Below are positions 1-64,000 of a stretch of DNA of 64,000 nt, piece after piece (the first letter of the stretch is position 1; each line of letters opens with the position of its first letter). The stretch is from Mesorhizobium sp. SARCC-RB16n (GTDB lineage: Bacteria; Pseudomonadota; Alphaproteobacteria; Rhizobiales; Rhizobiaceae): the NCBI RefSeq assembly GCF_008520305.1, contig NZ_ML703263.1, positions 186,001 to 250,000 of the forward strand. Reading direction: 5' to 3'. The position numbers were made by a program, and so were the translations under genes. The notes under the pieces are model-generated. The model searched no databases and was not told where the DNA came from. It saw only the letters and a program-made list of their open reading frames with translations.

Positions 1-1
1 G

Positions 2-1444
2 CACACACCGCATCTGAAAGCGCTGGCCACGCGTTCGGCGCGCTTTGCCAACACCTACACCGCCTCGCCGCTCTGCGCACCGGGCCGTGCCTCGTTCATG
101 AGCGGCCAGTTGCCGTCGCGCACCGGTGTCTATGACAATGCGGCCGAGTTCGCCTCGTCGATCCCGACCTTCGCTCATCATTTGCGTGCCGACGGCTACT
201 ACACCTGCCTATCGGGCAAGATGCATTTCGTCGGACCGGATCAGTTGCATGGGTTCGAGGAGCGGCTGACGACCGACATCTACCCGGCGGATTTCGGCTG
301 GACGCCAGACTACCGCAAACCCGGCGAGCGCATCGAGTGGTGGTATCACAATCTGGGTTCTGTAACCGGTGCCGGCGTCGCCGAGACCACCAACCAGATG
401 GAGTATGACGACGAGGTCGTGTTCCTCGCGTCCCAGAAGCTCTATCAGCTTTCACGCGAGCAGGACGATGCGAGCCATCGGCCATGGTGCCTCACCGTCT
501 CGCTGTCGCACCCGCACGATCCCTATGTCGCGCGCAAGCAATATTGGGATCTCTACGAGCATTGCCAGGCGCTGGAGCCGGAAACCGGGTTCATCGCTGA
601 AGACGAGCAGGATACGCATTCCCAGCGACTGTACCACGCCAGTGACTATCCCTCTTTCGAGATCACGCCCGAGCAGGTGCGTCGTTCGCGGCGCGGTTAT
701 TTCGCCAACATCTCCTATGTCGACGACAAGCTTGGCGAGCTCCTCGACGTTCTCACGCGAACGCGCATGCTCGATGACACGATCATCCTGTTCTGCTCGG
801 ATCATGGCGACATGCTCGGCGAACGCGGCCTGTGGTTCAAGATGAGCTTCTTCGAAGGCTCGGCGCGGGTGCCGTTGATGATTGCCGGCAAGGGCATTCG
901 TGCCGGGCTGATCGAGGCGCCGGTTTCCAATCTCGATGTGGCACCAACGCTTTGCGACCTCGCCGGCATCGATATCGGGGCGATCGCGCCGTGGACCGAC
1001 GGCCAGTCGCTGCTGCCTCTCACCAATGGCGGGCAGCGCACGGCACCGGTGTTGATCGAGTACGCGGCGGAAGGCTCCTATGCGCCGTTGGTGGCAATCC
1101 GCGACGGCAGATACAAATTCGTCCATTGCGAACTCGACCCGCCGCAATTGTTCGATCTCGAAGCCGATCCGCTCGAGCGGGAGAATCTGGCCGACGACCC
1201 TGCCAATGCGGGCATGGTGGCGGCATTCATGGAAAAGGTCCGGGCGCGTTGGGACATGGCCGGCTTCGACGCCGCCGTACGCGAGAGCCAGGCACGCCGC
1301 TGGGTCGTCTATCCGGCGCTGCGCAACGGCGCCTATTACCCCTGGGATTTCCAGCCACTGCAAAGGGCGTCCGAGCGGTACATGCGCAATCACATGAACC
1401 TCGACAATCTCGAAGAGAGTAAAAGGTATCCAAGAGGCGAATGA
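2..1444 (+). CDS. betC: Choline-sulfatase, 5' end outside window
   Basis: Hydrolyses choline-O-sulfate to choline and sulfate in the cytoplasm, feeding the betaine genes downstream. The reading frame is open from base 2, so the first visible ATG at 98 is not the start; roughly the first 50 residues appear to lie upstream. The sulfatase signature C-A-P-G-R (CxPxR) is encoded from base 74; its Cys is the residue converted to formylglycine. A second conserved metal-site block, CSDHGD, lies near 798-815. The C-terminal part is typical of choline sulfatases. The stop overlaps the next start (ATGA, 1441-1444), indicating translational coupling. Family assignment is strong and is supported by betA and betB in the same operon. 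Confidence 0.93.
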   Translation, partial: HTPHLKALATRSARFANTYTASPLCAPGRASFMSGQLPSRTGVYDNAAEFASSIPTFAHHLRADGYYTCLSGKMHFVGPDQLHGFEERLTTDIYPADFGWTPDYRKPGERIEWWYHNLGSVTGAGVAETTNQMEYDDEVVFLASQKLYQLSREQDDASHRPWCLTVSLSHPHDPYVARKQYWDLYEHCQALEPETGFIAEDEQDTHSQRLYHASDYPSFEITPEQVRRSRRGYFANISYVDDKLGELLDVLTRTRMLDDTIILFCSDHGDMLGERGLWFKMSFFEGSARVPLMIAGKGIRAGLIEAPVSNLDVAPTLCDLAGIDIGAIAPWTDGQSLLPLTNGGQRTAPVLIEYAAEGSYAPLVAIRDGRYKFVHCELDPPQLFDLEADPLERENLADDPANAGMVAAFMEKVRARWDMAGFDAAVRESQARRWVVYPALRNGAYYPWDFQPLQRASERYMRNHMNLDNLEESKRYPRGE

Positions 1445-2444
1445 TGACAGACCTTCTCGTCCCCTCCCTCGACCATCTCAGGCAGGCTTATGCCGTCACC
1501 TCCCAGGCGACACAGGTCACGCCGCTGCTGGAATCGGCGGCGCTCGCCAGGGAAACCGGCGCGGCTCGCGTCTTCATCAAGCCGGAATCGCTGCAATGGG
1601 CCGGATCCTTCAAGGTTCGCGGCGCCTATTGGCGGCTGAAGCGGCTTTCGCCCGACGAGGCGAAGAAGGGCGTCGTCGCCTATTCCTCGGGCAATTTTGC
1701 GCAAGGGCTGGCGGCGGCCGGCCAGGCGCTCGGCATTCCCGTGACCATCGTCATGCCGATCGATGCGCCGGCCGCCAAGCGTGATGCAACCGCTGGCTAC
1801 GGCGCGCGCGTCGTACTGACCGATCATGGAGATCGTGCGCGTGAGGAAATCGCCGCCGCAAAGGCTCGCGAGATCGCGGAGACCGAAGGTCTGGCCCTGC
1901 TGCATCCGTTCGACGATCCGGAGATCGTCGCGGGCCAGGCGGGCGCCGGCCTCGAAGCGCTCGACCAGCTTTCCGCCAAGGACGCGAGCGCTGATCTTTT
2001 ATTCTGCTCGGTCGGCGGCGGTGGGCTGATCGGCGGCGTTCGCTCGCCTTCCACTATCTGTCGCCGGTCACCGAGATCATCGGCGTCGAGCCCGAAGGGT
2101 TCAACGGCATGGGCTCGTCACTGGCGCGTGGCAGCATCGAGACCATGCCGATCGGCCCGAAGTCGATCTGCGACGGGCTGATGTCGCGCCGGCCCGGCGA
2201 CGCACCGTTTGCCGCGGTCAAGACCGCAGGTGTTCGTGGCATCACCGTCGATGATCAGTCGGTGCGGCGCGCCATGCGGATCGCTTTCGAGCGGATGAAG
2301 CTGGTGCTTGAACCGTCGGGTGCGGCGGCGCTGGCGGCACTGCTCGGCGGCAAGGTGGATGTGGCGGGAAAGACCGTCCTGGTGGTGGCTACCGGCGGCA
2401 ACGTTTCGCTCGCCGATTTTATGGCGCATATGAACCATGCTTGA
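1441..2444 (+). pseudogene. Threonine/serine dehydratase, frameshifted
   Basis: PLP-dependent deaminase of the threonine/serine dehydratase family. The PLP-lysine motif SFKVRGA is at about residues 55-61, and the glycine-rich phosphate-binding loop GGGGLIGG sits just before the break. The frame beginning at 1441 runs off into unrelated sequence after base 2040. The homologous continuation (AFHYLSP..., then GFNGMGSSLARG) resumes in another frame and ends at 2444. Inserting one G between 2040 and 2041 restores GGV-ALAFHYLSP and an uninterrupted protein of about 334 residues, a normal family length. So there is a single-base deletion: either a real mutation or a sequence error. It overlaps betC by ATGA at the front and betA by eight bases at the back, so it is an operon member. 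Its role in the betaine operon is unknown. Confidence 0.85.
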
Positions 2445-4089
2445 AGCGGATTTCGTTATCATCGGCTCCGGCTCCGCCGGCTCGGCCATGGCCTATCGTT
2501 TGTCTGAAGACGGCAAGCATTCCGTGATCGTCATCGAATTCGGCGGCACCGATCTCGGACCTCTGATCCAGATGCCGTCGGCGCTGTCGATCCCGCTCAA
2601 CATGAGCCTCTACGACTGGGGCTTCGCCAGCGAGCCGGAGCCGCATCTGGGCGGCCGCGTGCTGGCGACGCCGCGCGGCAAGGTGATCGGCGGCTCTTCC
2701 TCGATCAACGGCATGGTCTATGTGCGCGGTCACGCCCGCGACTTCGACCATTGGGCCGAACAGGGAGCGGCCGGCTGGGGTTTTGCCGACGTGCTGCCCT
2801 ACTTCAAGCGCATGGAGGATTCGGATGGTGGCGAGGATGGCTGGCGCGGGCACGGCGGCCCGCTGCATGTGCAGCGCGGCTCGCGCCGCAATCCGCTCTA
2901 TGGCGCCTTCGTCGAAGCGGGCCGCCAGGCAGGGTTTGAACTGACCGACGACTACAATGGCGCCAAGCAGGAAGGCTTCGGCCCAATGGAGCAGACCATT
3001 CAGGGCGGTCGCCGCTGGTCGGCGGCATCAGCCTATTTGAAGCCGGCGCTCCGGCGCAAAAACGTTACTCTGGTCAAAGGCTTTGCGCGCCGGGTGATCA
3101 TCGAGAACCAACGCGCCATCGGCGTCGAGATCGAAGCTCACAAACAGATTCAGGTCGTTAAGGCGCGACGTGAAGTGATCGTCGCGGCGTCGTCGATCAA
3201 CTCGCCAAAGATCCTGATGCTGTCCGGTATCGGCCCGGCCGGGCATCTGCGCGAAAACGGCATTGCCGTCGTGGCCGACCGGCCCGGCGTCGGCGGCAAC
3301 CTGCAGGACCATCTGGAGCTCTACATCCAGCAGGAATCGACCAAACCGATCACCCTCAATTCAGTTCTGAACCCGTTCTCCAAGGCGATGATCGGGGCGC
3401 AGTGGCTGTTCTTCAAATCAGGCCTTGGCGCCACCAATCATTTCGAGGCCGCCGCCTTCGTGCGTTCGCAGGCTGGCGTCGACTATCCCGATATCCAATA
3501 CCATTTCATCCCGGCGGCGGTTCGCTATGACGGCAAGGCGGCGGCGAAATCGCACGGCTTCCAGGCGCATGTCGGACCGATGCGATCGAAGTCGCGCGGC
3601 TCGGTGACGTTGCGCTCGCCGGACCCGAAAGCGAAGCCGGTCATCCGCTTCAACTACATGTCGCATCCGGACGATTGGGCGGAGTTTCGTCACTGCATCC
3701 GCCTGACCCGCGAGATTTTCGGCCAGTCGGCCTTCGATGCCTATCGCGGACAGGAGCTCTCGCCGGGCAGCCATGTGCAGTCGGATGACGATCTCGATGT
3801 GTTCATTCGCGACCATGCCGAAAGCGCCTATCACCCCTGCGGCACCTGCCGAATGGGCCGCGTCGATGATCAATCGAGCGTGGTCGATCCGGAATGCCGC
3901 GTCATCGGCGTCGACGGACTGCGGGTCGCCGACTCCTCGATCTTCCCGCGCGTGACCAACGGCAACCTCAACGCGCCGTCGATCATGACCGGCGAGAAGG
4001 CATCCGATCACATTCTTGGCCGTACGCCGCTCGCGCCGTCCAACCAGGAACCATGGATCAATCCGCGCTGGCAGGCGTCCGACAGATAG
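2437..4089 (+). CDS. betA: Choline dehydrogenase
   Basis: FAD-dependent GMC oxidoreductase oxidising choline to betaine aldehyde at the membrane. 550 residues, the usual BetA length. The N-terminal dinucleotide-binding motif [10 protein letters not shown] lies at about residues 11-20. The GMC signature around [18 protein letters not shown] follows near residue 90. The catalytic His is in [12 protein letters not shown] at about residue 466, and the C-terminal [11 protein letters not shown]-type FAD segment reads as [17 protein letters not shown]. The start overlaps the end of the preceding dehydratase gene. Function follows from both the motifs and the betC/betB neighbours. Confidence 0.95.
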
Positions 4090-4174
4090 GCCATGATCCG
4101 CCGATAGAGTGAGCCGCCCGAGAGCCTTCCGCCCAATAGCCGACGCTTGGGGGCGAAATGATTTGGAGATTTCC

Positions 4175-5638
4175 ATGCGCGCCCAGCCCACGGCTTCGCA
4201 CTATGTCAACGGACGCTATATCGAGGACGAAGGCGGCGCGCCACTGCCTGTCATCTATCCCGCGACGGGCGAGACCATCGCCATGCTGCGTTCGGCGACG
4301 CCGAACGTGCTGGAACTCGCCATCGAGGCCGCACGCGCCGCGCAGCCGGCCTGGGCGCGGCTTAAGCCGGTCGAGCGCGGCCGCATCCTGCGCCGTGCCG
4401 CCGACATTTTGCGCGCCCGCAACGTCGACCTTGCCCGTATCGAGACGCTCGACACCGGCAAGGCGATCCAGGAGACGCTGGTGGCCGACGCGCCTTCGGC
4501 AGCCGATTGCCTCGAATATTTCGCCGGCGCGGTCGCCGTCTTCAACGGCGAAGCGGTCGACCTCGGCGGGCCATTCGCCTACACGCGCCGCGAGGCGCTT
4601 GGCGTCTGCGTCGGCATCGGCGCTTGGAATTATCCGATCCAGATCGCCGGCTGGAAATCGGCGCCGGCGCTCGCCATGGGCAATGCCATGGTGTTCAAGC
4701 CATCGGAAAACACGCCGCTTTCGGCGCTGGCGCTGGCCGAGATCTACTCGGAGGCCGGCCTGCCCGACGGGCTGTTCAACGTCGTGCAAGGCTATGGCGA
4801 TGTCGGCGCCGGGCTTGTAGGCCATGATGTCGTGGCCAAGGTCTCGGTGACCGGCTCGGTGCCGACCGGGCGCAAGGTGCTGTCGCTGGCCGGCTCCAAG
4901 ATGAAGCACGCGACGATGGAACTCGGCGGCAAGTCGCCGCTGATCGTCTTCGACGATGCCGATCTCGAAAATGCCATCGGCGGCGCCATGCTCGGCAATT
5001 TCTATTCGAGCGGCCAGATCTGTTCCAACGGCACGCGCGTCTTCGTCCAGAGCGGCATTCACGACCGCTTTGTCGAGCGGCTGATCGAACGGACCAAGAA
5101 AATCCGCATCGGCGATCCGCTCGACCCGGAAACGCAGATGGGGCCACTGGTCTCCAAGGCACAGCATGAGAAGGTGGTCAGCTATATCGAGGCCGGCAAA
5201 CAGGATGGGGCCACGCTGGCCTGCGGCGGCAACGTGCCGTCGCTGCAAGGCTTCCAGGGCGGCTTCTTCGTCGAACCGACGGTGTTCATCGGCGTCACGG
5301 ACACGATGCGGATCGCCCGCGAAGAGATCTTCGGCCCGGTCATGAGCGTGCTGAAATTCAACAGTGAGGACGAGGTGATCGAGCGCGCCAACGACACCGA
5401 GTTCGGCCTTGCCGCTGGCGTTTTCACGCGCGACCTGCCGCGCGCCCACCGCGTCATCGCCGAGTTGCAGGCCGGAACCTGCTGGATCAACGCCTACAAT
5501 CTGACGCCGGTGGAAATCCCCTTCGGCGGCGTCAAGCAATCCGGCATCGGGCGCGAGAATTCGCTGGCGGCGCTGGCGCTCTATTCGCAGCTGAAGTCGA
5601 TCTATGTCGAGACCGGGAACGTCGCCAGTCCGTACTGA
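4175..5638 (+). CDS. betB: Betaine aldehyde dehydrogenase
   Basis: NAD(P)-dependent aldehyde dehydrogenase turning betaine aldehyde into the osmoprotectant glycine betaine. The frame is open from 4109, but ATG 4175 is chosen: TTGGAGA lies six or so bases upstream, and the resulting 487 residues begin like known BetB proteins. Conserved features are the general-base Glu in ELGGKSP (about E249), the nucleophilic Cys in [11 protein letters not shown] (about C283), and the [10 protein letters not shown] block. It is the last gene of the bet operon; 85 bases separate it from betA. No betI repressor is in view; it may lie upstream of the window. Confidence 0.94.
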
Positions 5639-5644
5639 TCCTGT

Positions 5645-7879
5645 CTACTTCTCCACCGTGCCATCCAGATACTGGGTCAGCGCACAGACGAGGTGATAGA
5701 AGATGCTCGCCGGCACGTCGCTGGCCAATGAGCGGCCGCGCTCGTCGATGCGGTCGATCCACAAGCCGAGCGGCGCCGGGTCGATGTGCCAGCGGAACAG
5801 CCGGCCGACGCGCGCCTCTATCTCCGGCTTCAGATCAGGCCCCCCCGAGCCATCCAGCGCGATCGCCGCCTTGAGCGCTTCCGCCTGCGGCCAGCTGCGC
5901 GATATCAGGTCGAGCGGAAGGCCCTGCCGCGAGACTGCCCCATAGGCAAGGCCGGTGGCACGGTTGAGGCCGTTGGCGATCGCCGAGGCATAAAGTTTTC
6001 GGGCAAAGACGCTCAGTTCGGCCTGGCCGCTGCGACCGGCGAAATCGATCAGCAGCGACGCCCATTCGAAGTGGTGGCCAGGTTCGGTCCGGCTTCCCTT
6101 CTCTCCGGAGACTGGTTTCCATTCGGCATCGAAATACTCGCCGAGCGTCCAGCTCTCGGGGTCGAAGAAATGGCTGCGGAAGAGATCGATGATGCGCGCC
6201 GCACGACGAAGATGCGCGCGCTCGCCGGTCGCACGGTGCCAGGCCAGGAAAGCTTCGAGCAGATGCATGTGAGGGTTGGAGCGCCGCTCGCCCGCCCCGT
6301 CCGACGTTTCGAGAAAGCCGGTCATGCGGCTATCCTCCAGATACGCGTCGAGGAAGGCGAAGGTCTCTTCGCCGAGCCGCAAGGCATCTGGATTGCCCGA
6401 CATGTGCGCATGCGCAAGTGCCAGCAGAATGCAGGAATGATCGTAGGCGTCCTCCGTGGCGTCGGCGACAGAGCCATCGACGTTCAGCGTGCGCGCCCAA
6501 CCGCCCCGTTCGGTGCGGCCCTGCCCGGCCATGAAGTCGATGCCATGCGCGATCAGCCGGTCGGCCGGGCCGGTCCAGCCGCGCTCCCTGGCGACCGCGA
6601 AAGCATAGACCTGCCTGGCCTGGGTGCGCATGCGCTTGGGCTTGATGAGCGGCTTGGCGTCGAAACCCAGCGCCTCGTGGAAGCCACCATGGCGCTCGTC
6701 GACACCTGAAGTCGACCACAACGGCAAGGTTTCCTGGAACAGCCAGTGATGCACGCGCCGCCGCCAGGCGCCGCTTTCGATGACACGGTCATGCGCTGGC
6801 GTGAACCTGGTTTCCAGCCGTCCTGATTTTTCGAGTTGTTCGACGATCTTCTTGACGTGCTGGCTGTGGCTCACCGGGGCAACGAACGTGGCATCCGCCG
6901 TCGAGACGATGGCGACGTCCTTCATGCCGATCGCCGACAGCAGGCGGCCGTCGCTGCGGATATACGAATTCTCGCAATCGATGGCGACGACATCACCGAC
7001 GACGACATTGCCCTGGCCGTCAGCGGGACCGACGTCGAGCAGCGATTGCCAGGAGCCGAGATCGTTCCAGCGAAAGCCGGCCGGCACCATGGCTATGTCT
7101 TTTGCCCGCTCCATGATGGCGTAGTCGATCGAGTTCGACGGGATGGCCGCGTAAAGTTCCAGCGGCATATAGAGGCCGGACAGGTCCGATGTCGCCGCCT
7201 TGTAGGCCGCGTCGGTGGCGTGCCAGATATCGGGCTGGAATGCCTCGAAGGCGTCGCGCATGGCACCGGCCCGAAAAAGGAAGATGCCGGTGTTCCAGTA
7301 AAAATTTCCTGCCTTGAGATAGTCATTTGCCGTCGCAAGGTCGGGTTTCTCGACGAAGCGCGAAACGTCGAACACCCCGCCCTTCTCGGCCGATACCTCG
7401 ATATAGCCATAACCGGTTTCCGGCTGTGTCGGCTTGACGCCGAACACCACTAGGCGGCCGGCGCGCGCCGCCTGCGATCCCGCTTCGATACTTTGCCAAA
7501 ATTGCCCCGCCGTCGCTATTTCATGGTCCGAAGGCACCACCAGCATCAGGCTGTCGCCGAATTCCGACAAGGTTCGTAGGGTCGCCAATGCGACGGCGGC
7601 TGCGGTGTTGCGTCCCGCGGGCTCGAACAGGGGACCGCCCCCGGCAAGATCGAGACCGGCCAAGTCGGCATGGACACGATCGGCGTGACGCTCCGAAGCG
7701 ATCAGGAAGATCGGCGTCTCGCCATCGGGCCTCGCCGTCAGGCGACGCAAGGTCTTGGCCAGCATGGAGCCATCGCCCGACAGATCATGGAACTGCTTGG
7801 GATTGTCTTCGCGAGACAGCGGCCATAGCCGGGAGCCGACGCCGCCGCTCATGACAAAACTGACGATCCGCTGGCCCAT
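5645..7879 (-). CDS. Mannose-1-phosphate guanylyltransferase fused to AGE-family epimerase/isomerase
   Basis: 744-residue fusion. Residues 1 to about 360 are a sugar-nucleotide pyrophosphorylase of the GDP-mannose type, with GGVGSRLWPLSR at 12-23 and FVEKPD at 165-170. Residues about 375-744 match the AGE family (N-acylglucosamine 2-epimerase / mannose-6-phosphate isomerase-like, alpha/alpha barrel), with HGGFHEALGFD and KRMRTQARQVYAFA near the domain start and GHHFEWASLLIDF later. In other bacteria the guanylyltransferase is more often fused to a cupin-type isomerase. The likely combined job is fructose-6-P to mannose-6-P plus mannose-1-P to GDP-mannose, with the neighbouring phosphomannomutase supplying the middle step. 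The isomerase substrate is inferred. It starts 9 bases after the mutase stop, so the two are one operon. Confidence 0.85.
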   Translation of the reverse strand: MGQRIVSFVMSGGVGSRLWPLSREDNPKQFHDLSGDGSMLAKTLRRLTARPDGETPIFLIASERHADRVHADLAGLDLAGGGPLFEPAGRNTAAAVALATLRTLSEFGDSLMLVVPSDHEIATAGQFWQSIEAGSQAARAGRLVVFGVKPTQPETGYGYIEVSAEKGGVFDVSRFVEKPDLATANDYLKAGNFYWNTGIFLFRAGAMRDAFEAFQPDIWHATDAAYKAATSDLSGLYMPLELYAAIPSNSIDYAIMERAKDIAMVPAGFRWNDLGSWQSLLDVGPADGQGNVVVGDVVAIDCENSYIRSDGRLLSAIGMKDVAIVSTADATFVAPVSHSQHVKKIVEQLEKSGRLETRFTPAHDRVIESGAWRRRVHHWLFQETLPLWSTSGVDERHGGFHEALGFDAKPLIKPKRMRTQARQVYAFAVARERGWTGPADRLIAHGIDFMAGQGRTERGGWARTLNVDGSVADATEDAYDHSCILLALAHAHMSGNPDALRLGEETFAFLDAYLEDSRMTGFLETSDGAGERRSNPHMHLLEAFLAWHRATGERAHLRRAARIIDLFRSHFFDPESWTLGEYFDAEWKPVSGEKGSRTEPGHHFEWASLLIDFAGRSGQAELSVFARKLYASAIANGLNRATGLAYGAVSRQGLPLDLISRSWPQAEALKAAIALDGSGGPDLKPEIEARVGRLFRWHIDPAPLGLWIDRIDERGRSLASDVPASIFYHLVCALTQYLDGTVEK

Positions 7880-7888
7880 GATACCCTG

Positions 7889-9409
7889 TCAAAAAGTCTG
7901 GTTGTAGGCGCCGACTTCCGGACTGCGGCGCAGCACGGCGTCGACGGCATCGAACATCTGCCGGCGACGCTCAGACGAGACCGGGCTTTCGACGACCACG
8001 ACCAGTTCCGGCTTGTTCGACGAGGCCCGCACAAGACCCCAGGTGCCGTCCTCGGCAACGACGCGCACGCCATTGACAGTGACGAGGTCCACGATCTTCT
8101 GGCCGGCGAAACTGGAGCCGTCCCGCTGCATCGCCTGAAAATCGGAGACCACGCGTTCGACGACGCCGTACTTCACCTCGTCCGCGCAGTGCGGAGACAT
8201 GGTGGGCGTGCCGAAGGTCAGCGGCAGCGCACGGTAGAGATCGGCCATCGAACTGGCCGGGTTGCGGTCCAGCATCTGGCAGATGGCAATTGCCGTGACC
8301 AGTCCGTCGTCATAGCCGCGCGCGATCGGGCGGTTGAAGAAGAAATGGCCCGACTTTTCGAAGCCGGCGACCGCGCCCAGTTCGGCAACGCGGCGCTTGA
8401 TGTAGGAGTGGCCAGTCTTCCAGTAGTCGGTGACGGCGCCGTTGGCGCGCAGCACCGCATCGGTGTTGAACAGTCCGGTCGACTTGACGTCGACGACAAA
8501 GGTCGCACCCGGATATTGGCTGGAGATGTCCCGCGCCAGCATGACGCCGACCTTGTCGGCAAAGATCTCGTTGCCTTCATTGTCGACGACACCGCAGCGG
8601 TCGCCGTCGCCATCGAAACCCAGCCCGACATCGGCCCCTGTCTCCAGCACCTTGTCCCTGATGGCATGCAGCATCCGCATGTCCTCCGGATTGGGATTGT
8701 AGCGCGGAAAGGTGTGGTCGAGTTCGACATCGAGCGGGATCACCTCGCAGCCTATGCGCTGCAAGGCTTCCGGCGCAAAGGCGCCAGCAGTGCCATTGCC
8801 GCAAGCGGCAACCACTTTGAGCTTGCGCGTGATGCGCTTGTCCCCGGTCAGATCGTCGAGATAGGTGGCGCGAAAATCGCGGACGAAATCATAGGAACCA
8901 CCGCCCGTCAGGTCGAAATCGCCGGCCAGCACGATCGCCTTCAGCGCGCTCATCTCCTCGGGCCCGAAGGTCAGCGGCCGCGCCGCACCCATCTTGATGC
9001 CGGTCCAGCCATTTTCGTTGTGCGAGGCAGTGACCATCGCCACCGACTGCGTCTCCAGTGCGAACTGCGCGAAATAGGCCATCGGCGACAGCGCCAGGCC
9101 GATATCCTTTACCCGTGCGCCGGCCGCCATCAGCCCGGAAACCAGTGCCAGCTTGATGCCAAGCGAATAGGAACGGAAATCATGTCCGGTGACGATATCG
9201 GGTCCGGCGCCGAGACGCCGGATCAGAGTGCCGAGCCCCATGCCAAGCGCCTGGACGCCAATCAGATTGAGTTCCGGCGGCACCGTCGAGCCGGAATGGC
9301 CGAACCACCAGCGCGCATCATATTCACGAAAACCGGATGCCTTGATCAGCGCCGTGGTTTCGAATTCGAAGCTGTTGGGCCGGGCTTCGCCAACGATTTT
9401 TGGGGGCAA
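7889..9409 (-). CDS. Phosphomannomutase/phosphoglucomutase
   Basis: Alpha-D-phosphohexomutase interconverting hexose-6-phosphate and hexose-1-phosphate, most likely mannose here because GDP-mannose synthesis follows in the same operon. 506 residues. The phosphoserine loop MVTASHNENGWTGIKMG has its catalytic Ser at about 129; the Mg-binding loop DGDGDR is at 266-271. A C-terminal sugar-phosphate loop includes RASSNKPELVVVVES. The N-terminal 30 residues extend beyond the core. First gene of a two-gene operon reading away from the tRNA-Pro gene. Whether it also acts on glucose-1-phosphate cannot be told from sequence. Confidence 0.88.
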   Translation of the reverse strand: MPPKIVGEARPNSFEFETTALIKASGFREYDARWWFGHSGSTVPPELNLIGVQALGMGLGTLIRRLGAGPDIVTGHDFRSYSLGIKLALVSGLMAAGARVKDIGLALSPMAYFAQFALETQSVAMVTASHNENGWTGIKMGAARPLTFGPEEMSALKAIVLAGDFDLTGGGSYDFVRDFRATYLDDLTGDKRITRKLKVVAACGNGTAGAFAPEALQRIGCEVIPLDVELDHTFPRYNPNPEDMRMLHAIRDKVLETGADVGLGFDGDGDRCGVVDNEGNEIFADKVGVMLARDISSQYPGATFVVDVKSTGLFNTDAVLRANGAVTDYWKTGHSYIKRRVAELGAVAGFEKSGHFFFNRPIARGYDDGLVTAIAICQMLDRNPASSMADLYRALPLTFGTPTMSPHCADEVKYGVVERVVSDFQAMQRDGSSFAGQKIVDLVTVNGVRVVAEDGTWGLVRASSNKPELVVVVESPVSSERRRQMFDAVDAVLRRSPEVGAYNQTF

Positions 9410-9564
9410 GACAGCAGGGCTCCAGGCGGCAGAAACACGATCTATCGAGGCGGCAGCTTAGCACACAAGACTTTAAGCCGCGTTTATCCCGGATGGAAAT
9501 CCGGGCTTTCAGGCAATGCCCGACGAAAGCGGACGAAATGCGACAGAAGTGCTGCCATTGCCGC

Positions 9565-9593
9565 TTGCAGGAACGAAGTGTGGCGGCTATAAG
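9565..9593 (+). promoter_or_regulatory. Housekeeping-type promoter of tRNA-Pro
   Basis: A -35 box TTGCAG (9565-9570) and a -10 box TATAAG (9588-9593) are separated by exactly 17 bases, and the predicted start near 9600 lies just ahead of the tRNA at 9609. Read by eye from the sequence. Confidence 0.7.
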
Positions 9594-9608
9594 CCCGCGG
9601 TCTGGTCA

Positions 9609-9685
9609 CGGAGTGTAGCGCAGCCTGGTAGCGCACCTCGTTCGGGACGAGGGGGTCGCAGGTTCAAATCCTGCCACTCCGACCA
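9609..9685 (+). tRNA. tRNA-Pro (anticodon CGG)
   Basis: 77-base cloverleaf. Acceptor arms CGGAGTG/CACTCCG pair over 7 bp. The D stem is GCGC/GCGC. The anticodon stem CCTCG/CGAGG carries loop TTCGGGA with anticodon CGG at 9643-9645. The T stem GCAGG/CCTGC carries loop TTCAAAT. CCA is encoded at 9683-9685. It reads CCG, a favoured proline codon in GC-rich genomes. No integrase or attachment-site duplication is seen beside it. Confidence 0.97.
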
Positions 9686-9915
9686 GAAAAACAATGTGTT
9701 AGCGCATCCCGACTTTGGCGCAACCCGAGATTCATCCGAGGTGGGGCCTGGTTCAGGAGGGTGCCTGTTCCCTCGGAAAAGGAAACGGGCACGAAATCCC
9801 TTTCCTCTCACGACGCGTGAGCAACGAACTTCCTGCCATCGTGTCGGTCAACCTGTGGGCGTTCGCGGCGTGCGCTGCAACTGATCACACTCCGACAAGG
9901 CACGGTGCGCGTCGC

Positions 9916-9990
9916 CTAGCGGAGGCCGAAAAAGCTCAATATCGCTATCACGATGACCACCGCTCCGACGAGCCAAATGATGTTGTTCAT
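9916..9990 (-). CDS. 24-residue single-pass membrane peptide
   Basis: A tiny gene encoding MNNIIWLVG... ending in SFFGLR, essentially one hydrophobic helix. The ATG at 9990 is preceded by GGGAGAG at good spacing, while the longer open frame upstream (to 10110) is non-hydrophobic and falls in the leader. An EcfG-like promoter (10105-10129) and two hairpins lie upstream. Function unknown; the promoter suggests expression in general stress. I know of no named family, and size alone would make automatic annotation unreliable. Confidence 0.65.
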   Translation of the reverse strand: MNNIIWLVGAVVIVIAILSFFGLR

Positions 9991-10014
9991 AGTTTCTCTC
10001 CCGTTGCCTGGTGA

Positions 10015-10065
10015 GCCCGCGCCTCTGGCGGAGGACGCGGGCCGATCAGCCTTTGCCTGCTGATC
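10015..10065 (-). promoter_or_regulatory. Two tandem hairpins in the leader of the 24-residue peptide gene
   Basis: Hairpin 1 at 10015-10042 pairs GCCCGCGCCTC with GAGG(A)CGCGGGC (11 bp, one bulged base, 5-base loop). Hairpin 2 at 10044-10065 pairs GATCAGC with GCTGATC (7 bp, 8-base loop). Both lie between the predicted promoter and the ribosome binding site, so they would be in the mRNA leader. Effect unknown. Confidence 0.5.
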
Positions 10066-10104
10066 TTCAGCGGGCTTCAAACCGTGAGGCCCGCCGCGGA
10101 GATA

Positions 10105-10129
10105 AACCATTAGGCTCGCCTAATGTTCC
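10105..10129 (-). promoter_or_regulatory. EcfG-type stress promoter for the 24-residue peptide gene
   Basis: On the minus strand GGAAC (10129-10125), 17 bases, then GTT (10107-10105), matching the GGAAC-N17-GTT form of EcfG/RpoE2 promoters. The spacer contains a perfect palindrome, ATTAGGC-TC-GCCTAAT (10109-10124). Confidence 0.65.
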
Positions 10130-10358
10130 GACGCCTGACAAGATCTCGAATAGCCGAGCGAACTGCTTTTGTGGGGCAGAGACAGATCGGTCCTCACAGC
10201 AGCAGCTGCGCTAGCCTGCCCGCGCGGACGACGGACGATGTGGCAGTGTGGCGGTGTGGCTGCCCGCAGGAGCCGGTCGCCGATATTGCGATTTTTCTCC
10301 AGGCCTGAGCACGCGACGCGATGGCCGTTGCCCCACGTCCCGGCTGTTTCGGCAACCC

Positions 10359-10383
10359 GGAACCAAAGGGATCAGCAGCAGTT
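10359..10383 (+). promoter_or_regulatory. EcfG-type stress promoter for the His-rich protein gene
   Basis: GGAAC at 10359-10363, a 17-base spacer, and GTT at 10381-10383. The predicted start lies about 35 bases ahead of the gene at 10425. Confidence 0.65.
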
Positions 10384-10424
10384 GTATGCGACGAAGGGCT
10401 ATTCAAGGCATTGGAGAAATTGCA

Positions 10425-10706
10425 ATGAAAACAATGATCATCTGCGCTTTGGCGCTTTCGGTGGGACTGCCCGCCTTGGCTTCGGCCGCCGAGGCTGACG
10501 TTGTCATCAAGACCCATCATCGACATCATAACCACGTCAGGATCATCAATGAGGAGGGCCAGCGGCTCCATCACCGTCACCACGAAACGATCGCCTTCTA
10601 CGACCACGGCCGCAGGCATCATCATCGAGATGCCGTCGTTGTCACCGGCTCCGTCTCCACTCACCGCCACCATCACCCGGTGGTGATTGAAAACGGCGGC
10701 TACTGA
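10425..10706 (+). CDS. Histidine-rich secreted protein
   Basis: 93 residues. A clear signal peptide (MKTMIICALALSVGLPALASAAEA) is followed by a short mature protein with repeated His clusters such as HHRHHNH, HHRHH, RRHHHRD and HRHHHP. It is expected in the periplasm. His clustering suggests metal (Zn, Ni or Cu) binding, but this is inference; no catalytic motif is seen. ATG 10425 is set by the signal peptide and by GGAGAAA at 10413-10419; the frame is open further upstream but without a secretion signal. It has its own EcfG-like promoter. Confidence 0.75.
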   Translation: MKTMIICALALSVGLPALASAAEADVVIKTHHRHHNHVRIINEEGQRLHHRHHETIAFYDHGRRHHHRDAVVVTGSVSTHRHHHPVVIENGGY

Positions 10707-10905
10707 TGGCCGACTGGTGGCCCGGCTTTCGATTGAGCCTGGCCACCAGAGGACTTTTCCCTGGCACGCTACGCACGGCTGGATCGTCGCAATCTTGAAT
10801 ATCTCATCACTACTGGGAATAAGTTGTGGAGAGCTCGGAGCGGTGGTCAGGCAATTTTTCCTGTCCCACGCCGGCCAGCGCAGCCCGGCAGGATGTGCAA
10901 GGAGA

Positions 10906-10998
10906 TTAGCTGAGGACTATTCCGGCCACCATGAAAGTGATGGCCATCGCGAAGATCGGTGCGAGCAACCAGCGCGCCTGACCAACACTCTTCTCCAT
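10906..10998 (-). CDS. 30-residue membrane peptide
   Basis: Encodes MEKSVGQARWLLAPIFAMAI... ending GIVLS: a short charged N-terminus, then one transmembrane helix. The ribosome site GGGAGGA lies 5-6 bases before ATG 10998, and an EcfG-like promoter (11028-11052) sits just upstream. It is independent of, and opposite to, its neighbours. Function unknown. Confidence 0.6.
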   Translation of the reverse strand: MEKSVGQARWLLAPIFAMAITFMVAGIVLS

Positions 10999-11027
10999 CG
11001 GCTTCCTCCCACAATCTTGTGTTGGAC

Positions 11028-11052
11028 AACGGTAACAAACAGCGGCCGTTCC
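11028..11052 (-). promoter_or_regulatory. EcfG-type stress promoter for the 30-residue peptide gene
   Basis: Minus-strand GGAAC (11052-11048), 17 bases, GTT (11030-11028), about 30 bases ahead of the start codon at 10998. Confidence 0.6.
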
Positions 11053-11131
11053 CGGGCGGTCCGCTTGGCAATACCATTGCGCTCTACAGTCAGACTTAGG
11101 TCCTGCCGGTACCAGACCGAAGCCTCGCCTG

Positions 11132-11156
11132 GGAACGTTTACGCCCGGCCCAAGTT
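11132..11156 (+). promoter_or_regulatory. EcfG-type stress promoter for the 11194-11870 gene pair
   Basis: GGAAC at 11132-11136, 17 bases, GTT at 11154-11156, about 38 bases ahead of the ATG at 11194. Confidence 0.65.
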
Positions 11157-11193
11157 CGAGCTTGGGCGTGGACAACAAACGAAGCGGGAACAA

Positions 11194-11424
11194 ATGAGCA
11201 CCACCATGTCGAACCGTGAGACTGTAACATCCCATGTGTTGGGGATGCGCATAAATAGCCTCAAAACCAGGATGCAGCACGCTCAGATCACCGAGAGTGA
11301 AATGAAGACCTTCCAAAAGGTAGCGGCCGTGATCGAGGGCGGCAGGGGCCGGATCGATGGCGACGATTTGATCGCCGCATCTTTCGTTACCGACGCGCTG
11401 ACGGACACGACACACCCTGAATGA
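11194..11424 (+). CDS. Short conserved-type hypothetical protein
   Basis: 76 residues, hydrophilic, mostly predicted helical (LKTRMQHAQITESEMKTFQKV), with no signal or membrane segment. The frame is open upstream to 10687, but that part lacks coding character, and ATG 11194 follows the EcfG-like promoter. The stop overlaps the start of the membrane protein gene at 11421 (ATGA), so the two are co-translated. Function unknown; regulation by general stress is inferred from the promoter. Confidence 0.6.
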   Translation: MSTTMSNRETVTSHVLGMRINSLKTRMQHAQITESEMKTFQKVAAVIEGGRGRIDGDDLIAASFVTDALTDTTHPE

Positions 11425-11870
11425 CCATGCCAACAATCAGCAGGCTTTTTGAATCCCATCCCGAAGCAGCCCGGATCGCCGGCAACCTTTTGGCGGCCGG
11501 GGTTCCTCGCGTACAGGTCGTCGTTATCGGTCCCTATCACGACGAAATCAGTGTCCTGAAGTCTCCCGCTGTTATCCTCGGCGCTGCCGCTGGGCTGTTG
11601 GCGTGCCTGGGCGCTTTTGCTGTTTACGACATCAATTCTTTCCCAACCGGCTTGTCGGCCATGGCCCTGACGGGCACGTTCTGCAGCTGCGTCCTCGGCG
11701 GTTTGCTCGGAGCCTTGGTCGCGGAGGCCAGAACGCCGGAGCGTCGAAGCGTCGGCGAAGGGATTGTGCTGGTGACCGCCCATGTCGATGAGAACGCGAC
11801 CGATATTGCCCAAATTGTGCTCGGCGGCGGTTGTGTCCCCACGACCGAATTTGCCGCCAAAGCAGCGTAG
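11421..11870 (+). CDS. Membrane protein resembling general-stress (YflT/GSP17M-like) proteins
   Basis: 149 residues. The N-terminal part (ISRLFESHPEAARIAGNLLAAGVPRVQVVVIG) resembles the short alpha/beta repeat at the start of general-stress protein 17M-like and DUF1269-like proteins. Two hydrophobic segments follow at about residues 48-67 and 78-100, then a soluble tail that includes VTAHVDENATDIAQIVLGGG. It would sit in the inner membrane. Co-translated with the upstream small gene and under the same EcfG-like promoter. Exact role unknown; the resemblance is by eye. Confidence 0.65.
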   Translation: MTMPTISRLFESHPEAARIAGNLLAAGVPRVQVVVIGPYHDEISVLKSPAVILGAAAGLLACLGAFAVYDINSFPTGLSAMALTGTFCSCVLGGLLGALVAEARTPERRSVGEGIVLVTAHVDENATDIAQIVLGGGCVPTTEFAAKAA

Positions 11871-12018
11871 GAATTTTCCATAGCATCGAATAAACGCGCC
11901 GATACCCAGTGCAGAGCGCGAGCACTGGCCGGTCGGTCAAACTTTGACGAAATGGGCATCGGCGTTAGTTTGATCGATGAATATGAGGGAGCCGGTAAAC
12001 GGCGAACCGGACGCGGAT

Positions 12019-12363
12019 ATGAATTTGATCTCAAAAACGGGGTCGGCACCGGTTCTTCTGGCTGCTGTGCTTCTTGTCGCCGGATGCTCATCGATCGGCG
12101 GGACGGCCTCTCCGGCCAAATACGAGAGTATGAGCTGCACGGAGCTTAACAGCGCCGTGGGAAGCAGCGCGAGCGACATCTCGCGAACCGCGATTGCCCG
12201 CGGCAAGGTCGCCAACACCAGCGTGCCGCGCTGGCTGCTTGGCGGGTCGCGCGTGAAAATGGCGGTCGCCGACCGTGAAACGGCCAGGATCGGCCGGTTG
12301 AAGCAACAGCAGGACGCCGCTGTTGCCGTACGCGCACGCAAGTGCGCCAGCTCGGCGGGCTGA
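12019..12363 (+). CDS. Small lipoprotein
   Basis: 114 residues. The signal peptide with lipobox LLVAGC puts the acylated Cys at about residue 23, so the mature protein should be membrane-anchored. ATG 12019 gives a normal lipoprotein signal length; the open frame begins at ATG 11977 with 14 extra polar residues. The mature part contains the short motif MSCTEL and ends in a Lys/Arg-rich helix (RIGRLKQQQDAAVAVRARKC). No EcfG-like box was found ahead of it. Function unknown. Confidence 0.65.
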   Translation: MNLISKTGSAPVLLAAVLLVAGCSSIGGTASPAKYESMSCTELNSAVGSSASDISRTAIARGKVANTSVPRWLLGGSRVKMAVADRETARIGRLKQQQDAAVAVRARKCASSAG

Positions 12364-12392
12364 GGAGAACAGGCCTCAGCCACAGTGGCTTA

Positions 12393-14027
12393 TCACGCGC
12401 TCAGCCGGAACCGCGTGACGTCGATCGCAGCGTTCATCAGCGTCTGCGTATAAGGCGCTTGCGGATTGCTGAAAATCGCCTCGGTCGGCCCCTCTTCGAC
12501 GATCTTGCCCTGCTTCATGACGATGATGTAGTCGGCCATGGCGCGCACCACCGCGAGATCGTGACTGATGAACAGGTAAGACAGTTCGTGGTCGGCCTGG
12601 AGTTTGCGCAACAGTTCCACGATCTGTTTCTGCACCGAGCGGTCGAGCGCCGAGGTCGGCTCATCCAGCACGACCATCTTCGGCTTCAGGATCATGGCGC
12701 GGGCAATGGCGATGCGTTGCCGTTGTCCGCCGGAGAATTCGTGCGGGTAGCGGTTGCGGGCGTTGGGGTCGAGGCCGACTTCACGCAGCGCTTCGACCGC
12801 ACGCTGGTCGCGCTGCTTTCCAGAAAGGTTCGGCTCATGCACCAGCAGCCCTTCGGTGATGACCTGGCCGACGGTCATGCGCGGCGACAGCGAGCCAAAG
12901 GGATCCTGGAAGACGAGCTGCATCTGGCGCCGCAGTGGCCGCATCTGCTGACGGTCGGCCGTGGAAATATCGCGATCGCCGAAACGAATGAGCCCTTCGC
13001 TCGGCAGCAGCCGCAGCAAGGCGCGGCCGAGCGTCGATTTGCCCGAGCCGGATTCGCCGACGATGCCGATGGTCTGGTTGCGTTGCAACCGGATCGAGAT
13101 GTGATCGACCGCCCGCAACATCAGCGGTTCGCCGGCGAGAAACCCGCCGCCGATCCTGAATGTGACTTCGACATTCCTGCCTTCGAGCACCACCGGCGCA
13201 TTGGCGGGTGGAGGCGCCTTGGTTCCGGTCGGCTCGGCCGCCAGCAGCATCTTGGTGTAGGCATGCTGCGGGTTGGCGAAGATCGCTTCCGCCTCGCCTT
13301 CCTCGACGACCTCGCCCTGGCGCATGACATAGACCCGGTCGGCGAAGCGCCGGACAATGCCAAGGTCGTGTGTGATGAAGACGATCGCCATGCCGAGCTT
13401 GCGCTGCAACTCGGCCAGCAGCATCAAGATCTGCGCCTGGATGGTCACGTCCAGCGCCGTCGTCGGTTCGTCGGCGATCAGGATGTCGGGGTCGTTGGCG
13501 AGCGCCATGGCAATCATCACGCGCTGGCGCTGGCCACCGGACATTTCGTGCGGATAGGATTTCATTCGCCGTTCGGGATCGGGAATATGGACGAGCCGCA
13601 GCAGTTTGAGCGCCTCTTCATGCGCTTCGGCGGCGCTCAGCCCCCGATGGCGGCGGATCGGCTCGATCAGCTGGTTGCCGATCGAATAGAGCGGATCGAG
13701 CGAGGTCATCGGCTCCTGGAAGATCATGCTGATCTTGCGGCCACGGACCTTGTTCAGCTCGGATTTGCTCAATGTGAGCAAGTTGCGGCCGCGATAGTCG
13801 ACATGGCCTGATGCTTCGCCGTTGGAGGCCAGCAGGCTCATCGCCGCCATCATCGTCTGGCTCTTGCCGGAGCCGGACTCGCCGACCACGGCGACGGTTT
13901 CGCCCGCATTGACGTGGATGTTGATACCTTTCACCGCTTCGACCGCACCGTCGAGCGTACGGAAGCGGACGCGGAGGTCCTTGACGCTGAGGATCGTTTC
14001 GGGAGTGGCCATGTCAGCGATCCCCAT
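12393..14027 (-). CDS. Oligopeptide ABC transporter, fused dual ATP-binding protein
   Basis: 544 residues with two complete ABC ATPase halves in one chain. The first has Walker [14 protein letters not shown] and signature [12 protein letters not shown]; the second has Walker [14 protein letters not shown] and signature [12 protein letters not shown], with DEPTSALD after it. Both carry the OppD/OppF C-terminal extension (the [15 protein letters not shown] and [14 protein letters not shown] segments). Start ATG 14027 lies 2 bases after the permease stop; a much longer open frame upstream is out-of-frame shadow of the permease. It energises peptide import through the two permeases upstream. Last gene of the operon. 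Substrate not deducible. Confidence 0.9.
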
Positions 14028-14029
14028 CT

Positions 14030-15151
14030 TTATCGATCCCTTGGGTCGAGTGCGTCGCGCAGGCCGTCGCCGACGAAATTCAGGGCGAACAGCGTGGAGA
14101 CGAGGAAGAAGGCGGGAAACAGGAGCAGCCAGTTGGCGGTGCCGATGTTCTTGGCGCCGACCGAGATCAGCACGCCCCAGCTGGTCATCGGTTCCTGGAT
14201 GCCGAGGCCGAGGAACGACAGGAAGCTCTCCAGGATGATGACCTGCGGCACCAGTAGCGTCATGTAGATCACCACGGGGCCAAGCAGGTTGGGGATCACA
14301 TGGCGCAGCAGGATGCCGCGCTGGCCGATACCCATGGCTTCCGCCGCCTGGACGTATTCCTGCCGCCGGATCGACAGCGCCTGCCCGCGCACGATGCGCG
14401 CCATGTCCAGCCACAGCACCGCACCGACCGCCAGGAACATCAGCACGAAGTTGCGGCCGAAGAACACCACCAGCATGATGACGAAGAAGATGAACGGCAA
14501 GGAATAGAGCACGTCGACGATGCGCATCATCACCTCGTCGACCTTGCCGCCGGAAAAACCGGCGGCGGCGCCATAGATCACACCAATCACCACCGCCACG
14601 ATGCCGGCGAGCAGGCCGATGGCAAGCGAGATGCGCCCGGCCATCAGCGTGCGCGACAAGAGATCGCGGCCGGTGTTGTCGGTTCCGAACAGGAAATACT
14701 GCTGCTTGACCGATGCGCTCATCGTCACTTCGAGGCCGTCGGGCGACTTGCTCTCGATCTTGGTGCCGTCGAAGGCATCGGACCGGTCGAGGTAGCGGAT
14801 GTTGCGGTCGTCGATCGGCTTGGTCGACTTGACCGTGACGAACACCTGGTTGCCCTCCTGGTGCCACTCCTTGATGTCGACCCGCATGCGCTTGATCGCT
14901 TCAGTGAGAGCCGTTTCGATCATATCGGGTTTCGGGTAGGCCGACAGGCTTGGCGGCATGCGCACATAGTCGGCGTAGATGGTCGTGTATTGATGCGGCA
15001 CGAACCAGGGGCCAAAGACGCTGACGACCCCGATCAGAACGAGGTAGTAGAGACTGAACATGGCGGCGCGGTTGGCCTTGAGGCGCGCCCAGGCATCGCC
15101 CCACAGCGAGCGGCCAACGATGGCGGGAGCTGTGGCTGCGATGTCAGTCAT
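14030..15151 (-). CDS. Oligopeptide ABC transporter permease (OppC type)
   Basis: 373 residues, about 70 longer than usual OppC/DppC. TM1 lies at about residues 31-50. About 75 extra residues (76-150, including EWHQEGNQVFVTVKST) precede the conserved FGTDNTGRDLLSR segment at about 155-167. The remaining five helices and the EAA loop (EYVQAAEAMGIGQRGILLRHVIPN) are normal. The extra stretch is predicted periplasmic and might contact the binding protein. Its start overlaps the end of the OppB gene by 8 bases. Confidence 0.9.
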   Translation of the reverse strand: MTDIAATAPAIVGRSLWGDAWARLKANRAAMFSLYYLVLIGVVSVFGPWFVPHQYTTIYADYVRMPPSLSAYPKPDMIETALTEAIKRMRVDIKEWHQEGNQVFVTVKSTKPIDDRNIRYLDRSDAFDGTKIESKSPDGLEVTMSASVKQQYFLFGTDNTGRDLLSRTLMAGRISLAIGLLAGIVAVVIGVIYGAAAGFSGGKVDEVMMRIVDVLYSLPFIFFVIMLVVFFGRNFVLMFLAVGAVLWLDMARIVRGQALSIRRQEYVQAAEAMGIGQRGILLRHVIPNLLGPVVIYMTLLVPQVIILESFLSFLGLGIQEPMTSWGVLISVGAKNIGTANWLLLFPAFFLVSTLFALNFVGDGLRDALDPRDR

Positions 15152-16067
15152 AGCGCACCCTCGGGTCGACGACCGCGTACATGACGTCGACGATCAGGTT
15201 GAAAACGATGGTGAAAATGGCGATCACCACCACCGTTCCCATCACCAGCGTGTAATCGCGGTTGAGCGCGGCATCGACGAAATAACGGCCGACGCCTGGA
15301 ATGGAGAAGATCGTCTCGACGATGACCGAGCCGGTTAGCAGTGCCGCCGCCGCCGGGCCGGTGAAGGAGACGATCGGCAGGATGGCGCCGCGCAGCGCGT
15401 GCTTGACCACCACCGACCAGTCGGAGAGGCCGAGCGCGCGCGCCGTTCGGATATGATGGGATCGCAGCGATTCGATCATCGAGCCGCGCATCAGGCGGGC
15501 AACGATGGCGATCTGCGGCAAGGCAAGCGTCAGCACCGGACCGATCTTGTTGATGAAGGCGCCGTCGCCCCATCCCCCGATCGGCAAAAGCTTCCAGGTC
15601 AGCCCGAAGACGAGTTGGATCACCGGCGCGATGACGAAGGTGGGGATTGTGCTGCCGGCGGTCGCCAGCGCAATCACCGTATAGTCGCCAAGCTTGTTCT
15701 GGTTGAGCGCGGCAATGGTGCCGAGCACGCTGCCGAGCAGCAGCGCCAGGATCAGCGCCGAGGAGCCGAGCTGGACGGAAATGGGCAGGCCCTTGGCAAA
15801 CAGTTCGGTGACGGTGAAGTCCGGCATGTTGTAGCTCGGGCCGAAATTGCCGCGTAAGAGATTGCCGAGATAGTGGACATATTGCAGCCAGAGCGGATCA
15901 TTGAGACCGAACTGGGCCTCAAGGTTCGCCTTGATCTCGGGGCTCAGCCCCCGCTCCTGGTTGAATGGACCGCCTGGCGCGACGCGCATCAGGAAGAACG
16001 CCATCGTCACGATGACGAACAGCGTCGGGATGGCGGTCAAAAGCCGCCGGAATACGTATCGCAGCAT
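15144..16067 (-). CDS. Oligopeptide ABC transporter permease (OppB type)
   Basis: 307 residues, the usual length, with six predicted helices. It has the N-terminal MLRYVFRRLLTAIPTLF segment, the RVAPGGPF motif, and the EAA loop IRTARALGLSDWSVVVKHALRGAILP. It forms the translocation pore with the OppC-type partner. A strong hairpin (16193-16221) sits between it and the upstream binding-protein gene and may lower its expression relative to that gene. Confidence 0.92.
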   Translation of the reverse strand: MLRYVFRRLLTAIPTLFVIVTMAFFLMRVAPGGPFNQERGLSPEIKANLEAQFGLNDPLWLQYVHYLGNLLRGNFGPSYNMPDFTVTELFAKGLPISVQLGSSALILALLLGSVLGTIAALNQNKLGDYTVIALATAGSTIPTFVIAPVIQLVFGLTWKLLPIGGWGDGAFINKIGPVLTLALPQIAIVARLMRGSMIESLRSHHIRTARALGLSDWSVVVKHALRGAILPIVSFTGPAAAALLTGSVIVETIFSIPGVGRYFVDAALNRDYTLVMGTVVVIAIFTIVFNLIVDVMYAVVDPRVRYD

Positions 16068-16192
16068 CGGTGCCCCGCTTGATCCAGAGCACGCCCGTCC
16101 ACTCGGACGATTGCGCTCCAGCCTTCAAATCTTCGCACCGAACTTTCCGAAAATCGATTCCGTTTCCCGGGCCGATGCGATGGCAAACCAGC

Positions 16193-16221
16193 GCCGCCGC
16201 GCAATTCAGTTGCGCGGCGGC
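16193..16221 (-). terminator. Hairpin between the binding-protein and permease genes
   Basis: Perfect 12-bp stem (GCCGCCGCGCAA with TTGCGCGGCGGC) and a 5-base loop, starting 11 bases past the binding-protein stop. No T-run follows on the transcript side, so it is more likely a 3'-end stabiliser or partial terminator than a full intrinsic terminator. Confidence 0.65.
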
Positions 16222-16232
16222 TTGGCCAGGGA

Positions 16233-17825
16233 TCAGTCCTTGCTGACGAAGCGTGACGGATGCACGTCCATGACATTGTCGACGAAGCCATGCAGCTTCG
16301 AGGAAACGATGTCGTGGTAGCTGTAGTAGAGAAGCGGGATCTGGCCGACATCGTCGATGAGGATGCGCTCGGCCTCGGCGAGGTCCTTCATGCGCTCTTC
16401 TGGCTTGCCGCCGGCGGCCGCGGCCTTGTCCATTGCCGCTTCGTATGCGGGGCTGTTGTAGTTCGAATAGTTGTTGCCGCTGGCCTTGCGTGTGATGCCG
16501 AGAAAAGTTTCCGGATCCTTGTAGTCGGCAATCCAGGCGGCACGCGCCACGTCATAGTCGCCCTTCTGCTCGAGGAAGGAGTAGTGGGTCTTGGTGTCGG
16601 TGTTGAGCAGCGTGACGTCGACGCCAAGCGGCTTCAATTGCTCCTGGATGGCCACTGCCGTGTTCTTGTGGTTTTCCGAGGTGTTGTAGCGGATCTCCAT
16701 CTTCAGCGGATGCTCGGGCGTGTAGCCAAGCTTCTCGAAGATCTTCTTGGCTGCGTCCTCGCGGTCGATCTGGGGCATGTCGGCGTATTTGGCCATTGCC
16801 GGCGTGTAGCCCTCGATGCCGGGGGGCACCATCGAATAGCCGGGCAGCATAGAGTTCTGCCAGACCTTTTCGGCGATGAAGTCACGGTCGATCGCCATCG
16901 AGATGGCGTTGCGCAGTTCGGGATTGTTCCACGGCGCCTTGTCGGTCTTGATCGCATAATAATAGGTGCCGAGGTACGGCCCGACATGGATCTGGTCGCC
17001 GAACTTTGTCTTGAGGTCGGCGAGCTGTTCGGTCGGCAGATCGTCATAGCTATCGAGTTCACCAGCCTCGAAGCGCTTCATCGCCGATGAACGATCCTCG
17101 GTCGGGATGTAGTTGACGACGTCGAACTTGACGGTCGCGGCGTCCCAGAATTTCGGATTCTTGACCAGTTTCATGTGGTCGTTGGGAACCCATTCGGCCA
17201 GCGTATAGGCGCCGTTCGAAACCAACTTGCCGGGCTTGATCCAGTCGGCGCCGAGCTTTTCAATCGATGCCTTGCTGACCGGATAGGTCGCCTGATGGGT
17301 CAGCATCTCCAGGAAGTAGGGCGTCGGCGCCTTCAGCGTCACTTCCAGGGTGCCGGCGTCGATTGCCTTGACGCCCATGTCCTCCGGCTTGCCCTTCTTG
17401 GTGTTGACGTCCTCCGCGCCCTTCACCGGATACAGCATCGAGGCGTATTCGGCGCCGGTCGCAGGATCCTCCAGCCGGTGAAAGGCGTACACAAAGTCGT
17501 CCGCCGTCACCGGGCTGCCATCCGACCACATGCCGTTCTTGCGCAGCTTGAAGGTATAGACCGTCCCGTCATCCGACACCGTCCAGCTTTCGGCGGCGCC
17601 GGGAATGAGGTTGGCCTTCTCATCCTGCATGACCAGTCCCTGGAACAGGTCGCGCAACACGTTGGCTTCATAGACCGTCGAGGTCTTGTGTGGGTCGACC
17701 GACTCCGATTCAGCGGCGGTGCCCCTGTTGTAGACGCTCTCGGCGAAGGCCGGGGCCATGAACGTGCCGGCAGCCAAGGTCATGGTCGTGGCGAATACCG
17801 TCGCCTTCAGCATGTTTTTCAGCAT
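16233..17825 (-). CDS. Periplasmic oligopeptide-binding protein (OppA type)
   Basis: 530 residues. A Sec signal peptide of about 28 residues ends MAPAFA-ES. The body is a family 5 extracellular solute-binding protein: YNRGTAAESESVDPHKTSTVYE at the start, the WSDGSPVTADDFVYAFHRLEDP block, and later NNPELRNAISMAIDRDFI. It delivers peptides to the OppB/OppC-type permeases. The ribosome site GGGAGAAC precedes the ATG. First gene of the operon; an inverted repeat about 150 bases upstream may be an operator. Peptide length preference is unknown. Confidence 0.93.
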   Translation of the reverse strand: MLKNMLKATVFATTMTLAAGTFMAPAFAESVYNRGTAAESESVDPHKTSTVYEANVLRDLFQGLVMQDEKANLIPGAAESWTVSDDGTVYTFKLRKNGMWSDGSPVTADDFVYAFHRLEDPATGAEYASMLYPVKGAEDVNTKKGKPEDMGVKAIDAGTLEVTLKAPTPYFLEMLTHQATYPVSKASIEKLGADWIKPGKLVSNGAYTLAEWVPNDHMKLVKNPKFWDAATVKFDVVNYIPTEDRSSAMKRFEAGELDSYDDLPTEQLADLKTKFGDQIHVGPYLGTYYYAIKTDKAPWNNPELRNAISMAIDRDFIAEKVWQNSMLPGYSMVPPGIEGYTPAMAKYADMPQIDREDAAKKIFEKLGYTPEHPLKMEIRYNTSENHKNTAVAIQEQLKPLGVDVTLLNTDTKTHYSFLEQKGDYDVARAAWIADYKDPETFLGITRKASGNNYSNYNSPAYEAAMDKAAAAGGKPEERMKDLAEAERILIDDVGQIPLLYYSYHDIVSSKLHGFVDNVMDVHPSRFVSKD

Positions 17826-17976
17826 GAAGTTCTCCCTGTCGGCGCTGCCATCGGCGCGCCTTTGCGTGTTGACGCCCCGGAACCGATGTCTGGTTCCTTT
17901 GAGCGCGCCGCCGGTTCCCTCCGGCGGCTGGTGGCAGGAGACTAGACAGGAGGTAAGCTCTTTTCAACTGAGTACT

Positions 17977-17995
17977 GATTGACCCTAAGTCAATC
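17977..17995. promoter_or_regulatory. Inverted repeat upstream of the peptide transporter operon
   Basis: GATTGAC-CCTAA-GTCAATC, perfect 7-bp arms, in the 283-base gap between oppA (-) and the TadE-like gene (+). It contains a TTGACT-like -35 on the minus strand but no convincing -10. Candidate regulator site. Confidence 0.4.
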
Positions 17996-18108
17996 CCCAT
18001 TATCGAAGAAGCAACGGCTAAATTAGAATGTCATTTTCAATCGGCCACACTCTTTGGTTGTGCCCGGAGTTTTCGCTTTTTGCATGCGAACTTGAGCATG
18101 CTGGCGCC

Positions 18109-18555
18109 ATGGTTCACTACCTCATTTCCAAGGCCCGAAGGCGCCAGTTCCGAACAGACAATTCGGGAACATCAGCGGTCGAGTTCGCCCTGCTGTCGCC
18201 CCTCTTTATGCTTCTCTTGCTCGGGATGGTTGCGTACGGCATTTATTTTGGAGCAGCCAACTCGATCCAGCAAATTGCAGCCGACGCCGCCCGTACGGCC
18301 ATTGCCGGGGTGAACCAGACCGAACGGCAGACGCTCGTGGCCAACTACCTCGCCAACAACGCCGGCGGCTACCCTTTCGTGGACGCCGGCAAACTGACCT
18401 ATCAGGCCAATGACAGCGTGGCCGACGGAAGCCAGTTCGTGGTGTCCATCTCCTACGATGCCCGCAACCTGCCGATCTGGAATCTGTTCCCGGGCATAGC
18501 CATGCCAGGGACGACCATCAAGCGTCAGTCAACGATCAGGGTCGGGGGTATCTGA
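18109..18555 (+). CDS. TadE-like pilus-assembly protein
   Basis: 148 residues. A basic N-terminus (SKARRRQFRTDNSG) precedes the TadE-type segment GTSAVEFALLSPLFMLLLLGMVAYGIYFGA, with the conserved Glu of the AVEFAL box, then a periplasmic domain. ATG 18109 is preferred over the open frame to 18028 because it places the TadE box near the N-terminus; no strong ribosome site is seen. TadE proteins are minor pseudopilins of Flp/Tad pili. The stop is directly followed by the TadG-like start. Confidence 0.82.
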   Translation: MVHYLISKARRRQFRTDNSGTSAVEFALLSPLFMLLLLGMVAYGIYFGAANSIQQIAADAARTAIAGVNQTERQTLVANYLANNAGGYPFVDAGKLTYQANDSVADGSQFVVSISYDARNLPIWNLFPGIAMPGTTIKRQSTIRVGGI

Positions 18556-20313
18556 ATGCTGCAGCGGGCGGGCAAGGGCATCGGCCGGCTTGCACGGTCG
18601 ATGATGGGAGACAGGAAGGCGAACTTCGCCGTCATGACCGCATTGAGCGCGCCGGTCGCATTGGCGCTGGCAGCGGTGGCCATAGACGAAGGCTCCATCT
18701 ACACCGAGCGCCGGGAAGCGCAGGCGATGGTCGACCTGGCGGCGATCACCGCCGCCTCGAACATCAACAACGTCAATACGGCGGTCGTCACCACGCTCAC
18801 CGACAACGGCATGCCGGGCGTCGTCGTTCAAGCTTCGGGACAGACCATCCCAGCGGCGGCCGGGAAGACGGTGGTGACGATCACGCAGGGTCGATATGCC
18901 TCATCGACCGCCAATGTCAGCCAGCGCTTCCAGGCGGGCGTGACCCCTTACAATGCCGTCCGGGTCACTTTGGCGAAGATTCCCAACCGCTACTTCGCAA
19001 GCTCGCTTATCCCCACTCCCGTCATCGGCACCCAAGCCACCGCCAGCATGACGCCGCAGGCGACATTCTCGGTCGGGTCGAGATTGCTCAGCGTCAATGG
19101 CGGTATCCTCAACGCACTTTTGAGCGGACTTCTCGGCGGCAACATCTCGCTCAGCGTCATGGACTACAACGGGCTGATCTCGGCCGATGTCAGCGTGCTT
19201 TCCTTTGTCAGTGCGCTGGGCACACAACTGAACATCACGGCCGGTACCTATTCCGACGTTCTGGCCTCGAAGGCGACCGTGGGCCAGATCGCCACTGCCA
19301 TGGCCAATGTTCCCGGCCTCGGCAATACCGCCAAGGTCGCCCTGCAGACCATCGCCTCCAAGTCGACCAGCACCGTCAAGATCCCGCTCAGCAGTCTTGT
19401 CGATCTCGGCTCGGTCGGGAGCCTCGGACTCGGGCAACAGCCGTCTGGCCTGGGAGTGGACGCAAGCGCCATGGGGATGCTGACCGCCGCCGCCGTGCTC
19501 GCGAACGGCACCAACCAGGCCGCGGTCGATCTCGGCGCCACCATCCCGGGACTGCTCTCCACCAAGCTCAACATCGCCATTGGGGAGCCGATGCAATCCT
19601 CGCCCTGGCTGGGGATCGACGGTATCGGCACTGTCGTGCGGACCGCCCAGACCCGTATCAAGCTGACGGCCTCCGTCGGCGTCGGCTCGCCTGGTCTCGG
19701 CGGAGGTATCAACCTCGTGGCCGTCAATCTGCCGCTCAATGTAGAAGTCGCCTATGCCGAGGCCAGGCTGACCGACATCACGTGCCCGACAGGGCCGTCC
19801 AGCATCAGCGTTTCCATCGCCGCGCACCCCGGCATTGCCCGGTTGAACCTGGCCAATAGCAATAATCCCTCCGGCTTCGCCGATTTCAGCCAGCCGCAGA
19901 CCTTTACGGATGCAGACATTGCCGATGTTAAGCTGCTGTTGATCCCGTTGATCCAGGTGATGGGTTCGGCCGCGACCGCCATCACCAACAACAGCCCTCA
20001 AACTCTGACCTTCAATGCGACCGACATCGCCAACAAGACGGTGAAGACTGTTTCGACGCGAAACATTTCGCAGTCGCTCACCACGTCGCTGGTCAACGAC
20101 CTGTCGCTTTCGGTCAATGTGCTTGGTCTTGGGATCGACCTGACAGCCCTGCTCGGAACGGTGAAACCAGCAGTGGTGGCCTTGCTCAACACTGTAACGG
20201 CGCCCGTCGACGACCTGCTCTACAATGTGCTGTCGGCCCTGGGTGTCGGTGTCGGCCAGGCCGACGTGCGCGTCACCGGCGCGACCTGCGGACGGGCAGT
20301 GCTCGTTCAGTAG
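18556..20313 (+). CDS. TadG-like protein with long Ser/Thr/Ala-rich exported domain
   Basis: 585 residues. Residues about 20-65 (KANFAVMTALSAPVALALAAVAIDEG...) are a TadG N-terminal membrane anchor of the Tad_G-type family. The rest is a low-complexity, beta-prone extracytoplasmic region rich in Leu, Ser, Thr, Ala and Val, with no von Willebrand A domain recognisable by eye. Two Cys occur late (DITCPTG; ATCGRAVLVQ at the very end) and could form a disulfide. It starts immediately after the TadE-like stop, so they are coupled. No tadA/B/C or cpa secretion genes are present in the window. Confidence 0.75.
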   Translation: MLQRAGKGIGRLARSMMGDRKANFAVMTALSAPVALALAAVAIDEGSIYTERREAQAMVDLAAITAASNINNVNTAVVTTLTDNGMPGVVVQASGQTIPAAAGKTVVTITQGRYASSTANVSQRFQAGVTPYNAVRVTLAKIPNRYFASSLIPTPVIGTQATASMTPQATFSVGSRLLSVNGGILNALLSGLLGGNISLSVMDYNGLISADVSVLSFVSALGTQLNITAGTYSDVLASKATVGQIATAMANVPGLGNTAKVALQTIASKSTSTVKIPLSSLVDLGSVGSLGLGQQPSGLGVDASAMGMLTAAAVLANGTNQAAVDLGATIPGLLSTKLNIAIGEPMQSSPWLGIDGIGTVVRTAQTRIKLTASVGVGSPGLGGGINLVAVNLPLNVEVAYAEARLTDITCPTGPSSISVSIAAHPGIARLNLANSNNPSGFADFSQPQTFTDADIADVKLLLIPLIQVMGSAATAITNNSPQTLTFNATDIANKTVKTVSTRNISQSLTTSLVNDLSLSVNVLGLGIDLTALLGTVKPAVVALLNTVTAPVDDLLYNVLSALGVGVGQADVRVTGATCGRAVLVQ

Positions 20314-20341
20314 GACCGCTTGGCCACAACCGAAGCGCCAA

Positions 20342-21976
20342 TCAGTCGAGCCTGCCGAGGAAGCAACCGAGAGACGGCAGCGAGAGCGCGTTGTCCTCGA
20401 CAGCCGCGGTACCGCCCAGGACAGCCGCGACAGTTCCGATATCTTCAGGCAACGGCCAAGTCGCCGGCTCTTCGGCGAAATTGAAGACACAGAGCAGCCT
20501 CTCCCCGCCGCCTTCGCGGATGAAGGCGAGCACGTCGCCCTCGGCGTCGAGAAAGCGGATCGAACCGCCGACCAGCGCAGGTTGCTGTTTGCGCAGGGCG
20601 AGCGCCGAGCGGTAGGCCGACAGCACCGATTGCTCCTCGCCGTTCTGAATATCGACAGCGCGGGCGCGATGGCTTGCCGGCACAGGCAGCCAGGGTTTTG
20701 CGGTGGAAAAGCCCGCATTGTCGGACCCCGCCTCCCAGACCATCGGCGTGCGGCAGCCGTCCCTGCCCTTCACGCCGGGCCAGAAGCGAATGCCGACGGG
20801 ATCGCGCAAATCCTCATAGGCAAGCTCCGCTTCCTCGAGGCCGAGTTCCTCGCCCTGGTACAGGCAGATCGAACCGCGCAGGCAGGTAAGCAGCATGATC
20901 GAGAATTTGGCCACCAGGTCGGGATCGCCCCCCGGCCGCGTCCAACGGCTGACATGGCGCACGACGTCATGGTTGGAAAATGCCCAGCAGACCCAGCCGT
21001 CGGCAACCGCGCTTTCGAAGGCTTCGACGCAGCCGCGCACATGCGCCGCCGAAAATTGCGAACCGAGCAGGTCGAAAGTGTAGCTCATCTGAAGCTTGTC
21101 GCCGCCGGAGGTGTAGGCGGCGAGCGTCTGCAGCGAGCGGCCTTCATCGCCGATCTCGCCGACGGCGGCGCGGTCGCCATATTCGTTGAGCAGCGCACGG
21201 AACCGCCGCAGGAAAGTCAGGTTTTCCGGCTGCGTCTTGTCGAACAGATGCTCCTGATAGAGGTAGGTGTTGGTCTCCGTGTTGGTGCCGGCAACGCTGG
21301 AGGCCAAGGGCGGATTGCTGCGCAGCCAGCGGTCGTGGACATAGTAATTGACCGTATCGAGCCGGAAGCCGTCGACACCGCGCTCGAGCCAGAACCGCAC
21401 CGTATCCAGCAACGCGTCCTGGACTTCCGGATTATGGAAATTGAGATCCGGCTGCGAGGCGAGGAAATTGTGCATGTAATATTGCCGACGGGTCGCGTCC
21501 CACTCCCAGGATGGTCCCCCGAAGACCGACAGCCAATTGTTGGGCGCGCCGCCGTCAGGCTTGGCGTCGGCCCAGACGTACCAGTCGGCCTTGGCATTGT
21601 CGCGGCTGGCGCGGCTTTCGATGAACCATTCATGCTTGTCGGATGAATGCGACAGCACCTGATCGATGATGATTTTCAGGCCGAGCCGGTGCGCTTCGGC
21701 AACCAGCGCGCCGAAATCCGCCAACGTGCCGAACATCGGGTCGACGTCGCGATAGTCCGATACATCATAGCCCATGTCGGCCATGGGTGACTTGAAGAAA
21801 GGCGACAGCCAGACGGCATCGACGCCGAGCGAGGCGATATGGGCGAGCCTTGACGTGATGCCGCCGAGATCGCCGCTGCCATCCCCGGTGGTGTCCTGGA
21901 AAGAGCGCGGATAGACCTGATAGATGACGCAGCCTCGCCACCACTCGGCTCCCTGCTCCACATTCTCACCGGTCAT
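20342..21976 (-). CDS. GH13 alpha-glucosidase
   Basis: 544-residue cytoplasmic glycoside hydrolase of family 13 (oligo-1,6-glucosidase/alpha-glucosidase group). The N-terminal block reads VIYQVYPRSFQDTTGDGSGDLGGI. Next comes HSSDKHEWF. The nucleophile region GVDGFRLDTVN has its Asp at about 207, and FSNHDVVRH follows as the third catalytic block. It probably splits short maltodextrins released by the debranching enzyme. The start overlaps the glgX stop by 11 bases. Last gene of the glycogen cluster. Exact linkage specificity is uncertain. Confidence 0.88.
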   Translation of the reverse strand: MTGENVEQGAEWWRGCVIYQVYPRSFQDTTGDGSGDLGGITSRLAHIASLGVDAVWLSPFFKSPMADMGYDVSDYRDVDPMFGTLADFGALVAEAHRLGLKIIIDQVLSHSSDKHEWFIESRASRDNAKADWYVWADAKPDGGAPNNWLSVFGGPSWEWDATRRQYYMHNFLASQPDLNFHNPEVQDALLDTVRFWLERGVDGFRLDTVNYYVHDRWLRSNPPLASSVAGTNTETNTYLYQEHLFDKTQPENLTFLRRFRALLNEYGDRAAVGEIGDEGRSLQTLAAYTSGGDKLQMSYTFDLLGSQFSAAHVRGCVEAFESAVADGWVCWAFSNHDVVRHVSRWTRPGGDPDLVAKFSIMLLTCLRGSICLYQGEELGLEEAELAYEDLRDPVGIRFWPGVKGRDGCRTPMVWEAGSDNAGFSTAKPWLPVPASHRARAVDIQNGEEQSVLSAYRSALALRKQQPALVGGSIRFLDAEGDVLAFIREGGGERLLCVFNFAEEPATWPLPEDIGTVAAVLGGTAAVEDNALSLPSLGCFLGRLD

Positions 21977-23975
21977 CCAGAACCTTCCTGGCGCCGCCGT
22001 TTCCGGTCCGACGCTCGATCATGAAATTGACGCTGTGGCCCGGCGACGAGCGTAGGAGGTCGATCGCCTGCGTCTCGATTGCCGGGCGCCACTGGAAGCC
22101 ATCTCGCGCCGGCAAGGTGAAGACGCATTGGCGGCGGTCGCCATTGATCATGACGGCAAGCCTGCCATCCTCGCCGCCAAGCAGCATGACGAGGCGATGC
22201 CGGCTGGAGTCGTTCCAGTCGGTCTCGGCAAGCGGCTCACCGGTCTCGGTCAGCCAGGCGACGTCGGGAACGCCTGAAGCCTCGATCGGTTCTCCGGTCA
22301 GCAAATGCGTGTCCGACAGTGCCGGCACCGCCTGGCGAATTGCCGCGAGCGCCGACGCGTAACGCTCCAGTGCCTGGTCGCGACCGGCCCAGTCGAGCCA
22401 GGTGATCGAATTGTCCTGCGCATAGGCGTTGTTGTTGCCTTTCTGGCTGCGGCCGAACTCGTCACCCGCCGTCAGCATGATGGTGCCGCGCGAGGCGAAC
22501 AGCGTGGCGAGCAGTGCGCGCTGGTCGTCGAAGCGCGCCCGGGCGATCGCGGCACTGTCCGTCTCGCCCTCGGCGCCATTGTTCCAGGACAGGTTTTCGT
22601 TATGGCCGTCGCGATTCTGCTCGCCATTGGCCCCGTTGTGCTTGCGCTCATAGGCGACGGTGTCGGCCAGCGTCATGCCGTCATGGGCGGCGATGAAGTT
22701 CACGCCACGGCTTATCCGGTCCTCTGCCCTGTTGAACAGGTCGGACGAACCGGCAAGGCGAGTGGCGAGAGCACCGACCATGCCGGCATCGCCGCGCCAG
22801 AACCGTCTGACATCGTCGCGGTAGCGATCGTTCCACTCAAGGAAAGGCGGCCGGAAATTGCCCAGTTGATAGCCGTTTGCCCCGATGTCCCAAGGCTCCG
22901 CGATCAGCACGCGATCGCAGAGCAGCGGATCATGGGTGATGGCCTGGAGCAGCGGCGCTTCCGGATCGAAGGCACCATCATCGACCCGGCCCAGCACCGG
23001 AGCCAGATCGAACCGGAAGCCGTCGACGCCGGTCTGGCGCACGAAATGACGGAGTGTATCGAGCACCATTTCCCGCACCATCGGATGGTCGCAAGCGATC
23101 GTATTGCCGGTGCCCGTGTCATTGACCAGCCCGCCATCCGGCCGGTGCCGATAGTAGGCCTGGTTGTCAAGGCCGCGCAGCGAGAGCGTCGGCCCCAGCC
23201 TGTCGCTTTCGCCGGTGTGGTTGAAGACGAGGTCGAGAATGGCGCCGATGCCGGCCCGGCGCAGTGCGGCGACCGTGTCCTGTAATTCCGTCAGGCCGCC
23301 GGGCGCCAGGCGCGGATCGAGCGCCATGAAGGTGACGGGATTGTATCCCCAGGCGTTGCTCAAGCCCAGCGGCGGCAGATGCCGCTCGTCGATCGACGCC
23401 GTCACCGGCATCAGTTCGACAGCGGAGACGCCGAGCCTTTGCAGATGCTCGATGATGGCCGGATGGGCAAGTGCGGCGATCGTACCGCGCTGGTCTGCCG
23501 GCACATCCGGGTGGAGCTTGGTGAAGGCGCGGACATTCAGTTCGTAGATCAGGCCGCCCGGACGAAACAGCGGCGGCAGGATCGGCGGGGCTGTCGGCAA
23601 GGCCCTGGCCACGGTCTTGGGCATCAGCGACGCGGTGTCGGCGCCCTCATTGCGCCGCGCGGCGAGCCGCCAGTGATAGGCATAGGGCCGGTCGATTTCG
23701 ACGGCATAGGGATCGGCCAGCAGCTTGTCGGGGTCGAACCACAGTCCACGCTCGGGTGTATAATCGCCATCGGCACGCAGGCCATAGCGCGCGCCCGCGG
23801 CCAGGCCGGAGACGAAGAGTGCGTGCACGCCGTCGCCTTCCGGCCGCATCTCCAGGCGATCGAGTTCGCGGTTTCCCTGCTCGTCGAAGATCGACACCCA
23901 GAGGCAACGGGCCGACGAGGACCATGCGGCGAAGCGGATACCTTCGCTGGTGACGGTGGCGCCGAGCGACGTCAT
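21966..23975 (-). CDS. glgX: Glycogen debranching enzyme
   Basis: 669-residue GH13 isoamylase-type enzyme hydrolysing alpha-1,6 branches of phosphorylase-trimmed glycogen. An N-terminal CBM48-like domain (about 1-120) leads to the ELNVRAFTKLHPDVP block, DLVFNHTGESD, the nucleophile region GVDGFRFDLAPVLGR (Asp about 323), and the third block FIAAHDGMTLADTV. The N-terminus is somewhat shorter than many GlgX. It follows pgm after 55 bases that contain a hairpin, and overlaps the alpha-glucosidase gene. Confidence 0.9.
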   Translation of the reverse strand: MTSLGATVTSEGIRFAAWSSSARCLWVSIFDEQGNRELDRLEMRPEGDGVHALFVSGLAAGARYGLRADGDYTPERGLWFDPDKLLADPYAVEIDRPYAYHWRLAARRNEGADTASLMPKTVARALPTAPPILPPLFRPGGLIYELNVRAFTKLHPDVPADQRGTIAALAHPAIIEHLQRLGVSAVELMPVTASIDERHLPPLGLSNAWGYNPVTFMALDPRLAPGGLTELQDTVAALRRAGIGAILDLVFNHTGESDRLGPTLSLRGLDNQAYYRHRPDGGLVNDTGTGNTIACDHPMVREMVLDTLRHFVRQTGVDGFRFDLAPVLGRVDDGAFDPEAPLLQAITHDPLLCDRVLIAEPWDIGANGYQLGNFRPPFLEWNDRYRDDVRRFWRGDAGMVGALATRLAGSSDLFNRAEDRISRGVNFIAAHDGMTLADTVAYERKHNGANGEQNRDGHNENLSWNNGAEGETDSAAIARARFDDQRALLATLFASRGTIMLTAGDEFGRSQKGNNNAYAQDNSITWLDWAGRDQALERYASALAAIRQAVPALSDTHLLTGEPIEASGVPDVAWLTETGEPLAETDWNDSSRHRLVMLLGGEDGRLAVMINGDRRQCVFTLPARDGFQWRPAIETQAIDLLRSSPGHSVNFMIERRTGNGGARKVLDDR

Positions 23976-23984
23976 GCGCGCGCC

Positions 23985-24010
23985 CCTTCTCCCCTTCCTG
24001 AGGGAGAAGG
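23985..24010. repeat. Intergenic hairpin between pgm and glgX
   Basis: CCTTCTCCC (23985-23993) pairs with GGGAGAAGG (24002-24010) across an 8-base loop. Pyrimidine/purine arms of this kind are typical of small dispersed intergenic elements in Mesorhizobium-like genomes; only one copy was noticed here. Confidence 0.4.
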
Positions 24011-24030
24011 AAATGAACGCAGTACCGCTC

Positions 24031-25662
<1,632 letters not shown>

Positions 25663-27108
25663 TCAGGCAACCCTTTTCGAAAGCAGCAGGCGATAGAGTT
25701 CAACATATTTTTCGGCGCTTCGATCCCACGACACATCGGTCTTCATGCCCTGGCGCTGGATGGTCTCGAAGCTTGCGGGACTGGCGTGGGCGTCGGCCAG
25801 ACGGCGGATGGCGTGGAGCAGCGCGCCGCCATTGTTGGGGGCAAACTGGAACCCGGTCGCCACGCCGGCGGCCATTGCTGCTTCGTTGGCATCAATGATG
25901 GTGTCGGCGAGGCCGCCGGTGCGGGCGACGACCGGCACGCAGCCATAGCGCAGACCGTAAAGCTGCGTCAGCCCACAAGGCTCGAAGCGTGAAGGGATGA
26001 CAATGGCGTCGCAGCCGCCCTGCATCGTGTGCGACAGCCCCTCGTCATAGCCGACGACCATGCCGATGCGGCCACGGTGGCGTGCGGCAGCGGCCAGCAG
26101 CGCGCCTTCGAGCCCGGCGTCGCCTGAGCCCAGGATGGCCAGCCTGGCGCCTGTCGCGACGATGCCGTCGATCACCGTCGCCAATATGTCCATGCCCTTC
26201 TGCCAGGTCAGCCGGCTGACGACACAGACCATCGGGCTGCCGTCGCGGGCGAGGCCAAAACGATCCTCGACGGCGTCCCTGTTGGGGGCGCGGGCCTTCA
26301 AGGTTTCGGCCGTGTAGGTCGATACCAGATGCTTGTCGGCTTGCGGATCCCAGATGGCGGTGTCGATGCCGTTGACGATGCCATGGAGATCGCTTGAACG
26401 CATGTTGATGAGACCGTCGAGGCCCATGCCGAACTCCGGCGAACGGATCTCCTGCGCATAGGTCGGGCTTACCGTTGTGATCGCCCAGGCGGCCTGCAGG
26501 CCAGCCTTGAGGAAGCCGACACCGCCATAATATTCGACGCCGTCAAGCGCCATCGCCGCGGCCGGCAGGCCGAGCTCGCCGAAGATGCCGGCGCCGAACT
26601 GGCCCTGGAAGGCGAGATTGTGGACGGTCATCATCGATGGTGTGCCGACGGCCTTGCCATAGCGCATGTAGGCGAGCGTCATCGCCGACTGCCAGTCATG
26701 GGCATGGACGATGTCAGGCAGGTACCCCGAAATGGCGCCACCGGCGATATCGGCGCCGGCCTGGCTCAGCGCGGCGAAGCGGCGCCAATTGTCCGGCCAG
26801 TCCGCGCCCGAGGCGTTGCCATAGGGACCGCCGGGACGGTCGAACAGATGCGGCGCGTCGAGCACGAACAGGTCGAGCCCGGCGACCTCGACGGCATGGA
26901 CCGAGGCCTTGCCGCCCTGCAGCAGGGGGTACTGGTAGACGGCCTTCTTTTTCTTGAAGGCCTCCATCACCACCGGAAAGCCCGGGATGAGCGTGCGCAT
27001 GGTCACGCCCTTGGCCGCGAGTGCAATGGGCAGCGCGCCGGTTACATCGGCAAGCCCGCCAGTCTTGATCAGCGGGAAAATCTCGGGCGTGACCGACAGA
27101 ACATGCAT
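25663..27108 (-). CDS. glgA: Glycogen synthase (ADP-glucose)
   Basis: 481-residue GT5 enzyme extending alpha-1,4-glucan from ADP-glucose. ATG 27108 ([13 protein letters not shown]) is preferred; the frame is open to 27144 with 12 extra residues. The ADP-glucose motif KTGGL is at residues 15-19 and the C-terminal catalytic Glu region is [32 protein letters not shown] and a RTGGLADT block are also normal. It sits between glgC and pgm. Confidence 0.95.
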
Positions 27109-27186
27109 GCGCTTAACGATCCGCTTCTGGTCCACGTCGCCCAAAACCGTGCAGTGGCTTTGGGATTACGACATGCACAAAACACC

Positions 27187-28452
27187 CTAAAGTGACAGCT
27201 TGTTGATCATGTCCTGTGTGATCAGGCAGATACCCTTTTCCGAAACGCGGAAGCGCTTTGCGTCGAGCACGGGATCCTCGCCGACCACCAGCCCTTCCGG
27301 TATCCTTACACCGTGGTCGATGACGACGCGCTTCAACTTTGCGTTCCGGCCGACATGAACGTCGGGCAGCATGACAACCTCTTCCAGCGTCGAATAGGAA
27401 TTGATGCGCGCGCCGGTAAAGATCAGGCTTTTCTTCAGCGAAGCGCCCGAGACGATGCAATCGCCCGACACCAGTGACGAGACGGCGGAACCGCGCCTGC
27501 CATCCTCGTCATGCACGAATTTTGCCGGCGGCTTCAGTTCGGCATAAGTCCAGATCGGCCAGTCGCGGTCGTAGAGGTCGAGTTCGGGCGTCACGTCGGT
27601 CAGGTCGATGTTGGCCTCCCAATAGGCGTCGACCGTGCCGACATCGCGCCAGTAGGCCTCGTTCTCGGCGGTCGAACGCACACAGGACTTGGTGAAGCGG
27701 TGCGCGATCGCCTTACCGTGCGTGACGATATAGGGGATGATGTCCTTGCCGAAGTCGCGGCTGGAGCCCGGCTCGGCGGCATCGCGGCGCAGCTGTTCCA
27801 TCAGGAACTTGGTCTTGAAGACGTAGATGCCCATCGAGGCCAAGGCGAATTCCGGGTTACCCGGAATGCCGGGCGGATCGGCGGGTTTTTCGACGAAGGC
27901 GATGATGTTGTCCTTCGCATCGACATGCATGACGCCGAAGCCGGTCGCTTCCATGCGCGGCACTTCGAGGCAGCCGACCGTGACATCGGCGCCGGCATCG
28001 ACATGCTGGCGCAGCATCAGCTCGTAATCCATCTTGTAGATGTGGTCGCCGGCCAGGATCACCATGTATTCCGGGCCATAGGCCTCGATGATGTCGATGT
28101 TCTGGTAGACGGCGTCCGCCGTGCCTTCATACCATTGCGTTTCCGACACGCGCTGGCTCGCCGGCAGGATGTCGAAGCTTTCGTTTCTTTCGGGCCGCAG
28201 GAAGTTCCAGCCGCGTTGCAGGTGGCGGATCAGTGAATGCGCCTTGTACTGGGTGGCGACGCCGAGGCGGCGGATGCCGGAGTTCAACGCATTGGAGAGC
28301 GCGAAATCGATGATGCGCGTCTTGCCGCCAAAATAGACCGCCGGCTTGGCGCGCCGGTCGGTCAGTTCCTTGAGGCGGCTGCCGCGCCCGCCGGCCAGCA
28401 CATAGGCCATGGCGTCGCGAGCCAGTGGCTGGGTTCTTTTCAAGTCTGCCAT
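27187..28452 (-). CDS. glgC: Glucose-1-phosphate adenylyltransferase
   Basis: 421 residues; makes ADP-glucose, the committed and usually allosterically controlled step of glycogen synthesis. The N-terminal nucleotide loop is [24 protein letters not shown], split around the GxGxRL signature. The catalytic region is [10 protein letters not shown], and the C-terminal left-handed beta helix ([16 protein letters not shown]-like repeats) carries the tetramer contacts. 78 bases separate it from glgA and 47 from glgB. Confidence 0.96.
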
Positions 28453-28499
28453 TTATACCCTCCCAAGTTACTCAGTCTCGCCATGTTCCCGGCCGATGC

Positions 28500-30713
28500 T
28501 CAATCGGCAACGCGCTCGAGCATGATCGTCGACAGCGGCGGCAGAAGCATTGTTGCCGAGATGCTCTTGCCCTCCGCCCTTGCCTCGACCATGCCGCCAT
28601 TGCCCATGCCGGAGCCGCCATATTCGGTAGCGTCGGTGTTGATGATCTCGCGCCACTTGCCGGCCTTCGGCAGCGGCACACGATAATTGTCGCGTGGCAC
28701 CGGTGTGAAATTGGAGATGACGGCGACCGGATTGCCCCCGGGAGCGTTGCGTACCCAGGCGAAAACCGAATTCTGGCTGTCGTCGACGATCAGCCAGGAG
28801 AACCCTTCCGGCTCACAGTCGCGGCTATGCAGGGCCGGGCGTGACCGGTAGAGATAGTTGAGATCGCGTACCGTCTGCCAGACGCCGCGATGCGGGCGGA
28901 AATCGAGCAGGTTCCAATCAAGCGCGCGCGCCTCGCTCCATTCGCGGCGCTGCGCGAATTCCTGGCCCATGAACAGCAGCTTCTTGCCGGGATAACCCCA
29001 CATGAAGCCGTAGTAGGCACGCAGGGTCGCGAATTTCTGCCAGTCGTCACCGGCCATCTTGCTCAGCAGCGTGCCTTTGCCGTGCACGACCTCGTCATGT
29101 GAGAGCGGCAGCACGAAATTCTCCGAGAAGGCGTAGGTCAGGCCGAAGGTCAGCTCGTTGTGGTGGTGCTTGCGGAAAATCGGCTCCTTGGAGAAATACT
29201 CCAGCGTGTCGTGCATGAAGCCCATGTTCCATTTGAAGCCGAAGCCCAGCCCGCCTTCATGAACAGGAGCCGAGACCTTTGGCCATGAAGTCGATTCCTC
29301 GGCGATGGTCATGACGCCGGGATGGTGGCCGTAGAGTTCCTTGTTCATCTTCTGCAGGAAGCTGACCGCCTCGAGGTTTTCGCGCCCACCCTTCTCGTTG
29401 GGGATCCATTCGCCCTGCTTGCGCGAATAGTCGAGGTAGAGCATCGAGGCGACCGCGTCGACGCGAAGGCCGTCGACATGGTATTTTTCGGCCCAGAACA
29501 GCGCGTTGTTGACGAGGAACGACACCACCTCGCGGCGGCCGAAATTGTAGATCGCGGTGTTCCAGTCCGGGTGGAAGCCCTTGCGCGGGTCGGCATGCTC
29601 GTAGAGCGCGGTGCCGTCGAAATGGACCAGGCCGTGCTCGTCGACAGGGAAATGCGCGGGGACCCAGTCGAGGATGACGCCGATGCCGGCACGGTGGGCG
29701 CCATCGACAAAGCGGGCAAAGCCGTCCGGATCGCCGAAGCGGGCCGACGGCGCGTAGAGGCCGGTGGTCTGATAGCCCCAGGACGGGTCATAGGGATGCT
29801 CGGAGATCGGCAGGAATTCGATGTGGGTGAAACCGCTCTCGACCACATAGGGGATCAGCCGGTCGGCCAGTTCATCCCATGACAGGAAGGTGCCGTCGTC
29901 GCGAAGCTGCCAGGAACCGGCATGGACTTCGTAAATCGAGATAGCCTCGCGCCGAGGGTCGGCGTTGCGCCAGTAATTGCGATGCGCTTCGTCACCCCAT
30001 GGATGCGCCGGCGGCACCGCGGTCACCGAGGCCGTTGCCGGGCGCAGCTCCGACTTGAAGGCGAACGGATCGGCCTTCAGCGGCAACCTCACACCATCGG
30101 GACCTATGATTTCGTATTTGTAGGGTCGGCCGGCACCGATATCGGGAATGAACAGCTCCCAGATGCCGGTGTCACGACGGTCGCGCATCGTATGCCGGCG
30201 GCCGTCCCAGTCATTGAAATCGCCAACCACCGAGACCCGCCTGGCATTTGGGGCCCATACTGCGAAATGCACGCCGGTGGCGCCCTCGTGCTCGATGATA
30301 TGCGCGCCAAGCTTGTCGAACAGCCTGAGATGCGAACCCTCGGCGATGTAGTAATCGTCCATCGGTCCGAGCACTGGACCGAACGAGTAGGGATCGGTCA
30401 GCCACCAGTCGCCGCCGGCATTGCGCGCGTGGTAGCGCAGCGGCTGGCGCTTCTTGATCGACAGCTTGCCCTCGAAGAAACCGGCTTCGTCGCGCCTGGT
30501 CAATTCGCCGGCCTCAATGCCGGTCAGCGTGTAGGCGATGACAGACTGCGCGTGTGGAACGAAGCAGCGCGCGAACAGGCTCTTGCCTGCCTCCTGGACG
30601 CCAAGGACCGCAAATGGATCTCCGTGCGTACCGGCGACAATCGCCGCAACATCGCTGGCTGGCGCCAGTCCGTCCGGCCCGCTTGTCGCAGCGGTCGCGC
30701 GCGGCTTCCTCAT
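28500..30713 (-). CDS. glgB: 1,4-alpha-glucan branching enzyme
   Basis: 737-residue GH13 branching enzyme introducing alpha-1,6 branches. The start at ATG 30713 (MRKPRAT) is chosen because GGGGAGGGCGAC lies just upstream and it gives normal GlgB length; the frame is open to 30779, 5 bases after glgP. An N-terminal CBM48 pair comes first, then DWVPAHFP, the nucleophile block DGLRVDAVASMLYLDY (Asp about 419), EEST with the acid Glu, and LPLSHDEVVHGKGTL. Everything expected is present. Confidence 0.95.
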   Translation of the reverse strand: MRKPRATAATSGPDGLAPASDVAAIVAGTHGDPFAVLGVQEAGKSLFARCFVPHAQSVIAYTLTGIEAGELTRRDEAGFFEGKLSIKKRQPLRYHARNAGGDWWLTDPYSFGPVLGPMDDYYIAEGSHLRLFDKLGAHIIEHEGATGVHFAVWAPNARRVSVVGDFNDWDGRRHTMRDRRDTGIWELFIPDIGAGRPYKYEIIGPDGVRLPLKADPFAFKSELRPATASVTAVPPAHPWGDEAHRNYWRNADPRREAISIYEVHAGSWQLRDDGTFLSWDELADRLIPYVVESGFTHIEFLPISEHPYDPSWGYQTTGLYAPSARFGDPDGFARFVDGAHRAGIGVILDWVPAHFPVDEHGLVHFDGTALYEHADPRKGFHPDWNTAIYNFGRREVVSFLVNNALFWAEKYHVDGLRVDAVASMLYLDYSRKQGEWIPNEKGGRENLEAVSFLQKMNKELYGHHPGVMTIAEESTSWPKVSAPVHEGGLGFGFKWNMGFMHDTLEYFSKEPIFRKHHHNELTFGLTYAFSENFVLPLSHDEVVHGKGTLLSKMAGDDWQKFATLRAYYGFMWGYPGKKLLFMGQEFAQRREWSEARALDWNLLDFRPHRGVWQTVRDLNYLYRSRPALHSRDCEPEGFSWLIVDDSQNSVFAWVRNAPGGNPVAVISNFTPVPRDNYRVPLPKAGKWREIINTDATEYGGSGMGNGGMVEARAEGKSISATMLLPPLSTIMLERVAD

Positions 30714-30784
30714 CAGGCGGTCGCCCTCCCCGGGCACCAAGTGTTTGTTTTTGCGGCCATCGTTCGTGGCCTTATGCAATCACA

Positions 30785-33247
30785 TCAGACGGGCACGTTC
30801 CAGATTTCTTTCGCGTATTGGCGGATCGTGCGATCGGAGGAGAACCAGCCGACGCGCGCGACGTTGCGGATGGCGCGCGCGTACCAGTCCGGGCTGTTGC
30901 GCCAGACGGCATCGACGTCGCGCTGGCAGGCGGCATAGGCATCGAAATCCGCCGCGACCATGAACCAGTCGGTATTGTAGAGACCATTGATGAGGTCGCG
31001 GTAGCGATTGGGATCGTCGGGCGAGAAGACGCCTGACGAAACGGCCGCGACTGCCTGAGCCAGTTCGGAGGATGCCTCGATGACGCCGCGCGGATCGTAG
31101 CCATTGTTGCGCCGCTCGGCGACTTCTTCGGTGGTGAGGCCGAAGATGAAGATGTTGTCGTCGCCGACATGCTCCTTGATCTCGACATTGGCGCCGTCGA
31201 GCGTGCCGATGGTCAGCGCGCCGTTCAGCGCGAACTTCATGTTGCCGGTGCCGGAGGCTTCCATGCCGGCGGTCGAGATCTGCTCCGAGAGATCGGCGGC
31301 CGGCATCAGCACCTCGGCCAGGCTGACATTGTAATTCGGTACGAACACGATTTTCAGCAGGCCGCGCACCGAAGGGTCACTGTTGATCACTTTGGCGACG
31401 TCGTTGGCCAGTTTGATGATCAGCTTGGCGTTGTGGTAGCTGGGCGCGGCCTTGCCGCCGAAGAATTTCACCCGAGGCATCCAGTCGCGCTCGGGATGCG
31501 AGCGTATCTGGTCATAGAGCGCGATCGCCTCGAGGATATTGAGCAACTGGCGCTTGTATTCGTGGATACGCTTGACCTGGATGTCGAAGAGCGCCGAAGG
31601 GTCGAGCTTGATGCCGAGGCGGTCGGCGACCAAATTGGCAAGCCTCACCTTGTTCTGGCGCTTCACGGCGGCGAATTTTTCGCGGAAGGCGATGTCGTCG
31701 GCGAGAGGATCGAGCCCCTTGATCGCTTCGATGTCATCCATGAAGCGGTCGCCGATCGCCTCGCGGGCAAGCGCAGTGAGGCCCGGATTGCACTGGATGA
31801 GCCAGCGCCGCGGCGTGATGCCGTTGGTCTTGTTGTTGATGCGATCGGGATAGAGTTTGTGGAGGTCGGCGAAGACCGTCTCCTTCATCAACTCGGTGTG
31901 CAGCGCCGACACGCCGTTGATCGAATGCGAACCGACAAAGGCCAAATTGCCCATGCGCACCCGGCGGTCGCCATTCTCTTGGATCAACGAGATGCGGCTG
32001 ATCTGCTCGTCAGAAAACTGGTTGGTGGCGCGCGCCTCCAGGAGTACCTGCGCGTTGATGGCGTAGACGATCTGCATGTGGCGCGGCAAAAGCCGCTCGA
32101 ATAGCGGCACCGGCCAGCTTTCCAGCGCCTCGGGCAGCAGCGTGTGGTTGGTGTAGCCGAAGGTGCGCTTGGTGAGATTCCAGGCGAGGTCGAAATCCAT
32201 GCCATGGACATCCATCAGGAGCCGCATCAGTTCAGGCACGGCGATCGCCGGATGGGTGTCGTTGAGGTGGATCGCCGCCTTGTCGGGCAGCGACCTCAGA
32301 TCGCCATATTGGCTGAGATGCCGCTGGACAATGTCCTGCAGCGAGGCGGTGGAGAAGAAATACTCCTGGCGAAGCCTGAGTTCCTGCCCAGCCATGTGGG
32401 AATCGGCTGGATAGAGCACGCGCGACAGCGCATCGGCCTTGTTGCTTTCGGCCAGCGCGCCAATGTGGTCGCCGGCATTGAACTTGTCGAGCAGGATCGG
32501 ATCGATCGGCATGCCGGACCAAAGGCGCAGCGTGTTGACGCGCTTGGCGCGCCAGCCGGCCACGGGCGTGTCGTAGGCGACGGCAAGCACATGCTCCCTA
32601 GGCTTCCAGACATGCCGCTCGAGGCGCCCGTCCTTCGAGGTGATCGATTCGACCGAACCGCCGAAGCCGACTTCGAAGGAGCGCTCGCGTCGCTCGAACT
32701 CCCACGGGTTGCCGTGGTCCAGCCAGGTCTCGGGCAGTTCAACCTGCCAGCCGTCATGGATTTCCTGGCGGAACATGCCGTTGGCATAGCGGATGCCGTA
32801 GCCATGCGCGGGAATGTCGACGGTCGCCATGCTTTCCATGAAGCAGGCGGCGAGCCGGCCAAGTCCGCCATTGCCAAGGGCTGCGTCCGGCTCGAGCGCC
32901 GCGATGATGTCGAGATCGACGCCGAGTGAGGACAAGGCCTCGCGCATGTTCTCCATCAGGCCGAGATTGGAAAAAGCGTCGCGCATCAGGCGCCCGATCA
33001 AGAACTCGAGCGAGAGGTAATAGACGCGCTTTTCCTGCTGGTCGTAGGCTTCCTTGGTCGCCTGCATCCAATGGTCGACGACCCGGTCGCGCACGACCTT
33101 GATCGAGGCGGTCAGCCAGTCGTACTGGGTCGCGACGGTAGTGTCCTTGCCGACCCGGTATTTGAGCGACATCAAGACCTCTTCGGCGAGCGTCTTGGGA
33201 TCGGGATTGTCGAGAGCGGGAGCTTCGATCGTCATGGCGGATGTCAT
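30785..33247 (-). CDS. glgP: Glycogen phosphorylase
   Basis: 820 residues, normal length. Phosphorolyses alpha-1,4 chain ends to glucose-1-phosphate. The PLP-lysine block is EASGTGNMKFALNGALTIG, and further conserved pieces are GNGGLGRLAACFMESMA and YEL-like RIHEYKRQLLN. As the first gene of the glgP-glgB-glgC-glgA-pgm-glgX-glucosidase run, it should share its promoter with most of the cluster. The 130-base upstream gap shows no obvious operator. Confidence 0.96.
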   Translation of the reverse strand: MTSAMTIEAPALDNPDPKTLAEEVLMSLKYRVGKDTTVATQYDWLTASIKVVRDRVVDHWMQATKEAYDQQEKRVYYLSLEFLIGRLMRDAFSNLGLMENMREALSSLGVDLDIIAALEPDAALGNGGLGRLAACFMESMATVDIPAHGYGIRYANGMFRQEIHDGWQVELPETWLDHGNPWEFERRERSFEVGFGGSVESITSKDGRLERHVWKPREHVLAVAYDTPVAGWRAKRVNTLRLWSGMPIDPILLDKFNAGDHIGALAESNKADALSRVLYPADSHMAGQELRLRQEYFFSTASLQDIVQRHLSQYGDLRSLPDKAAIHLNDTHPAIAVPELMRLLMDVHGMDFDLAWNLTKRTFGYTNHTLLPEALESWPVPLFERLLPRHMQIVYAINAQVLLEARATNQFSDEQISRISLIQENGDRRVRMGNLAFVGSHSINGVSALHTELMKETVFADLHKLYPDRINNKTNGITPRRWLIQCNPGLTALAREAIGDRFMDDIEAIKGLDPLADDIAFREKFAAVKRQNKVRLANLVADRLGIKLDPSALFDIQVKRIHEYKRQLLNILEAIALYDQIRSHPERDWMPRVKFFGGKAAPSYHNAKLIIKLANDVAKVINSDPSVRGLLKIVFVPNYNVSLAEVLMPAADLSEQISTAGMEASGTGNMKFALNGALTIGTLDGANVEIKEHVGDDNIFIFGLTTEEVAERRNNGYDPRGVIEASSELAQAVAAVSSGVFSPDDPNRYRDLINGLYNTDWFMVAADFDAYAACQRDVDAVWRNSPDWYARAIRNVARVGWFSSDRTIRQYAKEIWNVPV

Positions 33248-33377
33248 ATCGCCTCTCGTTCGGTTTGCCTGATCATACCGGCTTTCACCGTTTCTCCCAG
33301 CCTATCCTAGTGCATTGCAGCATGTTTTCAATCGATTTAGGCAAGTGTCGCCGGAATGACCGCGGCAACTGGCAAGA

Positions 33378-34157
33378 TCAGGCGGCTAGTACCTCAGGCG
33401 GCGCCTTCGCTCCGGTCATGAAGGCAACGGCGTCGGACATCGTATATTGCTTGGGATCGATGACGGCGAGGCGACGGCCGAGACGATGAATATGGATGCG
33501 GTCGGCCACCTCGAAGACATGCGGCATGTTGTGCGAGATGAGCACGATCGGCAGCCCGCGTTTCTTCACGTCGAGGATCAGTTCAAGCACGCGGCGGCTC
33601 TCCTTGACGCCAAGCGCCGCTGTCGGCTCGTCCATGATGATGACACGACTGCCGAAGGCGGCGGCCCGCGCCACGGCGACGCCCTGGCGCTGGCCGCCGG
33701 ACAGCGTTTCGACCGACTGGTTGATGTTCTGGATGGTCATCAGCCCGAGCTCGGACAGTTTATCGCGGGCGATGCGCGCCATGGCTGAGCGGTCGAGCCG
33801 GCGCAGCCATTGCCCGGCAAAGCCGGGTTTGCGGAGCTCACGGCCTAGGAACATGTTGTCGGCGATCGACAGCGCCGGCGACAGGGCCAGGTTCTGGTAG
33901 ACGGTCTCGATGCCGGCCATGCGGGCCTCGATCGGCGAACGGAAATGCACCGTCTGGCCGTCGAGCTCGATCATACCGGAATCCGGGATGACGGCACCAC
34001 AAAGCGCCTTGACCAGCGTCGACTTGCCGGCACCATTATCGCCGATGACGGCGAGGATCTCGCCCGGAAGCAGGTCGAAATCGGCGTTGTCGAGCGCGAC
34101 CACCCTGCCGTAGCGCTTGTTGAGACCTTTTGCCTGGAGAATGGGCTGCGTGCTCAT
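33378..34157 (-). CDS. frcA: Fructose ABC transporter ATP-binding protein
   Basis: 259 residues. Single ABC ATPase domain of the sugar (CUT2) class: Walker A GDNGAGKST, signature LSGGQRQGVAVARA, Walker B-linked MDEPTAALGVKE. Unlike RbsA-type proteins it has only one ATPase half, as in rhizobial FrcA. ATG 34157 is used, preceded by a purine-rich GGAAGG and overlapping the frcC stop by four bases; the open frame extends 7 codons further. It powers uptake with FrcC and FrcB. Confidence 0.9.
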   Translation of the reverse strand: MSTQPILQAKGLNKRYGRVVALDNADFDLLPGEILAVIGDNGAGKSTLVKALCGAVIPDSGMIELDGQTVHFRSPIEARMAGIETVYQNLALSPALSIADNMFLGRELRKPGFAGQWLRRLDRSAMARIARDKLSELGLMTIQNINQSVETLSGGQRQGVAVARAAAFGSRVIIMDEPTAALGVKESRRVLELILDVKKRGLPIVLISHNMPHVFEVADRIHIHRLGRRLAVIDPKQYTMSDAVAFMTGAKAPPEVLAA

Positions 34158-35230
34158 GCCGAGACCTTCCTGATCCACTGGTCAATGGTAACGGCGAGGA
34201 TGATGAGGATGCCGACGGTGAACTCCTGCCAGAGCGAGTCGACGCCGGCGAGCGCCAGACCATTGCGGAAGACACCGACGATCAGCGCCCCGAACAGCGT
34301 GCCAACGAGCGAACCGCGGCCGCCGAACAGCGAGGTGCCGCCGATCACCACTGCGGTAATGGCATCCAGATTGGCGGTCTGGTTGCCAAGCGGGCTCGCA
34401 GCACCGATGCGGCCAATGAGCGCCCAGCTGGCAATGGCGCAGATGAAGCCGGCGATCGTGTAGACGGCAATGTAGACGCCGCGCGTGTTGATGCCGGCGA
34501 GGCGCGCGGCCTCGTCATCATCGCCGGTTGCATAAACATGGCGGCCGAAAGCCGTGCGGTTGAGCACATACCAGATGATAACAGCCGTCAGGATCATGGC
34601 GATCGTGCCGTAGGTCAGCACCGCCCCGCCACCCAGCCTTATCGTATGGCCGAGCCATTGCAGCAGCGGCCCCATGGCCTCGATGTCCTGCGCCCTCACC
34701 GTCTCGGAGTGCGAAACGTAGATGACCATGGCACCGTAGACGCTCCAAGTTCCAAGTGTGACGATAAAAGGCGGCAGCTTGATGACGGCGACGAGCACGC
34801 CGTTGATAAGGCCACAGAGCAGGCCGGTAAGCAGCCCGAGCACGAAGGCGATTTCGACCGGAATACCAAAGGTGACAGTCAACCGGCCCATGATGATGGA
34901 TGAGAGCACCATCATCGCGCCAACCGACAAATCAATGCCGGCGGTCAGGATAACCAGCGTCTGGGCTATGCCCAGAAAGGCAATTATGGTGACCTGCTGG
35001 AGAACGAGTGAAAGATTGAACGGCGCAAAGAACCGGCCCCCGGCCGCCACCGAAAAAATCAGGATACCGACGACGAGCACAATGAACGGGATTGCTGTCG
35101 GGTATTCGTGCAGAAATCTCTGCAGGCTCTTCAAGCTGGAACGGCGATCCTCTTCAAAACTCGCCACCGACTGATCGCTGCCCCGGAGGCCGCGCTCGGC
35201 AATGGCCGAACCGGTTGTGTCGTCGCTCAT
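34154..35230 (-). CDS. frcC: Fructose ABC transporter permease
   Basis: 358 residues, RbsC-like permease of the CUT2 class with about eight to ten hydrophobic segments after a polar N-terminus of about 45 residues. Family blocks include TAGIDLSVGAMMVLSS, GLINGVLVAVIKLPPFIVTLGTWSVYGA, and GGTSLFGGRGSLVGTLFGALIVG. It lies between frcB and frcA. A hairpin in the 96-base gap downstream of frcB precedes it. Fructose as substrate is inferred from resemblance to the rhizobial frc operon; ribose or mannose could also be carried. Confidence 0.9.
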   Translation of the reverse strand: MSDDTTGSAIAERGLRGSDQSVASFEEDRRSSLKSLQRFLHEYPTAIPFIVLVVGILIFSVAAGGRFFAPFNLSLVLQQVTIIAFLGIAQTLVILTAGIDLSVGAMMVLSSIIMGRLTVTFGIPVEIAFVLGLLTGLLCGLINGVLVAVIKLPPFIVTLGTWSVYGAMVIYVSHSETVRAQDIEAMGPLLQWLGHTIRLGGGAVLTYGTIAMILTAVIIWYVLNRTAFGRHVYATGDDDEAARLAGINTRGVYIAVYTIAGFICAIASWALIGRIGAASPLGNQTANLDAITAVVIGGTSLFGGRGSLVGTLFGALIVGVFRNGLALAGVDSLWQEFTVGILIILAVTIDQWIRKVSA

Positions 35231-35259
35231 AATCCCCTCCCAAGGGTCCCGTATTTTTA

Positions 35260-35287
35260 GGAAAGAGCGGCCGCAACCGCCCTTTCC
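35260..35287 (-). terminator. Hairpin between frcB and frcC
   Basis: On the transcribed strand GGAAAGGGCGG pairs with CCGCTCTTTCC (11 bp including one G-U) around a 6-base loop. No T-run follows. Like the hairpin after the peptide-binding protein gene, it probably protects the frcB mRNA end or partly terminates transcription. Confidence 0.6.
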
Positions 35288-35326
35288 GTTGGAGTTTAAA
35301 CTCTTCTGGCGGGTCTTAGGAAGCCA

Positions 35327-36355
35327 TCAGCCCCAGCAGAGTTCGAGGCCCTTCTTGGTATCAATCGATTCGACACCCTTGACCGGCTTGTCGGTGATCA
35401 GCGTCGCTCCAGTGTCGAAGAACTGCTTGCCCGGGGTGGGTTTCGGCTTCTCTCCGGTCTTGGCGAATTTCTCGATCGCTTCCATGGCCATCGCAGCCAT
35501 CTTCAGTGGATATTGCTGTGAGGTCGCGCCAATTACGCCTGCCGCGACATTCTTGACGCCGGGGCAGCCGCCGTCGATCGACACCACCAGAACCGAGCCG
35601 TCATCCTTGCCCGCCGCCTTGAGTGCCTGATAGCCACCTGCCGCCGCCGGCTCGTTGATCGTGTACATGACGTTCACGTCAGGGCACTTCTGTAGCAAGG
35701 TCTCCATGGCGGTGCGGCCGCCGTCCTCGGCGCCACCGGTCATTTCATGCCCACAAATGCGCGCGTCGCTCTCGTCGCCATATTTCTTCGGGTCCTTGAT
35801 GTCGATGCCAAAGCCCTGCATGAAGCCTTGGTCACGCAAATAGTCGACCGTCGGCTGGTTGGTGGCTAGGTCGAGGAACGCGATCTTGGCGCTTGAGGCC
35901 TTGTCGCCGAGGGTGCCCTTGGCCCACTGGCCGATCAGTTCGCCGGCCTTGAAATTGTCGGTGGCGAAGGTTGCGTCGGCGGCATCGATCGGATCGAGCG
36001 GCGTGTCGAGCACGATGACCAGCAGGCCGGCGTCGCGCGCCTTCTTAATCGTCGGCACGATGGCACTGGAATCGCTCGGCACGATGGCAAAGCCCTTGGC
36101 CCCGGCCGAGATCAGGTTCTCGATGGCCGCGACCTGGCTGTCATTGTCGCCATCGAACTTGCCGGCAAAGGTCTGCAGCGTAAGGCCGAGTTCCTTGGCT
36201 TTGGCCTGCGCGCCCTCGCGCATCTTGACGAAGAACGGATTGCCTTCGGTCTTGGTAATCAGGCCGACAATATCGGCAGCGTACGAGGCCGAGGCCATCG
36301 CGCCATAAAAGGCAAGGCCGGCGACGGCCGCCCTCAGAACATTCCACTTACCCAT
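35327..36355 (-). CDS. frcB: Periplasmic fructose-binding protein
   Basis: 342 residues. The signal peptide [26 protein letters not shown] precedes a periplasmic-binding-protein fold of the ribose/galactose type ([58 protein letters not shown]). ATG 36355 is preceded by GGGAGGAAATC; the frame is open 40 codons further but without signal. It captures sugar for FrcC/FrcA. Divergent from the ROK regulator gene. Confidence 0.93.
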
Positions 36356-36469
36356 GATTTCCTCCCAGTAGACCATATCGGAAGCCGGCCAACCGGCATC
36401 CTCACAAGCATCCAGACAACTCTTCCCAGCTTGGACGCTCGATTCAAACAGACACCAGACTAAGGCATC

Positions 36470-36505
36470 TGTCAATAATTAAATCACTCTTATTTATTAT
36501 TGACA
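36470..36505. promoter_or_regulatory. AT-rich operator-like inverted repeat between frcB and the ROK regulator
   Basis: TGTCAATAATTAAAT (36470-36484) mirrors ATTTATTATTGACA (36492-36505), i.e. 14 matching positions with one extra T in the left arm and a 7-base centre. It is strikingly AT-rich for this genome and lies between divergent promoters, as expected for a ROK-family operator. Confidence 0.7.
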
Positions 36506-36567
36506 GCCTTGCATGCTTCACTCATTCTTGCCCAAAAGCATTGCGGGGAAACGACGGGAGGAACAGG

Positions 36568-37794
36568 GTGGAGACCGCCACTGCGAGGCATGGTTCGCCC
36601 GAAGCGAATGAGAGCCTTATTCACCGCGGCACCAACCAGAGCGGCATGCGCGACCACAATGAGCGCCTGGTGCTTTCGCTGGTGCGCCAGCACGGCAGTC
36701 TGGCGAAGTCCGACATCGCCCGCATGACCGGACTTTCGGCGCAGACGGTTTCGGTCATCATGCGCGAACTTGAGGACGAAAGCCTGCTCGTGCGCCAGGC
36801 GCCGTTGCGCGGCAAGATCGGCCAGCCGTCGATCCCCATGGCGCTCAACCCCGAAGGCGCCTTCTTCATTGGCCTCAAGATCGGCCGCCGCAGCGCCGAA
36901 CTCGTGCTGATCGATTTTCTCGGGCACGTGCGCGCCATGCTGCAGCACTCCTACCGCTACCCTGCCCCACGCGAGACAGTCGAGTTCGTAACGGCAGGCA
37001 TGAAGACGATGCGCGGGGAGCTGACACCGGCGCAGGACAAGCGCATTGCCGGGCTCGGCATCGCCATGCCGTTCGAACTCTGGAACTGGGCCGACACCGC
37101 CGGCGCGCCGCGCGACGTTATGGACGAGTGGCGCCACCGCGATATCCGGGCCGACATTCAGACGCAGTGCGATTTTCCGGTCTATCTGCAGAACGATGCC
37201 ACCTCCGCCTGCGGTGCCGAACTTGTCTTCGGCCAGACGGGCGCGGCGCGGGATTTCGTCTATTTCTACATCGGCGCCTTTGCCGGCGGCGGCATCGTGC
37301 TCAACGGCCGACTTTTCGGCGGACCGACCGGCAATGCCGGCGCGCTCGGCTCCATGCCGGTGCCGGGGCCGGATGGAAAACCGGCCCAGCTGATCGACGT
37401 GGCCTCAATCGCCATGCTCGAAAAGACACTCAATGCGCGTGGCGTCGAGGCCTCGTATCTGTGGACCTCCCCCGAGGATTGGGGGGAGATCGGCGCCGAG
37501 CTCGACGAGTGGATCGCCAGCGCCTCGCGGGCGCTCGCTTACGCCATCGTTGCGGCGTCCTCGGTCATCGATTTCGAGGCCGCGGTGATCGACGGCTGGA
37601 TGCCGAAGGCCGTCCGGCACAGGCTGGTCGAGGCGGTCGTCACGGCAATCGGCGCGATCGACGGCGAAGGCCTGAAACTTCCGGCCGTCCGCGAGGGAAG
37701 CGTGGGCATCCATGCCCGGGCGCTCGGCGGTGCCAGCCTGCCGCTTTCCGAACGCTTCCTGATCGGTTCGACGACGATTTCCAGGAGCGCCTGA
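36568..37794 (+). CDS. ROK-family transcriptional regulator of the frc genes
   Basis: 408 residues. An N-terminal winged helix-turn-helix (SLAKSDIARMTGLSAQTVSVIMRELEDESLL) is joined to a ROK sugar-binding domain (AGLGIAMPFELW; GAFAGGGIVLNGRLFGGPTGNAGALGSMPV). It is probably the sugar-sensing repressor of the divergent frcBCA operon. The start is probably GTG 36568, preceded by GGGAGGAACAG; a TTG at 36541 is also in frame. Followed directly by the mutarotase and kinase genes. Confidence 0.87.
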   Translation: METATARHGSPEANESLIHRGTNQSGMRDHNERLVLSLVRQHGSLAKSDIARMTGLSAQTVSVIMRELEDESLLVRQAPLRGKIGQPSIPMALNPEGAFFIGLKIGRRSAELVLIDFLGHVRAMLQHSYRYPAPRETVEFVTAGMKTMRGELTPAQDKRIAGLGIAMPFELWNWADTAGAPRDVMDEWRHRDIRADIQTQCDFPVYLQNDATSACGAELVFGQTGAARDFVYFYIGAFAGGGIVLNGRLFGGPTGNAGALGSMPVPGPDGKPAQLIDVASIAMLEKTLNARGVEASYLWTSPEDWGEIGAELDEWIASASRALAYAIVAASSVIDFEAAVIDGWMPKAVRHRLVEAVVTAIGAIDGEGLKLPAVREGSVGIHARALGGASLPLSERFLIGSTTISRSA

Positions 37795-38241
37795 ATGCTG
37801 ATCGGGATTCCGGCGCTGCTTGGTCCGGAGCTTCTGGCGACATTGCGCGCCATGGGCCATGGTGACGAGATTGCCCTGGTCGACGGGAACTATCCCGCGC
37901 AGGACCAGGCAAAACGCCTCATCCGGGCCGACGGCCATGCCCTCATTCCCGTACTCGACGCGGTACTGACGCTGCTTCCGGTCGACGATGTCGTCCCGGA
38001 AGCGCTGTTTCGCGCCTCGGTGAAAGGCGATCCGTCGCTTGCCGACCCTGTCCACCGTGAAATGGAGGCGATCTGCGCCAAACGCGCGCCGGGCCGCAAG
38101 GTGGTTGCGCTGGCCGGCGCCGACTTCTATGCACGGGTCAAATCGGCGCATGCCATCGTCGCGACAAGCGAGCCGCGGCTTTACGCCAACATCATTATCC
38201 GCAAGGGCGTGATCTATCCGCCGGAGACCAAGAAGCCATGA
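37795..38241 (+). CDS. RbsD/FucU-family sugar mutarotase
   Basis: 148 residues. RbsD/FucU proteins interconvert pyranose/furanose or anomeric forms of monosaccharides. Family features are the N-terminal LLGPELLATLRAMGHGDEIALVDGNYP, with the catalytic-type His in GHGDE, and the C-terminal RLYANIIIRKGVI. It starts at the base after the regulator's stop and overlaps the kinase gene by ATGA. The context suggests it converts incoming fructose (or ribose) to the form the kinase uses; this is inference. Confidence 0.88.
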   Translation: MLIGIPALLGPELLATLRAMGHGDEIALVDGNYPAQDQAKRLIRADGHALIPVLDAVLTLLPVDDVVPEALFRASVKGDPSLADPVHREMEAICAKRAPGRKVVALAGADFYARVKSAHAIVATSEPRLYANIIIRKGVIYPPETKKP

Positions 38242-39161
38242 TCCTCTGTTGCGGCGAAGCCCTGATCGACATGCTGCCGCGCACCACCACGCAGGGTGAG
38301 CCGGCCTTTGCTCCCTATGTCGGCGGCGCGGTCTTCAACACGGCGATCGCACTCGGCCGGCTCGGCGCGCCGGCCGGCTTCTTCTCGGGCCTGTCGTCGG
38401 ACCTGTTCGGCGGTCAGTTCCGGGACGCGCTGGGGGCCAGCAAGGTCAGTTCAACCTATGCCCACACCTCGCCCCGACCGACGACACTGGCTTTCGTGCG
38501 GCTGAACAACGGCCAGGCGACCTACACCTTCTATGACGAGAACACGGCCGGGCGCATGCTGACCATCGAGGACCTGCCGCAACTCGGCGGCGAGATCGAG
38601 GCGATGCTGTTCGGCGCCATCAGCCTGATCTCGGAGCCGGCCGGCTCGGCCTATGAGGAATTCATGCGGCGCGAGCATGAGGCCCGCGTAATGATGCTCG
38701 ATCCCAACATCCGGCCGAACTTTATCCCCGACAAGGCCAAGCATCTCAGGCGCATCCGGGAAATGATGGCCATGGCCGACATTGTCAAACTGTCGGACGA
38801 AGACCTCCACTGGTTTGGCGAAGCCGGTGCGCACGAGGATGTCGTGCGCAATTGGCTCGACCGAGGCCCGAAGCTGATCGTCGTCACGCATGGCAGCGAA
38901 GGTGCCGTTGGCTACAGCAAGCAGCACCGTGTCACCGTCATGCCGGAGACGGTGACGGTGGTGGACACCGTCGGCGCCGGCGACACGTTCAACGCCGGCA
39001 TCCTTGCCTCTCTGCATGACCAGGGCCTGCTGACGAAAGCGGCGATTTCCGGCCTGTCCGAAGACGCAATCCGCAAGGCATTGGCGCTCGGCGCCAAGGC
39101 GGCCGCGGTGACGGTATCACGAGCCGGCGCCAATCCGCCCTGGCGGCACGAGATCGGCTGA
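38238..39161 (+). CDS. frcK: PfkB-family sugar kinase (fructokinase type)
   Basis: 307 residues. Ribokinase/PfkB fold: N-terminal GEALIDMLPRTT, substrate-side GGAVFNTAIALGRLG, and the C-terminal signature DTVGAGDTFNAGILASL with the catalytic Asp. It phosphorylates the imported sugar. Overlaps the mutarotase stop by four bases and closes the regulator-mutarotase-kinase operon. The frcK symbol rests on neighbourhood with frcBCA; fructose specificity is inferred. Confidence 0.87.
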   Translation: MILCCGEALIDMLPRTTTQGEPAFAPYVGGAVFNTAIALGRLGAPAGFFSGLSSDLFGGQFRDALGASKVSSTYAHTSPRPTTLAFVRLNNGQATYTFYDENTAGRMLTIEDLPQLGGEIEAMLFGAISLISEPAGSAYEEFMRREHEARVMMLDPNIRPNFIPDKAKHLRRIREMMAMADIVKLSDEDLHWFGEAGAHEDVVRNWLDRGPKLIVVTHGSEGAVGYSKQHRVTVMPETVTVVDTVGAGDTFNAGILASLHDQGLLTKAAISGLSEDAIRKALALGAKAAAVTVSRAGANPPWRHEIG

Positions 39162-39390
39162 TCGGCTCTCCAGCGCGATCACTTTATGTTTCCATGCGCC
39201 GGAAAACCGCGATAAAAGTGGCCTGAATTGCGCCGCCAAGGCCGGATTCCCGGCTTTTTGGGGCGATGCGCCGGCAAAACACGGTAACGGGCTGCGACAC
39301 TTGCACCCTACGCCCGGTCCGCAGCCGGCTTTTTCAGCCGCGCCAAGTCTGGTACCAGCGGGCCGGTTATTGGCAGGTATTGAGGCCGAC

Positions 39391-40533
39391 ATGCAGTTCA
39401 TCGATCTTGGCGCGCAGCGCGAACGAATCCGCGACCGGCTGAAAGCCGCGATCGACCACGTCGTCGAGGATGGCCGCTACATCCTTGGCCCCCAGGTCGC
39501 CGAGTTCGAGAAGAAGCTCGCCGCCTATGTCGGCGTCAAGCATGTGGTTGCCTGCGCCAACGGCACCGACGCACTGCTCTTGCCCCTATTCGCCGCCGGC
39601 ATCGGCCCAGGTGACGCGGTGTTCGTGCCGAGCTTCACCTTCGCTGCCACCGCGGAAGTGGTGGCGCTGGCCAAGGCCGAACCGGTTTTCGTCGACGTTG
39701 ATCCGAAAACCTACAACATCGACATCGCCAGCCTGGAGGCCGCGATCGCCGCCATCAAGAAGGAAGGCCGACTGAAGCCGAAGGCGATCATCCCTGTCGA
39801 CCTGTTCGGTCTTGCCGCCGACTATGAGGCAATCATGGCTATCGCCAATCGCGAAGGCTTATTGGTGATCGAAGATGCCGCCCAGTCCATGGGTGGCTCG
39901 CTCGAAGGCAGGATGTGTGGCGCGTTCGGCCATGTCGGCTCGACCAGCTTCTATCCGGCCAAGCCGCTCGGCTGCTATGGCGACGGTGGCGCGATGTTCA
40001 CCAATGACGACGCTCTGGCCGACGCGCTGCGTTCCTTCGCCTTCCACGGCAAGGGCGCGACGCAGTACGACAACATCCGCGTCGGCATCAATTCACGGCT
40101 CGACACGCTGCAGGCGGCGATCCTGATCGAGAAGCTCGCCATCCTCGAGGAAGAGATGGTGGCGCGGCAGGTGGTAGCCCAGCGCTATGCTGAAGGCCTC
40201 GGCGACATCGTCACCGCCGCGCGCAACCTGGACGGCAGCCGCTCGGCGTGGGCGCAATACGCGATCGAGACGCCGAAACGCGACGGCCTTAAAGCGCATC
40301 TGAGCGAAAAGGGCATTCCGTCTGTCATCTATTACGTCAAGCCGCTGCATGAGCAGATCGCCTATCGCGACTACCCGCGCACGCCGACTGGCCTTGCCGT
40401 CTCGGAGGACCTGCCGAAACGCATCCTGTGCCTGCCGATGCATCCCTATCTCAGCGAGGCCGACCAGGACCGGATCATCGAAACGATCCGCAACTATATC
40501 GGCTCGAACTCGGCGCAGGCCGCGGCCGAATAG
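39391..40533 (+). CDS. DegT/DnrJ/EryC1/StrS sugar aminotransferase
   Basis: 380 residues. PLP-dependent aminotransferase acting on nucleotide-linked keto-sugars. Start ATG 39391 (MQFIDLGAQRERI); the frame is open 30 codons upstream without a good start. ANGTDALLLPLFAAGIGPGDAVFVPSFTF is the cofactor-binding N-terminal part. The PLP Lys is in STSFYPAKPLGCYGDGGAM. The closest style is the 3-keto type (WlbC/WbpE-like), but 4-keto substrates are possible. It opens the polysaccharide region and stands alone on its strand. Confidence 0.88.
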   Translation: MQFIDLGAQRERIRDRLKAAIDHVVEDGRYILGPQVAEFEKKLAAYVGVKHVVACANGTDALLLPLFAAGIGPGDAVFVPSFTFAATAEVVALAKAEPVFVDVDPKTYNIDIASLEAAIAAIKKEGRLKPKAIIPVDLFGLAADYEAIMAIANREGLLVIEDAAQSMGGSLEGRMCGAFGHVGSTSFYPAKPLGCYGDGGAMFTNDDALADALRSFAFHGKGATQYDNIRVGINSRLDTLQAAILIEKLAILEEEMVARQVVAQRYAEGLGDIVTAARNLDGSRSAWAQYAIETPKRDGLKAHLSEKGIPSVIYYVKPLHEQIAYRDYPRTPTGLAVSEDLPKRILCLPMHPYLSEADQDRIIETIRNYIGSNSAQAAAE

Positions 40534-40604
40534 GCGTCGGATACCAGAAGGCCGACACCTCGTCGGCACAGGGCGGCGAGGCGCAGGCCGTGCGCTTCGC
40601 GCAG

Positions 40605-41867
40605 TTATTTTGATAAAGTCCCTGCGCGTCTTGCGATCCGATCTTCCATTCCCGTCCGGGTCACGGAAGGGCACTGCAATATGCAGATGCCCCCTGTGAA
40701 CACCAAAGTGCCCAGAACCCAAGACAACCAGATCCGATGGTCGACCGACAGTTCGACAACAGCTATGATCAGGTAGCTGCTGGCTATGAAATGGCAGGGG
40801 CCGCTCAAACCGCCGATCATTCTTATGATCGCACCCAGGAGCACCCCATACACAATGATGCCCAGCGCTCCCAGTTCATACCACAAATCGAATACGATAT
40901 TGTGTGCGCTTGGGAGATCCACCTGCGCATAATATGTGGGATTCGCCACGATCCCGACCGCGTTTCTCGTCGTATTGGCGCCATGGCCGAGAAGCGGCTG
41001 GTCCGCAATGTGGGGCGAGATCATCTGCCAAAGATCAAGGCGCGCGGCGAACGTTCCTGGATAGAAAGCCAGCAATCCGGTTGTTTTGAGGTAGGCGAAC
41101 AGCGGCGAGACTACGAAGGGGGCGATCAGGGCAAAAGACAAATAGACGGCGAAGAATCCGACCAGGGCGTGTTGGCGGTATTTCGCGGGCATGACAAAAA
41201 TCGCCGCTACGAAGACAATCGCCAGATTGACGCCGGTCGATTGGCCGTAGAGCAATGTCAGCACGGCAAAGAGAGCCGCAAGCCCCTTCCAGACCAGCCT
41301 CGGCTGGGCAAGAAATATGACGGCAAAAAAAGCCCCGTAGACCGTGATCTTGTGGAGGGTGAAAACATTCCCCACAAATCTTGGATCTTCGGTCAAAAAC
41401 GCAAAATACAGTTCCCAACCCATCACCGACACCAGGCCAATCAGTATGCCGACCAATGAGACCCGCGCGAGCCGGTCGCGCTGGGCACTCGGAAGCGCCA
41501 GAATGCACTCAAACAGCAGGATGGCGGCGACCGAGTAGCCAAACAGGTCCCTCGCCGCCATGAGAGAGCGGCTCGCGTTGACCGACCACAGGGCGCTGGA
41601 CAGGACAAAGCCGGACAAGAGAGCGAGAGTGACGGCGAGGACTGTCGTTGCCCTGCCAAAGCGTGCACCCTTCGTCAAAAGGGCAAGAGCGCCCATGACA
41701 GCCGCGACAAGTGCCAGGGCCGTCGGAGACATTTCGATGAAGACGAAAAGGGCGGGAGAGAGGGCGAAGAGGCCCAGCAACATCCTAAGGACTATTTCGT
41801 CACGACTGCTGGTCCATACCGGAAATCCGCCCAAAATGACGGCATGGCATTTCTGAAAAAAGAACAT
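40605..41867 (-). CDS. O-antigen ligase/polymerase-like membrane protein
   Basis: 420 residues with about ten to twelve hydrophobic segments and the Wzy_C/WaaL-type large periplasmic loop between about 270 and 330 (FAARLDLWQMISPHIADQPLLGHGANTTRNAVG; SAHNIVFDLWYELG with the loop His). Such proteins join or polymerise undecaprenyl-linked glycans at the periplasmic face. Ligase versus polymerase cannot be decided by sequence. Converges with the aminotransferase gene. Confidence 0.78.
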   Translation of the reverse strand: MFFFQKCHAVILGGFPVWTSSRDEIVLRMLLGLFALSPALFVFIEMSPTALALVAAVMGALALLTKGARFGRATTVLAVTLALLSGFVLSSALWSVNASRSLMAARDLFGYSVAAILLFECILALPSAQRDRLARVSLVGILIGLVSVMGWELYFAFLTEDPRFVGNVFTLHKITVYGAFFAVIFLAQPRLVWKGLAALFAVLTLLYGQSTGVNLAIVFVAAIFVMPAKYRQHALVGFFAVYLSFALIAPFVVSPLFAYLKTTGLLAFYPGTFAARLDLWQMISPHIADQPLLGHGANTTRNAVGIVANPTYYAQVDLPSAHNIVFDLWYELGALGIIVYGVLLGAIIRMIGGLSGPCHFIASSYLIIAVVELSVDHRIWLSWVLGTLVFTGGICILQCPSVTRTGMEDRIARRAGTLSK

Positions 41868-41921
41868 TCAACTACCGACTCAGGGAACGCCGGTACAGGA
41901 TAGGTCATTGGCGGAGGCGCC

Positions 41922-42776
41922 TCAACGTTCGATACGTCCTCCGGTTGCAACTCTGCCGCTGGCGATGAAATGCGGATTGGCGAAGTCCTCGTCATCGGCC
42001 TGGTTGCGCTTGCCATAGGTCAAGGGCTTTCCGTCCAGCGTGCGCGTCGTGCCGCCGGCGGCGCGCAGCACCGCGTCACCCGCCGCGGTGTCCCATTCCA
42101 TGGTGCGACCGAAGCGCGGATAGACATCCGCCTCGCCATTGGCGAGGAGGCAGAATTTCAGCGACGAACCGACCGAGACGATCTCGGCGGCACCAAGGTC
42201 GCGAATATAGGCTTCGGTTTCCGGTGTGTTGTGCGAGCGGCTGGCAACCACGGCCAGCGGCGTCACGGCCGTTCTCACCGAAATCTGCCGGCGAGAAACG
42301 ATCCGGTAGCCGCCATCGACTTCGAGGGCTTCCGCCCTGCCCGGCAGACCGGAAAAGAAGCGGCCGCTGCATGGCGCGAAGACGACGCCGACTTCCGGCA
42401 CGCCATGGCGGACAAGCGCGATGTTGACGGTGAAGTCGGTGCGCCGGTTGACGAATTCCTTGGTGCCGTCCAGCGGATCAATGAGGAAGAACACCTCACC
42501 AAGTTCGCCCGGCATGACGCCGGCCGCCGCTTCCTCCTCGGCCACGCAGGGAATGTCGGGGAATTCCGTGCGCAGGCCGGCGAGAATGATCTTCTCGCTC
42601 TCGCGGTCCGCCTCGGTCACCGGCGAGGAATCCGATTTGCGGTCGACCGCGCAGCCGGCGTGGAACACACGCATGACCTCGCTTCCGGCGGCCAGGGCCA
42701 GCCGCTCGAAGATTTCAAGCATCGAACTGTCGTCAGATGCCGCCGCCATTGTCATATTGGTCCTCGGCAATGTCAC
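41922..42776 (-). CDS. cysQ: 3'(2'),5'-bisphosphate nucleotidase
   Basis: 284-residue inositol-monophosphatase-fold enzyme dephosphorylating PAP, the by-product of sulfotransferases and PAPS reductase. The metal-binding motifs are [11 protein letters not shown] and [18 protein letters not shown] supplies the upstream Glu. Its first 44 bases overlap the end of the cysNC gene, so it is the third gene of cysD-cysNC-cysQ. Confidence 0.92.
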
Positions 42777-44670
42777 GCTCGTTCAGCCAGTGTTCCAGGG
42801 CATCTACCATCTCTTCAGCCGACTTGCCGAGCGTCTCCAGATGGATCTCCGGTTTCTCCGGTGCTTCGTAAGGAGAATCGACACCGGTGAAATTCTTGAT
42901 CTCGCCATTCAGCGCGCGGGCATAAAGACCCTTCGGATCACGCCTGGCGCATTCCTCGAAAGGCGTATCGACAAACACCTCGATGAACTCGCCATCGGCC
43001 ATCAATTCCCGGGCCATGCGCCGCTCGGCGCTGAACGGCGAAATGAAGGAAACAATGACGATCAGCCCGGCATCGGCCATCAGCTTGGCCACTTCGGCGA
43101 CGCGGCGAATGTTCTCGACACGATCGGCGTCGGTGAATCCGAGGTCGCGGTTGAGCCCGTGACGAACATTGTCGCCGTCCAGGATATAGGTATGGCGGCC
43201 GGTGGCGAACAGCTTCTTCTCGAACAGGTTGGCGATGGTCGACTTACCGGAGCCCGACAGCCCCGTGAACCAGAACACGGCGGGCCGCTGGTTCTTCATG
43301 TCGGCGCGCACGCGCTTGCCGACATCGAGCGACTGCCAATGGATGTTTTCGGCGCGGCGCAGCGAGTGCACGATCATGCCGGCGCCAACCGTGGCGTTGC
43401 TGATGCGATCGATCAGGATAAAGGCGCCAGTGGTACGGTTCTCGCCAAACGGATCGAAGGCGATCGGCGCCCGCGTTGAAATGTTGCAGATACCGACTTC
43501 GTTCATTTCAAGCGACTTGGCCGCCTCATGGGCAAAATCGTTGACATTGATGCGATATTTCAAGTCGGTGACGGTGGCGCTGGTCTGATCGGTCTCCGTG
43601 CGCAGGATATAAGACCGGCCCGGCAGCAGCGCATGCTCGTCGAACCAGACGATGTTGGCGGCGAACTGGTCGGCGACCTGTGGCCGTGCGGCCGGCGAAA
43701 CCAGCATGTTGCCCCTGGAAACCTCGACCTCGTCGTCAAGGACGAGCGTTATGGCCTGGCCGGCCACCGCTTGTTTGAGATCGCCGCCATAGGCGACGAT
43801 GCGTTTGACATGCGAGGACTTGCCCGATTTTGCGACGACGACCTCGTCGCCTTGCGCAACGGTACCGGACGCGATGGTGCCGGCGAAGCCGCGAAAATCG
43901 AGATTGGGGCGATTGACGTACTGAACCGGAAAGCGGAACGGCAGTTCGACAGTAGTCTCTTCGACCGAAACGGTCTCGAGGTGCTCGATCAACGTCGGGC
44001 CGGAATACCAATGCGTGTTTTCGGAGCGGGTGCTGACGTTGTCGCCGTAGCGGGCCGACATCGGAATCGGCGTGATGGTCTGGAAACCGAGATCGCGCGA
44101 GAACTGCCGGTAGTCCTCGACGATCCTGTCGAAGACCGCCTGGTCGAAATCTACAAGATCGATCTTGTTGACCGCCAGCACGATGTGGCGGATGCCGAGC
44201 AGCGAGGCGATGATCGAATGCCGCCGGGTCTGGCGCAGCACACCCTGCCGGGCATCGATCAGCACGATCGCCAGATCGGCGGTCGAGGCACCGGTCGCCA
44301 TGTTGCGTGTATATTGTTCGTGGCCGGGCGTGTCGGCGACGATGAACTTGCGCTTCGGCGTGGCGAAGAAACGGTAGGCGACGTCGATGGTGATGCCCTG
44401 CTCGCGCTCGGCCTCGAGGCCGTCAACGAGCAGCGCGAAGTCGATGTCGTCGCCTGTCGTGCCGTGCTTGCGCGAATCGCGTTCGAGCGCGGCGAGTTGG
44501 TCCTCGAAAATCTGCTTGGTGTCGGACAGCAGGCGTCCGATCAACGTCGACTTGCCATCATCCACCGAACCGCAGGTGAGGAAGCGCAGCAGCGACTTCT
44601 TCTCCTGCGCGGCCAGATAATCGCGGACGCCGTCCGTGGGAGCGAGGCTCTTTGCCATGATGTGGCGCAT
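42733..44670 (-). CDS. cysN: Sulfate adenylyltransferase large subunit fused to APS kinase
   Basis: 645 residues. The N-terminal GTPase half has P-loop GSVDDGKST at 34-42, [12 protein letters not shown] and NKIDL, as in CysN. The C-terminal half is an APS kinase (CysC) with P-loop GLSGSGKST at about 469-477 and [21 protein letters not shown]. Together with CysD it makes APS from sulfate, and the CysC part makes PAPS. The fused layout is that of rhizobial CysN/C and NodQ. Begins 2 bases after cysD. Confidence 0.95.
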
Positions 44671-44672
44671 GG

Positions 44673-45599
44673 TCAGAAATACCCCTCGCGCTTCTTCTTT
44701 TCCATCGAACCGGCTTCATCGCGGTCGATCAGGCGACCCTGCCGTTCGGATGTGCGTGCCGTCAGCATCTCGCCAACAATGGCTTCGAGTGTGTCGGCGT
44801 CGGATTCGATGGCGCCGGTCAGCGGATAGCAGCCAAGCGTGCGGAACCGCACCAACCGGTCCTCCACGACCTCGCCGGGGAGCAGCTTCATGCGATCATC
44901 GTCCTTGAGGATCAACATGCCATCGCGTTCGACAACCGGCCGCTGCTTGGCGAAATAGAGCGGTACAATCGGGATGTTTTCCTGCAGAATGTACTGCCAG
45001 ATGTCGAGTTCGGTCCAGTTCGACAAGGGGAAGACGCGGATCGATTCTCCCTGAGCGACACGTGTGTTGAAAATCTTCCACATTTCGGGCCGCTGGTTCT
45101 TCGGATCCCACACATGCTGGGCATTGCGGAAAGAGAAGATGCGCTCCTTGGCGCGCGACTTTTCCTCGTCGCGACGGGCGCCGCCAAAGGCCGCATCGAA
45201 GCCATATTTGTCGAGCGCCTGGCGCAACGCCACGGTCTTCATCACATGGGTGTGGGTGTTCGAACCGTGATCGAACGGATTGATGTTGTCGCGCACGCCG
45301 TCTTCGTTGACGTGAACCAGAAGGTCGAACCCCAGCTTCTGCGCCATCTGATCGCGAAATGCGATCATCTCGCGGAATTTCCAGGTGGTGTCGACGTGAA
45401 GAAAGGGGAATGGTGGCTTGGCCGGATAAAACGCCTTCATCGCCAGATGCATCAGCACCGACGAGTCCTTGCCGACGGAATAGAGCATGACCGGCTTGGC
45501 GAAGGCTGCCGCGACCTCGCGGAATATGTGGATGGACTCGGCTTCAAGCCGCTGCAGATGCGTAAGCGCTGGTATCATGGACCGTGAGTGTTCTCTCAT
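44673..45599 (-). CDS. cysD: Sulfate adenylyltransferase small subunit
   Basis: 308 residues if started at ATG 45599; ATG 45578 ([18 protein letters not shown]) is an equally reasonable start giving 301. ATP-pyrophosphatase fold: [22 protein letters not shown] carries the SGGKDS-type loop, and the [11 protein letters not shown] and [12 protein letters not shown] blocks are typical. It activates sulfate to APS with CysN. First gene of the PAPS operon, beside glycan genes rather than assimilatory cysH/cysI. Confidence 0.93.
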
Positions 45600-46029
45600 G
45601 CCTTGCAACAGAAATCCTGCGTCATCGAGCCCTTTGCGCCCGGTTCAAGCTTCGCTTCTGGACAAAGTGTTTCGTGCGGGCGTTCTAGCAGATCGCCGCG
45701 GCGCAGAACAATGCAAGACGAGCCCGGCAGCGGTCTGTTCGAGAATGAATTTTCCACGCCTGTGGCAAAACTCGGAAATTTCTGCTTGAAGGGCCGCCAG
45801 CCGGGAAAAGGCAGGAAAAATATTGCCTGTGGGAGCGATGCAGCAGGGCTACTGGGCCCGACTAGGGGATTTCGGCGGCAATCGATCCGGGCGCACTATC
45901 GAAATAGCGGCCCAGCCGCTATACGCTTTTCGAGAGTGGGCAAGTGCGTGATGGAGCATGGGCAGTTTCGAGGCGAGCACATTCGACGACGTGCCGCATA
46001 AAATTTCTCTGGAATAGCAGGTCCGAAAA
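45600..46029. other. 430-base intergenic region, divergent promoters
   Basis: Lies between cysD (-) and a polymerase-like gene (+). An open frame of 137 codons on the plus strand has no coding character. A perfect 8-bp hairpin, ATAGCGGC/GCCGCTAT with a 3-base loop, lies at 45904-45922, followed by TTTT. No recognisable riboswitch or tRNA was seen. Confidence 0.5.
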
Positions 46030-47382
46030 TTGAACCGGCTTTCATCCATAAGGCAGCAATTCACGCCTTCGCGGATCAATATCTACTTCTCCATTCTCTG
46101 CTTCTTTTCACCCCCGGTCCTGGGATCGGTAGTCAGCTTCGTGTTCAATGGCGGCGGCCTGTGGTCCGTCCTGTTGATCGCCTTGAAGAGAAGACGCTTC
46201 AATGTCGACCGCGCGATGATGGCGCTGACGATCGCGATCTATGCCTATTGCGCAAGCAATGTCATGGCGTCTCTCGTCAACCACGCGATCGTCAAGGACG
46301 CCCGGCATCTTATCCCGCTGATCACCTTTCTGTTTTTTCCCATCTCCTATTCGACCTGGAGCATTTCGCAAAAGACAACGCTCGTCCGCATCATTGTGTT
46401 GGCCAGCATGGCGGCCTGTTTTGGCGCGCTGCTGCTGGCGGTCTACCAACAGTATCGGCTTGGTATGCGCGCCGAGGGCGGGGCCGGGAATGCGATCGTG
46501 TTCGCTGAGGTCCTCTGCCTTGCGGTGGTGACCTGCGTGGCCGCTGCCCTGTCCGGCATAGAGAAATACAGGATCGCCCTCATCTGCGCTGCACTCGGCG
46601 GAACGATCGCCATCATCTACTCCGGTACGCGCATTGTCTGGCTGGCACTGCTGATTGCCGGTGTCGCCGTTCTGCTGATCAACCAGCAGAAGTTGAGAGG
46701 TAGAAATGCCATCCGCGTGCTTTTGCTGCTGGCCGCGATCGCGGCCATGATCGCGGTTTTCGGGTTCCAGACGATAGCGGGGCGTGTCGAATTTCTGCAC
46801 TCCGACTGGGATGCGCTGGCGGCTCATGGTGACCACACGACAGCTTTGGGATCGCGCGTCGCCCTTTGGGATATCGGCCTGAAGGCATTTCGTGAGATGC
46901 CATTGTTCGGACATGGAGTGGGTGCCACCCATGCTTTGATCAAGCAGGGCTTTCAGGAACAGTTCGGGATGGATGAAGGTTTCAATCATTTCCACAACGG
47001 CTTCCTGACCGCCTTGGTGCAAGCGGGAATCCTGGGTGCGGTGACGCTGGCGGCGATCTTTGTCGTTGCCGCCAGCAATGCCGCTCGGGTCCTTCGCGAC
47101 AGCGCCGATCCGATCGAGCGGTTCGGCGCTACCATGATTGTCGCCGTCGTGATCACCTATCTGACCGCTGGAATGACGGGCATCCTGATCGGCCATGACA
47201 TTCTGGACTCGGTCTTTATGGTCTTCCTGGTGTCGGGAACATATCTTGCCAGTGGGCGCCAGGCTGCGTTGGTGGAAGGGCAAGTCCTTCCACCAGGGGT
47301 GGCAGTCCAGGCGATGTCACCAGCGAACGGCCAAGTCGTTCCATCCGTGGAAGGCCTGGCATCTCCGCCAGCCGCCCAATAA
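46030..47382 (+). CDS. O-antigen ligase/polymerase-like membrane protein (second)
   Basis: 450 residues, about ten transmembrane segments, with a Wzy_C-type periplasmic loop: LGSRVALWDIGLKAFREMPLFGHGVGATHALI and FNHFHNGFLTALVQAG, whose His pair is typical of O-antigen ligase-family proteins. The start is probably TTG 46030. A Pro/Val-rich soluble tail of about 45 residues ends the protein. The role is polymerisation or ligation of lipid-linked glycan; compare the relative at 40605-41867. Confidence 0.78.
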   Translation: MNRLSSIRQQFTPSRINIYFSILCFFSPPVLGSVVSFVFNGGGLWSVLLIALKRRRFNVDRAMMALTIAIYAYCASNVMASLVNHAIVKDARHLIPLITFLFFPISYSTWSISQKTTLVRIIVLASMAACFGALLLAVYQQYRLGMRAEGGAGNAIVFAEVLCLAVVTCVAAALSGIEKYRIALICAALGGTIAIIYSGTRIVWLALLIAGVAVLLINQQKLRGRNAIRVLLLLAAIAAMIAVFGFQTIAGRVEFLHSDWDALAAHGDHTTALGSRVALWDIGLKAFREMPLFGHGVGATHALIKQGFQEQFGMDEGFNHFHNGFLTALVQAGILGAVTLAAIFVVAASNAARVLRDSADPIERFGATMIVAVVITYLTAGMTGILIGHDILDSVFMVFLVSGTYLASGRQAALVEGQVLPPGVAVQAMSPANGQVVPSVEGLASPPAAQ

Positions 47383-47399
47383 CCGGTCCGGGCAAGACA

Positions 47400-48347
47400 A
47401 TGAAAGTCCTGGTTACCGGCGCGACGGGCTTCATCGGCCGCCAGGTGGTCCATCGGCTTCGTGAGGCCGGTGTCGAACTTCGCCTCGCCTCCCGCCAGCC
47501 GGAGAGACTTGATGCGGGGTCAGACGCCGTGCCGATGCCGGAGTTCGATGCACCGGCCGCTGCTTTCCTGGCGCTGACCAGGGATGTTACGGATATCGTC
47601 CATTGCGCGGGTCTGAACAATGACCAGGGCAATGCCACCGAAGCCGATTTTCGGGCAGCCAACGCACAATTGAGCGCACGTCTGGCGCATGCCGCCGCCA
47701 CGCAGGCAAGCGGACGGTTCATCCATCTTTCCTCGATCCGGGCCGTGATCGGCGCGCGTGCCAGCGCAAAGATCGACGAAGACACGCTCCCCGCCCCCCA
47801 AGACGCCTACGGGCGCTCGAAACGCGAAGCAGAAATTGCCGTATCGGGCGCCTATGCCTCGCATGGCCGTACCGACGCCGCCATATTGCGGCTGCCTCCG
47901 GTCTACGGGATTGGCATGAAAGGAAACCTGGCGACGCTGATGCGGCTCGCCGACACGGCGCTGCCGATGCCGACAGGCGCACTGACGGCAAACCGCTCGC
48001 TGCTGTCATCGCAATCCGCGGCACGGGCGGTGTGGCATCTGCTTTGCCATTCGCAGCCGCTTCGTCCGGTCTATACCGCCAGCGACGTGCCGCCGGTTTC
48101 CGTCGCTGCCATCATCGGTGCCTTTCGCCACGGTTTCGGGAGACCGACGCGCCTGATGGCAATGCCGGCCGGACCGATGCGGGCGGCGGCCATACTGCTT
48201 GGCAAGCGGACGTTCTGGGACAGCCTGACCGCGACACAAATATGCGACCCTTCGCTCCTTGCCTCGGAAGGCTGGGCGCCGGAAACCAACACGCTGGAGC
48301 GGCTGACCGAGATAGCGCGGCTCCGAAAGCTCCGGCTTCCTGTTTGA
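47400..48347 (+). CDS. NAD(P)-dependent sugar epimerase/4-reductase (WreQ-like)
   Basis: 315-residue extended short-chain dehydrogenase. The dinucleotide motif VTGATGFIGRQVVHRL is at residues 4-19, and the catalytic YxxxK is DAYGRSKREAE. RSLLSSQSAARA near residue 200 is typical. With the small sugar transferase and the membrane 4,6-dehydratase next to it, the set matches the Rhizobium UDP-QuiNAc pathway (4,6-dehydratase WreV, 4-reductase WreQ, transferase WreU), so a 4-keto reductase role is favoured. This is inference; a 4-epimerase is possible. Confidence 0.8.
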   Translation: MKVLVTGATGFIGRQVVHRLREAGVELRLASRQPERLDAGSDAVPMPEFDAPAAAFLALTRDVTDIVHCAGLNNDQGNATEADFRAANAQLSARLAHAAATQASGRFIHLSSIRAVIGARASAKIDEDTLPAPQDAYGRSKREAEIAVSGAYASHGRTDAAILRLPPVYGIGMKGNLATLMRLADTALPMPTGALTANRSLLSSQSAARAVWHLLCHSQPLRPVYTASDVPPVSVAAIIGAFRHGFGRPTRLMAMPAGPMRAAAILLGKRTFWDSLTATQICDPSLLASEGWAPETNTLERLTEIARLRKLRLPV

Positions 48348-48390
48348 CCCTAGTTCAAAGACTGGTTTCTGCTTCTGGGGCCCGGCGTGC

Positions 48391-48930
48391 TCAGCCGCGG
48401 TAGAGTGTCCCAAACAGGATCCGAAGGTCGAGCCAGAACGACGCGGTCCTGAGATAGGTGGCATCGGTTTCGGCTAGAAGTTGAGGTTTCGACATGTCGA
48501 TGCCCCTGATCTGCGCCAAGCCTGTCATTCCGGGGAGAGCCTGCAAAACCCCCAGCCGCCTGCGGCATTCGATCAGTTCCGTCTGGGTCGGCAGGCAGGG
48601 GCGCGGCCCGACCAGGCTCATTTCGCCGCGCAGGACATTCCAGAGCTGCGGCAACTCGTCGAGCTTGAATTTCCGCAAGCTCTTTCCGACCGATGTAACG
48701 GCGCTCGCGGGGGTTTCGTGCGAGGGCAAGGATGGCGTTCCCTGGTACATCGTCCTTAATTTGTGGCAGCGAAAAAGCGCACCTTCGCGGCCAATTCGCG
48801 TTTGGGAAAAAATCACCGGACCAGGCGACGATGCGCGGACGGCAAGAATGGCAAGCAATAGAACGGGAGAGGTTGCCACCAGCAGAACAGCCGCACCGGC
48901 GAGATCGAAGATTTTCTTGGCTGTCGTCAT
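48391..48930 (-). CDS. Small phosphoglycosyl transferase (WreU/PglC-like)
   Basis: 179 residues. A monotopic bacterial sugar transferase attaching the first sugar-1-phosphate to undecaprenyl phosphate. The N-terminal re-entrant hydrophobic segment is KIFDLAGAAVLLVATSPVLLL. Next is FRCHKLRTM. The catalytic Asp-Glu dyad lies in FKLDELPQLWNVLRGEMSLVGPRP, and PGMTGLAQIRG follows. The size corresponds to the minimal PglC-type form, not to the larger ExoY/WbaP forms. Converges with the reductase gene 43 bases away. Confidence 0.88.
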   Translation of the reverse strand: MTTAKKIFDLAGAAVLLVATSPVLLLAILAVRASSPGPVIFSQTRIGREGALFRCHKLRTMYQGTPSLPSHETPASAVTSVGKSLRKFKLDELPQLWNVLRGEMSLVGPRPCLPTQTELIECRRRLGVLQALPGMTGLAQIRGIDMSKPQLLAETDATYLRTASFWLDLRILFGTLYRG

Positions 48931-49042
48931 GAGTGGCCGATAGGGCTCCCTGCCAGGGCTTCGCGCGACAACTGCGAGCGAAGCCCGTCATCCGGTCGAC
49001 GTAACATGAGGTCGCCTCCTGACCAAGCACACCACGCGGTGT

Positions 49043-50056
49043 TCAGATGCGGCCCAGGATAAAGGCGAGATAGAGCCCAAGGGTCCCTGCAAGGGTCTGT
49101 CGATAGACGCCGCTTTTGCGCAGCGCGCCCAGGCGTTGGAAAAGGCCACCTCGCCGACCGTTCGCGAACAAATCGAGGCATGCCAACGCATCCTTCGTCA
49201 GGAGATCGCGATTGACGGCGAGACCGGCAAGGTTGAGATCGGTCCAGTCTGCAAACTGCCCCTTGAACAGGCGACCGAGCCGGGAGATCCGTGCCTGCCA
49301 CGATGCATTGGCGCCGACCAGATTTGCCGCATGCTGGCGATAGCGTACCAATGACCGCGAATCGTAGCGGACGACGCCGCCGGCGCCAGTGACAATCAGA
49401 TAGGCCCACCAATCGTGGCTGACGAAGCCGGTCCGGACGGAGGCCCTGGCCAACAGATCGCGTGCAGCGTGGTTGAGCAGGATGGTGTTGCCGCCGGCAA
49501 TGCTCTGCACGAGCGCATTGCGGAACGACGGCGGACGGCTAAACAGCGGCGAATGGCCGACCAGGCTTCCGGTTTCGGTCATGGTCGCGGTGCGCGAGCA
49601 GAACATCAGCGGGACCGCCGCGTCAAATGCCTGCATCCAGCCAAGGGCGCTTTCAAGCCTGTCGGGCTCCCAGACATCGTCCTGATCGCTGAAGGCGTAA
49701 AAATCCGCGTCGATGCGCGGGTCGAGGATCATCGACCGGAAATTGGCGGCAAAGCCTTGCCGCGGCCCCTCCACCAAATTGACCCGACCTTTTGCCCAGC
49801 GGGACTTCCAGGCTTCGATGATGGCAACCGTGCCATCGACGGAACCATCGTCGGATATCCAAAGGTCGATCACAGGATGGGACTGCGCGAGCAGCGACTG
49901 CATTTGCTCATCGATGAAGGCGGCGCCGTCCTTCGTGGCCATCAGGACCGCAATGCGCAGATCTGTCTTACCCACTGATGTCAAACGCCTTGCCGCGCGA
50001 GGTTTTCCGAGCCACGAACACACACTTTTCCTGGATTGCTCATCTCTTGTTTTCAC
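49043..50056 (-). CDS. Family 2 glycosyltransferase
   Basis: 337 residues as drawn. The GT-A core begins at about residue 33 (RIAVLMATKDGAAFIDEQMQSLLAQ), continuing with DLWISDDGSVDGT and the metal motif FSDQDDVW. A GTG at 49976 would drop a polar N-terminus and start with VGKTDLRIA, so the true start may be there. The C-terminus has one hydrophobic stretch (LAGTLGLYLAFILG). It probably adds a rhamnose or hexose to the lipid-linked chain. Donor unknown. Confidence 0.8.
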   Translation of the reverse strand: MKTRDEQSRKSVCSWLGKPRAARRLTSVGKTDLRIAVLMATKDGAAFIDEQMQSLLAQSHPVIDLWISDDGSVDGTVAIIEAWKSRWAKGRVNLVEGPRQGFAANFRSMILDPRIDADFYAFSDQDDVWEPDRLESALGWMQAFDAAVPLMFCSRTATMTETGSLVGHSPLFSRPPSFRNALVQSIAGGNTILLNHAARDLLARASVRTGFVSHDWWAYLIVTGAGGVVRYDSRSLVRYRQHAANLVGANASWQARISRLGRLFKGQFADWTDLNLAGLAVNRDLLTKDALACLDLFANGRRGGLFQRLGALRKSGVYRQTLAGTLGLYLAFILGRI

Positions 50057-50101
50057 GCAATTCCGGACGGAAAACCGCTGTGCACTTTTCCTGGAATTGC
50101 T

Positions 50102-52090
50102 TTAGCTCGCCTGCCCGGCCGTCTTTGGCACCGCGTCGTGCCGCGCGTTCGCCCTTGTCTTCGTCGCGCGGTCGAGATCGGCCAGGATGGTGAGCGAGGC
50201 TGCCTTGTCCTGGCTCTTCATGGATTGCTGCAGCGCTGCAAGTGCTGCCTGGACATCCGACCACTGCGCGACATCGGTGCTGAGGCCAAAAATCTTGGCA
50301 ATGCTGAGCTCGACCAATTCCTCGTCTTCGCCGTGCAGGGTCTCGTGGAGCTTTTCACCCGGCCGGATACCCGTGAAGCGGATTGGAATGTCCGTATAGG
50401 GGCTCTTTCCCGCCATACGGATCATCGTTTCGGCTACTTCGACGATCGGCACGGGCTTGCCCATGTCGAGCATGTAGACGGCGTAGTCCTGGTCGGCCGG
50501 CCGCGACGCGGCATCGGCCGCCGACATGATGACGAGATCGACGGCCTCGGCGACAGTCATGAAATAGCGCGTCATGCGCCGGTCGGTTATGGTGACCGGC
50601 CCACCGGCCTCGATCTGGGCCTGGAATATGGTCGCCACCGAGCCATTGCTGCCGAAGACATTGCCGAAGCGCACAGCGATGAACTTGGTGGCGGAGCGGC
50701 GCCCACCCGGTTCGCCGGCCGGTGTTCCATGCAAGGCGCTGACGATCTGTTCGGCTGCCCGCTTGGTCATGCCGAGCACGGATGTCGGATCGACGGCCTT
50801 GTCGCTCGAGACCATGACGAATTGCGCCACGCCGCATTTGGCGGCGACCTCGGCGCAGACAAGCGTGCCGAAGACGTTGGTCTGGATGGCCGATTCCCAG
50901 TTCTCCTCCAGCAGCGGAACATGCTTCAACGCCGCGGCATGGAAGATGATGTCGGGTTTGAACTCCGTGACGACGCGCGTCATCTGGCGCCTGTCGGCGA
51001 CATCGACGATGCGGACCTTGAGGCGGTCATGGTCCTTGTCGTCGACATACTGGCTCAACTGGAAGATGCCGAATTCGGAATTGTCGGCGACCAGCACGGC
51101 CTCGGCCCCCAGCTCCAGCGACCGCTTGACCAGCGTTCGCCCGATGGAGCCGGCGCCTCCCGTGACCAGTACGCGCTTGCCGCCGACGAAGGCGCCGATG
51201 CGCTCGATGTCGGAAGGCACCGTCGGCCGCCGCAGGATCGTTTCCATCTCGACGGCATCGAGAACGAGCTTTCCCTCCTGGCCCAGTTGCGAAAGCCCCG
51301 AGAACTGCACGACCCCGATGTCGCCGTGACGCGCGATGCGGACCAGCTCGGAATATTCCTCGATCTCATGCTCGGCGCCGCTGCCGAAGATCAGCAGGTC
51401 GAGGCTCTTGCTGCCGGTCGCATAATCCTCCAGGACATCGATCAGCCGCGGCCGGGTCGCTACCACGGGAACCCCGTGAATGCGCGTGCCGAGCGGTGCG
51501 CCGCGCTCGGTCGCCATGATGCCGGCGATGGAATGGTCGGCGGGCTGCGCCGTGCGCGTGAAACGAATGATCAGGTCGGCCTCGCCGAGCCGCCCGACGA
51601 ACAGGGCCTGCTTGGTCCGCGCCGTGTCGGCCTTGCCGTTCAAAATACCCCAGCTCGCGCCGTCACGCAGGAAGCGGTAGAACAGCCGGGGCGCCGAGAT
51701 GATGGTGAAGGAGACGAGCAGGAAGACGATGAACTGGCGCTCGTTGAGGCCCGCGACAGGCTGGAAGGAGCGCAAGACCAGCGAAACGGCGTAGAGCACG
51801 AGTGTCAGGATCGCGCAGCTCTTCAGGATGTTGAAGAAATCGGGCGTCGAGGCAAAGCGCCAGACCGTGGTGTAGAGGCCGCAATATCTGAACAGAAGAT
51901 GGCTGATGAAAACGATGCTTGCCCAGGTGACAAGGCCCTCCGTGGAGAGCGCCCCGAACGAAAGATCCGACCGCGACAGGACAAGGCTGAGCGCGACGGC
52001 GACCAGGACCATGACCACGTCCTGGACCATGATGAAGGCGCGCCGCATCCCGGGCCTGAGTCCGAACACAGCTTCCAGGGAAGTATTCAT
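50102..52090 (-). CDS. Membrane NDP-sugar 4,6-dehydratase (CapD/WbpM family, WreV-like)
   Basis: 662 residues. Four to five transmembrane helices occupy about 1-145, a CoA-binding-like Rossmann domain about 155-290, and the catalytic Rossmann domain begins with VLVTGGAGSIGRTLVKR at about 307-323. The active-site region SSDKAVDPTSVLGMTKR at 428-444 has Met-x-x-Lys in place of Tyr-x-x-x-Lys, as in the large WbpM-type dehydratases. It converts UDP-GlcNAc to the 4-keto-6-deoxy sugar. It is divergent from the ABC exporter genes. Confidence 0.9.
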   Translation of the reverse strand: MNTSLEAVFGLRPGMRRAFIMVQDVVMVLVAVALSLVLSRSDLSFGALSTEGLVTWASIVFISHLLFRYCGLYTTVWRFASTPDFFNILKSCAILTLVLYAVSLVLRSFQPVAGLNERQFIVFLLVSFTIISAPRLFYRFLRDGASWGILNGKADTARTKQALFVGRLGEADLIIRFTRTAQPADHSIAGIMATERGAPLGTRIHGVPVVATRPRLIDVLEDYATGSKSLDLLIFGSGAEHEIEEYSELVRIARHGDIGVVQFSGLSQLGQEGKLVLDAVEMETILRRPTVPSDIERIGAFVGGKRVLVTGGAGSIGRTLVKRSLELGAEAVLVADNSEFGIFQLSQYVDDKDHDRLKVRIVDVADRRQMTRVVTEFKPDIIFHAAALKHVPLLEENWESAIQTNVFGTLVCAEVAAKCGVAQFVMVSSDKAVDPTSVLGMTKRAAEQIVSALHGTPAGEPGGRRSATKFIAVRFGNVFGSNGSVATIFQAQIEAGGPVTITDRRMTRYFMTVAEAVDLVIMSAADAASRPADQDYAVYMLDMGKPVPIVEVAETMIRMAGKSPYTDIPIRFTGIRPGEKLHETLHGEDEELVELSIAKIFGLSTDVAQWSDVQAALAALQQSMKSQDKAASLTILADLDRATKTRANARHDAVPKTAGQAS

Positions 52091-52397
52091 TAGGCAGTAC
52101 TAAACTCCGGGCTGTCGGCGAGACCACCAGCAAAGTGTGAGCACGAGAATCATTCGTGACTGTCACACTTCCAAGTAGCATCTCCGGCCCCCGCCTGCTG
52201 TATCGCATACTGCGGGCTGCGAGGCATAGCCAGATGTTTTTTTGGGGGAGAGCGAGTGGTCAACGGAAAGCACGAAGCCCAGTCGCGCAAAATTGCTGCG
52301 AACCCGGCATTAGACATTGCTTACAGACGACCGCACGTCATCAGCACGTGTCCAGTTTTGCCGCAGTTGACTCTTCTCCAGACCTCATTACGACGCA
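52091..52397. other. 307-base divergent intergenic region
   Basis: Separates the dehydratase (-) from the exporter permease (+). It contains the nested dyad at 52134-52169 and a T-run near 52225. Otherwise no feature seen. Confidence 0.5.
52134..52169. promoter_or_regulatory. Nested inverted repeat between divergent glycan genes
   Basis: Outer arms AGTGTGA (52134-52140) and TCACACT (52163-52169) enclose inner arms CACGA (52142-52146) and TCGTG (52154-52158). All arms are perfect. A two-level dyad of this kind suggests an operator for a dimer or tetramer. Confidence 0.55.
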
Positions 52398-53297
52398 ATG
52401 CGTTGCCATATGCCCATCGAAATGACTATTAGAGGAGGGCTTGGTGGTTCGCTATGGCCAGCGAAGGATAATGCGCCAAAACAACAGATTGCGACACTCC
52501 CAGCTATGATTGCGGCACTAAACGGCGCTTTTGACGACATTTCAAAAGCCATGAAATTACACCGGGTCTGGGTCGCGCTTGCCCATGAGGATATTGGTGA
52601 TCAGCACAGGCGCACGACGCTCGGGCCGCTTTGGCTTCTGGTCAACTACGTTGCCTTTGTGGGAACGTTCGTCTTCGTGTTCCAGCCCGCAGGCAAGGGT
52701 GCGGCTGGTTATGCCGCCTATGTCGCGATCGGCCTTCTGGTGTGGTTCTACCTGATGGAAGTGATGTCCATGAGCGTGGCGCTCTTCCAACGCGAAGAGA
52801 GCTTCATCGAAGGTACGACGCTGCCTTTGTTTGTGTATGTGATGCGATTGGCTTTGCAGTCCATCATCAGGGCGGGCTATGCGATCGTAGGTTGCGTTGT
52901 CATTCTCATATTCAGCGGCTCCCCTGTCGGCATGCCATGGCTGTGGTCACTGGCAGGATTATTCCTGATCTTGTTCGCCACTCCCCCTCTCATCACTGTC
53001 TTCGCGTTTCTTGGAGCCTTCTTCCCTGACAGCCAGTTCATCGTTGGCAACCTGCTACGCGTCGGCATGTTCTTCACGCCCGTCTTTTGGATGAACAAGG
53101 GCCAAGACCCTGTCCAGAAATATGCCTACGAATGGAACCCCTTCACTTACTTCCTGGAAATTGTCCGTCTGCCGATCACAAACGGAGAATTTCCAGCCCA
53201 TGCTTTCACTGTAACCATCATGGCATCCTTGGTTACCTGGGCGATAGCATTGCTGCTGCTCGGCCGATATCGCAAACAAGTCGTCTTCCTGATCTGA
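52398..53297 (+). CDS. Polysaccharide ABC-2 exporter permease (Wzm type)
   Basis: 299 residues. The N-terminal amphipathic region carries the start of the ABC-2 family (LHRVWVALAHEDIGDQHRRTTLGPLWLLVN), followed by six transmembrane helices and the conserved end FTYFLEIVRLPI. It transports an undecaprenyl-linked glycan across the inner membrane. The start codon is uncertain: ATG 52398, 52413 or 52425 are all in frame and no ribosome site is decisive. The ATPase follows 8 bases after the stop. Confidence 0.88.
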   Translation: MRCHMPIEMTIRGGLGGSLWPAKDNAPKQQIATLPAMIAALNGAFDDISKAMKLHRVWVALAHEDIGDQHRRTTLGPLWLLVNYVAFVGTFVFVFQPAGKGAAGYAAYVAIGLLVWFYLMEVMSMSVALFQREESFIEGTTLPLFVYVMRLALQSIIRAGYAIVGCVVILIFSGSPVGMPWLWSLAGLFLILFATPPLITVFAFLGAFFPDSQFIVGNLLRVGMFFTPVFWMNKGQDPVQKYAYEWNPFTYFLEIVRLPITNGEFPAHAFTVTIMASLVTWAIALLLLGRYRKQVVFLI

Positions 53298-53305
53298 GTT
53301 TTTCC

Positions 53306-54046
53306 ATGGTTTCTATCAAGCTGGACAATGTCAGCCTTGTTTACAAGCTGCACGACAAGCTGACCCTGTCCGCGCCGGACCGGCGCGTGGGTGGGCCTGG
53401 CGGTAGAATCGAGGGCTCGGGCAGAAAACAGTTCGTGCAGGCGCTCGATGGTGTCAGCTTCGAACTCAGGGCGGGCGACCGGTTAGGCCTTGTCGGCCCG
53501 AACGGAGCGGGCAAAACCACGCTTCTCAAGGTGCTCTATGGAATCTACGAACCCTCTGGGGGAAGCGTAGCGATCGAAGGCAAGGTCGATGCTCTCTTCA
53601 ACATCAACATAGGCTTTCGACGGGAGGCTACCGGGCGCCGGAATATCGTGCTGCGCGGGTTGATCAGCGGATGGACGGAAACCGAGATCGAAGAGAAGAT
53701 GGAAGACATTATCGCCTTCAGTGAGCTCGGAGATTTCATCGACCTGCCGTTCAAGGCCTACAGCCAGGGTATGGCCGCAAGACTGGCCTTTTCGGCGGCG
53801 ACCGCGCTTGATCCCGAGATTCTCTTGATGGATGAGTGGATCGGCGCCGGCGACGCCTCTTTCCAGGAGAAGGCCAAAAGGCGCATGGACGAACTGGCGG
53901 AAAAGGCCGGCATCATCGTATTGGCCAGCCACAGCGAGGCACTCATACAAAGTGTGTGTACGAAGAAACTGACGCTCAAGAGCGGTCGGATAGAATCGCT
54001 GACGACGGAGCCGGTCAAGCGTGCCGGAAAGGTAGCTAAGCTTTAG
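53306..54046 (+). CDS. Polysaccharide ABC exporter ATPase (Wzt type)
   Basis: 246 residues. Walker A GPNGAGKTTLLKVLYGIY; the Wzt/TagH-style sequence GFRREATGRRNIVLRGLISG; signature YSQGMAARLAFSAATALDPEILLMDEWIGAGD. A family insertion of about 25 residues (SAPDRRVGGPGGRIEGSGRK) precedes the Walker region. It lacks the C-terminal carbohydrate-binding domain of the longer Wzt proteins, so chain-terminus recognition must lie elsewhere. ATG 53306 is used; the frame is open further but overlaps the permease gene. Confidence 0.9.
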   Translation: MVSIKLDNVSLVYKLHDKLTLSAPDRRVGGPGGRIEGSGRKQFVQALDGVSFELRAGDRLGLVGPNGAGKTTLLKVLYGIYEPSGGSVAIEGKVDALFNINIGFRREATGRRNIVLRGLISGWTETEIEEKMEDIIAFSELGDFIDLPFKAYSQGMAARLAFSAATALDPEILLMDEWIGAGDASFQEKAKRRMDELAEKAGIIVLASHSEALIQSVCTKKLTLKSGRIESLTTEPVKRAGKVAKL

Positions 54047-54276
54047 ATTTCCCAGTATCTTCCGGAAAATGACGCGGCAAAAACGATCTTATTGACGCGC
54101 GCCATTCCGCCTTGGCCGATGCACAGAATCCTTTACAAGATTTTCGCGTTCCGGGGCGGATGAGAAGATATTCGGCTAGCATAGGCAGTCTAAAGAACAT
54201 ATCGAATGGACGATGCGCCGGGTGCCGTTTGGGGAAGGCATTGTTGGAGCAGCGTTCGATGATGCGGAGATAGTTC

Positions 54277-57200
54277 ATGGTCCCCTTGGCCCCACCGAAG
54301 CGTGTTTGCATCCTCGTTTTGGGCATGCACCGCTCTGGGACGAGTGCAATCACGCGCGTATTGAGTCTTTTGGGAGCCGCCCTACCTCACCACCTGATCA
54401 ACGCTACGCCGACTAATGAGGCGGGTCACTGGGAGCCTGCGCGGCTGGTGCAGATCAATGACAGCATGCTGACGGAGTTCTCGAGTCGTTGGGATGATTG
54501 GCGCGCCCTCGACCCTGCAACTCTAGACGCAGCGAAGCTCGAGCATTACAAAAGCGCTATCAAAGAAGCGATTGCAGCCGAGTTCGGAGATGCGTCGCTA
54601 TTCGTGATCAAGGATCCGCGAATCTGCCGATTCGCACCATTTTATGAATCGATCCTGGCCGAGATGGGTGTGGCCACCCGATTTGTGCTCATTCATCGTA
54701 ATCCCCTCTCGGTGCTGGCATCTCTCGATCGCCGCGATCAGATCTGCGCGAATTATGGGGCGCTGGTTTGGCTGCGGCACGTATTGGACGCCGAAACTTC
54801 GACGCGCAGCAAGGACCGGGTGTTGGTCAGCTACGAGCAACTGATGGATGACTGGTCGTCGGTGGTAAACGAGATCGCGACCGCACTCGGCATCAACTGG
54901 CCCGTTGGCGATCACGCCTCAGAATTGATCGATCAGCACTTGCGCCGGAGTCTTCAGCATCACGCCGCTTTGCCCGCAGATTTCATCCCCAAGTCGCTTG
55001 TCGGCGGTGCGGTCAGGGAGACCTATCAGTCGCTCCTTGCTCTCCCCCATCCAGAGTCGGTCGAGTCGGCGCTTGTAGTGCTTGATCGCGCCAAAGCGGC
55101 ACTGGATGCTGGCGCACCTGTGTTCGCCGATGCACTTTTCGAGGAGATGGCAGTACGCCAGCAGCGCGAGACGCTCAACCGCGAGCATTTGGAGCGGCTT
55201 GCGGCAAAACGCCAAGACGAGATGGAAGCGTTGGCCAGAAAAATCGAGGGTAACGACGCCCGTATTGCTTCGCTCGAGGAATTGTGCCGCCAATCGGACC
55301 TGAACCGGGCCGCCGTAATGGCAACACGTGAAGCTGGACTTTTGAGGGAACTTCAAGAACTCAGAGGCACGGTGACCGAACTTGAAACCCGAATCAACCA
55401 GGAGCGCGAATTTCTCCAGCGGCTAACAGCTGACAACGACAAGGTGAACGCGCAGATCACGAGGGAGAACGTCGAGCTTCAAGATCAGGTCAGGGCGTTA
55501 TCGCAGGCACGTGATATAGCCCGCTTCGAAGAGCAACAGGTACGTGACATCCTCCAAGCTATTTACGTTAGCACATCATGGCGCATGACCCGTCCAATAC
55601 GCGCGCTTAAGAAGAAAACCGCTGAGTTCCGCTCAGTGGCAACCGGCGCGCTTCATCTCATCCGAGAAAGACGATTGACTCCCGCGACTATCGCGAGGGG
55701 CGTCAGGCGACTGCCGAGGTTGATCAGCGAAGGTAAGCTCTCCAACCCGACCAGCTTCTCCGAACTGACCGAGACGCTCGAGGCCCAGTCTGTTTCCCGT
55801 ATCCAGAGTGCGTTCGACCGGGAATTCTACCTTCGAAACAACCCCGACATTGCAGCGTCAGGCGTAGATGCGCTCTCGCATTTTCTTGCCCATGGTTGGA
55901 AAGAGCACCGCGATCCTTCAGCCGACTTCTCAGTCTCATATTACCTTCAACGCTATCCCGATATAGCGCGGGCAGGGATCAATCCGTTCATCCATTACGT
56001 CTTGCATGGCCAAGCGGAAAAGCGGACGGCTCTGTCCTACAAACGGCGCTTGGGGCGAAGCGGAATTCGACCTAAGGTCACAGCCATAATTCCCAACTAC
56101 AACCATGCTCGTTTTCTTGAGCAGCGGTTGGAATCGATACTCTCACAGACTTACGAAAACATAGACATCTTCATTCTCGACGACTGTTCACAGGACAAAA
56201 GTCGCGAAATCATCCAGCGATACTGCGACCTCTACCCCGGTCGCGTGCGATCGCTTTTCAATGTGCAGAATTCTGGCAACGTCTTTCGCCAATGGCGCAA
56301 GGGCATCGAACAAAGCGAAGGCGACATCATTTGGATCTGCGAAAGCGATGACTTCTGTGAACCCGACTTTGTCGAGCGTTTGATTCCACATCTTCGTGAT
56401 CGCAGCGTTAACTTGGCCTTCGGTCGCATTCAGTTCTGCGATCAAAACGGAAGGCCGCGGGCCGGCCTTGATCAGTACCGCGAGGGTGCCGAGGCTGGCA
56501 TCTGGAATGAGTCGATGGTCCGGCCGGCATCCGAGTGGTTTACCCACGGGTTCGGCGTCAATAATTTGATAGCCAATGTTGGCGGATGCCTCTGGCGTCG
56601 TCAGATCTTGCCGGCCGCAGTCTGGGCGGAAGCAGAGTCATTCTCGGTGCTCGGCGACTGGTTTCTGTACTGTCATTTGGCCGGCGGTGGGAACGTCGCC
56701 TATGAACCTAACTCAGTAGCGTATTTTCGACAGCACGGGCGGAACACCTCGGTCAGTGCATTTAAGAGCGCACACTACTATACAGAGCATCATCGACTGA
56801 TGCTGCTACTCCGCAAGACATGGGATGTGCCCGACGAGACCGTCGAGCGCTTCGTGTCAAAGGTGGAGTTTCAATACAAGCACTTCGAACTTGAGCAAAA
56901 GCTCGGCCCATTGAGCTTGCATGTCGACAGGCACGCGCTCCTGAAGGTCAAGCGCCAGCGCCCACACATCATGTTGGCATTTCTAGGCTTTCATACCGGT
57001 GGCGGGGAGCTATTCCCAATCAATCTCGCGAATGAATTGCACGCCCAAGGCCATCTTGTTTCCATGCTCGCGCTGGACATGAGCAACATCAATCAGCACA
57101 TGATGGAGTCACTCAATCCCGCCATCGCAGTTTATGATGCGGATCAGGTAGTGGAGGCCGGTGCAGATCGCTTCGTGGCAGAGGCAGGAGTTTCGCTGAT

Positions 57201-58116
57201 CCACTCACATATGGCGCTTCTCGAAATATTCTTCTTTGAGCATATGAAATTTACGGCCAGCATTCCTTACGTCGTGAGCCTGCATGGATCATATGAGAGC
57301 GCGGATCTGAGCGTCGACTTTCTGAAACGCTTCGCCAAGGACGTGACGCATTGGGTGTACACGGCGGATCGTAACCTGGAGCCCTTCAGAGCGGTGTCCA
57401 TTCCTGAAACCAAGCTGACTAAACTTGGCAACGGCATGCCTCGTGACGACATGCCTTTTCCGCAGACTCGCAGGGAAATGGGGATAGCCGACGATGCCGT
57501 CGTATTTACCCTCGTAGCGAGGGGAATACTGCGTAAAGGCTGGAGGGCGTCGATTTCTGCTTTCATCAAACTTCGGGACCGTCATCCCGAGCGGCAGCTA
57601 CACCTGCTACTGTGCGGCGATGGCGAGCAAGCCGCCAATCACCAACGCACCTACGGCTCCGAACCAGGTATCACCTTTCTCGGCTACCAGTCGAGAATTC
57701 CTGGACTTTATCGGATCAGTGATGTGGCTCTCGTCCCAAGCCGCTTCGGAGGCGAGTCGTTCCCTCTGTGCATAATCCAGGCCATGCAGACCGGCACTCC
57801 GGTCATATCCACGCGGGTGGGAGAGATAGAACACATGGTGGCTCCTCATGGACATCCTCCATGCGGCCTCATCATAGATCCAGTGCGCGATACCGACCAT
57901 TTCATCCAATTGTTGGAAACAGCGATGGAAGACATGATGTCGGATACCTTGCGCCAGAAGTACGCAAAAAGCGCAAAAAAACTTGGCGAACGCTATAGCA
58001 TATCAAGCGTCGCTGAGGATTACATGCGCATCTACAACGACTCTATACGCTCACTGGATCTCAACTCTAACGAAGCTGAAGACGGTCTCCAATCCGAGCG
58101 GACAGCGTATCGATAG
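54277..58116 (+). CDS. Multi-domain glycan enzyme: sulfotransferase-like, coiled coil, GT2 and GT4
   Basis: 1279 residues, cytoplasmic. About 1-230: PAPS-dependent sulfotransferase fold with the 5'-phosphosulfate loop GMHRSGTSAITRVL (16-29) and RFVLIHRNPLSVLASL (135-150). About 290-425: coiled coil. Linker STSWRMTRPIR at 432-442. About 511-583: two copies of an FYLRNNPDIA / YYLQRYPDIA repeat each ending in an H-F/Y-x2-HG motif. About 600-830: GT2 (TAIIPNYNHARFLEQRLESI; DDCS; ESDDF at 689-693). About 895-1250: GT4 with GGGELFPINLA and, at 1160-1168, E-x7-Q instead of the usual E-x7-E. Lower GC than flanks. It probably extends and caps a surface glycan; sulfonation is inferred. Confidence 0.82.
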   Translation: MVPLAPPKRVCILVLGMHRSGTSAITRVLSLLGAALPHHLINATPTNEAGHWEPARLVQINDSMLTEFSSRWDDWRALDPATLDAAKLEHYKSAIKEAIAAEFGDASLFVIKDPRICRFAPFYESILAEMGVATRFVLIHRNPLSVLASLDRRDQICANYGALVWLRHVLDAETSTRSKDRVLVSYEQLMDDWSSVVNEIATALGINWPVGDHASELIDQHLRRSLQHHAALPADFIPKSLVGGAVRETYQSLLALPHPESVESALVVLDRAKAALDAGAPVFADALFEEMAVRQQRETLNREHLERLAAKRQDEMEALARKIEGNDARIASLEELCRQSDLNRAAVMATREAGLLRELQELRGTVTELETRINQEREFLQRLTADNDKVNAQITRENVELQDQVRALSQARDIARFEEQQVRDILQAIYVSTSWRMTRPIRALKKKTAEFRSVATGALHLIRERRLTPATIARGVRRLPRLISEGKLSNPTSFSELTETLEAQSVSRIQSAFDREFYLRNNPDIAASGVDALSHFLAHGWKEHRDPSADFSVSYYLQRYPDIARAGINPFIHYVLHGQAEKRTALSYKRRLGRSGIRPKVTAIIPNYNHARFLEQRLESILSQTYENIDIFILDDCSQDKSREIIQRYCDLYPGRVRSLFNVQNSGNVFRQWRKGIEQSEGDIIWICESDDFCEPDFVERLIPHLRDRSVNLAFGRIQFCDQNGRPRAGLDQYREGAEAGIWNESMVRPASEWFTHGFGVNNLIANVGGCLWRRQILPAAVWAEAESFSVLGDWFLYCHLAGGGNVAYEPNSVAYFRQHGRNTSVSAFKSAHYYTEHHRLMLLLRKTWDVPDETVERFVSKVEFQYKHFELEQKLGPLSLHVDRHALLKVKRQRPHIMLAFLGFHTGGGELFPINLANELHAQGHLVSMLALDMSNINQHMMESLNPAIAVYDADQVVEAGADRFVAEAGVSLIHSHMALLEIFFFEHMKFTASIPYVVSLHGSYESADLSVDFLKRFAKDVTHWVYTADRNLEPFRAVSIPETKLTKLGNGMPRDDMPFPQTRREMGIADDAVVFTLVARGILRKGWRASISAFIKLRDRHPERQLHLLLCGDGEQAANHQRTYGSEPGITFLGYQSRIPGLYRISDVALVPSRFGGESFPLCIIQAMQTGTPVISTRVGEIEHMVAPHGHPPCGLIIDPVRDTDHFIQLLETAMEDMMSDTLRQKYAKSAKKLGERYSISSVAEDYMRIYNDSIRSLDLNSNEAEDGLQSERTAYR

Positions 58117-58186
58117 TATTTGATCCAGAGAACCTGCGGGACGAAACATAGCCGAGCTAAACTAGACTGTTAGACAGCCGCGTCCA

Positions 58187-59746
58187 TCATTCTTTCAACC
58201 TGACTAGTGCAGCACCTCGATATAAGGTGATGAAGTCGATTGTTGGGAAGAGCGACCGCTGGAAAGCGTCTGGCTCTTCGGCCAAATTCAAAACTCGTTG
58301 CCCAACAACGAGCCGGGCAAGCCTTTGAAGGTAGGCCGCCGCGGACTCCGTTGCCCCTCCATGGTAATTGGGAACGTATTTGCCATAACTCGTGTCTAAG
58401 TCCTCGATTATGTAAAAGCCGCCGGGCGTGACGCTGCCGATTAGCTTCTGAAACGTCAATATCTGGTGGGTCCAGACGTGGGAACCGTCATCGACAATGA
58501 CATCGAACGGCCCTTTGGCTCCGAGCAAATCGAGATCCTGAACCTTTGACTGATCGAGAATTTCAATTTGTATCCTGTCTTGCTCATGTGCTTTGGCGCG
58601 AGGGTCAATATCGACACCGACGATCTTGCCATTGCGAAAGTAGTCCTTCCATGTCCGCACAGAGCCGCCGTTAAGGACGCCGATTTCGAGCAGCTTGATC
58701 GGCTTATCACGCATCGGGCCGAGGAACCGGTCATAGAAATTGAGGAAATTGTTTTGGTTTGAACCCTTGTCGGTGCCGTAGCGATTGCCAATCGTATCGA
58801 GCGTTTCGTGCATAAATTGGCTCCTCCTGAAACTATCGAGATACTCCTCTATCCGAAGATCCGACGGATCGAAAGGCCTCCAATTCCGGTCATCGTTGAA
58901 ATTATCAAGATCGAGAAAGGTGGCAAGAGACATCCCATTAGTAAATTCTGATATACGAGCGTTAGCGTCGATATGGATATTGTTGAAATGACTACGATAC
59001 TCTGGCGATCGGAAGAACCGCGCCCTGTCATAGTTCGGGAATGGCACATCGCGAAAGCGGGTAAGCAAGTGTTGTTTATCTTCGACACCATCCGTGACTG
59101 ATAACATATAGGTTTCTGGCCTGGACAGGCTGTCATTGATGCGCTCGGCCGGTTTCGACATCTCATTCCAGAGCATCGGAAAACCGATAGCGACGCAAAA
59201 GTCCTGACCGAGAGATCCATCTGACCAAAGTTTCGAGTTGTACGGACGCACCTTTACGCGTTCGGCACCGAGGGCGTTCACGAAGGGCCTCAGTATTTCA
59301 TAGAACTCCAGCTGGTATTGAGCGGCTTCAATGGGGCCAACGAGGTAATCCTTGACGCTCTCGGCATATACACTTTCGAGGAGGTGATCGAAACGTCGCA
59401 AATAAAACAGTGCCGTCACCTCGTCGGCCATCGCCCACAAGCCATCAAAGAACGACGGCGCGCTTATCCGCGATAATTCCTCTCCAGAGATCAGTAGCGT
59501 CTCGCAATTGGAATCCAGAGTGAAGACCCGACCGAAGTTCGCCTCAAACGATTTGGTGGCGTCATAGTCGACTGCGACGATGCTGTGCTGGGGGCCGAAC
59601 ATCCGATCCTCGGGATCGCGGTAATCCGGATAGTGGATCGAATGAGCCGTCAGAACATCTCGATTAGAAGCGAGGGTGGCTTGAAGATAAGAGCTTCCGG
59701 TCTTGTGAATTCCACAATGCAGGATGATTGTCTTGTAGCGCGGCAT
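58187..59746 (-). CDS. Sulfotransferase-like/SAM methyltransferase fusion
   Basis: 519 residues. The N-terminal part (about 1-310) is a P-loop sulfotransferase-like domain with HCGIHKTGSSYLQATL at 10-25 and FYLRRFDHLLESVYAESVKDY at 114-134. The C-terminal part (about 315-519) is a class I methyltransferase: LEIGVLNGGSVRTWKDYF at 353-370, VDIDP at 378-382, and DVIVDDGSH at 415-423, resembling MycE-type sugar O-methyltransferases. The two activities in one chain suggest sulfonation and methylation of the same glycan, which is inference. Transcribed opposite to the 1279-residue gene. Confidence 0.82.
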   Translation of the reverse strand: MPRYKTIILHCGIHKTGSSYLQATLASNRDVLTAHSIHYPDYRDPEDRMFGPQHSIVAVDYDATKSFEANFGRVFTLDSNCETLLISGEELSRISAPSFFDGLWAMADEVTALFYLRRFDHLLESVYAESVKDYLVGPIEAAQYQLEFYEILRPFVNALGAERVKVRPYNSKLWSDGSLGQDFCVAIGFPMLWNEMSKPAERINDSLSRPETYMLSVTDGVEDKQHLLTRFRDVPFPNYDRARFFRSPEYRSHFNNIHIDANARISEFTNGMSLATFLDLDNFNDDRNWRPFDPSDLRIEEYLDSFRRSQFMHETLDTIGNRYGTDKGSNQNNFLNFYDRFLGPMRDKPIKLLEIGVLNGGSVRTWKDYFRNGKIVGVDIDPRAKAHEQDRIQIEILDQSKVQDLDLLGAKGPFDVIVDDGSHVWTHQILTFQKLIGSVTPGGFYIIEDLDTSYGKYVPNYHGGATESAAAYLQRLARLVVGQRVLNLAEEPDAFQRSLFPTIDFITLYRGAALVRLKE

Positions 59747-60020
59747 TTGGCGATCACCACCTTATGACATCCACTCGTCTGAACTCGCCCTATTCAGGTC
59801 AAGCCATCGACGCAGTCAACATCAAAAACCTATAAGGCTGCCATGGACAGCAGCCTAAACAAGCCCGCTGTCAAGCCTTGATGACCTAAACTTGGATCGG
59901 TCAGCGGCGATGAAATTCGCGCATTTCCTAGGTCGAAACATGCCCACACAGCTTTAATGGCATGGGCGGTTGATCATCCTGTTCAGTCTCATAGCCTGCA
60001 AGGCGACATTGTAGGGCTCT

Positions 60021-60935
60021 TCATCTCGCCAGTGTTACAGCCTTTCGAATTCCAACATCGAACGGAGTAGTCGGTTTCCAACCGAGCATCTTTCCTGCGA
60101 AGGAAATGTCCAGACTGGCGATATCCACATCTGTGCTTCTAGCGCCAACATATTCACGCTCGAAGACGTGACCGGTCAAACCTTCGATCGCCTGCACTAT
60201 ATCTAACACGGAACGTGTCTCGCCACTTCCGATATTTATGATTGCGCGAGGCGCACCAGGAAGCGACAGAGCCGCCTCTACAGCGTCGATCACATCGTCG
60301 ATATAGAGATAGTCACGCATAGCTTTGCCATCGCCAAATATGCGGATGGGCAGGCCCTTGCGCCAGTGGTCCAACAGCATAGGGATAAGACCTTGACCTT
60401 TGCGGAAGATCTGCCCCGGTCCGTAGGGATTCGCCAATCTCAAGATCACATAGTCCAAGCCGTCGACGTGGCTGTACATCTGGATGTATTTTTCCACGAT
60501 GAGCTTCGTCAGGCCATGCGAGTTGATCGGGTTAGGCATTGAGGTTTCCGGCGTCGGAACCGACGCGTCCGGTCCATAGATTGTCCCCCCAGATGACAGG
60601 AATATATAGCGCTTCACTCCCGCCCGCAGGCACGTATGTAGGAATTTGACATGTGGAACTACGTTTTCCTCGATATCTGCAATGGTGTGGTCGTTCCTCA
60701 TCCCGGGGCTTGATGTGGAAATGAGTTGCACGACTGTCTCGACTCCTTCCAAGGAAGACGCCATGGCTATCGGCTGTCGAAAGTCGCCCTCGACGAACTC
60801 GGCACGCTGTCCCAATGAACCCAAGAACTCGGGATCAAATCTCCTGGAGACGGCACGGACAGGCACACCGTTCTGAGCCAGCCGCCTTAGCAGGTGCCGA
60901 CCAATGAAGCCGTTTGAGCCGTAAATTCCAATCAT
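60021..60935 (-). CDS. NDP-sugar epimerase/dehydratase
   Basis: 304-residue extended SDR. NAD motif IYGSNGFIGRHLLRRL is at 4-19. The active-site Tyr region reads NPINSHGLTKLIVEKY, where the usual YxxxK Tyr is His (HGLTK), with Ser/Thr upstream in FLSSGGTIYG. Substrate-side FGDGKAMRDYLYIDDVIDAV is typical of UDP-glucose 4-epimerase-like and dTDP-sugar enzymes. The His in place of Tyr needs checking, as it may lower or change activity. Followed by a 99-base gap to the methyltransferase gene. Confidence 0.82.
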   Translation of the reverse strand: MIGIYGSNGFIGRHLLRRLAQNGVPVRAVSRRFDPEFLGSLGQRAEFVEGDFRQPIAMASSLEGVETVVQLISTSSPGMRNDHTIADIEENVVPHVKFLHTCLRAGVKRYIFLSSGGTIYGPDASVPTPETSMPNPINSHGLTKLIVEKYIQMYSHVDGLDYVILRLANPYGPGQIFRKGQGLIPMLLDHWRKGLPIRIFGDGKAMRDYLYIDDVIDAVEAALSLPGAPRAIINIGSGETRSVLDIVQAIEGLTGHVFEREYVGARSTDVDIASLDISFAGKMLGWKPTTPFDVGIRKAVTLAR

Positions 60936-61034
60936 ACCAATTCGACCTAATATGTATCATCGACGCCAAGCATACCGTGCGCGACAGGACGGCTTTAAGC
61001 GAGAAGCACCGCTGATGGAAAGGAACAACTCAGC

Positions 61035-62315
61035 CTATTTCCCTGAGCTTAGCCACCATTCCAGCACCCGAGCCGGACTTAAATTCCGCAGCACCCACCT
61101 AAGATTCATCGAAAGCGTTCGAAGCGGTGCGGTGATCCGCCAACTCGTTGAGTCTTTGAATTCTTGAACTAAGACTTCATGTTCTGTCAGTTTCGACTCA
61201 AGGGCATTTTTCACCGTGTGCGCTAGGGACAGTTCTCCTTGCAAGACTTTGATCTCCGCGATTTTCTCGATGGCTTCGGCCTTCTTCTGAGCGATAGCCA
61301 GTTCATCGGCTCGCATCTGTTCGCGCGCTACTGCTATCTTATGGGAAAGCGCCTCTATATGGGCCGCCTGATGTTTTATCAGTTCTCGATTGGTCCCAAT
61401 TTCCTCTTCCATAGTCGTTGCGCGCAGCGACCAAACGCTCTCTGTTTCATCGGCTGGCCTGCTCACTGTGCCGTCCAAGGGCATGATGCTTCCTTCGACG
61501 AGCGCAGTCAGGCCCGCCATACGGCGCGCGCCCAACACATTTTCCTGAATTGGCCGCTTAGCGACGATGCAAAGCGAGTTCAAGAATTCGACGGAATGAA
61601 CCGAAGCGAGAGAAGCTTCATCGAATGTAACTTTGTGCCTGTCCGCAAAGGTGGTCAGGACATCGACTCGAAGACGATTCAGCCCCCAATGCTCGTGGTT
61701 GATCACATCAAGCAGGCGTTTAAAGAACGACATCGAGGAAAGCGGATCGTAGAGACCGCCCCCGAACCTCTGCCAGTAACTGCAATGCAAATCCTCCGCT
61801 ATATACAGTCCACCATCGGTGGAATGCGGGAAATAGCGAGCGAAAGAACGCACTATATCGGACGACAAATGTGATCCGTCATCGATTATGATATCGAACT
61901 TCGGCGACCTGGCAAGGATGTCCCGTTCCACCTCATCGGTATTGGCATCACCTATAACGATCGAAATTTTCTCATCGTCGAACACCAGATTTGCGCAGGC
62001 CGGATTCACATCGCAGCCAATGATAAGTTCCGCGTTGGGAAAATATTTTCGCCAGATTTCCAGAGAGCCGCCGTTCTGGATACCAATTTCCAAAATCCGA
62101 ACAGGCTTGTCTCGGTATTCCGAAAGAATACGGTCGTATGTGCTGAGATAGATCGACCACTTGTCCGATACTTTGCCGCTATGAGCCGTGTATAGATCAA
62201 GAAGAGATCCGGATTGTTCTTGAAACCGCGCGGCCTTCCGCGCCTTCGGTGCAATCTTGCCAACGGCGAACCGCGTCGCACCCCGGATGCTTTGCAATGG
62301 AGGGCGCTTGTTCAT
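61035..62315 (-). CDS. SAM methyltransferase with C-terminal coiled coil
   Basis: 426 residues from ATG 62315 (MNKRPPLQSI); a longer open frame upstream is a shadow of rfbD. Residues 35-250 form a class I methyltransferase very like that of the 519-residue fusion: YDRILSEYRDKPVRILEIGIQNGGS (around 60-84), CDVNP at 101-105, DIIIDDGSH at 141-149. A coiled coil (about 310-387) and the terminal motif STSWRITAPLR (389-399) follow. Four bases after rfbD. It probably methylates a sugar of the surface glycan. Confidence 0.83.
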   Translation of the reverse strand: MNKRPPLQSIRGATRFAVGKIAPKARKAARFQEQSGSLLDLYTAHSGKVSDKWSIYLSTYDRILSEYRDKPVRILEIGIQNGGSLEIWRKYFPNAELIIGCDVNPACANLVFDDEKISIVIGDANTDEVERDILARSPKFDIIIDDGSHLSSDIVRSFARYFPHSTDGGLYIAEDLHCSYWQRFGGGLYDPLSSMSFFKRLLDVINHEHWGLNRLRVDVLTTFADRHKVTFDEASLASVHSVEFLNSLCIVAKRPIQENVLGARRMAGLTALVEGSIMPLDGTVSRPADETESVWSLRATTMEEEIGTNRELIKHQAAHIEALSHKIAVAREQMRADELAIAQKKAEAIEKIAEIKVLQGELSLAHTVKNALESKLTEHEVLVQEFKDSTSWRITAPLRTLSMNLRWVLRNLSPARVLEWWLSSGK

Positions 62316-62319
62316 GCGA

Positions 62320-63216
62320 TCAGTGTCTGTCCTTCTCAAACAGCCGCCGCACCACGGCTTCCGTCGACTCCCGCCAGTCCGCCGCCGTCCATCCAAATGC
62401 CGCCGCGAATTTCGCGCTCGATAGCCGGGAGTTGGCGGGGCGGCGCGCCTTGGTTGGGTAGTCCATCGTAGCAATGTCCCGTACCCGCGCCCAAGGCCCA
62501 CCAGACTTCAGGCTTGTGTCGAGGATATGACGGGCAAAGCCGCTCCAGTTGGTCTCGCCGGTGCCGGCCAGGTGATAGGTGCCGAACGCGGCGAAGCCTT
62601 TGTCGCGGTGCAGCATGGCGGCCGCATGCAGGATCGCGCCGGCGATATCAAGCGCCGATGTGGGATTTCCCCACTGATCGGCGACCACGGAAATCTCGTC
62701 GCGGCCGGCGGCGAGCCGCAGCATGGTTTTCACGAAATTCCTGCCGAACGGGCTGTAGACCCAGGCGGTGCGCAGGATCAGATGGCGCGGGTTGGCTGCC
62801 GCTATCGCCTGCTCGCCGGCGAGCTTGGAGGCACCGTAGACGCCGAGCGGTGCAGGCGTGTCGGTTTCGACATAGGCATCGGCCTTGGTTCCGTCGAAGA
62901 CATAGTCGGTCGAAAGATGGATGAGCGGCACGCCGAGCCGCGCCGCGGCCTCGGCCACCTTGCCCGCACCGGTCGCGTTGACCGCGAAGGCCAGATCGGG
63001 CTCGTCCTCGGCCTGATCGACGGCGGTATAGGCGGCGGCCGACACGACGATATCAGGCTTTGCAAGCGCGATGGCGTCGATGACGGTGTCGGGTCTTGCC
63101 AGGTCGAGCTCCGGGCGACCGATGGCGACGACCTCCACGCCCGCGCGCGCCTTGCCGGCCTCCAGCAGGCTCGCCGCGACCTGGCCGTCGTCGCGTCCGG
63201 TGACGAGGAGCCTCAC
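62320..63216 (-). CDS. rfbD: dTDP-4-dehydrorhamnose reductase
   Basis: 298 residues from GTG 63216, which overlaps the rfbB stop (GTGA). The NADPH motif reads [16 protein letters not shown], a degenerate form of the usual GxxGxxG. The rest is typical: [37 protein letters not shown], the YGASK active-site block, [18 protein letters not shown], and NPTSALDIA. Last step of dTDP-L-rhamnose synthesis. Confidence 0.92.
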
Positions 63217-64000
63217 GCGCCCACCTTGCGTGCTTCGCCCAGCCTTTCGCCGGCATAACGCTGTTCGCGGATCGGCCCCCACCACCATTTGTTGTCGAGG
63301 AACCAGACCACCGTCCTGGCAAGGCCGCTGTCGAAATTCTCCCTGGGCGTCCAGCCGAGCTCGCGGCTTATCTTGGAAGCATCGATGGCGTAGCGGCGGT
63401 CGTGGCCGGGACGGTCGGTGACGAAGGAGATCAGCTCGCGATAGCGCCTGCCGCCGGCGCGCGGACGCCTGGTGTCGAGCAGGTCGCAGATCGTCTCGAC
63501 GACGGCGAGGTTGGTGCGTTCCGAATTGCCGCCGACATTGTAGCTCTCGCCCGGATGGCCTTTCGTGGCGACCAGTTCCAGGGCACGCGCGTGATCCTCG
63601 ACGAACAGCCAGTCGCGCACATTGGCGCCGGCGCCGTAGACCGGCAGCGGCTTTTCGTCGAGCGCGTTGAGAATGACGAGCGGGATCAGCTTCTCGGGGA
63701 AATGATAGGGGCCGTAATTGTTCGAACAGTTGGAAAGCACGACCGGCAGGCCGTAGGTCTCATGCCAGGCGCGCACCAGATGGTCCGAGGCCGCCTTCGA
63801 GGCGGAATAGGGCGAGGACGGCGCATAGGGTGTTTCCTCGACGAACATGCCGCCGTCGAAAGGCAGGTCGCCGAACACCTCGTCGGTGGAGACGTGATGG
63901 AAGCGGAAGCGGCCTTTCCTGTCGTCGGACAGGCCGCGCCAGTATTCGAGCGCGGCATTGAGCATCTTGTAGGTGCCGACGATGTTGGTTTCGATGAACG
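63213..64000 (-). CDS. rfbB: dTDP-glucose 4,6-dehydratase, 5' end outside window
   Basis: The visible 262 codons are the middle and C-terminal part. The frame is open to base 64000 ([13 protein letters not shown] at the edge), so the ATG at 63965 is internal. [13 protein letters not shown] contains the catalytic Thr-Asp-Glu triad, and [13 protein letters not shown] the YxxxK. It makes dTDP-4-keto-6-deoxyglucose for rhamnose. rfbA and rfbC presumably lie beyond the window. Confidence 0.94.

Follow-up and report, generated by a model that had tools for sequence, protein, structure and literature searches.

The window, by which we mean the whole 64,000-nucleotide stretch of Mesorhizobium DNA that was analysed, contains a locus (Table 1) whose supported reading is a cluster for an ABC-exported surface glycan of the O-antigen type, in which putative sulfotransferase (ST) and methyltransferase (MT) domains are carried on multidomain proteins. 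An earlier note on this DNA had proposed a sulfated and methylated glycan with a local supply of PAPS; the predicted ABC-exported glycan with ST and MT domains is retained here, and the dedicated PAPS supply is not. The parts named in that note (cysD, cysNC, cysQ, an initiation module, an ABC exporter, two ST proteins, and two MT domains) were all recovered as real open reading frames at the places it had assigned, with two adjustments. The initiation enzyme was present, but its PF02397 domain was found in the minus-strand frame 48391-48930 and not in the overlapping frame 48350-49030 (-), which has no Pfam match; also, the start of P0003 was corrected from 62501 to 62315. The start of Wzt was set at the first ATG after wzm.

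Table 1. Features of the locus, in window coordinates. Counts out of 80 refer to fetched flanks.
Feature	Position	Strand	Evidence
cysQ, 3'(2'),5'-bisphosphate nucleotidase (PAP removal), core gene	41922..42776	-	TIGR01331, 343.7 bits, over cut-off
cysNC/nodQ-like ATP sulfurylase large subunit fused to APS kinase, core gene	42733..44670	-	NF004035, 1070 bits
cysD/nodP-like ATP sulfurylase small subunit, core gene	44673..45608	-	TIGR02039, 527.8 bits
Wzy_C family membrane protein, probable O-antigen ligase/polymerase, frame gene	46030..47382	+	PF04932
SDR epimerase/reductase, with a possible role in making the initiating amino sugar	47400..48347	+	PF01370
Initiating polyprenyl-phosphate sugar-phosphate transferase	48391..48930	-	PF02397, 175 bits
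GT2 glycosyltransferase	49043..50056	-	PF00535; 45/80 flanks
Polysaccharide biosynthesis NDP-sugar dehydratase	50102..52090	-	PF02719, 316 bits
Wzm, ABC exporter permease	52398..53297	+	PF01061; 42/80 flanks
Wzt, ABC exporter ATPase, 246 aa	53306..54046	+	PF00005
P0001, 1279 aa: ST head, helical spacer, GT2, GT4	54277..58116	+	PF13469, PF00535, PF00534
P0002: ST (about aa 1-300) fused to MycE/TylE-like O-methyltransferase (about aa 303-519)	58187..59746	-	3rnl and 8ia9 matches
NDP-sugar epimerase/dehydratase (SDR)	60021..60935	-	PF01370, 152.9 bits
P0003: MT head and spacer, without GT	61035..62315	-	Identity to P0002 MT and to L001 protein
rmlD, dTDP-4-dehydrorhamnose reductase	62320..63288	-	TIGR01214, 310.3 bits; 40/80 flanks
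rmlB-like dTDP-glucose 4,6-dehydratase	63213..63965	-	PF16363, 178.8 bits; 42/80 flanks

Because the nearest genome (G001) aligned with the window at 85-96% identity over matched parts of 24-64 kb, the locus is not a product of chance. The largest gap in this alignment (58816-60043) fell on the ST half of P0002. Several genes of the frame recurred among the 80 fetched flanks: the Wzy_C gene in 64, the first SDR gene in 66 (at least 60% identity in 65), the initiating transferase in 67 (at least 60% in 66), and the WbpM/FlaA1-like NDP-sugar dehydratase in 66 (at least 60% in 65). The listed rmlB-like frame covered the C-terminal two thirds of the PF16363 model (profile positions 118-331), and a repeat search of 52000-63000 gave a single weak pair.

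Pfam analysis of P0001 identified Sulfotransfer_3 (aa 12-209), GT2 (aa 603-734), and GT4/GT1 (aa 1063-1235) domains, giving a layout of an ST head (about aa 1-300), a helical spacer (about aa 300-440), and two glycosyltransferases. The head scored over the PF13469 cut-off, and its family-profile match in the PDB was weak (5x2b, 0.0058). Among homologues of this ST, the motifs GMHRSGTS and K(D/E)PR were found in 48/48 and RNPx5S in 41/48; R141 and S149 of P0001 were invariant across 23 aligned sequences. When the window STs were examined for the named sulfotransferase motifs in their usual spacing, the 5'-PSB loop and the 3'-PB Arg/Ser were present. The earlier note had considered that a lack of PAPS-binding residues would speak against its proposal; at the sequence level, the expected residues were kept in both ST domains. 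Within aa 345-440 of the spacer, 5/1000 shuffles equalled the observed 3.5-residue periodicity; for aa 285-440 the figure was 60/1000. An AlphaFold model of aa 1-318 from a single sequence was uninformative (pLDDT 44.7), and phmmer searches of the PDB with either ST domain as a single sequence returned nothing relevant, the family profiles having done better.

For P0002, the N-terminal half alone gave no Pfam sulfotransferase match; a family profile of 26 sequences, however, matched the solved sulfotransferase 3rnl (7.7e-8). The C-terminal MT matched 8ia9, a demethylmacrocin O-methyltransferase (2.8e-25), with homology over the catalytic domain. AlphaFold, run from two sequences, was again uninformative (pLDDT 34.9). 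A full-length relative was found in one of 146 Mesorhizobium genomes (G092, at the same locus as L001, described below). In G001 the MT is kept at 87% identity, and the ST counterpart is a separate gene that is 19% identical. Neither window ST matched the Stf0 model PF09037, the family to which LpsS-type enzymes such as Sinorhizobium LpsS belong; the distinction from that type drawn in the earlier note was borne out, and for want of this match an Stf0-type assignment was rejected. Both STs are also fused to other domains. A Stf0 gene is present at this locus in another genome (G096, locus L097).

The MT domains of P0002 and P0003, previously described as related, were 36% identical over 153 aa. 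Moreover, aa 37-401 of P0003 were 53.7% identical to the MT and spacer (first 409 aa) of the P0001 homologue at locus L001 of a related strain, the spacer of P0003 itself (aa 310-400) showing no significant heptad periodicity (399/1000 shuffles). Over aa 261-1278 the identity between P0001 and the L001 homologue reached 73.6%, yet the head of the latter was an MT like that of P0003; in the body blocks after the spacer, 665/800 residues (~83%) were identical between the two giants. Alignment of these proteins, besides the domains, motifs, and conserved frame, thus revealed one exchange of ST and MT heads on the same body. The scanned flanks contained seven ST-headed giants (993-1527 aa, those of the window and G001 included) and eight MT-headed giants (1161-1657 aa, with L001 and one of the eight being a single locus), and no giant with both kinds of N-terminal head was found among these loci. 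ST heads were found on five different GT bodies.

The genes for PAPS synthesis are shared well beyond the ST-bearing loci. CysNC of the window keeps its GTPase and APS-kinase P-loops, and a cysNC match (E <= 1e-100) was found in 144/146 Mesorhizobium genomes, with exactly one match in 124/146. The cysD gene was present in 80/80 fetched flanks (median identity 95%) and cysQ in 20/20 fetched cysQ-side flanks, whereas an ST was scored in 20/80. The copy count that had been suggested as a check also gave no sign of a dedicated set: the sole ATP sulfurylase of G001 lies at this locus, the only other PF01507 protein of that genome is cysH, and no second, non-assimilatory cysDN(C) copy tied to ST-bearing loci was found in G001 or in the genus genomes. 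A dedicated PAPS operon was rejected on the basis of the cysNC copy number, the occurrence of cysD in every flank, and the gene content of G001. Since it is the only copy in the nearest genome and usually single in the genus, the ATP sulfurylase of the locus must also feed cysteine synthesis. The missing assimilatory reductase beside cysDNCQ, earlier taken to indicate a role in sulfonation, is ordinary for the genus member examined, because cysH of G001 lies apart, adjoining a sulfite-reductase-like gene. The APS-kinase half and CysQ may nonetheless serve sulfation more than assimilation, because G001 CysH carries the CC...CxxC cysteines of APS reductases; the best NCBIfam model over its cut-off, named phosphoadenylyl-sulfate reductase, counts against that reading of CysH.

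The fixed presence of cysD and the usually single cysNC fit a reading in which cysDNCQ adjoins the glycan locus only as core genes at a constant site, their position being unrelated to sulfation, and we regard this as neither more nor less probable than its opposite. The 20 genomes with paired controls, in which just 3/20 cysD-side flanks had an ST compared with 0/20 and 0/20, are in keeping with such a coincidence. In the full set, however, the 20/80 cysD-side flanks stood against 0/40 control stretches (a scan of the remaining motif candidates added no further ST, so both counts stand), and of the 38 P0001-type ST matches on the same contig as cysNC, 28 lay within 25 kb of it; both results count against this reading. 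This proximity is read as linkage and not as functional need, because all cases may trace to one site.

Our best explanation, held tentatively and with slightly less than even confidence as a whole, is as follows. The locus would make an O-polysaccharide with 6-deoxy sugars (rmlBD) that is exported by the ABC transporter, and ST and MT domains on multidomain proteins would add sulfate and O-methyl groups to the growing chain in the cytoplasm. Core CysD and CysNC would provide PAPS and CysQ would clear PAP, all three being used in cysteine synthesis as well. P0001 would be a single polypeptide in which a helical spacer joins a modifying ST head to glycosyltransferases that build the chain; P0003, which lacks a GT, would follow the same plan with an MT as its head, and P0002 would pair an ST with an MT. 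Because the heads appear to be exchanged as modules between strains, lineages may differ in having a sulfated or a methylated chain end. Enzyme activity, substrate, capping, and length control are predictions in this scheme.

Whether sulfate would sit at the chain end or along the chain was approached through Wzt_C (PF14524), the C-terminal carbohydrate-binding domain of cap-reading Wzt proteins. The window Wzt, scanned from 53303, gave no PF14524 match at E <= 1; that of G001 also lacked Wzt_C, the only match in G001 lying ~163 kb from the P0001 homologue. Besides these two, Wzt_C accompanied ST-headed giants in 5/5 and MT-headed giants in 0/8 cases in the fetched flanks. The corresponding values were 12/16 and 0/15 at the cysNC locus overall, a split chosen afterwards, and 15/32 and 0/19 over all tested Mesorhizobium loci; p-values for this pairing overstate independence because the loci share descent. 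In loci with neither head, a long Wzt tail was seen in 5/33 rows. Outside the fetched flanks, ST frames of at least 885 aa had Wzt_C within 10 kb in 10/25 cases in the genus; this total is made up of 10/17 and of 0/8, the latter from eight frames in seven genomes at other Mesorhizobium sites. In other genera, ST-bearing giants were accompanied by Wzt_C in 1/11 genomes. A constant association of ST head and Wzt_C therefore failed both outside the genus and at the other Mesorhizobium sites, and the window as a coiled-coil capped ABC terminator system was rejected since its own Wzt lacks the domain.

One possible account, which we find plausible though somewhat doubtful, is that the ST and MT domains modify sugars within the chain (or a core or initiating sugar) and do not cap its end, being joined to polymerases only so as to act during growth. 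The lack of Wzt_C in the window, its absence in 10/11 other-genus genomes and in 15/25 of the genus cases outside the fetched flanks, and the short ST proteins, which occur mostly with a short Wzt (Wzt_C in 2/9 loci), are all consistent with decoration; against it stand the difference between ST-headed and MT-headed giants at the cysNC locus and the replacement of ST by MT at one position of one body, as would be expected of alternative end groups. The alternative placement makes sulfate a chain-terminating cap: an ST head on a ruler-polymerase would end the chain, Wzt_C would read the sulfated end in most of the Mesorhizobium strains that carry such a head here, and strains would change the cap by swapping ST and MT heads. 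In our judgement this is unlikely; under it, the window would be a hybrid, with an ST head carried by a body of the MT type and a transporter blind to the cap. Because the window lacks Wzt_C and other genera gave 1/11, sulfate capping is offered as a testable hypothesis and not as a result. A further reading, in which the STs lack activity or have a target other than the glycan, is very improbable. In its favour, sulfotransferase activity is a prediction here, the AlphaFold models were of low confidence, and an ST-domain gene lies within the O-antigen cluster of A. salmonicida, whose O-antigen has no detected sulfate (PMC4483657). Against it, PAPS-site positions are invariant or nearly so among diverged relatives, two STs and PAP removal occur in one glycan locus, and M. 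loti LPS is reported as sulfated in the review PMC6192434.

An ST in terminator position, exchangeable with an MT, would, if true, add a charged cap. For many bacterial surface glycans, length and export are set by the group that terminates the chain, and the surface glycans of nitrogen-fixing symbionts affect host interaction. If the heads are indeed exchangeable, such symbionts would have a simple genetic means of varying their surface, and the older report of a sulfated M. loti polysaccharide would become testable gene by gene.

That polysaccharide, which is nodPQ-dependent, has already been published (Townsend et al. 2006, via the review PMC6192434). Like the glycan predicted here, it is a Mesorhizobium surface polysaccharide whose sulfation depends on PAPS; as the review tells it, the M. 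loti work showed that the polysaccharide is sulfated and where the PAPS comes from. 2-O-Me-6-deoxytalose also occurs in M. loti (PMC6274867). Stf0 (PF09037) belongs to the same PAPS sulfotransferase superfamily as the window STs, and the P0002 MT is homologous to the macrolide sugar O-methyltransferases MycE and TylE (3ssm, 8ia9); unlike these, it is fused to a sulfotransferase and lies in a glycan locus. According to PMC11231755, published terminated ABC systems have in common a Wzt with Wzt_C, and the terminating groups named include methyl, methylphosphate, and Kdo; no word in that paper begins with sulfat or sulfotransferase. A sulfotransferase terminator was likewise absent from the literature searched by title and abstract start, a scope that excluded the 2019 census (Mann, Kimber, Whitfield). 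Of the coiled-coil terminators treated in the same paper, ORF6 of Klebsiella pneumoniae O7 and WbbB of O12 consist, like P0001, of an N-terminal modifying domain, a spacer, and C-terminal glycosyltransferases, and WbdD of E. coli O9a has a modifying domain and spacer without a GT, the format of P0003. The window shares the Wzm/Wzt ABC transporter with these O7, O12, and O9a systems, but the P0001 head is a sulfotransferase where theirs are methyltransferase-kinases or Kdo transferases, and its Wzt lacks their cap-binding domain. With a sulfated M. loti polysaccharide already known, the newer part of the finding is its modularity, namely exchangeable ST and MT heads.

The cysD-side flanks, running from cysD toward the glycan locus, were compared across 80 loci (77 flanks of 20 kb and three shorter). 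Judged by gene content, this locus is a conserved frame carrying a variable cassette. cysD was present in 80/80 flanks (median identity 95%), and the frame genes in most: Wzy_C protein 64/80, SDR 66/80, sugar transferase 67/80 and dehydratase 66/80. The exporter genes Wzm and Wzt occurred in 42/80 and 57/80, and rmlD and rmlB in 40/80 and 42/80, respectively. Relatives of the sulfotransferase (ST) of P0001, the protein with an ST head, helical spacer, GT2 and GT4, were found in 15/80 (median 44%), of its GT4 part in 2/80, and of the ST of P0002, which is fused to a methyltransferase (MT), in 1/80. GC content was 0.511-0.566 at 52-62 kb of the window versus 0.590-0.662 elsewhere (2-kb steps), and this low GC is in keeping with an acquired cassette.

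Every gene named in the earlier note was found in the window, and by sequence its genome is Mesorhizobium-like. G001, the nearest of the genomes compared, had 31% of the window's sampled 31-mers in common with it and aligned at 85-96% identity across most of 24-64 kb; a named Mesorhizobium MAG contained a P0002 relative at 70%. The window also held glycogen-type genes at 20342-33247 (phosphorylase, GlgB-like branching enzyme, starch synthase-like and alpha-amylase family proteins), a sugar nucleotidyltransferase with a ManC-like helix fused to a GlcNAc 2-epimerase-type protein (5645-7879), and, on the cysQ side, a second Wzy_C family protein (40605-41867) that was present in only 2/20 fetched cysQ-side flanks.

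Coordinates of glycan-locus features in the window
Feature	Position	Strand
Sugar transferase	48391-48930	(-)
P0003 (MT head and spacer)	start 62315	
Wzt	53306-54046	

An exchange of predicted ST and MT heads between strains was shown at sequence level. At L001, the same locus as L145 of G092, the P0001 homologue shared the spacer-GT2-GT4 body (73.6% over aa 261-1278), while its first 409 aa matched P0003 (53.7%); block by block, 665/800 residues were identical to P0001 after the spacer, and mostly 17-41% before it. Among scanned loci, giants (large proteins with an N-terminal ST or MT head) had ST heads in the window, L042, L085, L103, L118, L141 and L151, and MT heads in L091, L092, L108, L121, L124, L132, L136 and L145; none carried both. 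A 913-aa frame with internal MTs (L110) was left out of the giants, and the ST calls for L118 and L141 rest on a purpose-built profile rather than Pfam. Bodies under ST heads differed (GT2-GT2, WbsX, WbsX-RgpF, GT2-GT2-GT4, RgpF-WsaF). In G001 the counterpart of the P0002 MT was a separate gene (87%), adjoined by a separate ST 19% identical to that of P0002. A transposase-like gene, named by eye, lay beside these split genes replacing fused P0002 (L042:13913-15211 and L042:15261-16915). The helical spacer of P0001 (window 55303, aa 343) was 13 residues shorter than that in G001 (L042:9850-13707); should this spacer act as a ruler, the two strains could make chains of different length.

The P0001 ST matched PF13469 over the cut-off. 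Its homologues had GMHRSGTS and K(D/E)PR in 48/48 and RNPx5S in 41/48, and its Arg141 and Ser149 were unvarying across 23 aligned sequences. Relatives occurred in 35/297 genomes sampled from the family (24/109 genera). The P0002 ST alone had no ST match in Pfam; its 26-sequence profile, with H10, G12, K15, Q22 and E89 invariant and R117 nearly so, matched the solved sulfotransferase 3rnl (7.7e-8).

ST genes were scored in 20/80 cysD-side flanks versus 0/20 cysQ-side and 0/20 distant stretches; in the 20 genomes having all three kinds, the counts were 3, 0 and 0. The 20 scored flanks comprised 15 P0001-type, two P0002-type (L115, L145) and three called via Pfam (L080, below cut-off, L096 and L097). 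L077, L126 and L147, with motifs and absent or weak Pfam support, were left uncounted, and scanning the remaining motif candidates in flanks and control stretches yielded no ST. P0001-type ST matches numbered 55 (one a 37-residue fragment) across 53/146 genomes: 38 shared a contig with cysNC (28 within 25 kb, 10 beyond), 13 lay on other contigs, and 4 had no cysNC match. Much of this linkage may reflect one inherited site. The L097 gene (11743-12627, G096) encoded an Stf0-family sulfotransferase (PF09037), so other ST types occur at the cysD-side site. In six genomes (G018, G026, G027, G096, G119, G136) a P0001-type ST gene lay ~183-201 kb from cysNC, apparently in a second glycan locus. Five of the six had frames of at least 885 aa, and in no case was Wzt_C, the cap-reading C-terminal domain of Wzt, near that gene.

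The proposal of a dedicated PAPS supply was not borne out: cysNC (E <= 1e-100) was found in 144/146 genus genomes, as a single match in 124 and two or three in 20 (counted by hand, as a rule with 8 candidates scored per genome; some multiple matches are perhaps split genes), and the only PF01507 proteins of G001 were CysD of the cysDNCQ locus and one CysH. Since cysD was in all flanks, cysNC was mostly single-copy and G001 had no other sulfurylase-type PF01507 protein, the cysDNCQ operon is the core sulfurylase. The G001 cysH adjoins a sulfite-reductase-like gene, and its product carries the CC...CxxC cysteines, a mark of APS reductases. This CysH scored over the NCBIfam cut-offs for phosphoadenylyl-sulfate reductase (NF002537, 270.8 bits) and cysH (TIGR00434, 181), and under that for the APS reductase model TIGR02055 (180.4 vs 235.3). 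Should APS be its substrate, sulfation would be the main role of the APS kinase and CysQ. According to a review (PMC6192434), APS is the preferred substrate of rhizobial CysH, M. loti produces sulfated LPS for which PAPS is the donor, and an M. loti nodPQ mutant was without sulfated polysaccharides (Townsend et al. 2006, as told there).

In fetched flanks, Wzt_C (PF14524) accompanied ST-headed giants in 5/5 (window and G001 excluded) versus MT-headed giants in 0/8; it was found with 2/9 short ST proteins, and a long Wzt tail at 5/33 loci having neither head. The prediction that ST heads go with Wzt_C was set down before further genomes were examined, and these were classed only by match and open-frame length, irrespective of head position or GT body. 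Within 10 kb, Wzt_C was found for 10/17 ST-bearing Mesorhizobium frames of at least 885 aa (two more had it elsewhere, on another contig, and five had none) and for 0/11 MT-bearing frames of at least 784 aa. Eight ST matches first omitted and tested later gave 0/8, for a total of 10/25; these sit either on other contigs or at another site, often ~190 kb distant. The test set alone thus gave 10/25 versus 0/11 (Fisher 0.016), and the genus total including the window and G001 15/32 versus 0/19 (Fisher 2.6e-4), both values ignoring shared descent. A post hoc cut to heads lying on the cysNC contig and no more than 25 kb from that gene gave 12/16 versus 0/15 by hand count, the ST-headed exceptions being the window, G001, G077 and G128. 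Other genera gave 1/11 for ST-bearing frames. Another group of MT-bearing frames (~1250-1320 aa), located elsewhere, stood outside the test. G077, G128 and G133 had long ST-bearing frames (1561-1895 aa) with no Wzt_C match, each with a distant P0002-type ST ~6 kb or less from the P0001-type ST.

Taken together, the locus is likely one for a sulfated and methylated O-polysaccharide, and sulfate capping of that polysaccharide is a testable hypothesis. In Klebsiella, the systems for terminated O-polysaccharides pair a coiled-coil terminator with a Wzt that includes a domain for reading the cap, and in O7 ORF6 the terminator, the coiled coil and GTs are found in one protein (PMC11231755). For M. 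loti NZP2213, PMC6274867 describes O-chains containing 6-deoxytalose with little 2-O-methyl-6-deoxytalose, and a reported wild-type ratio to QuiNAc of ~33:1; this composition might fit a methyl end group in that strain.
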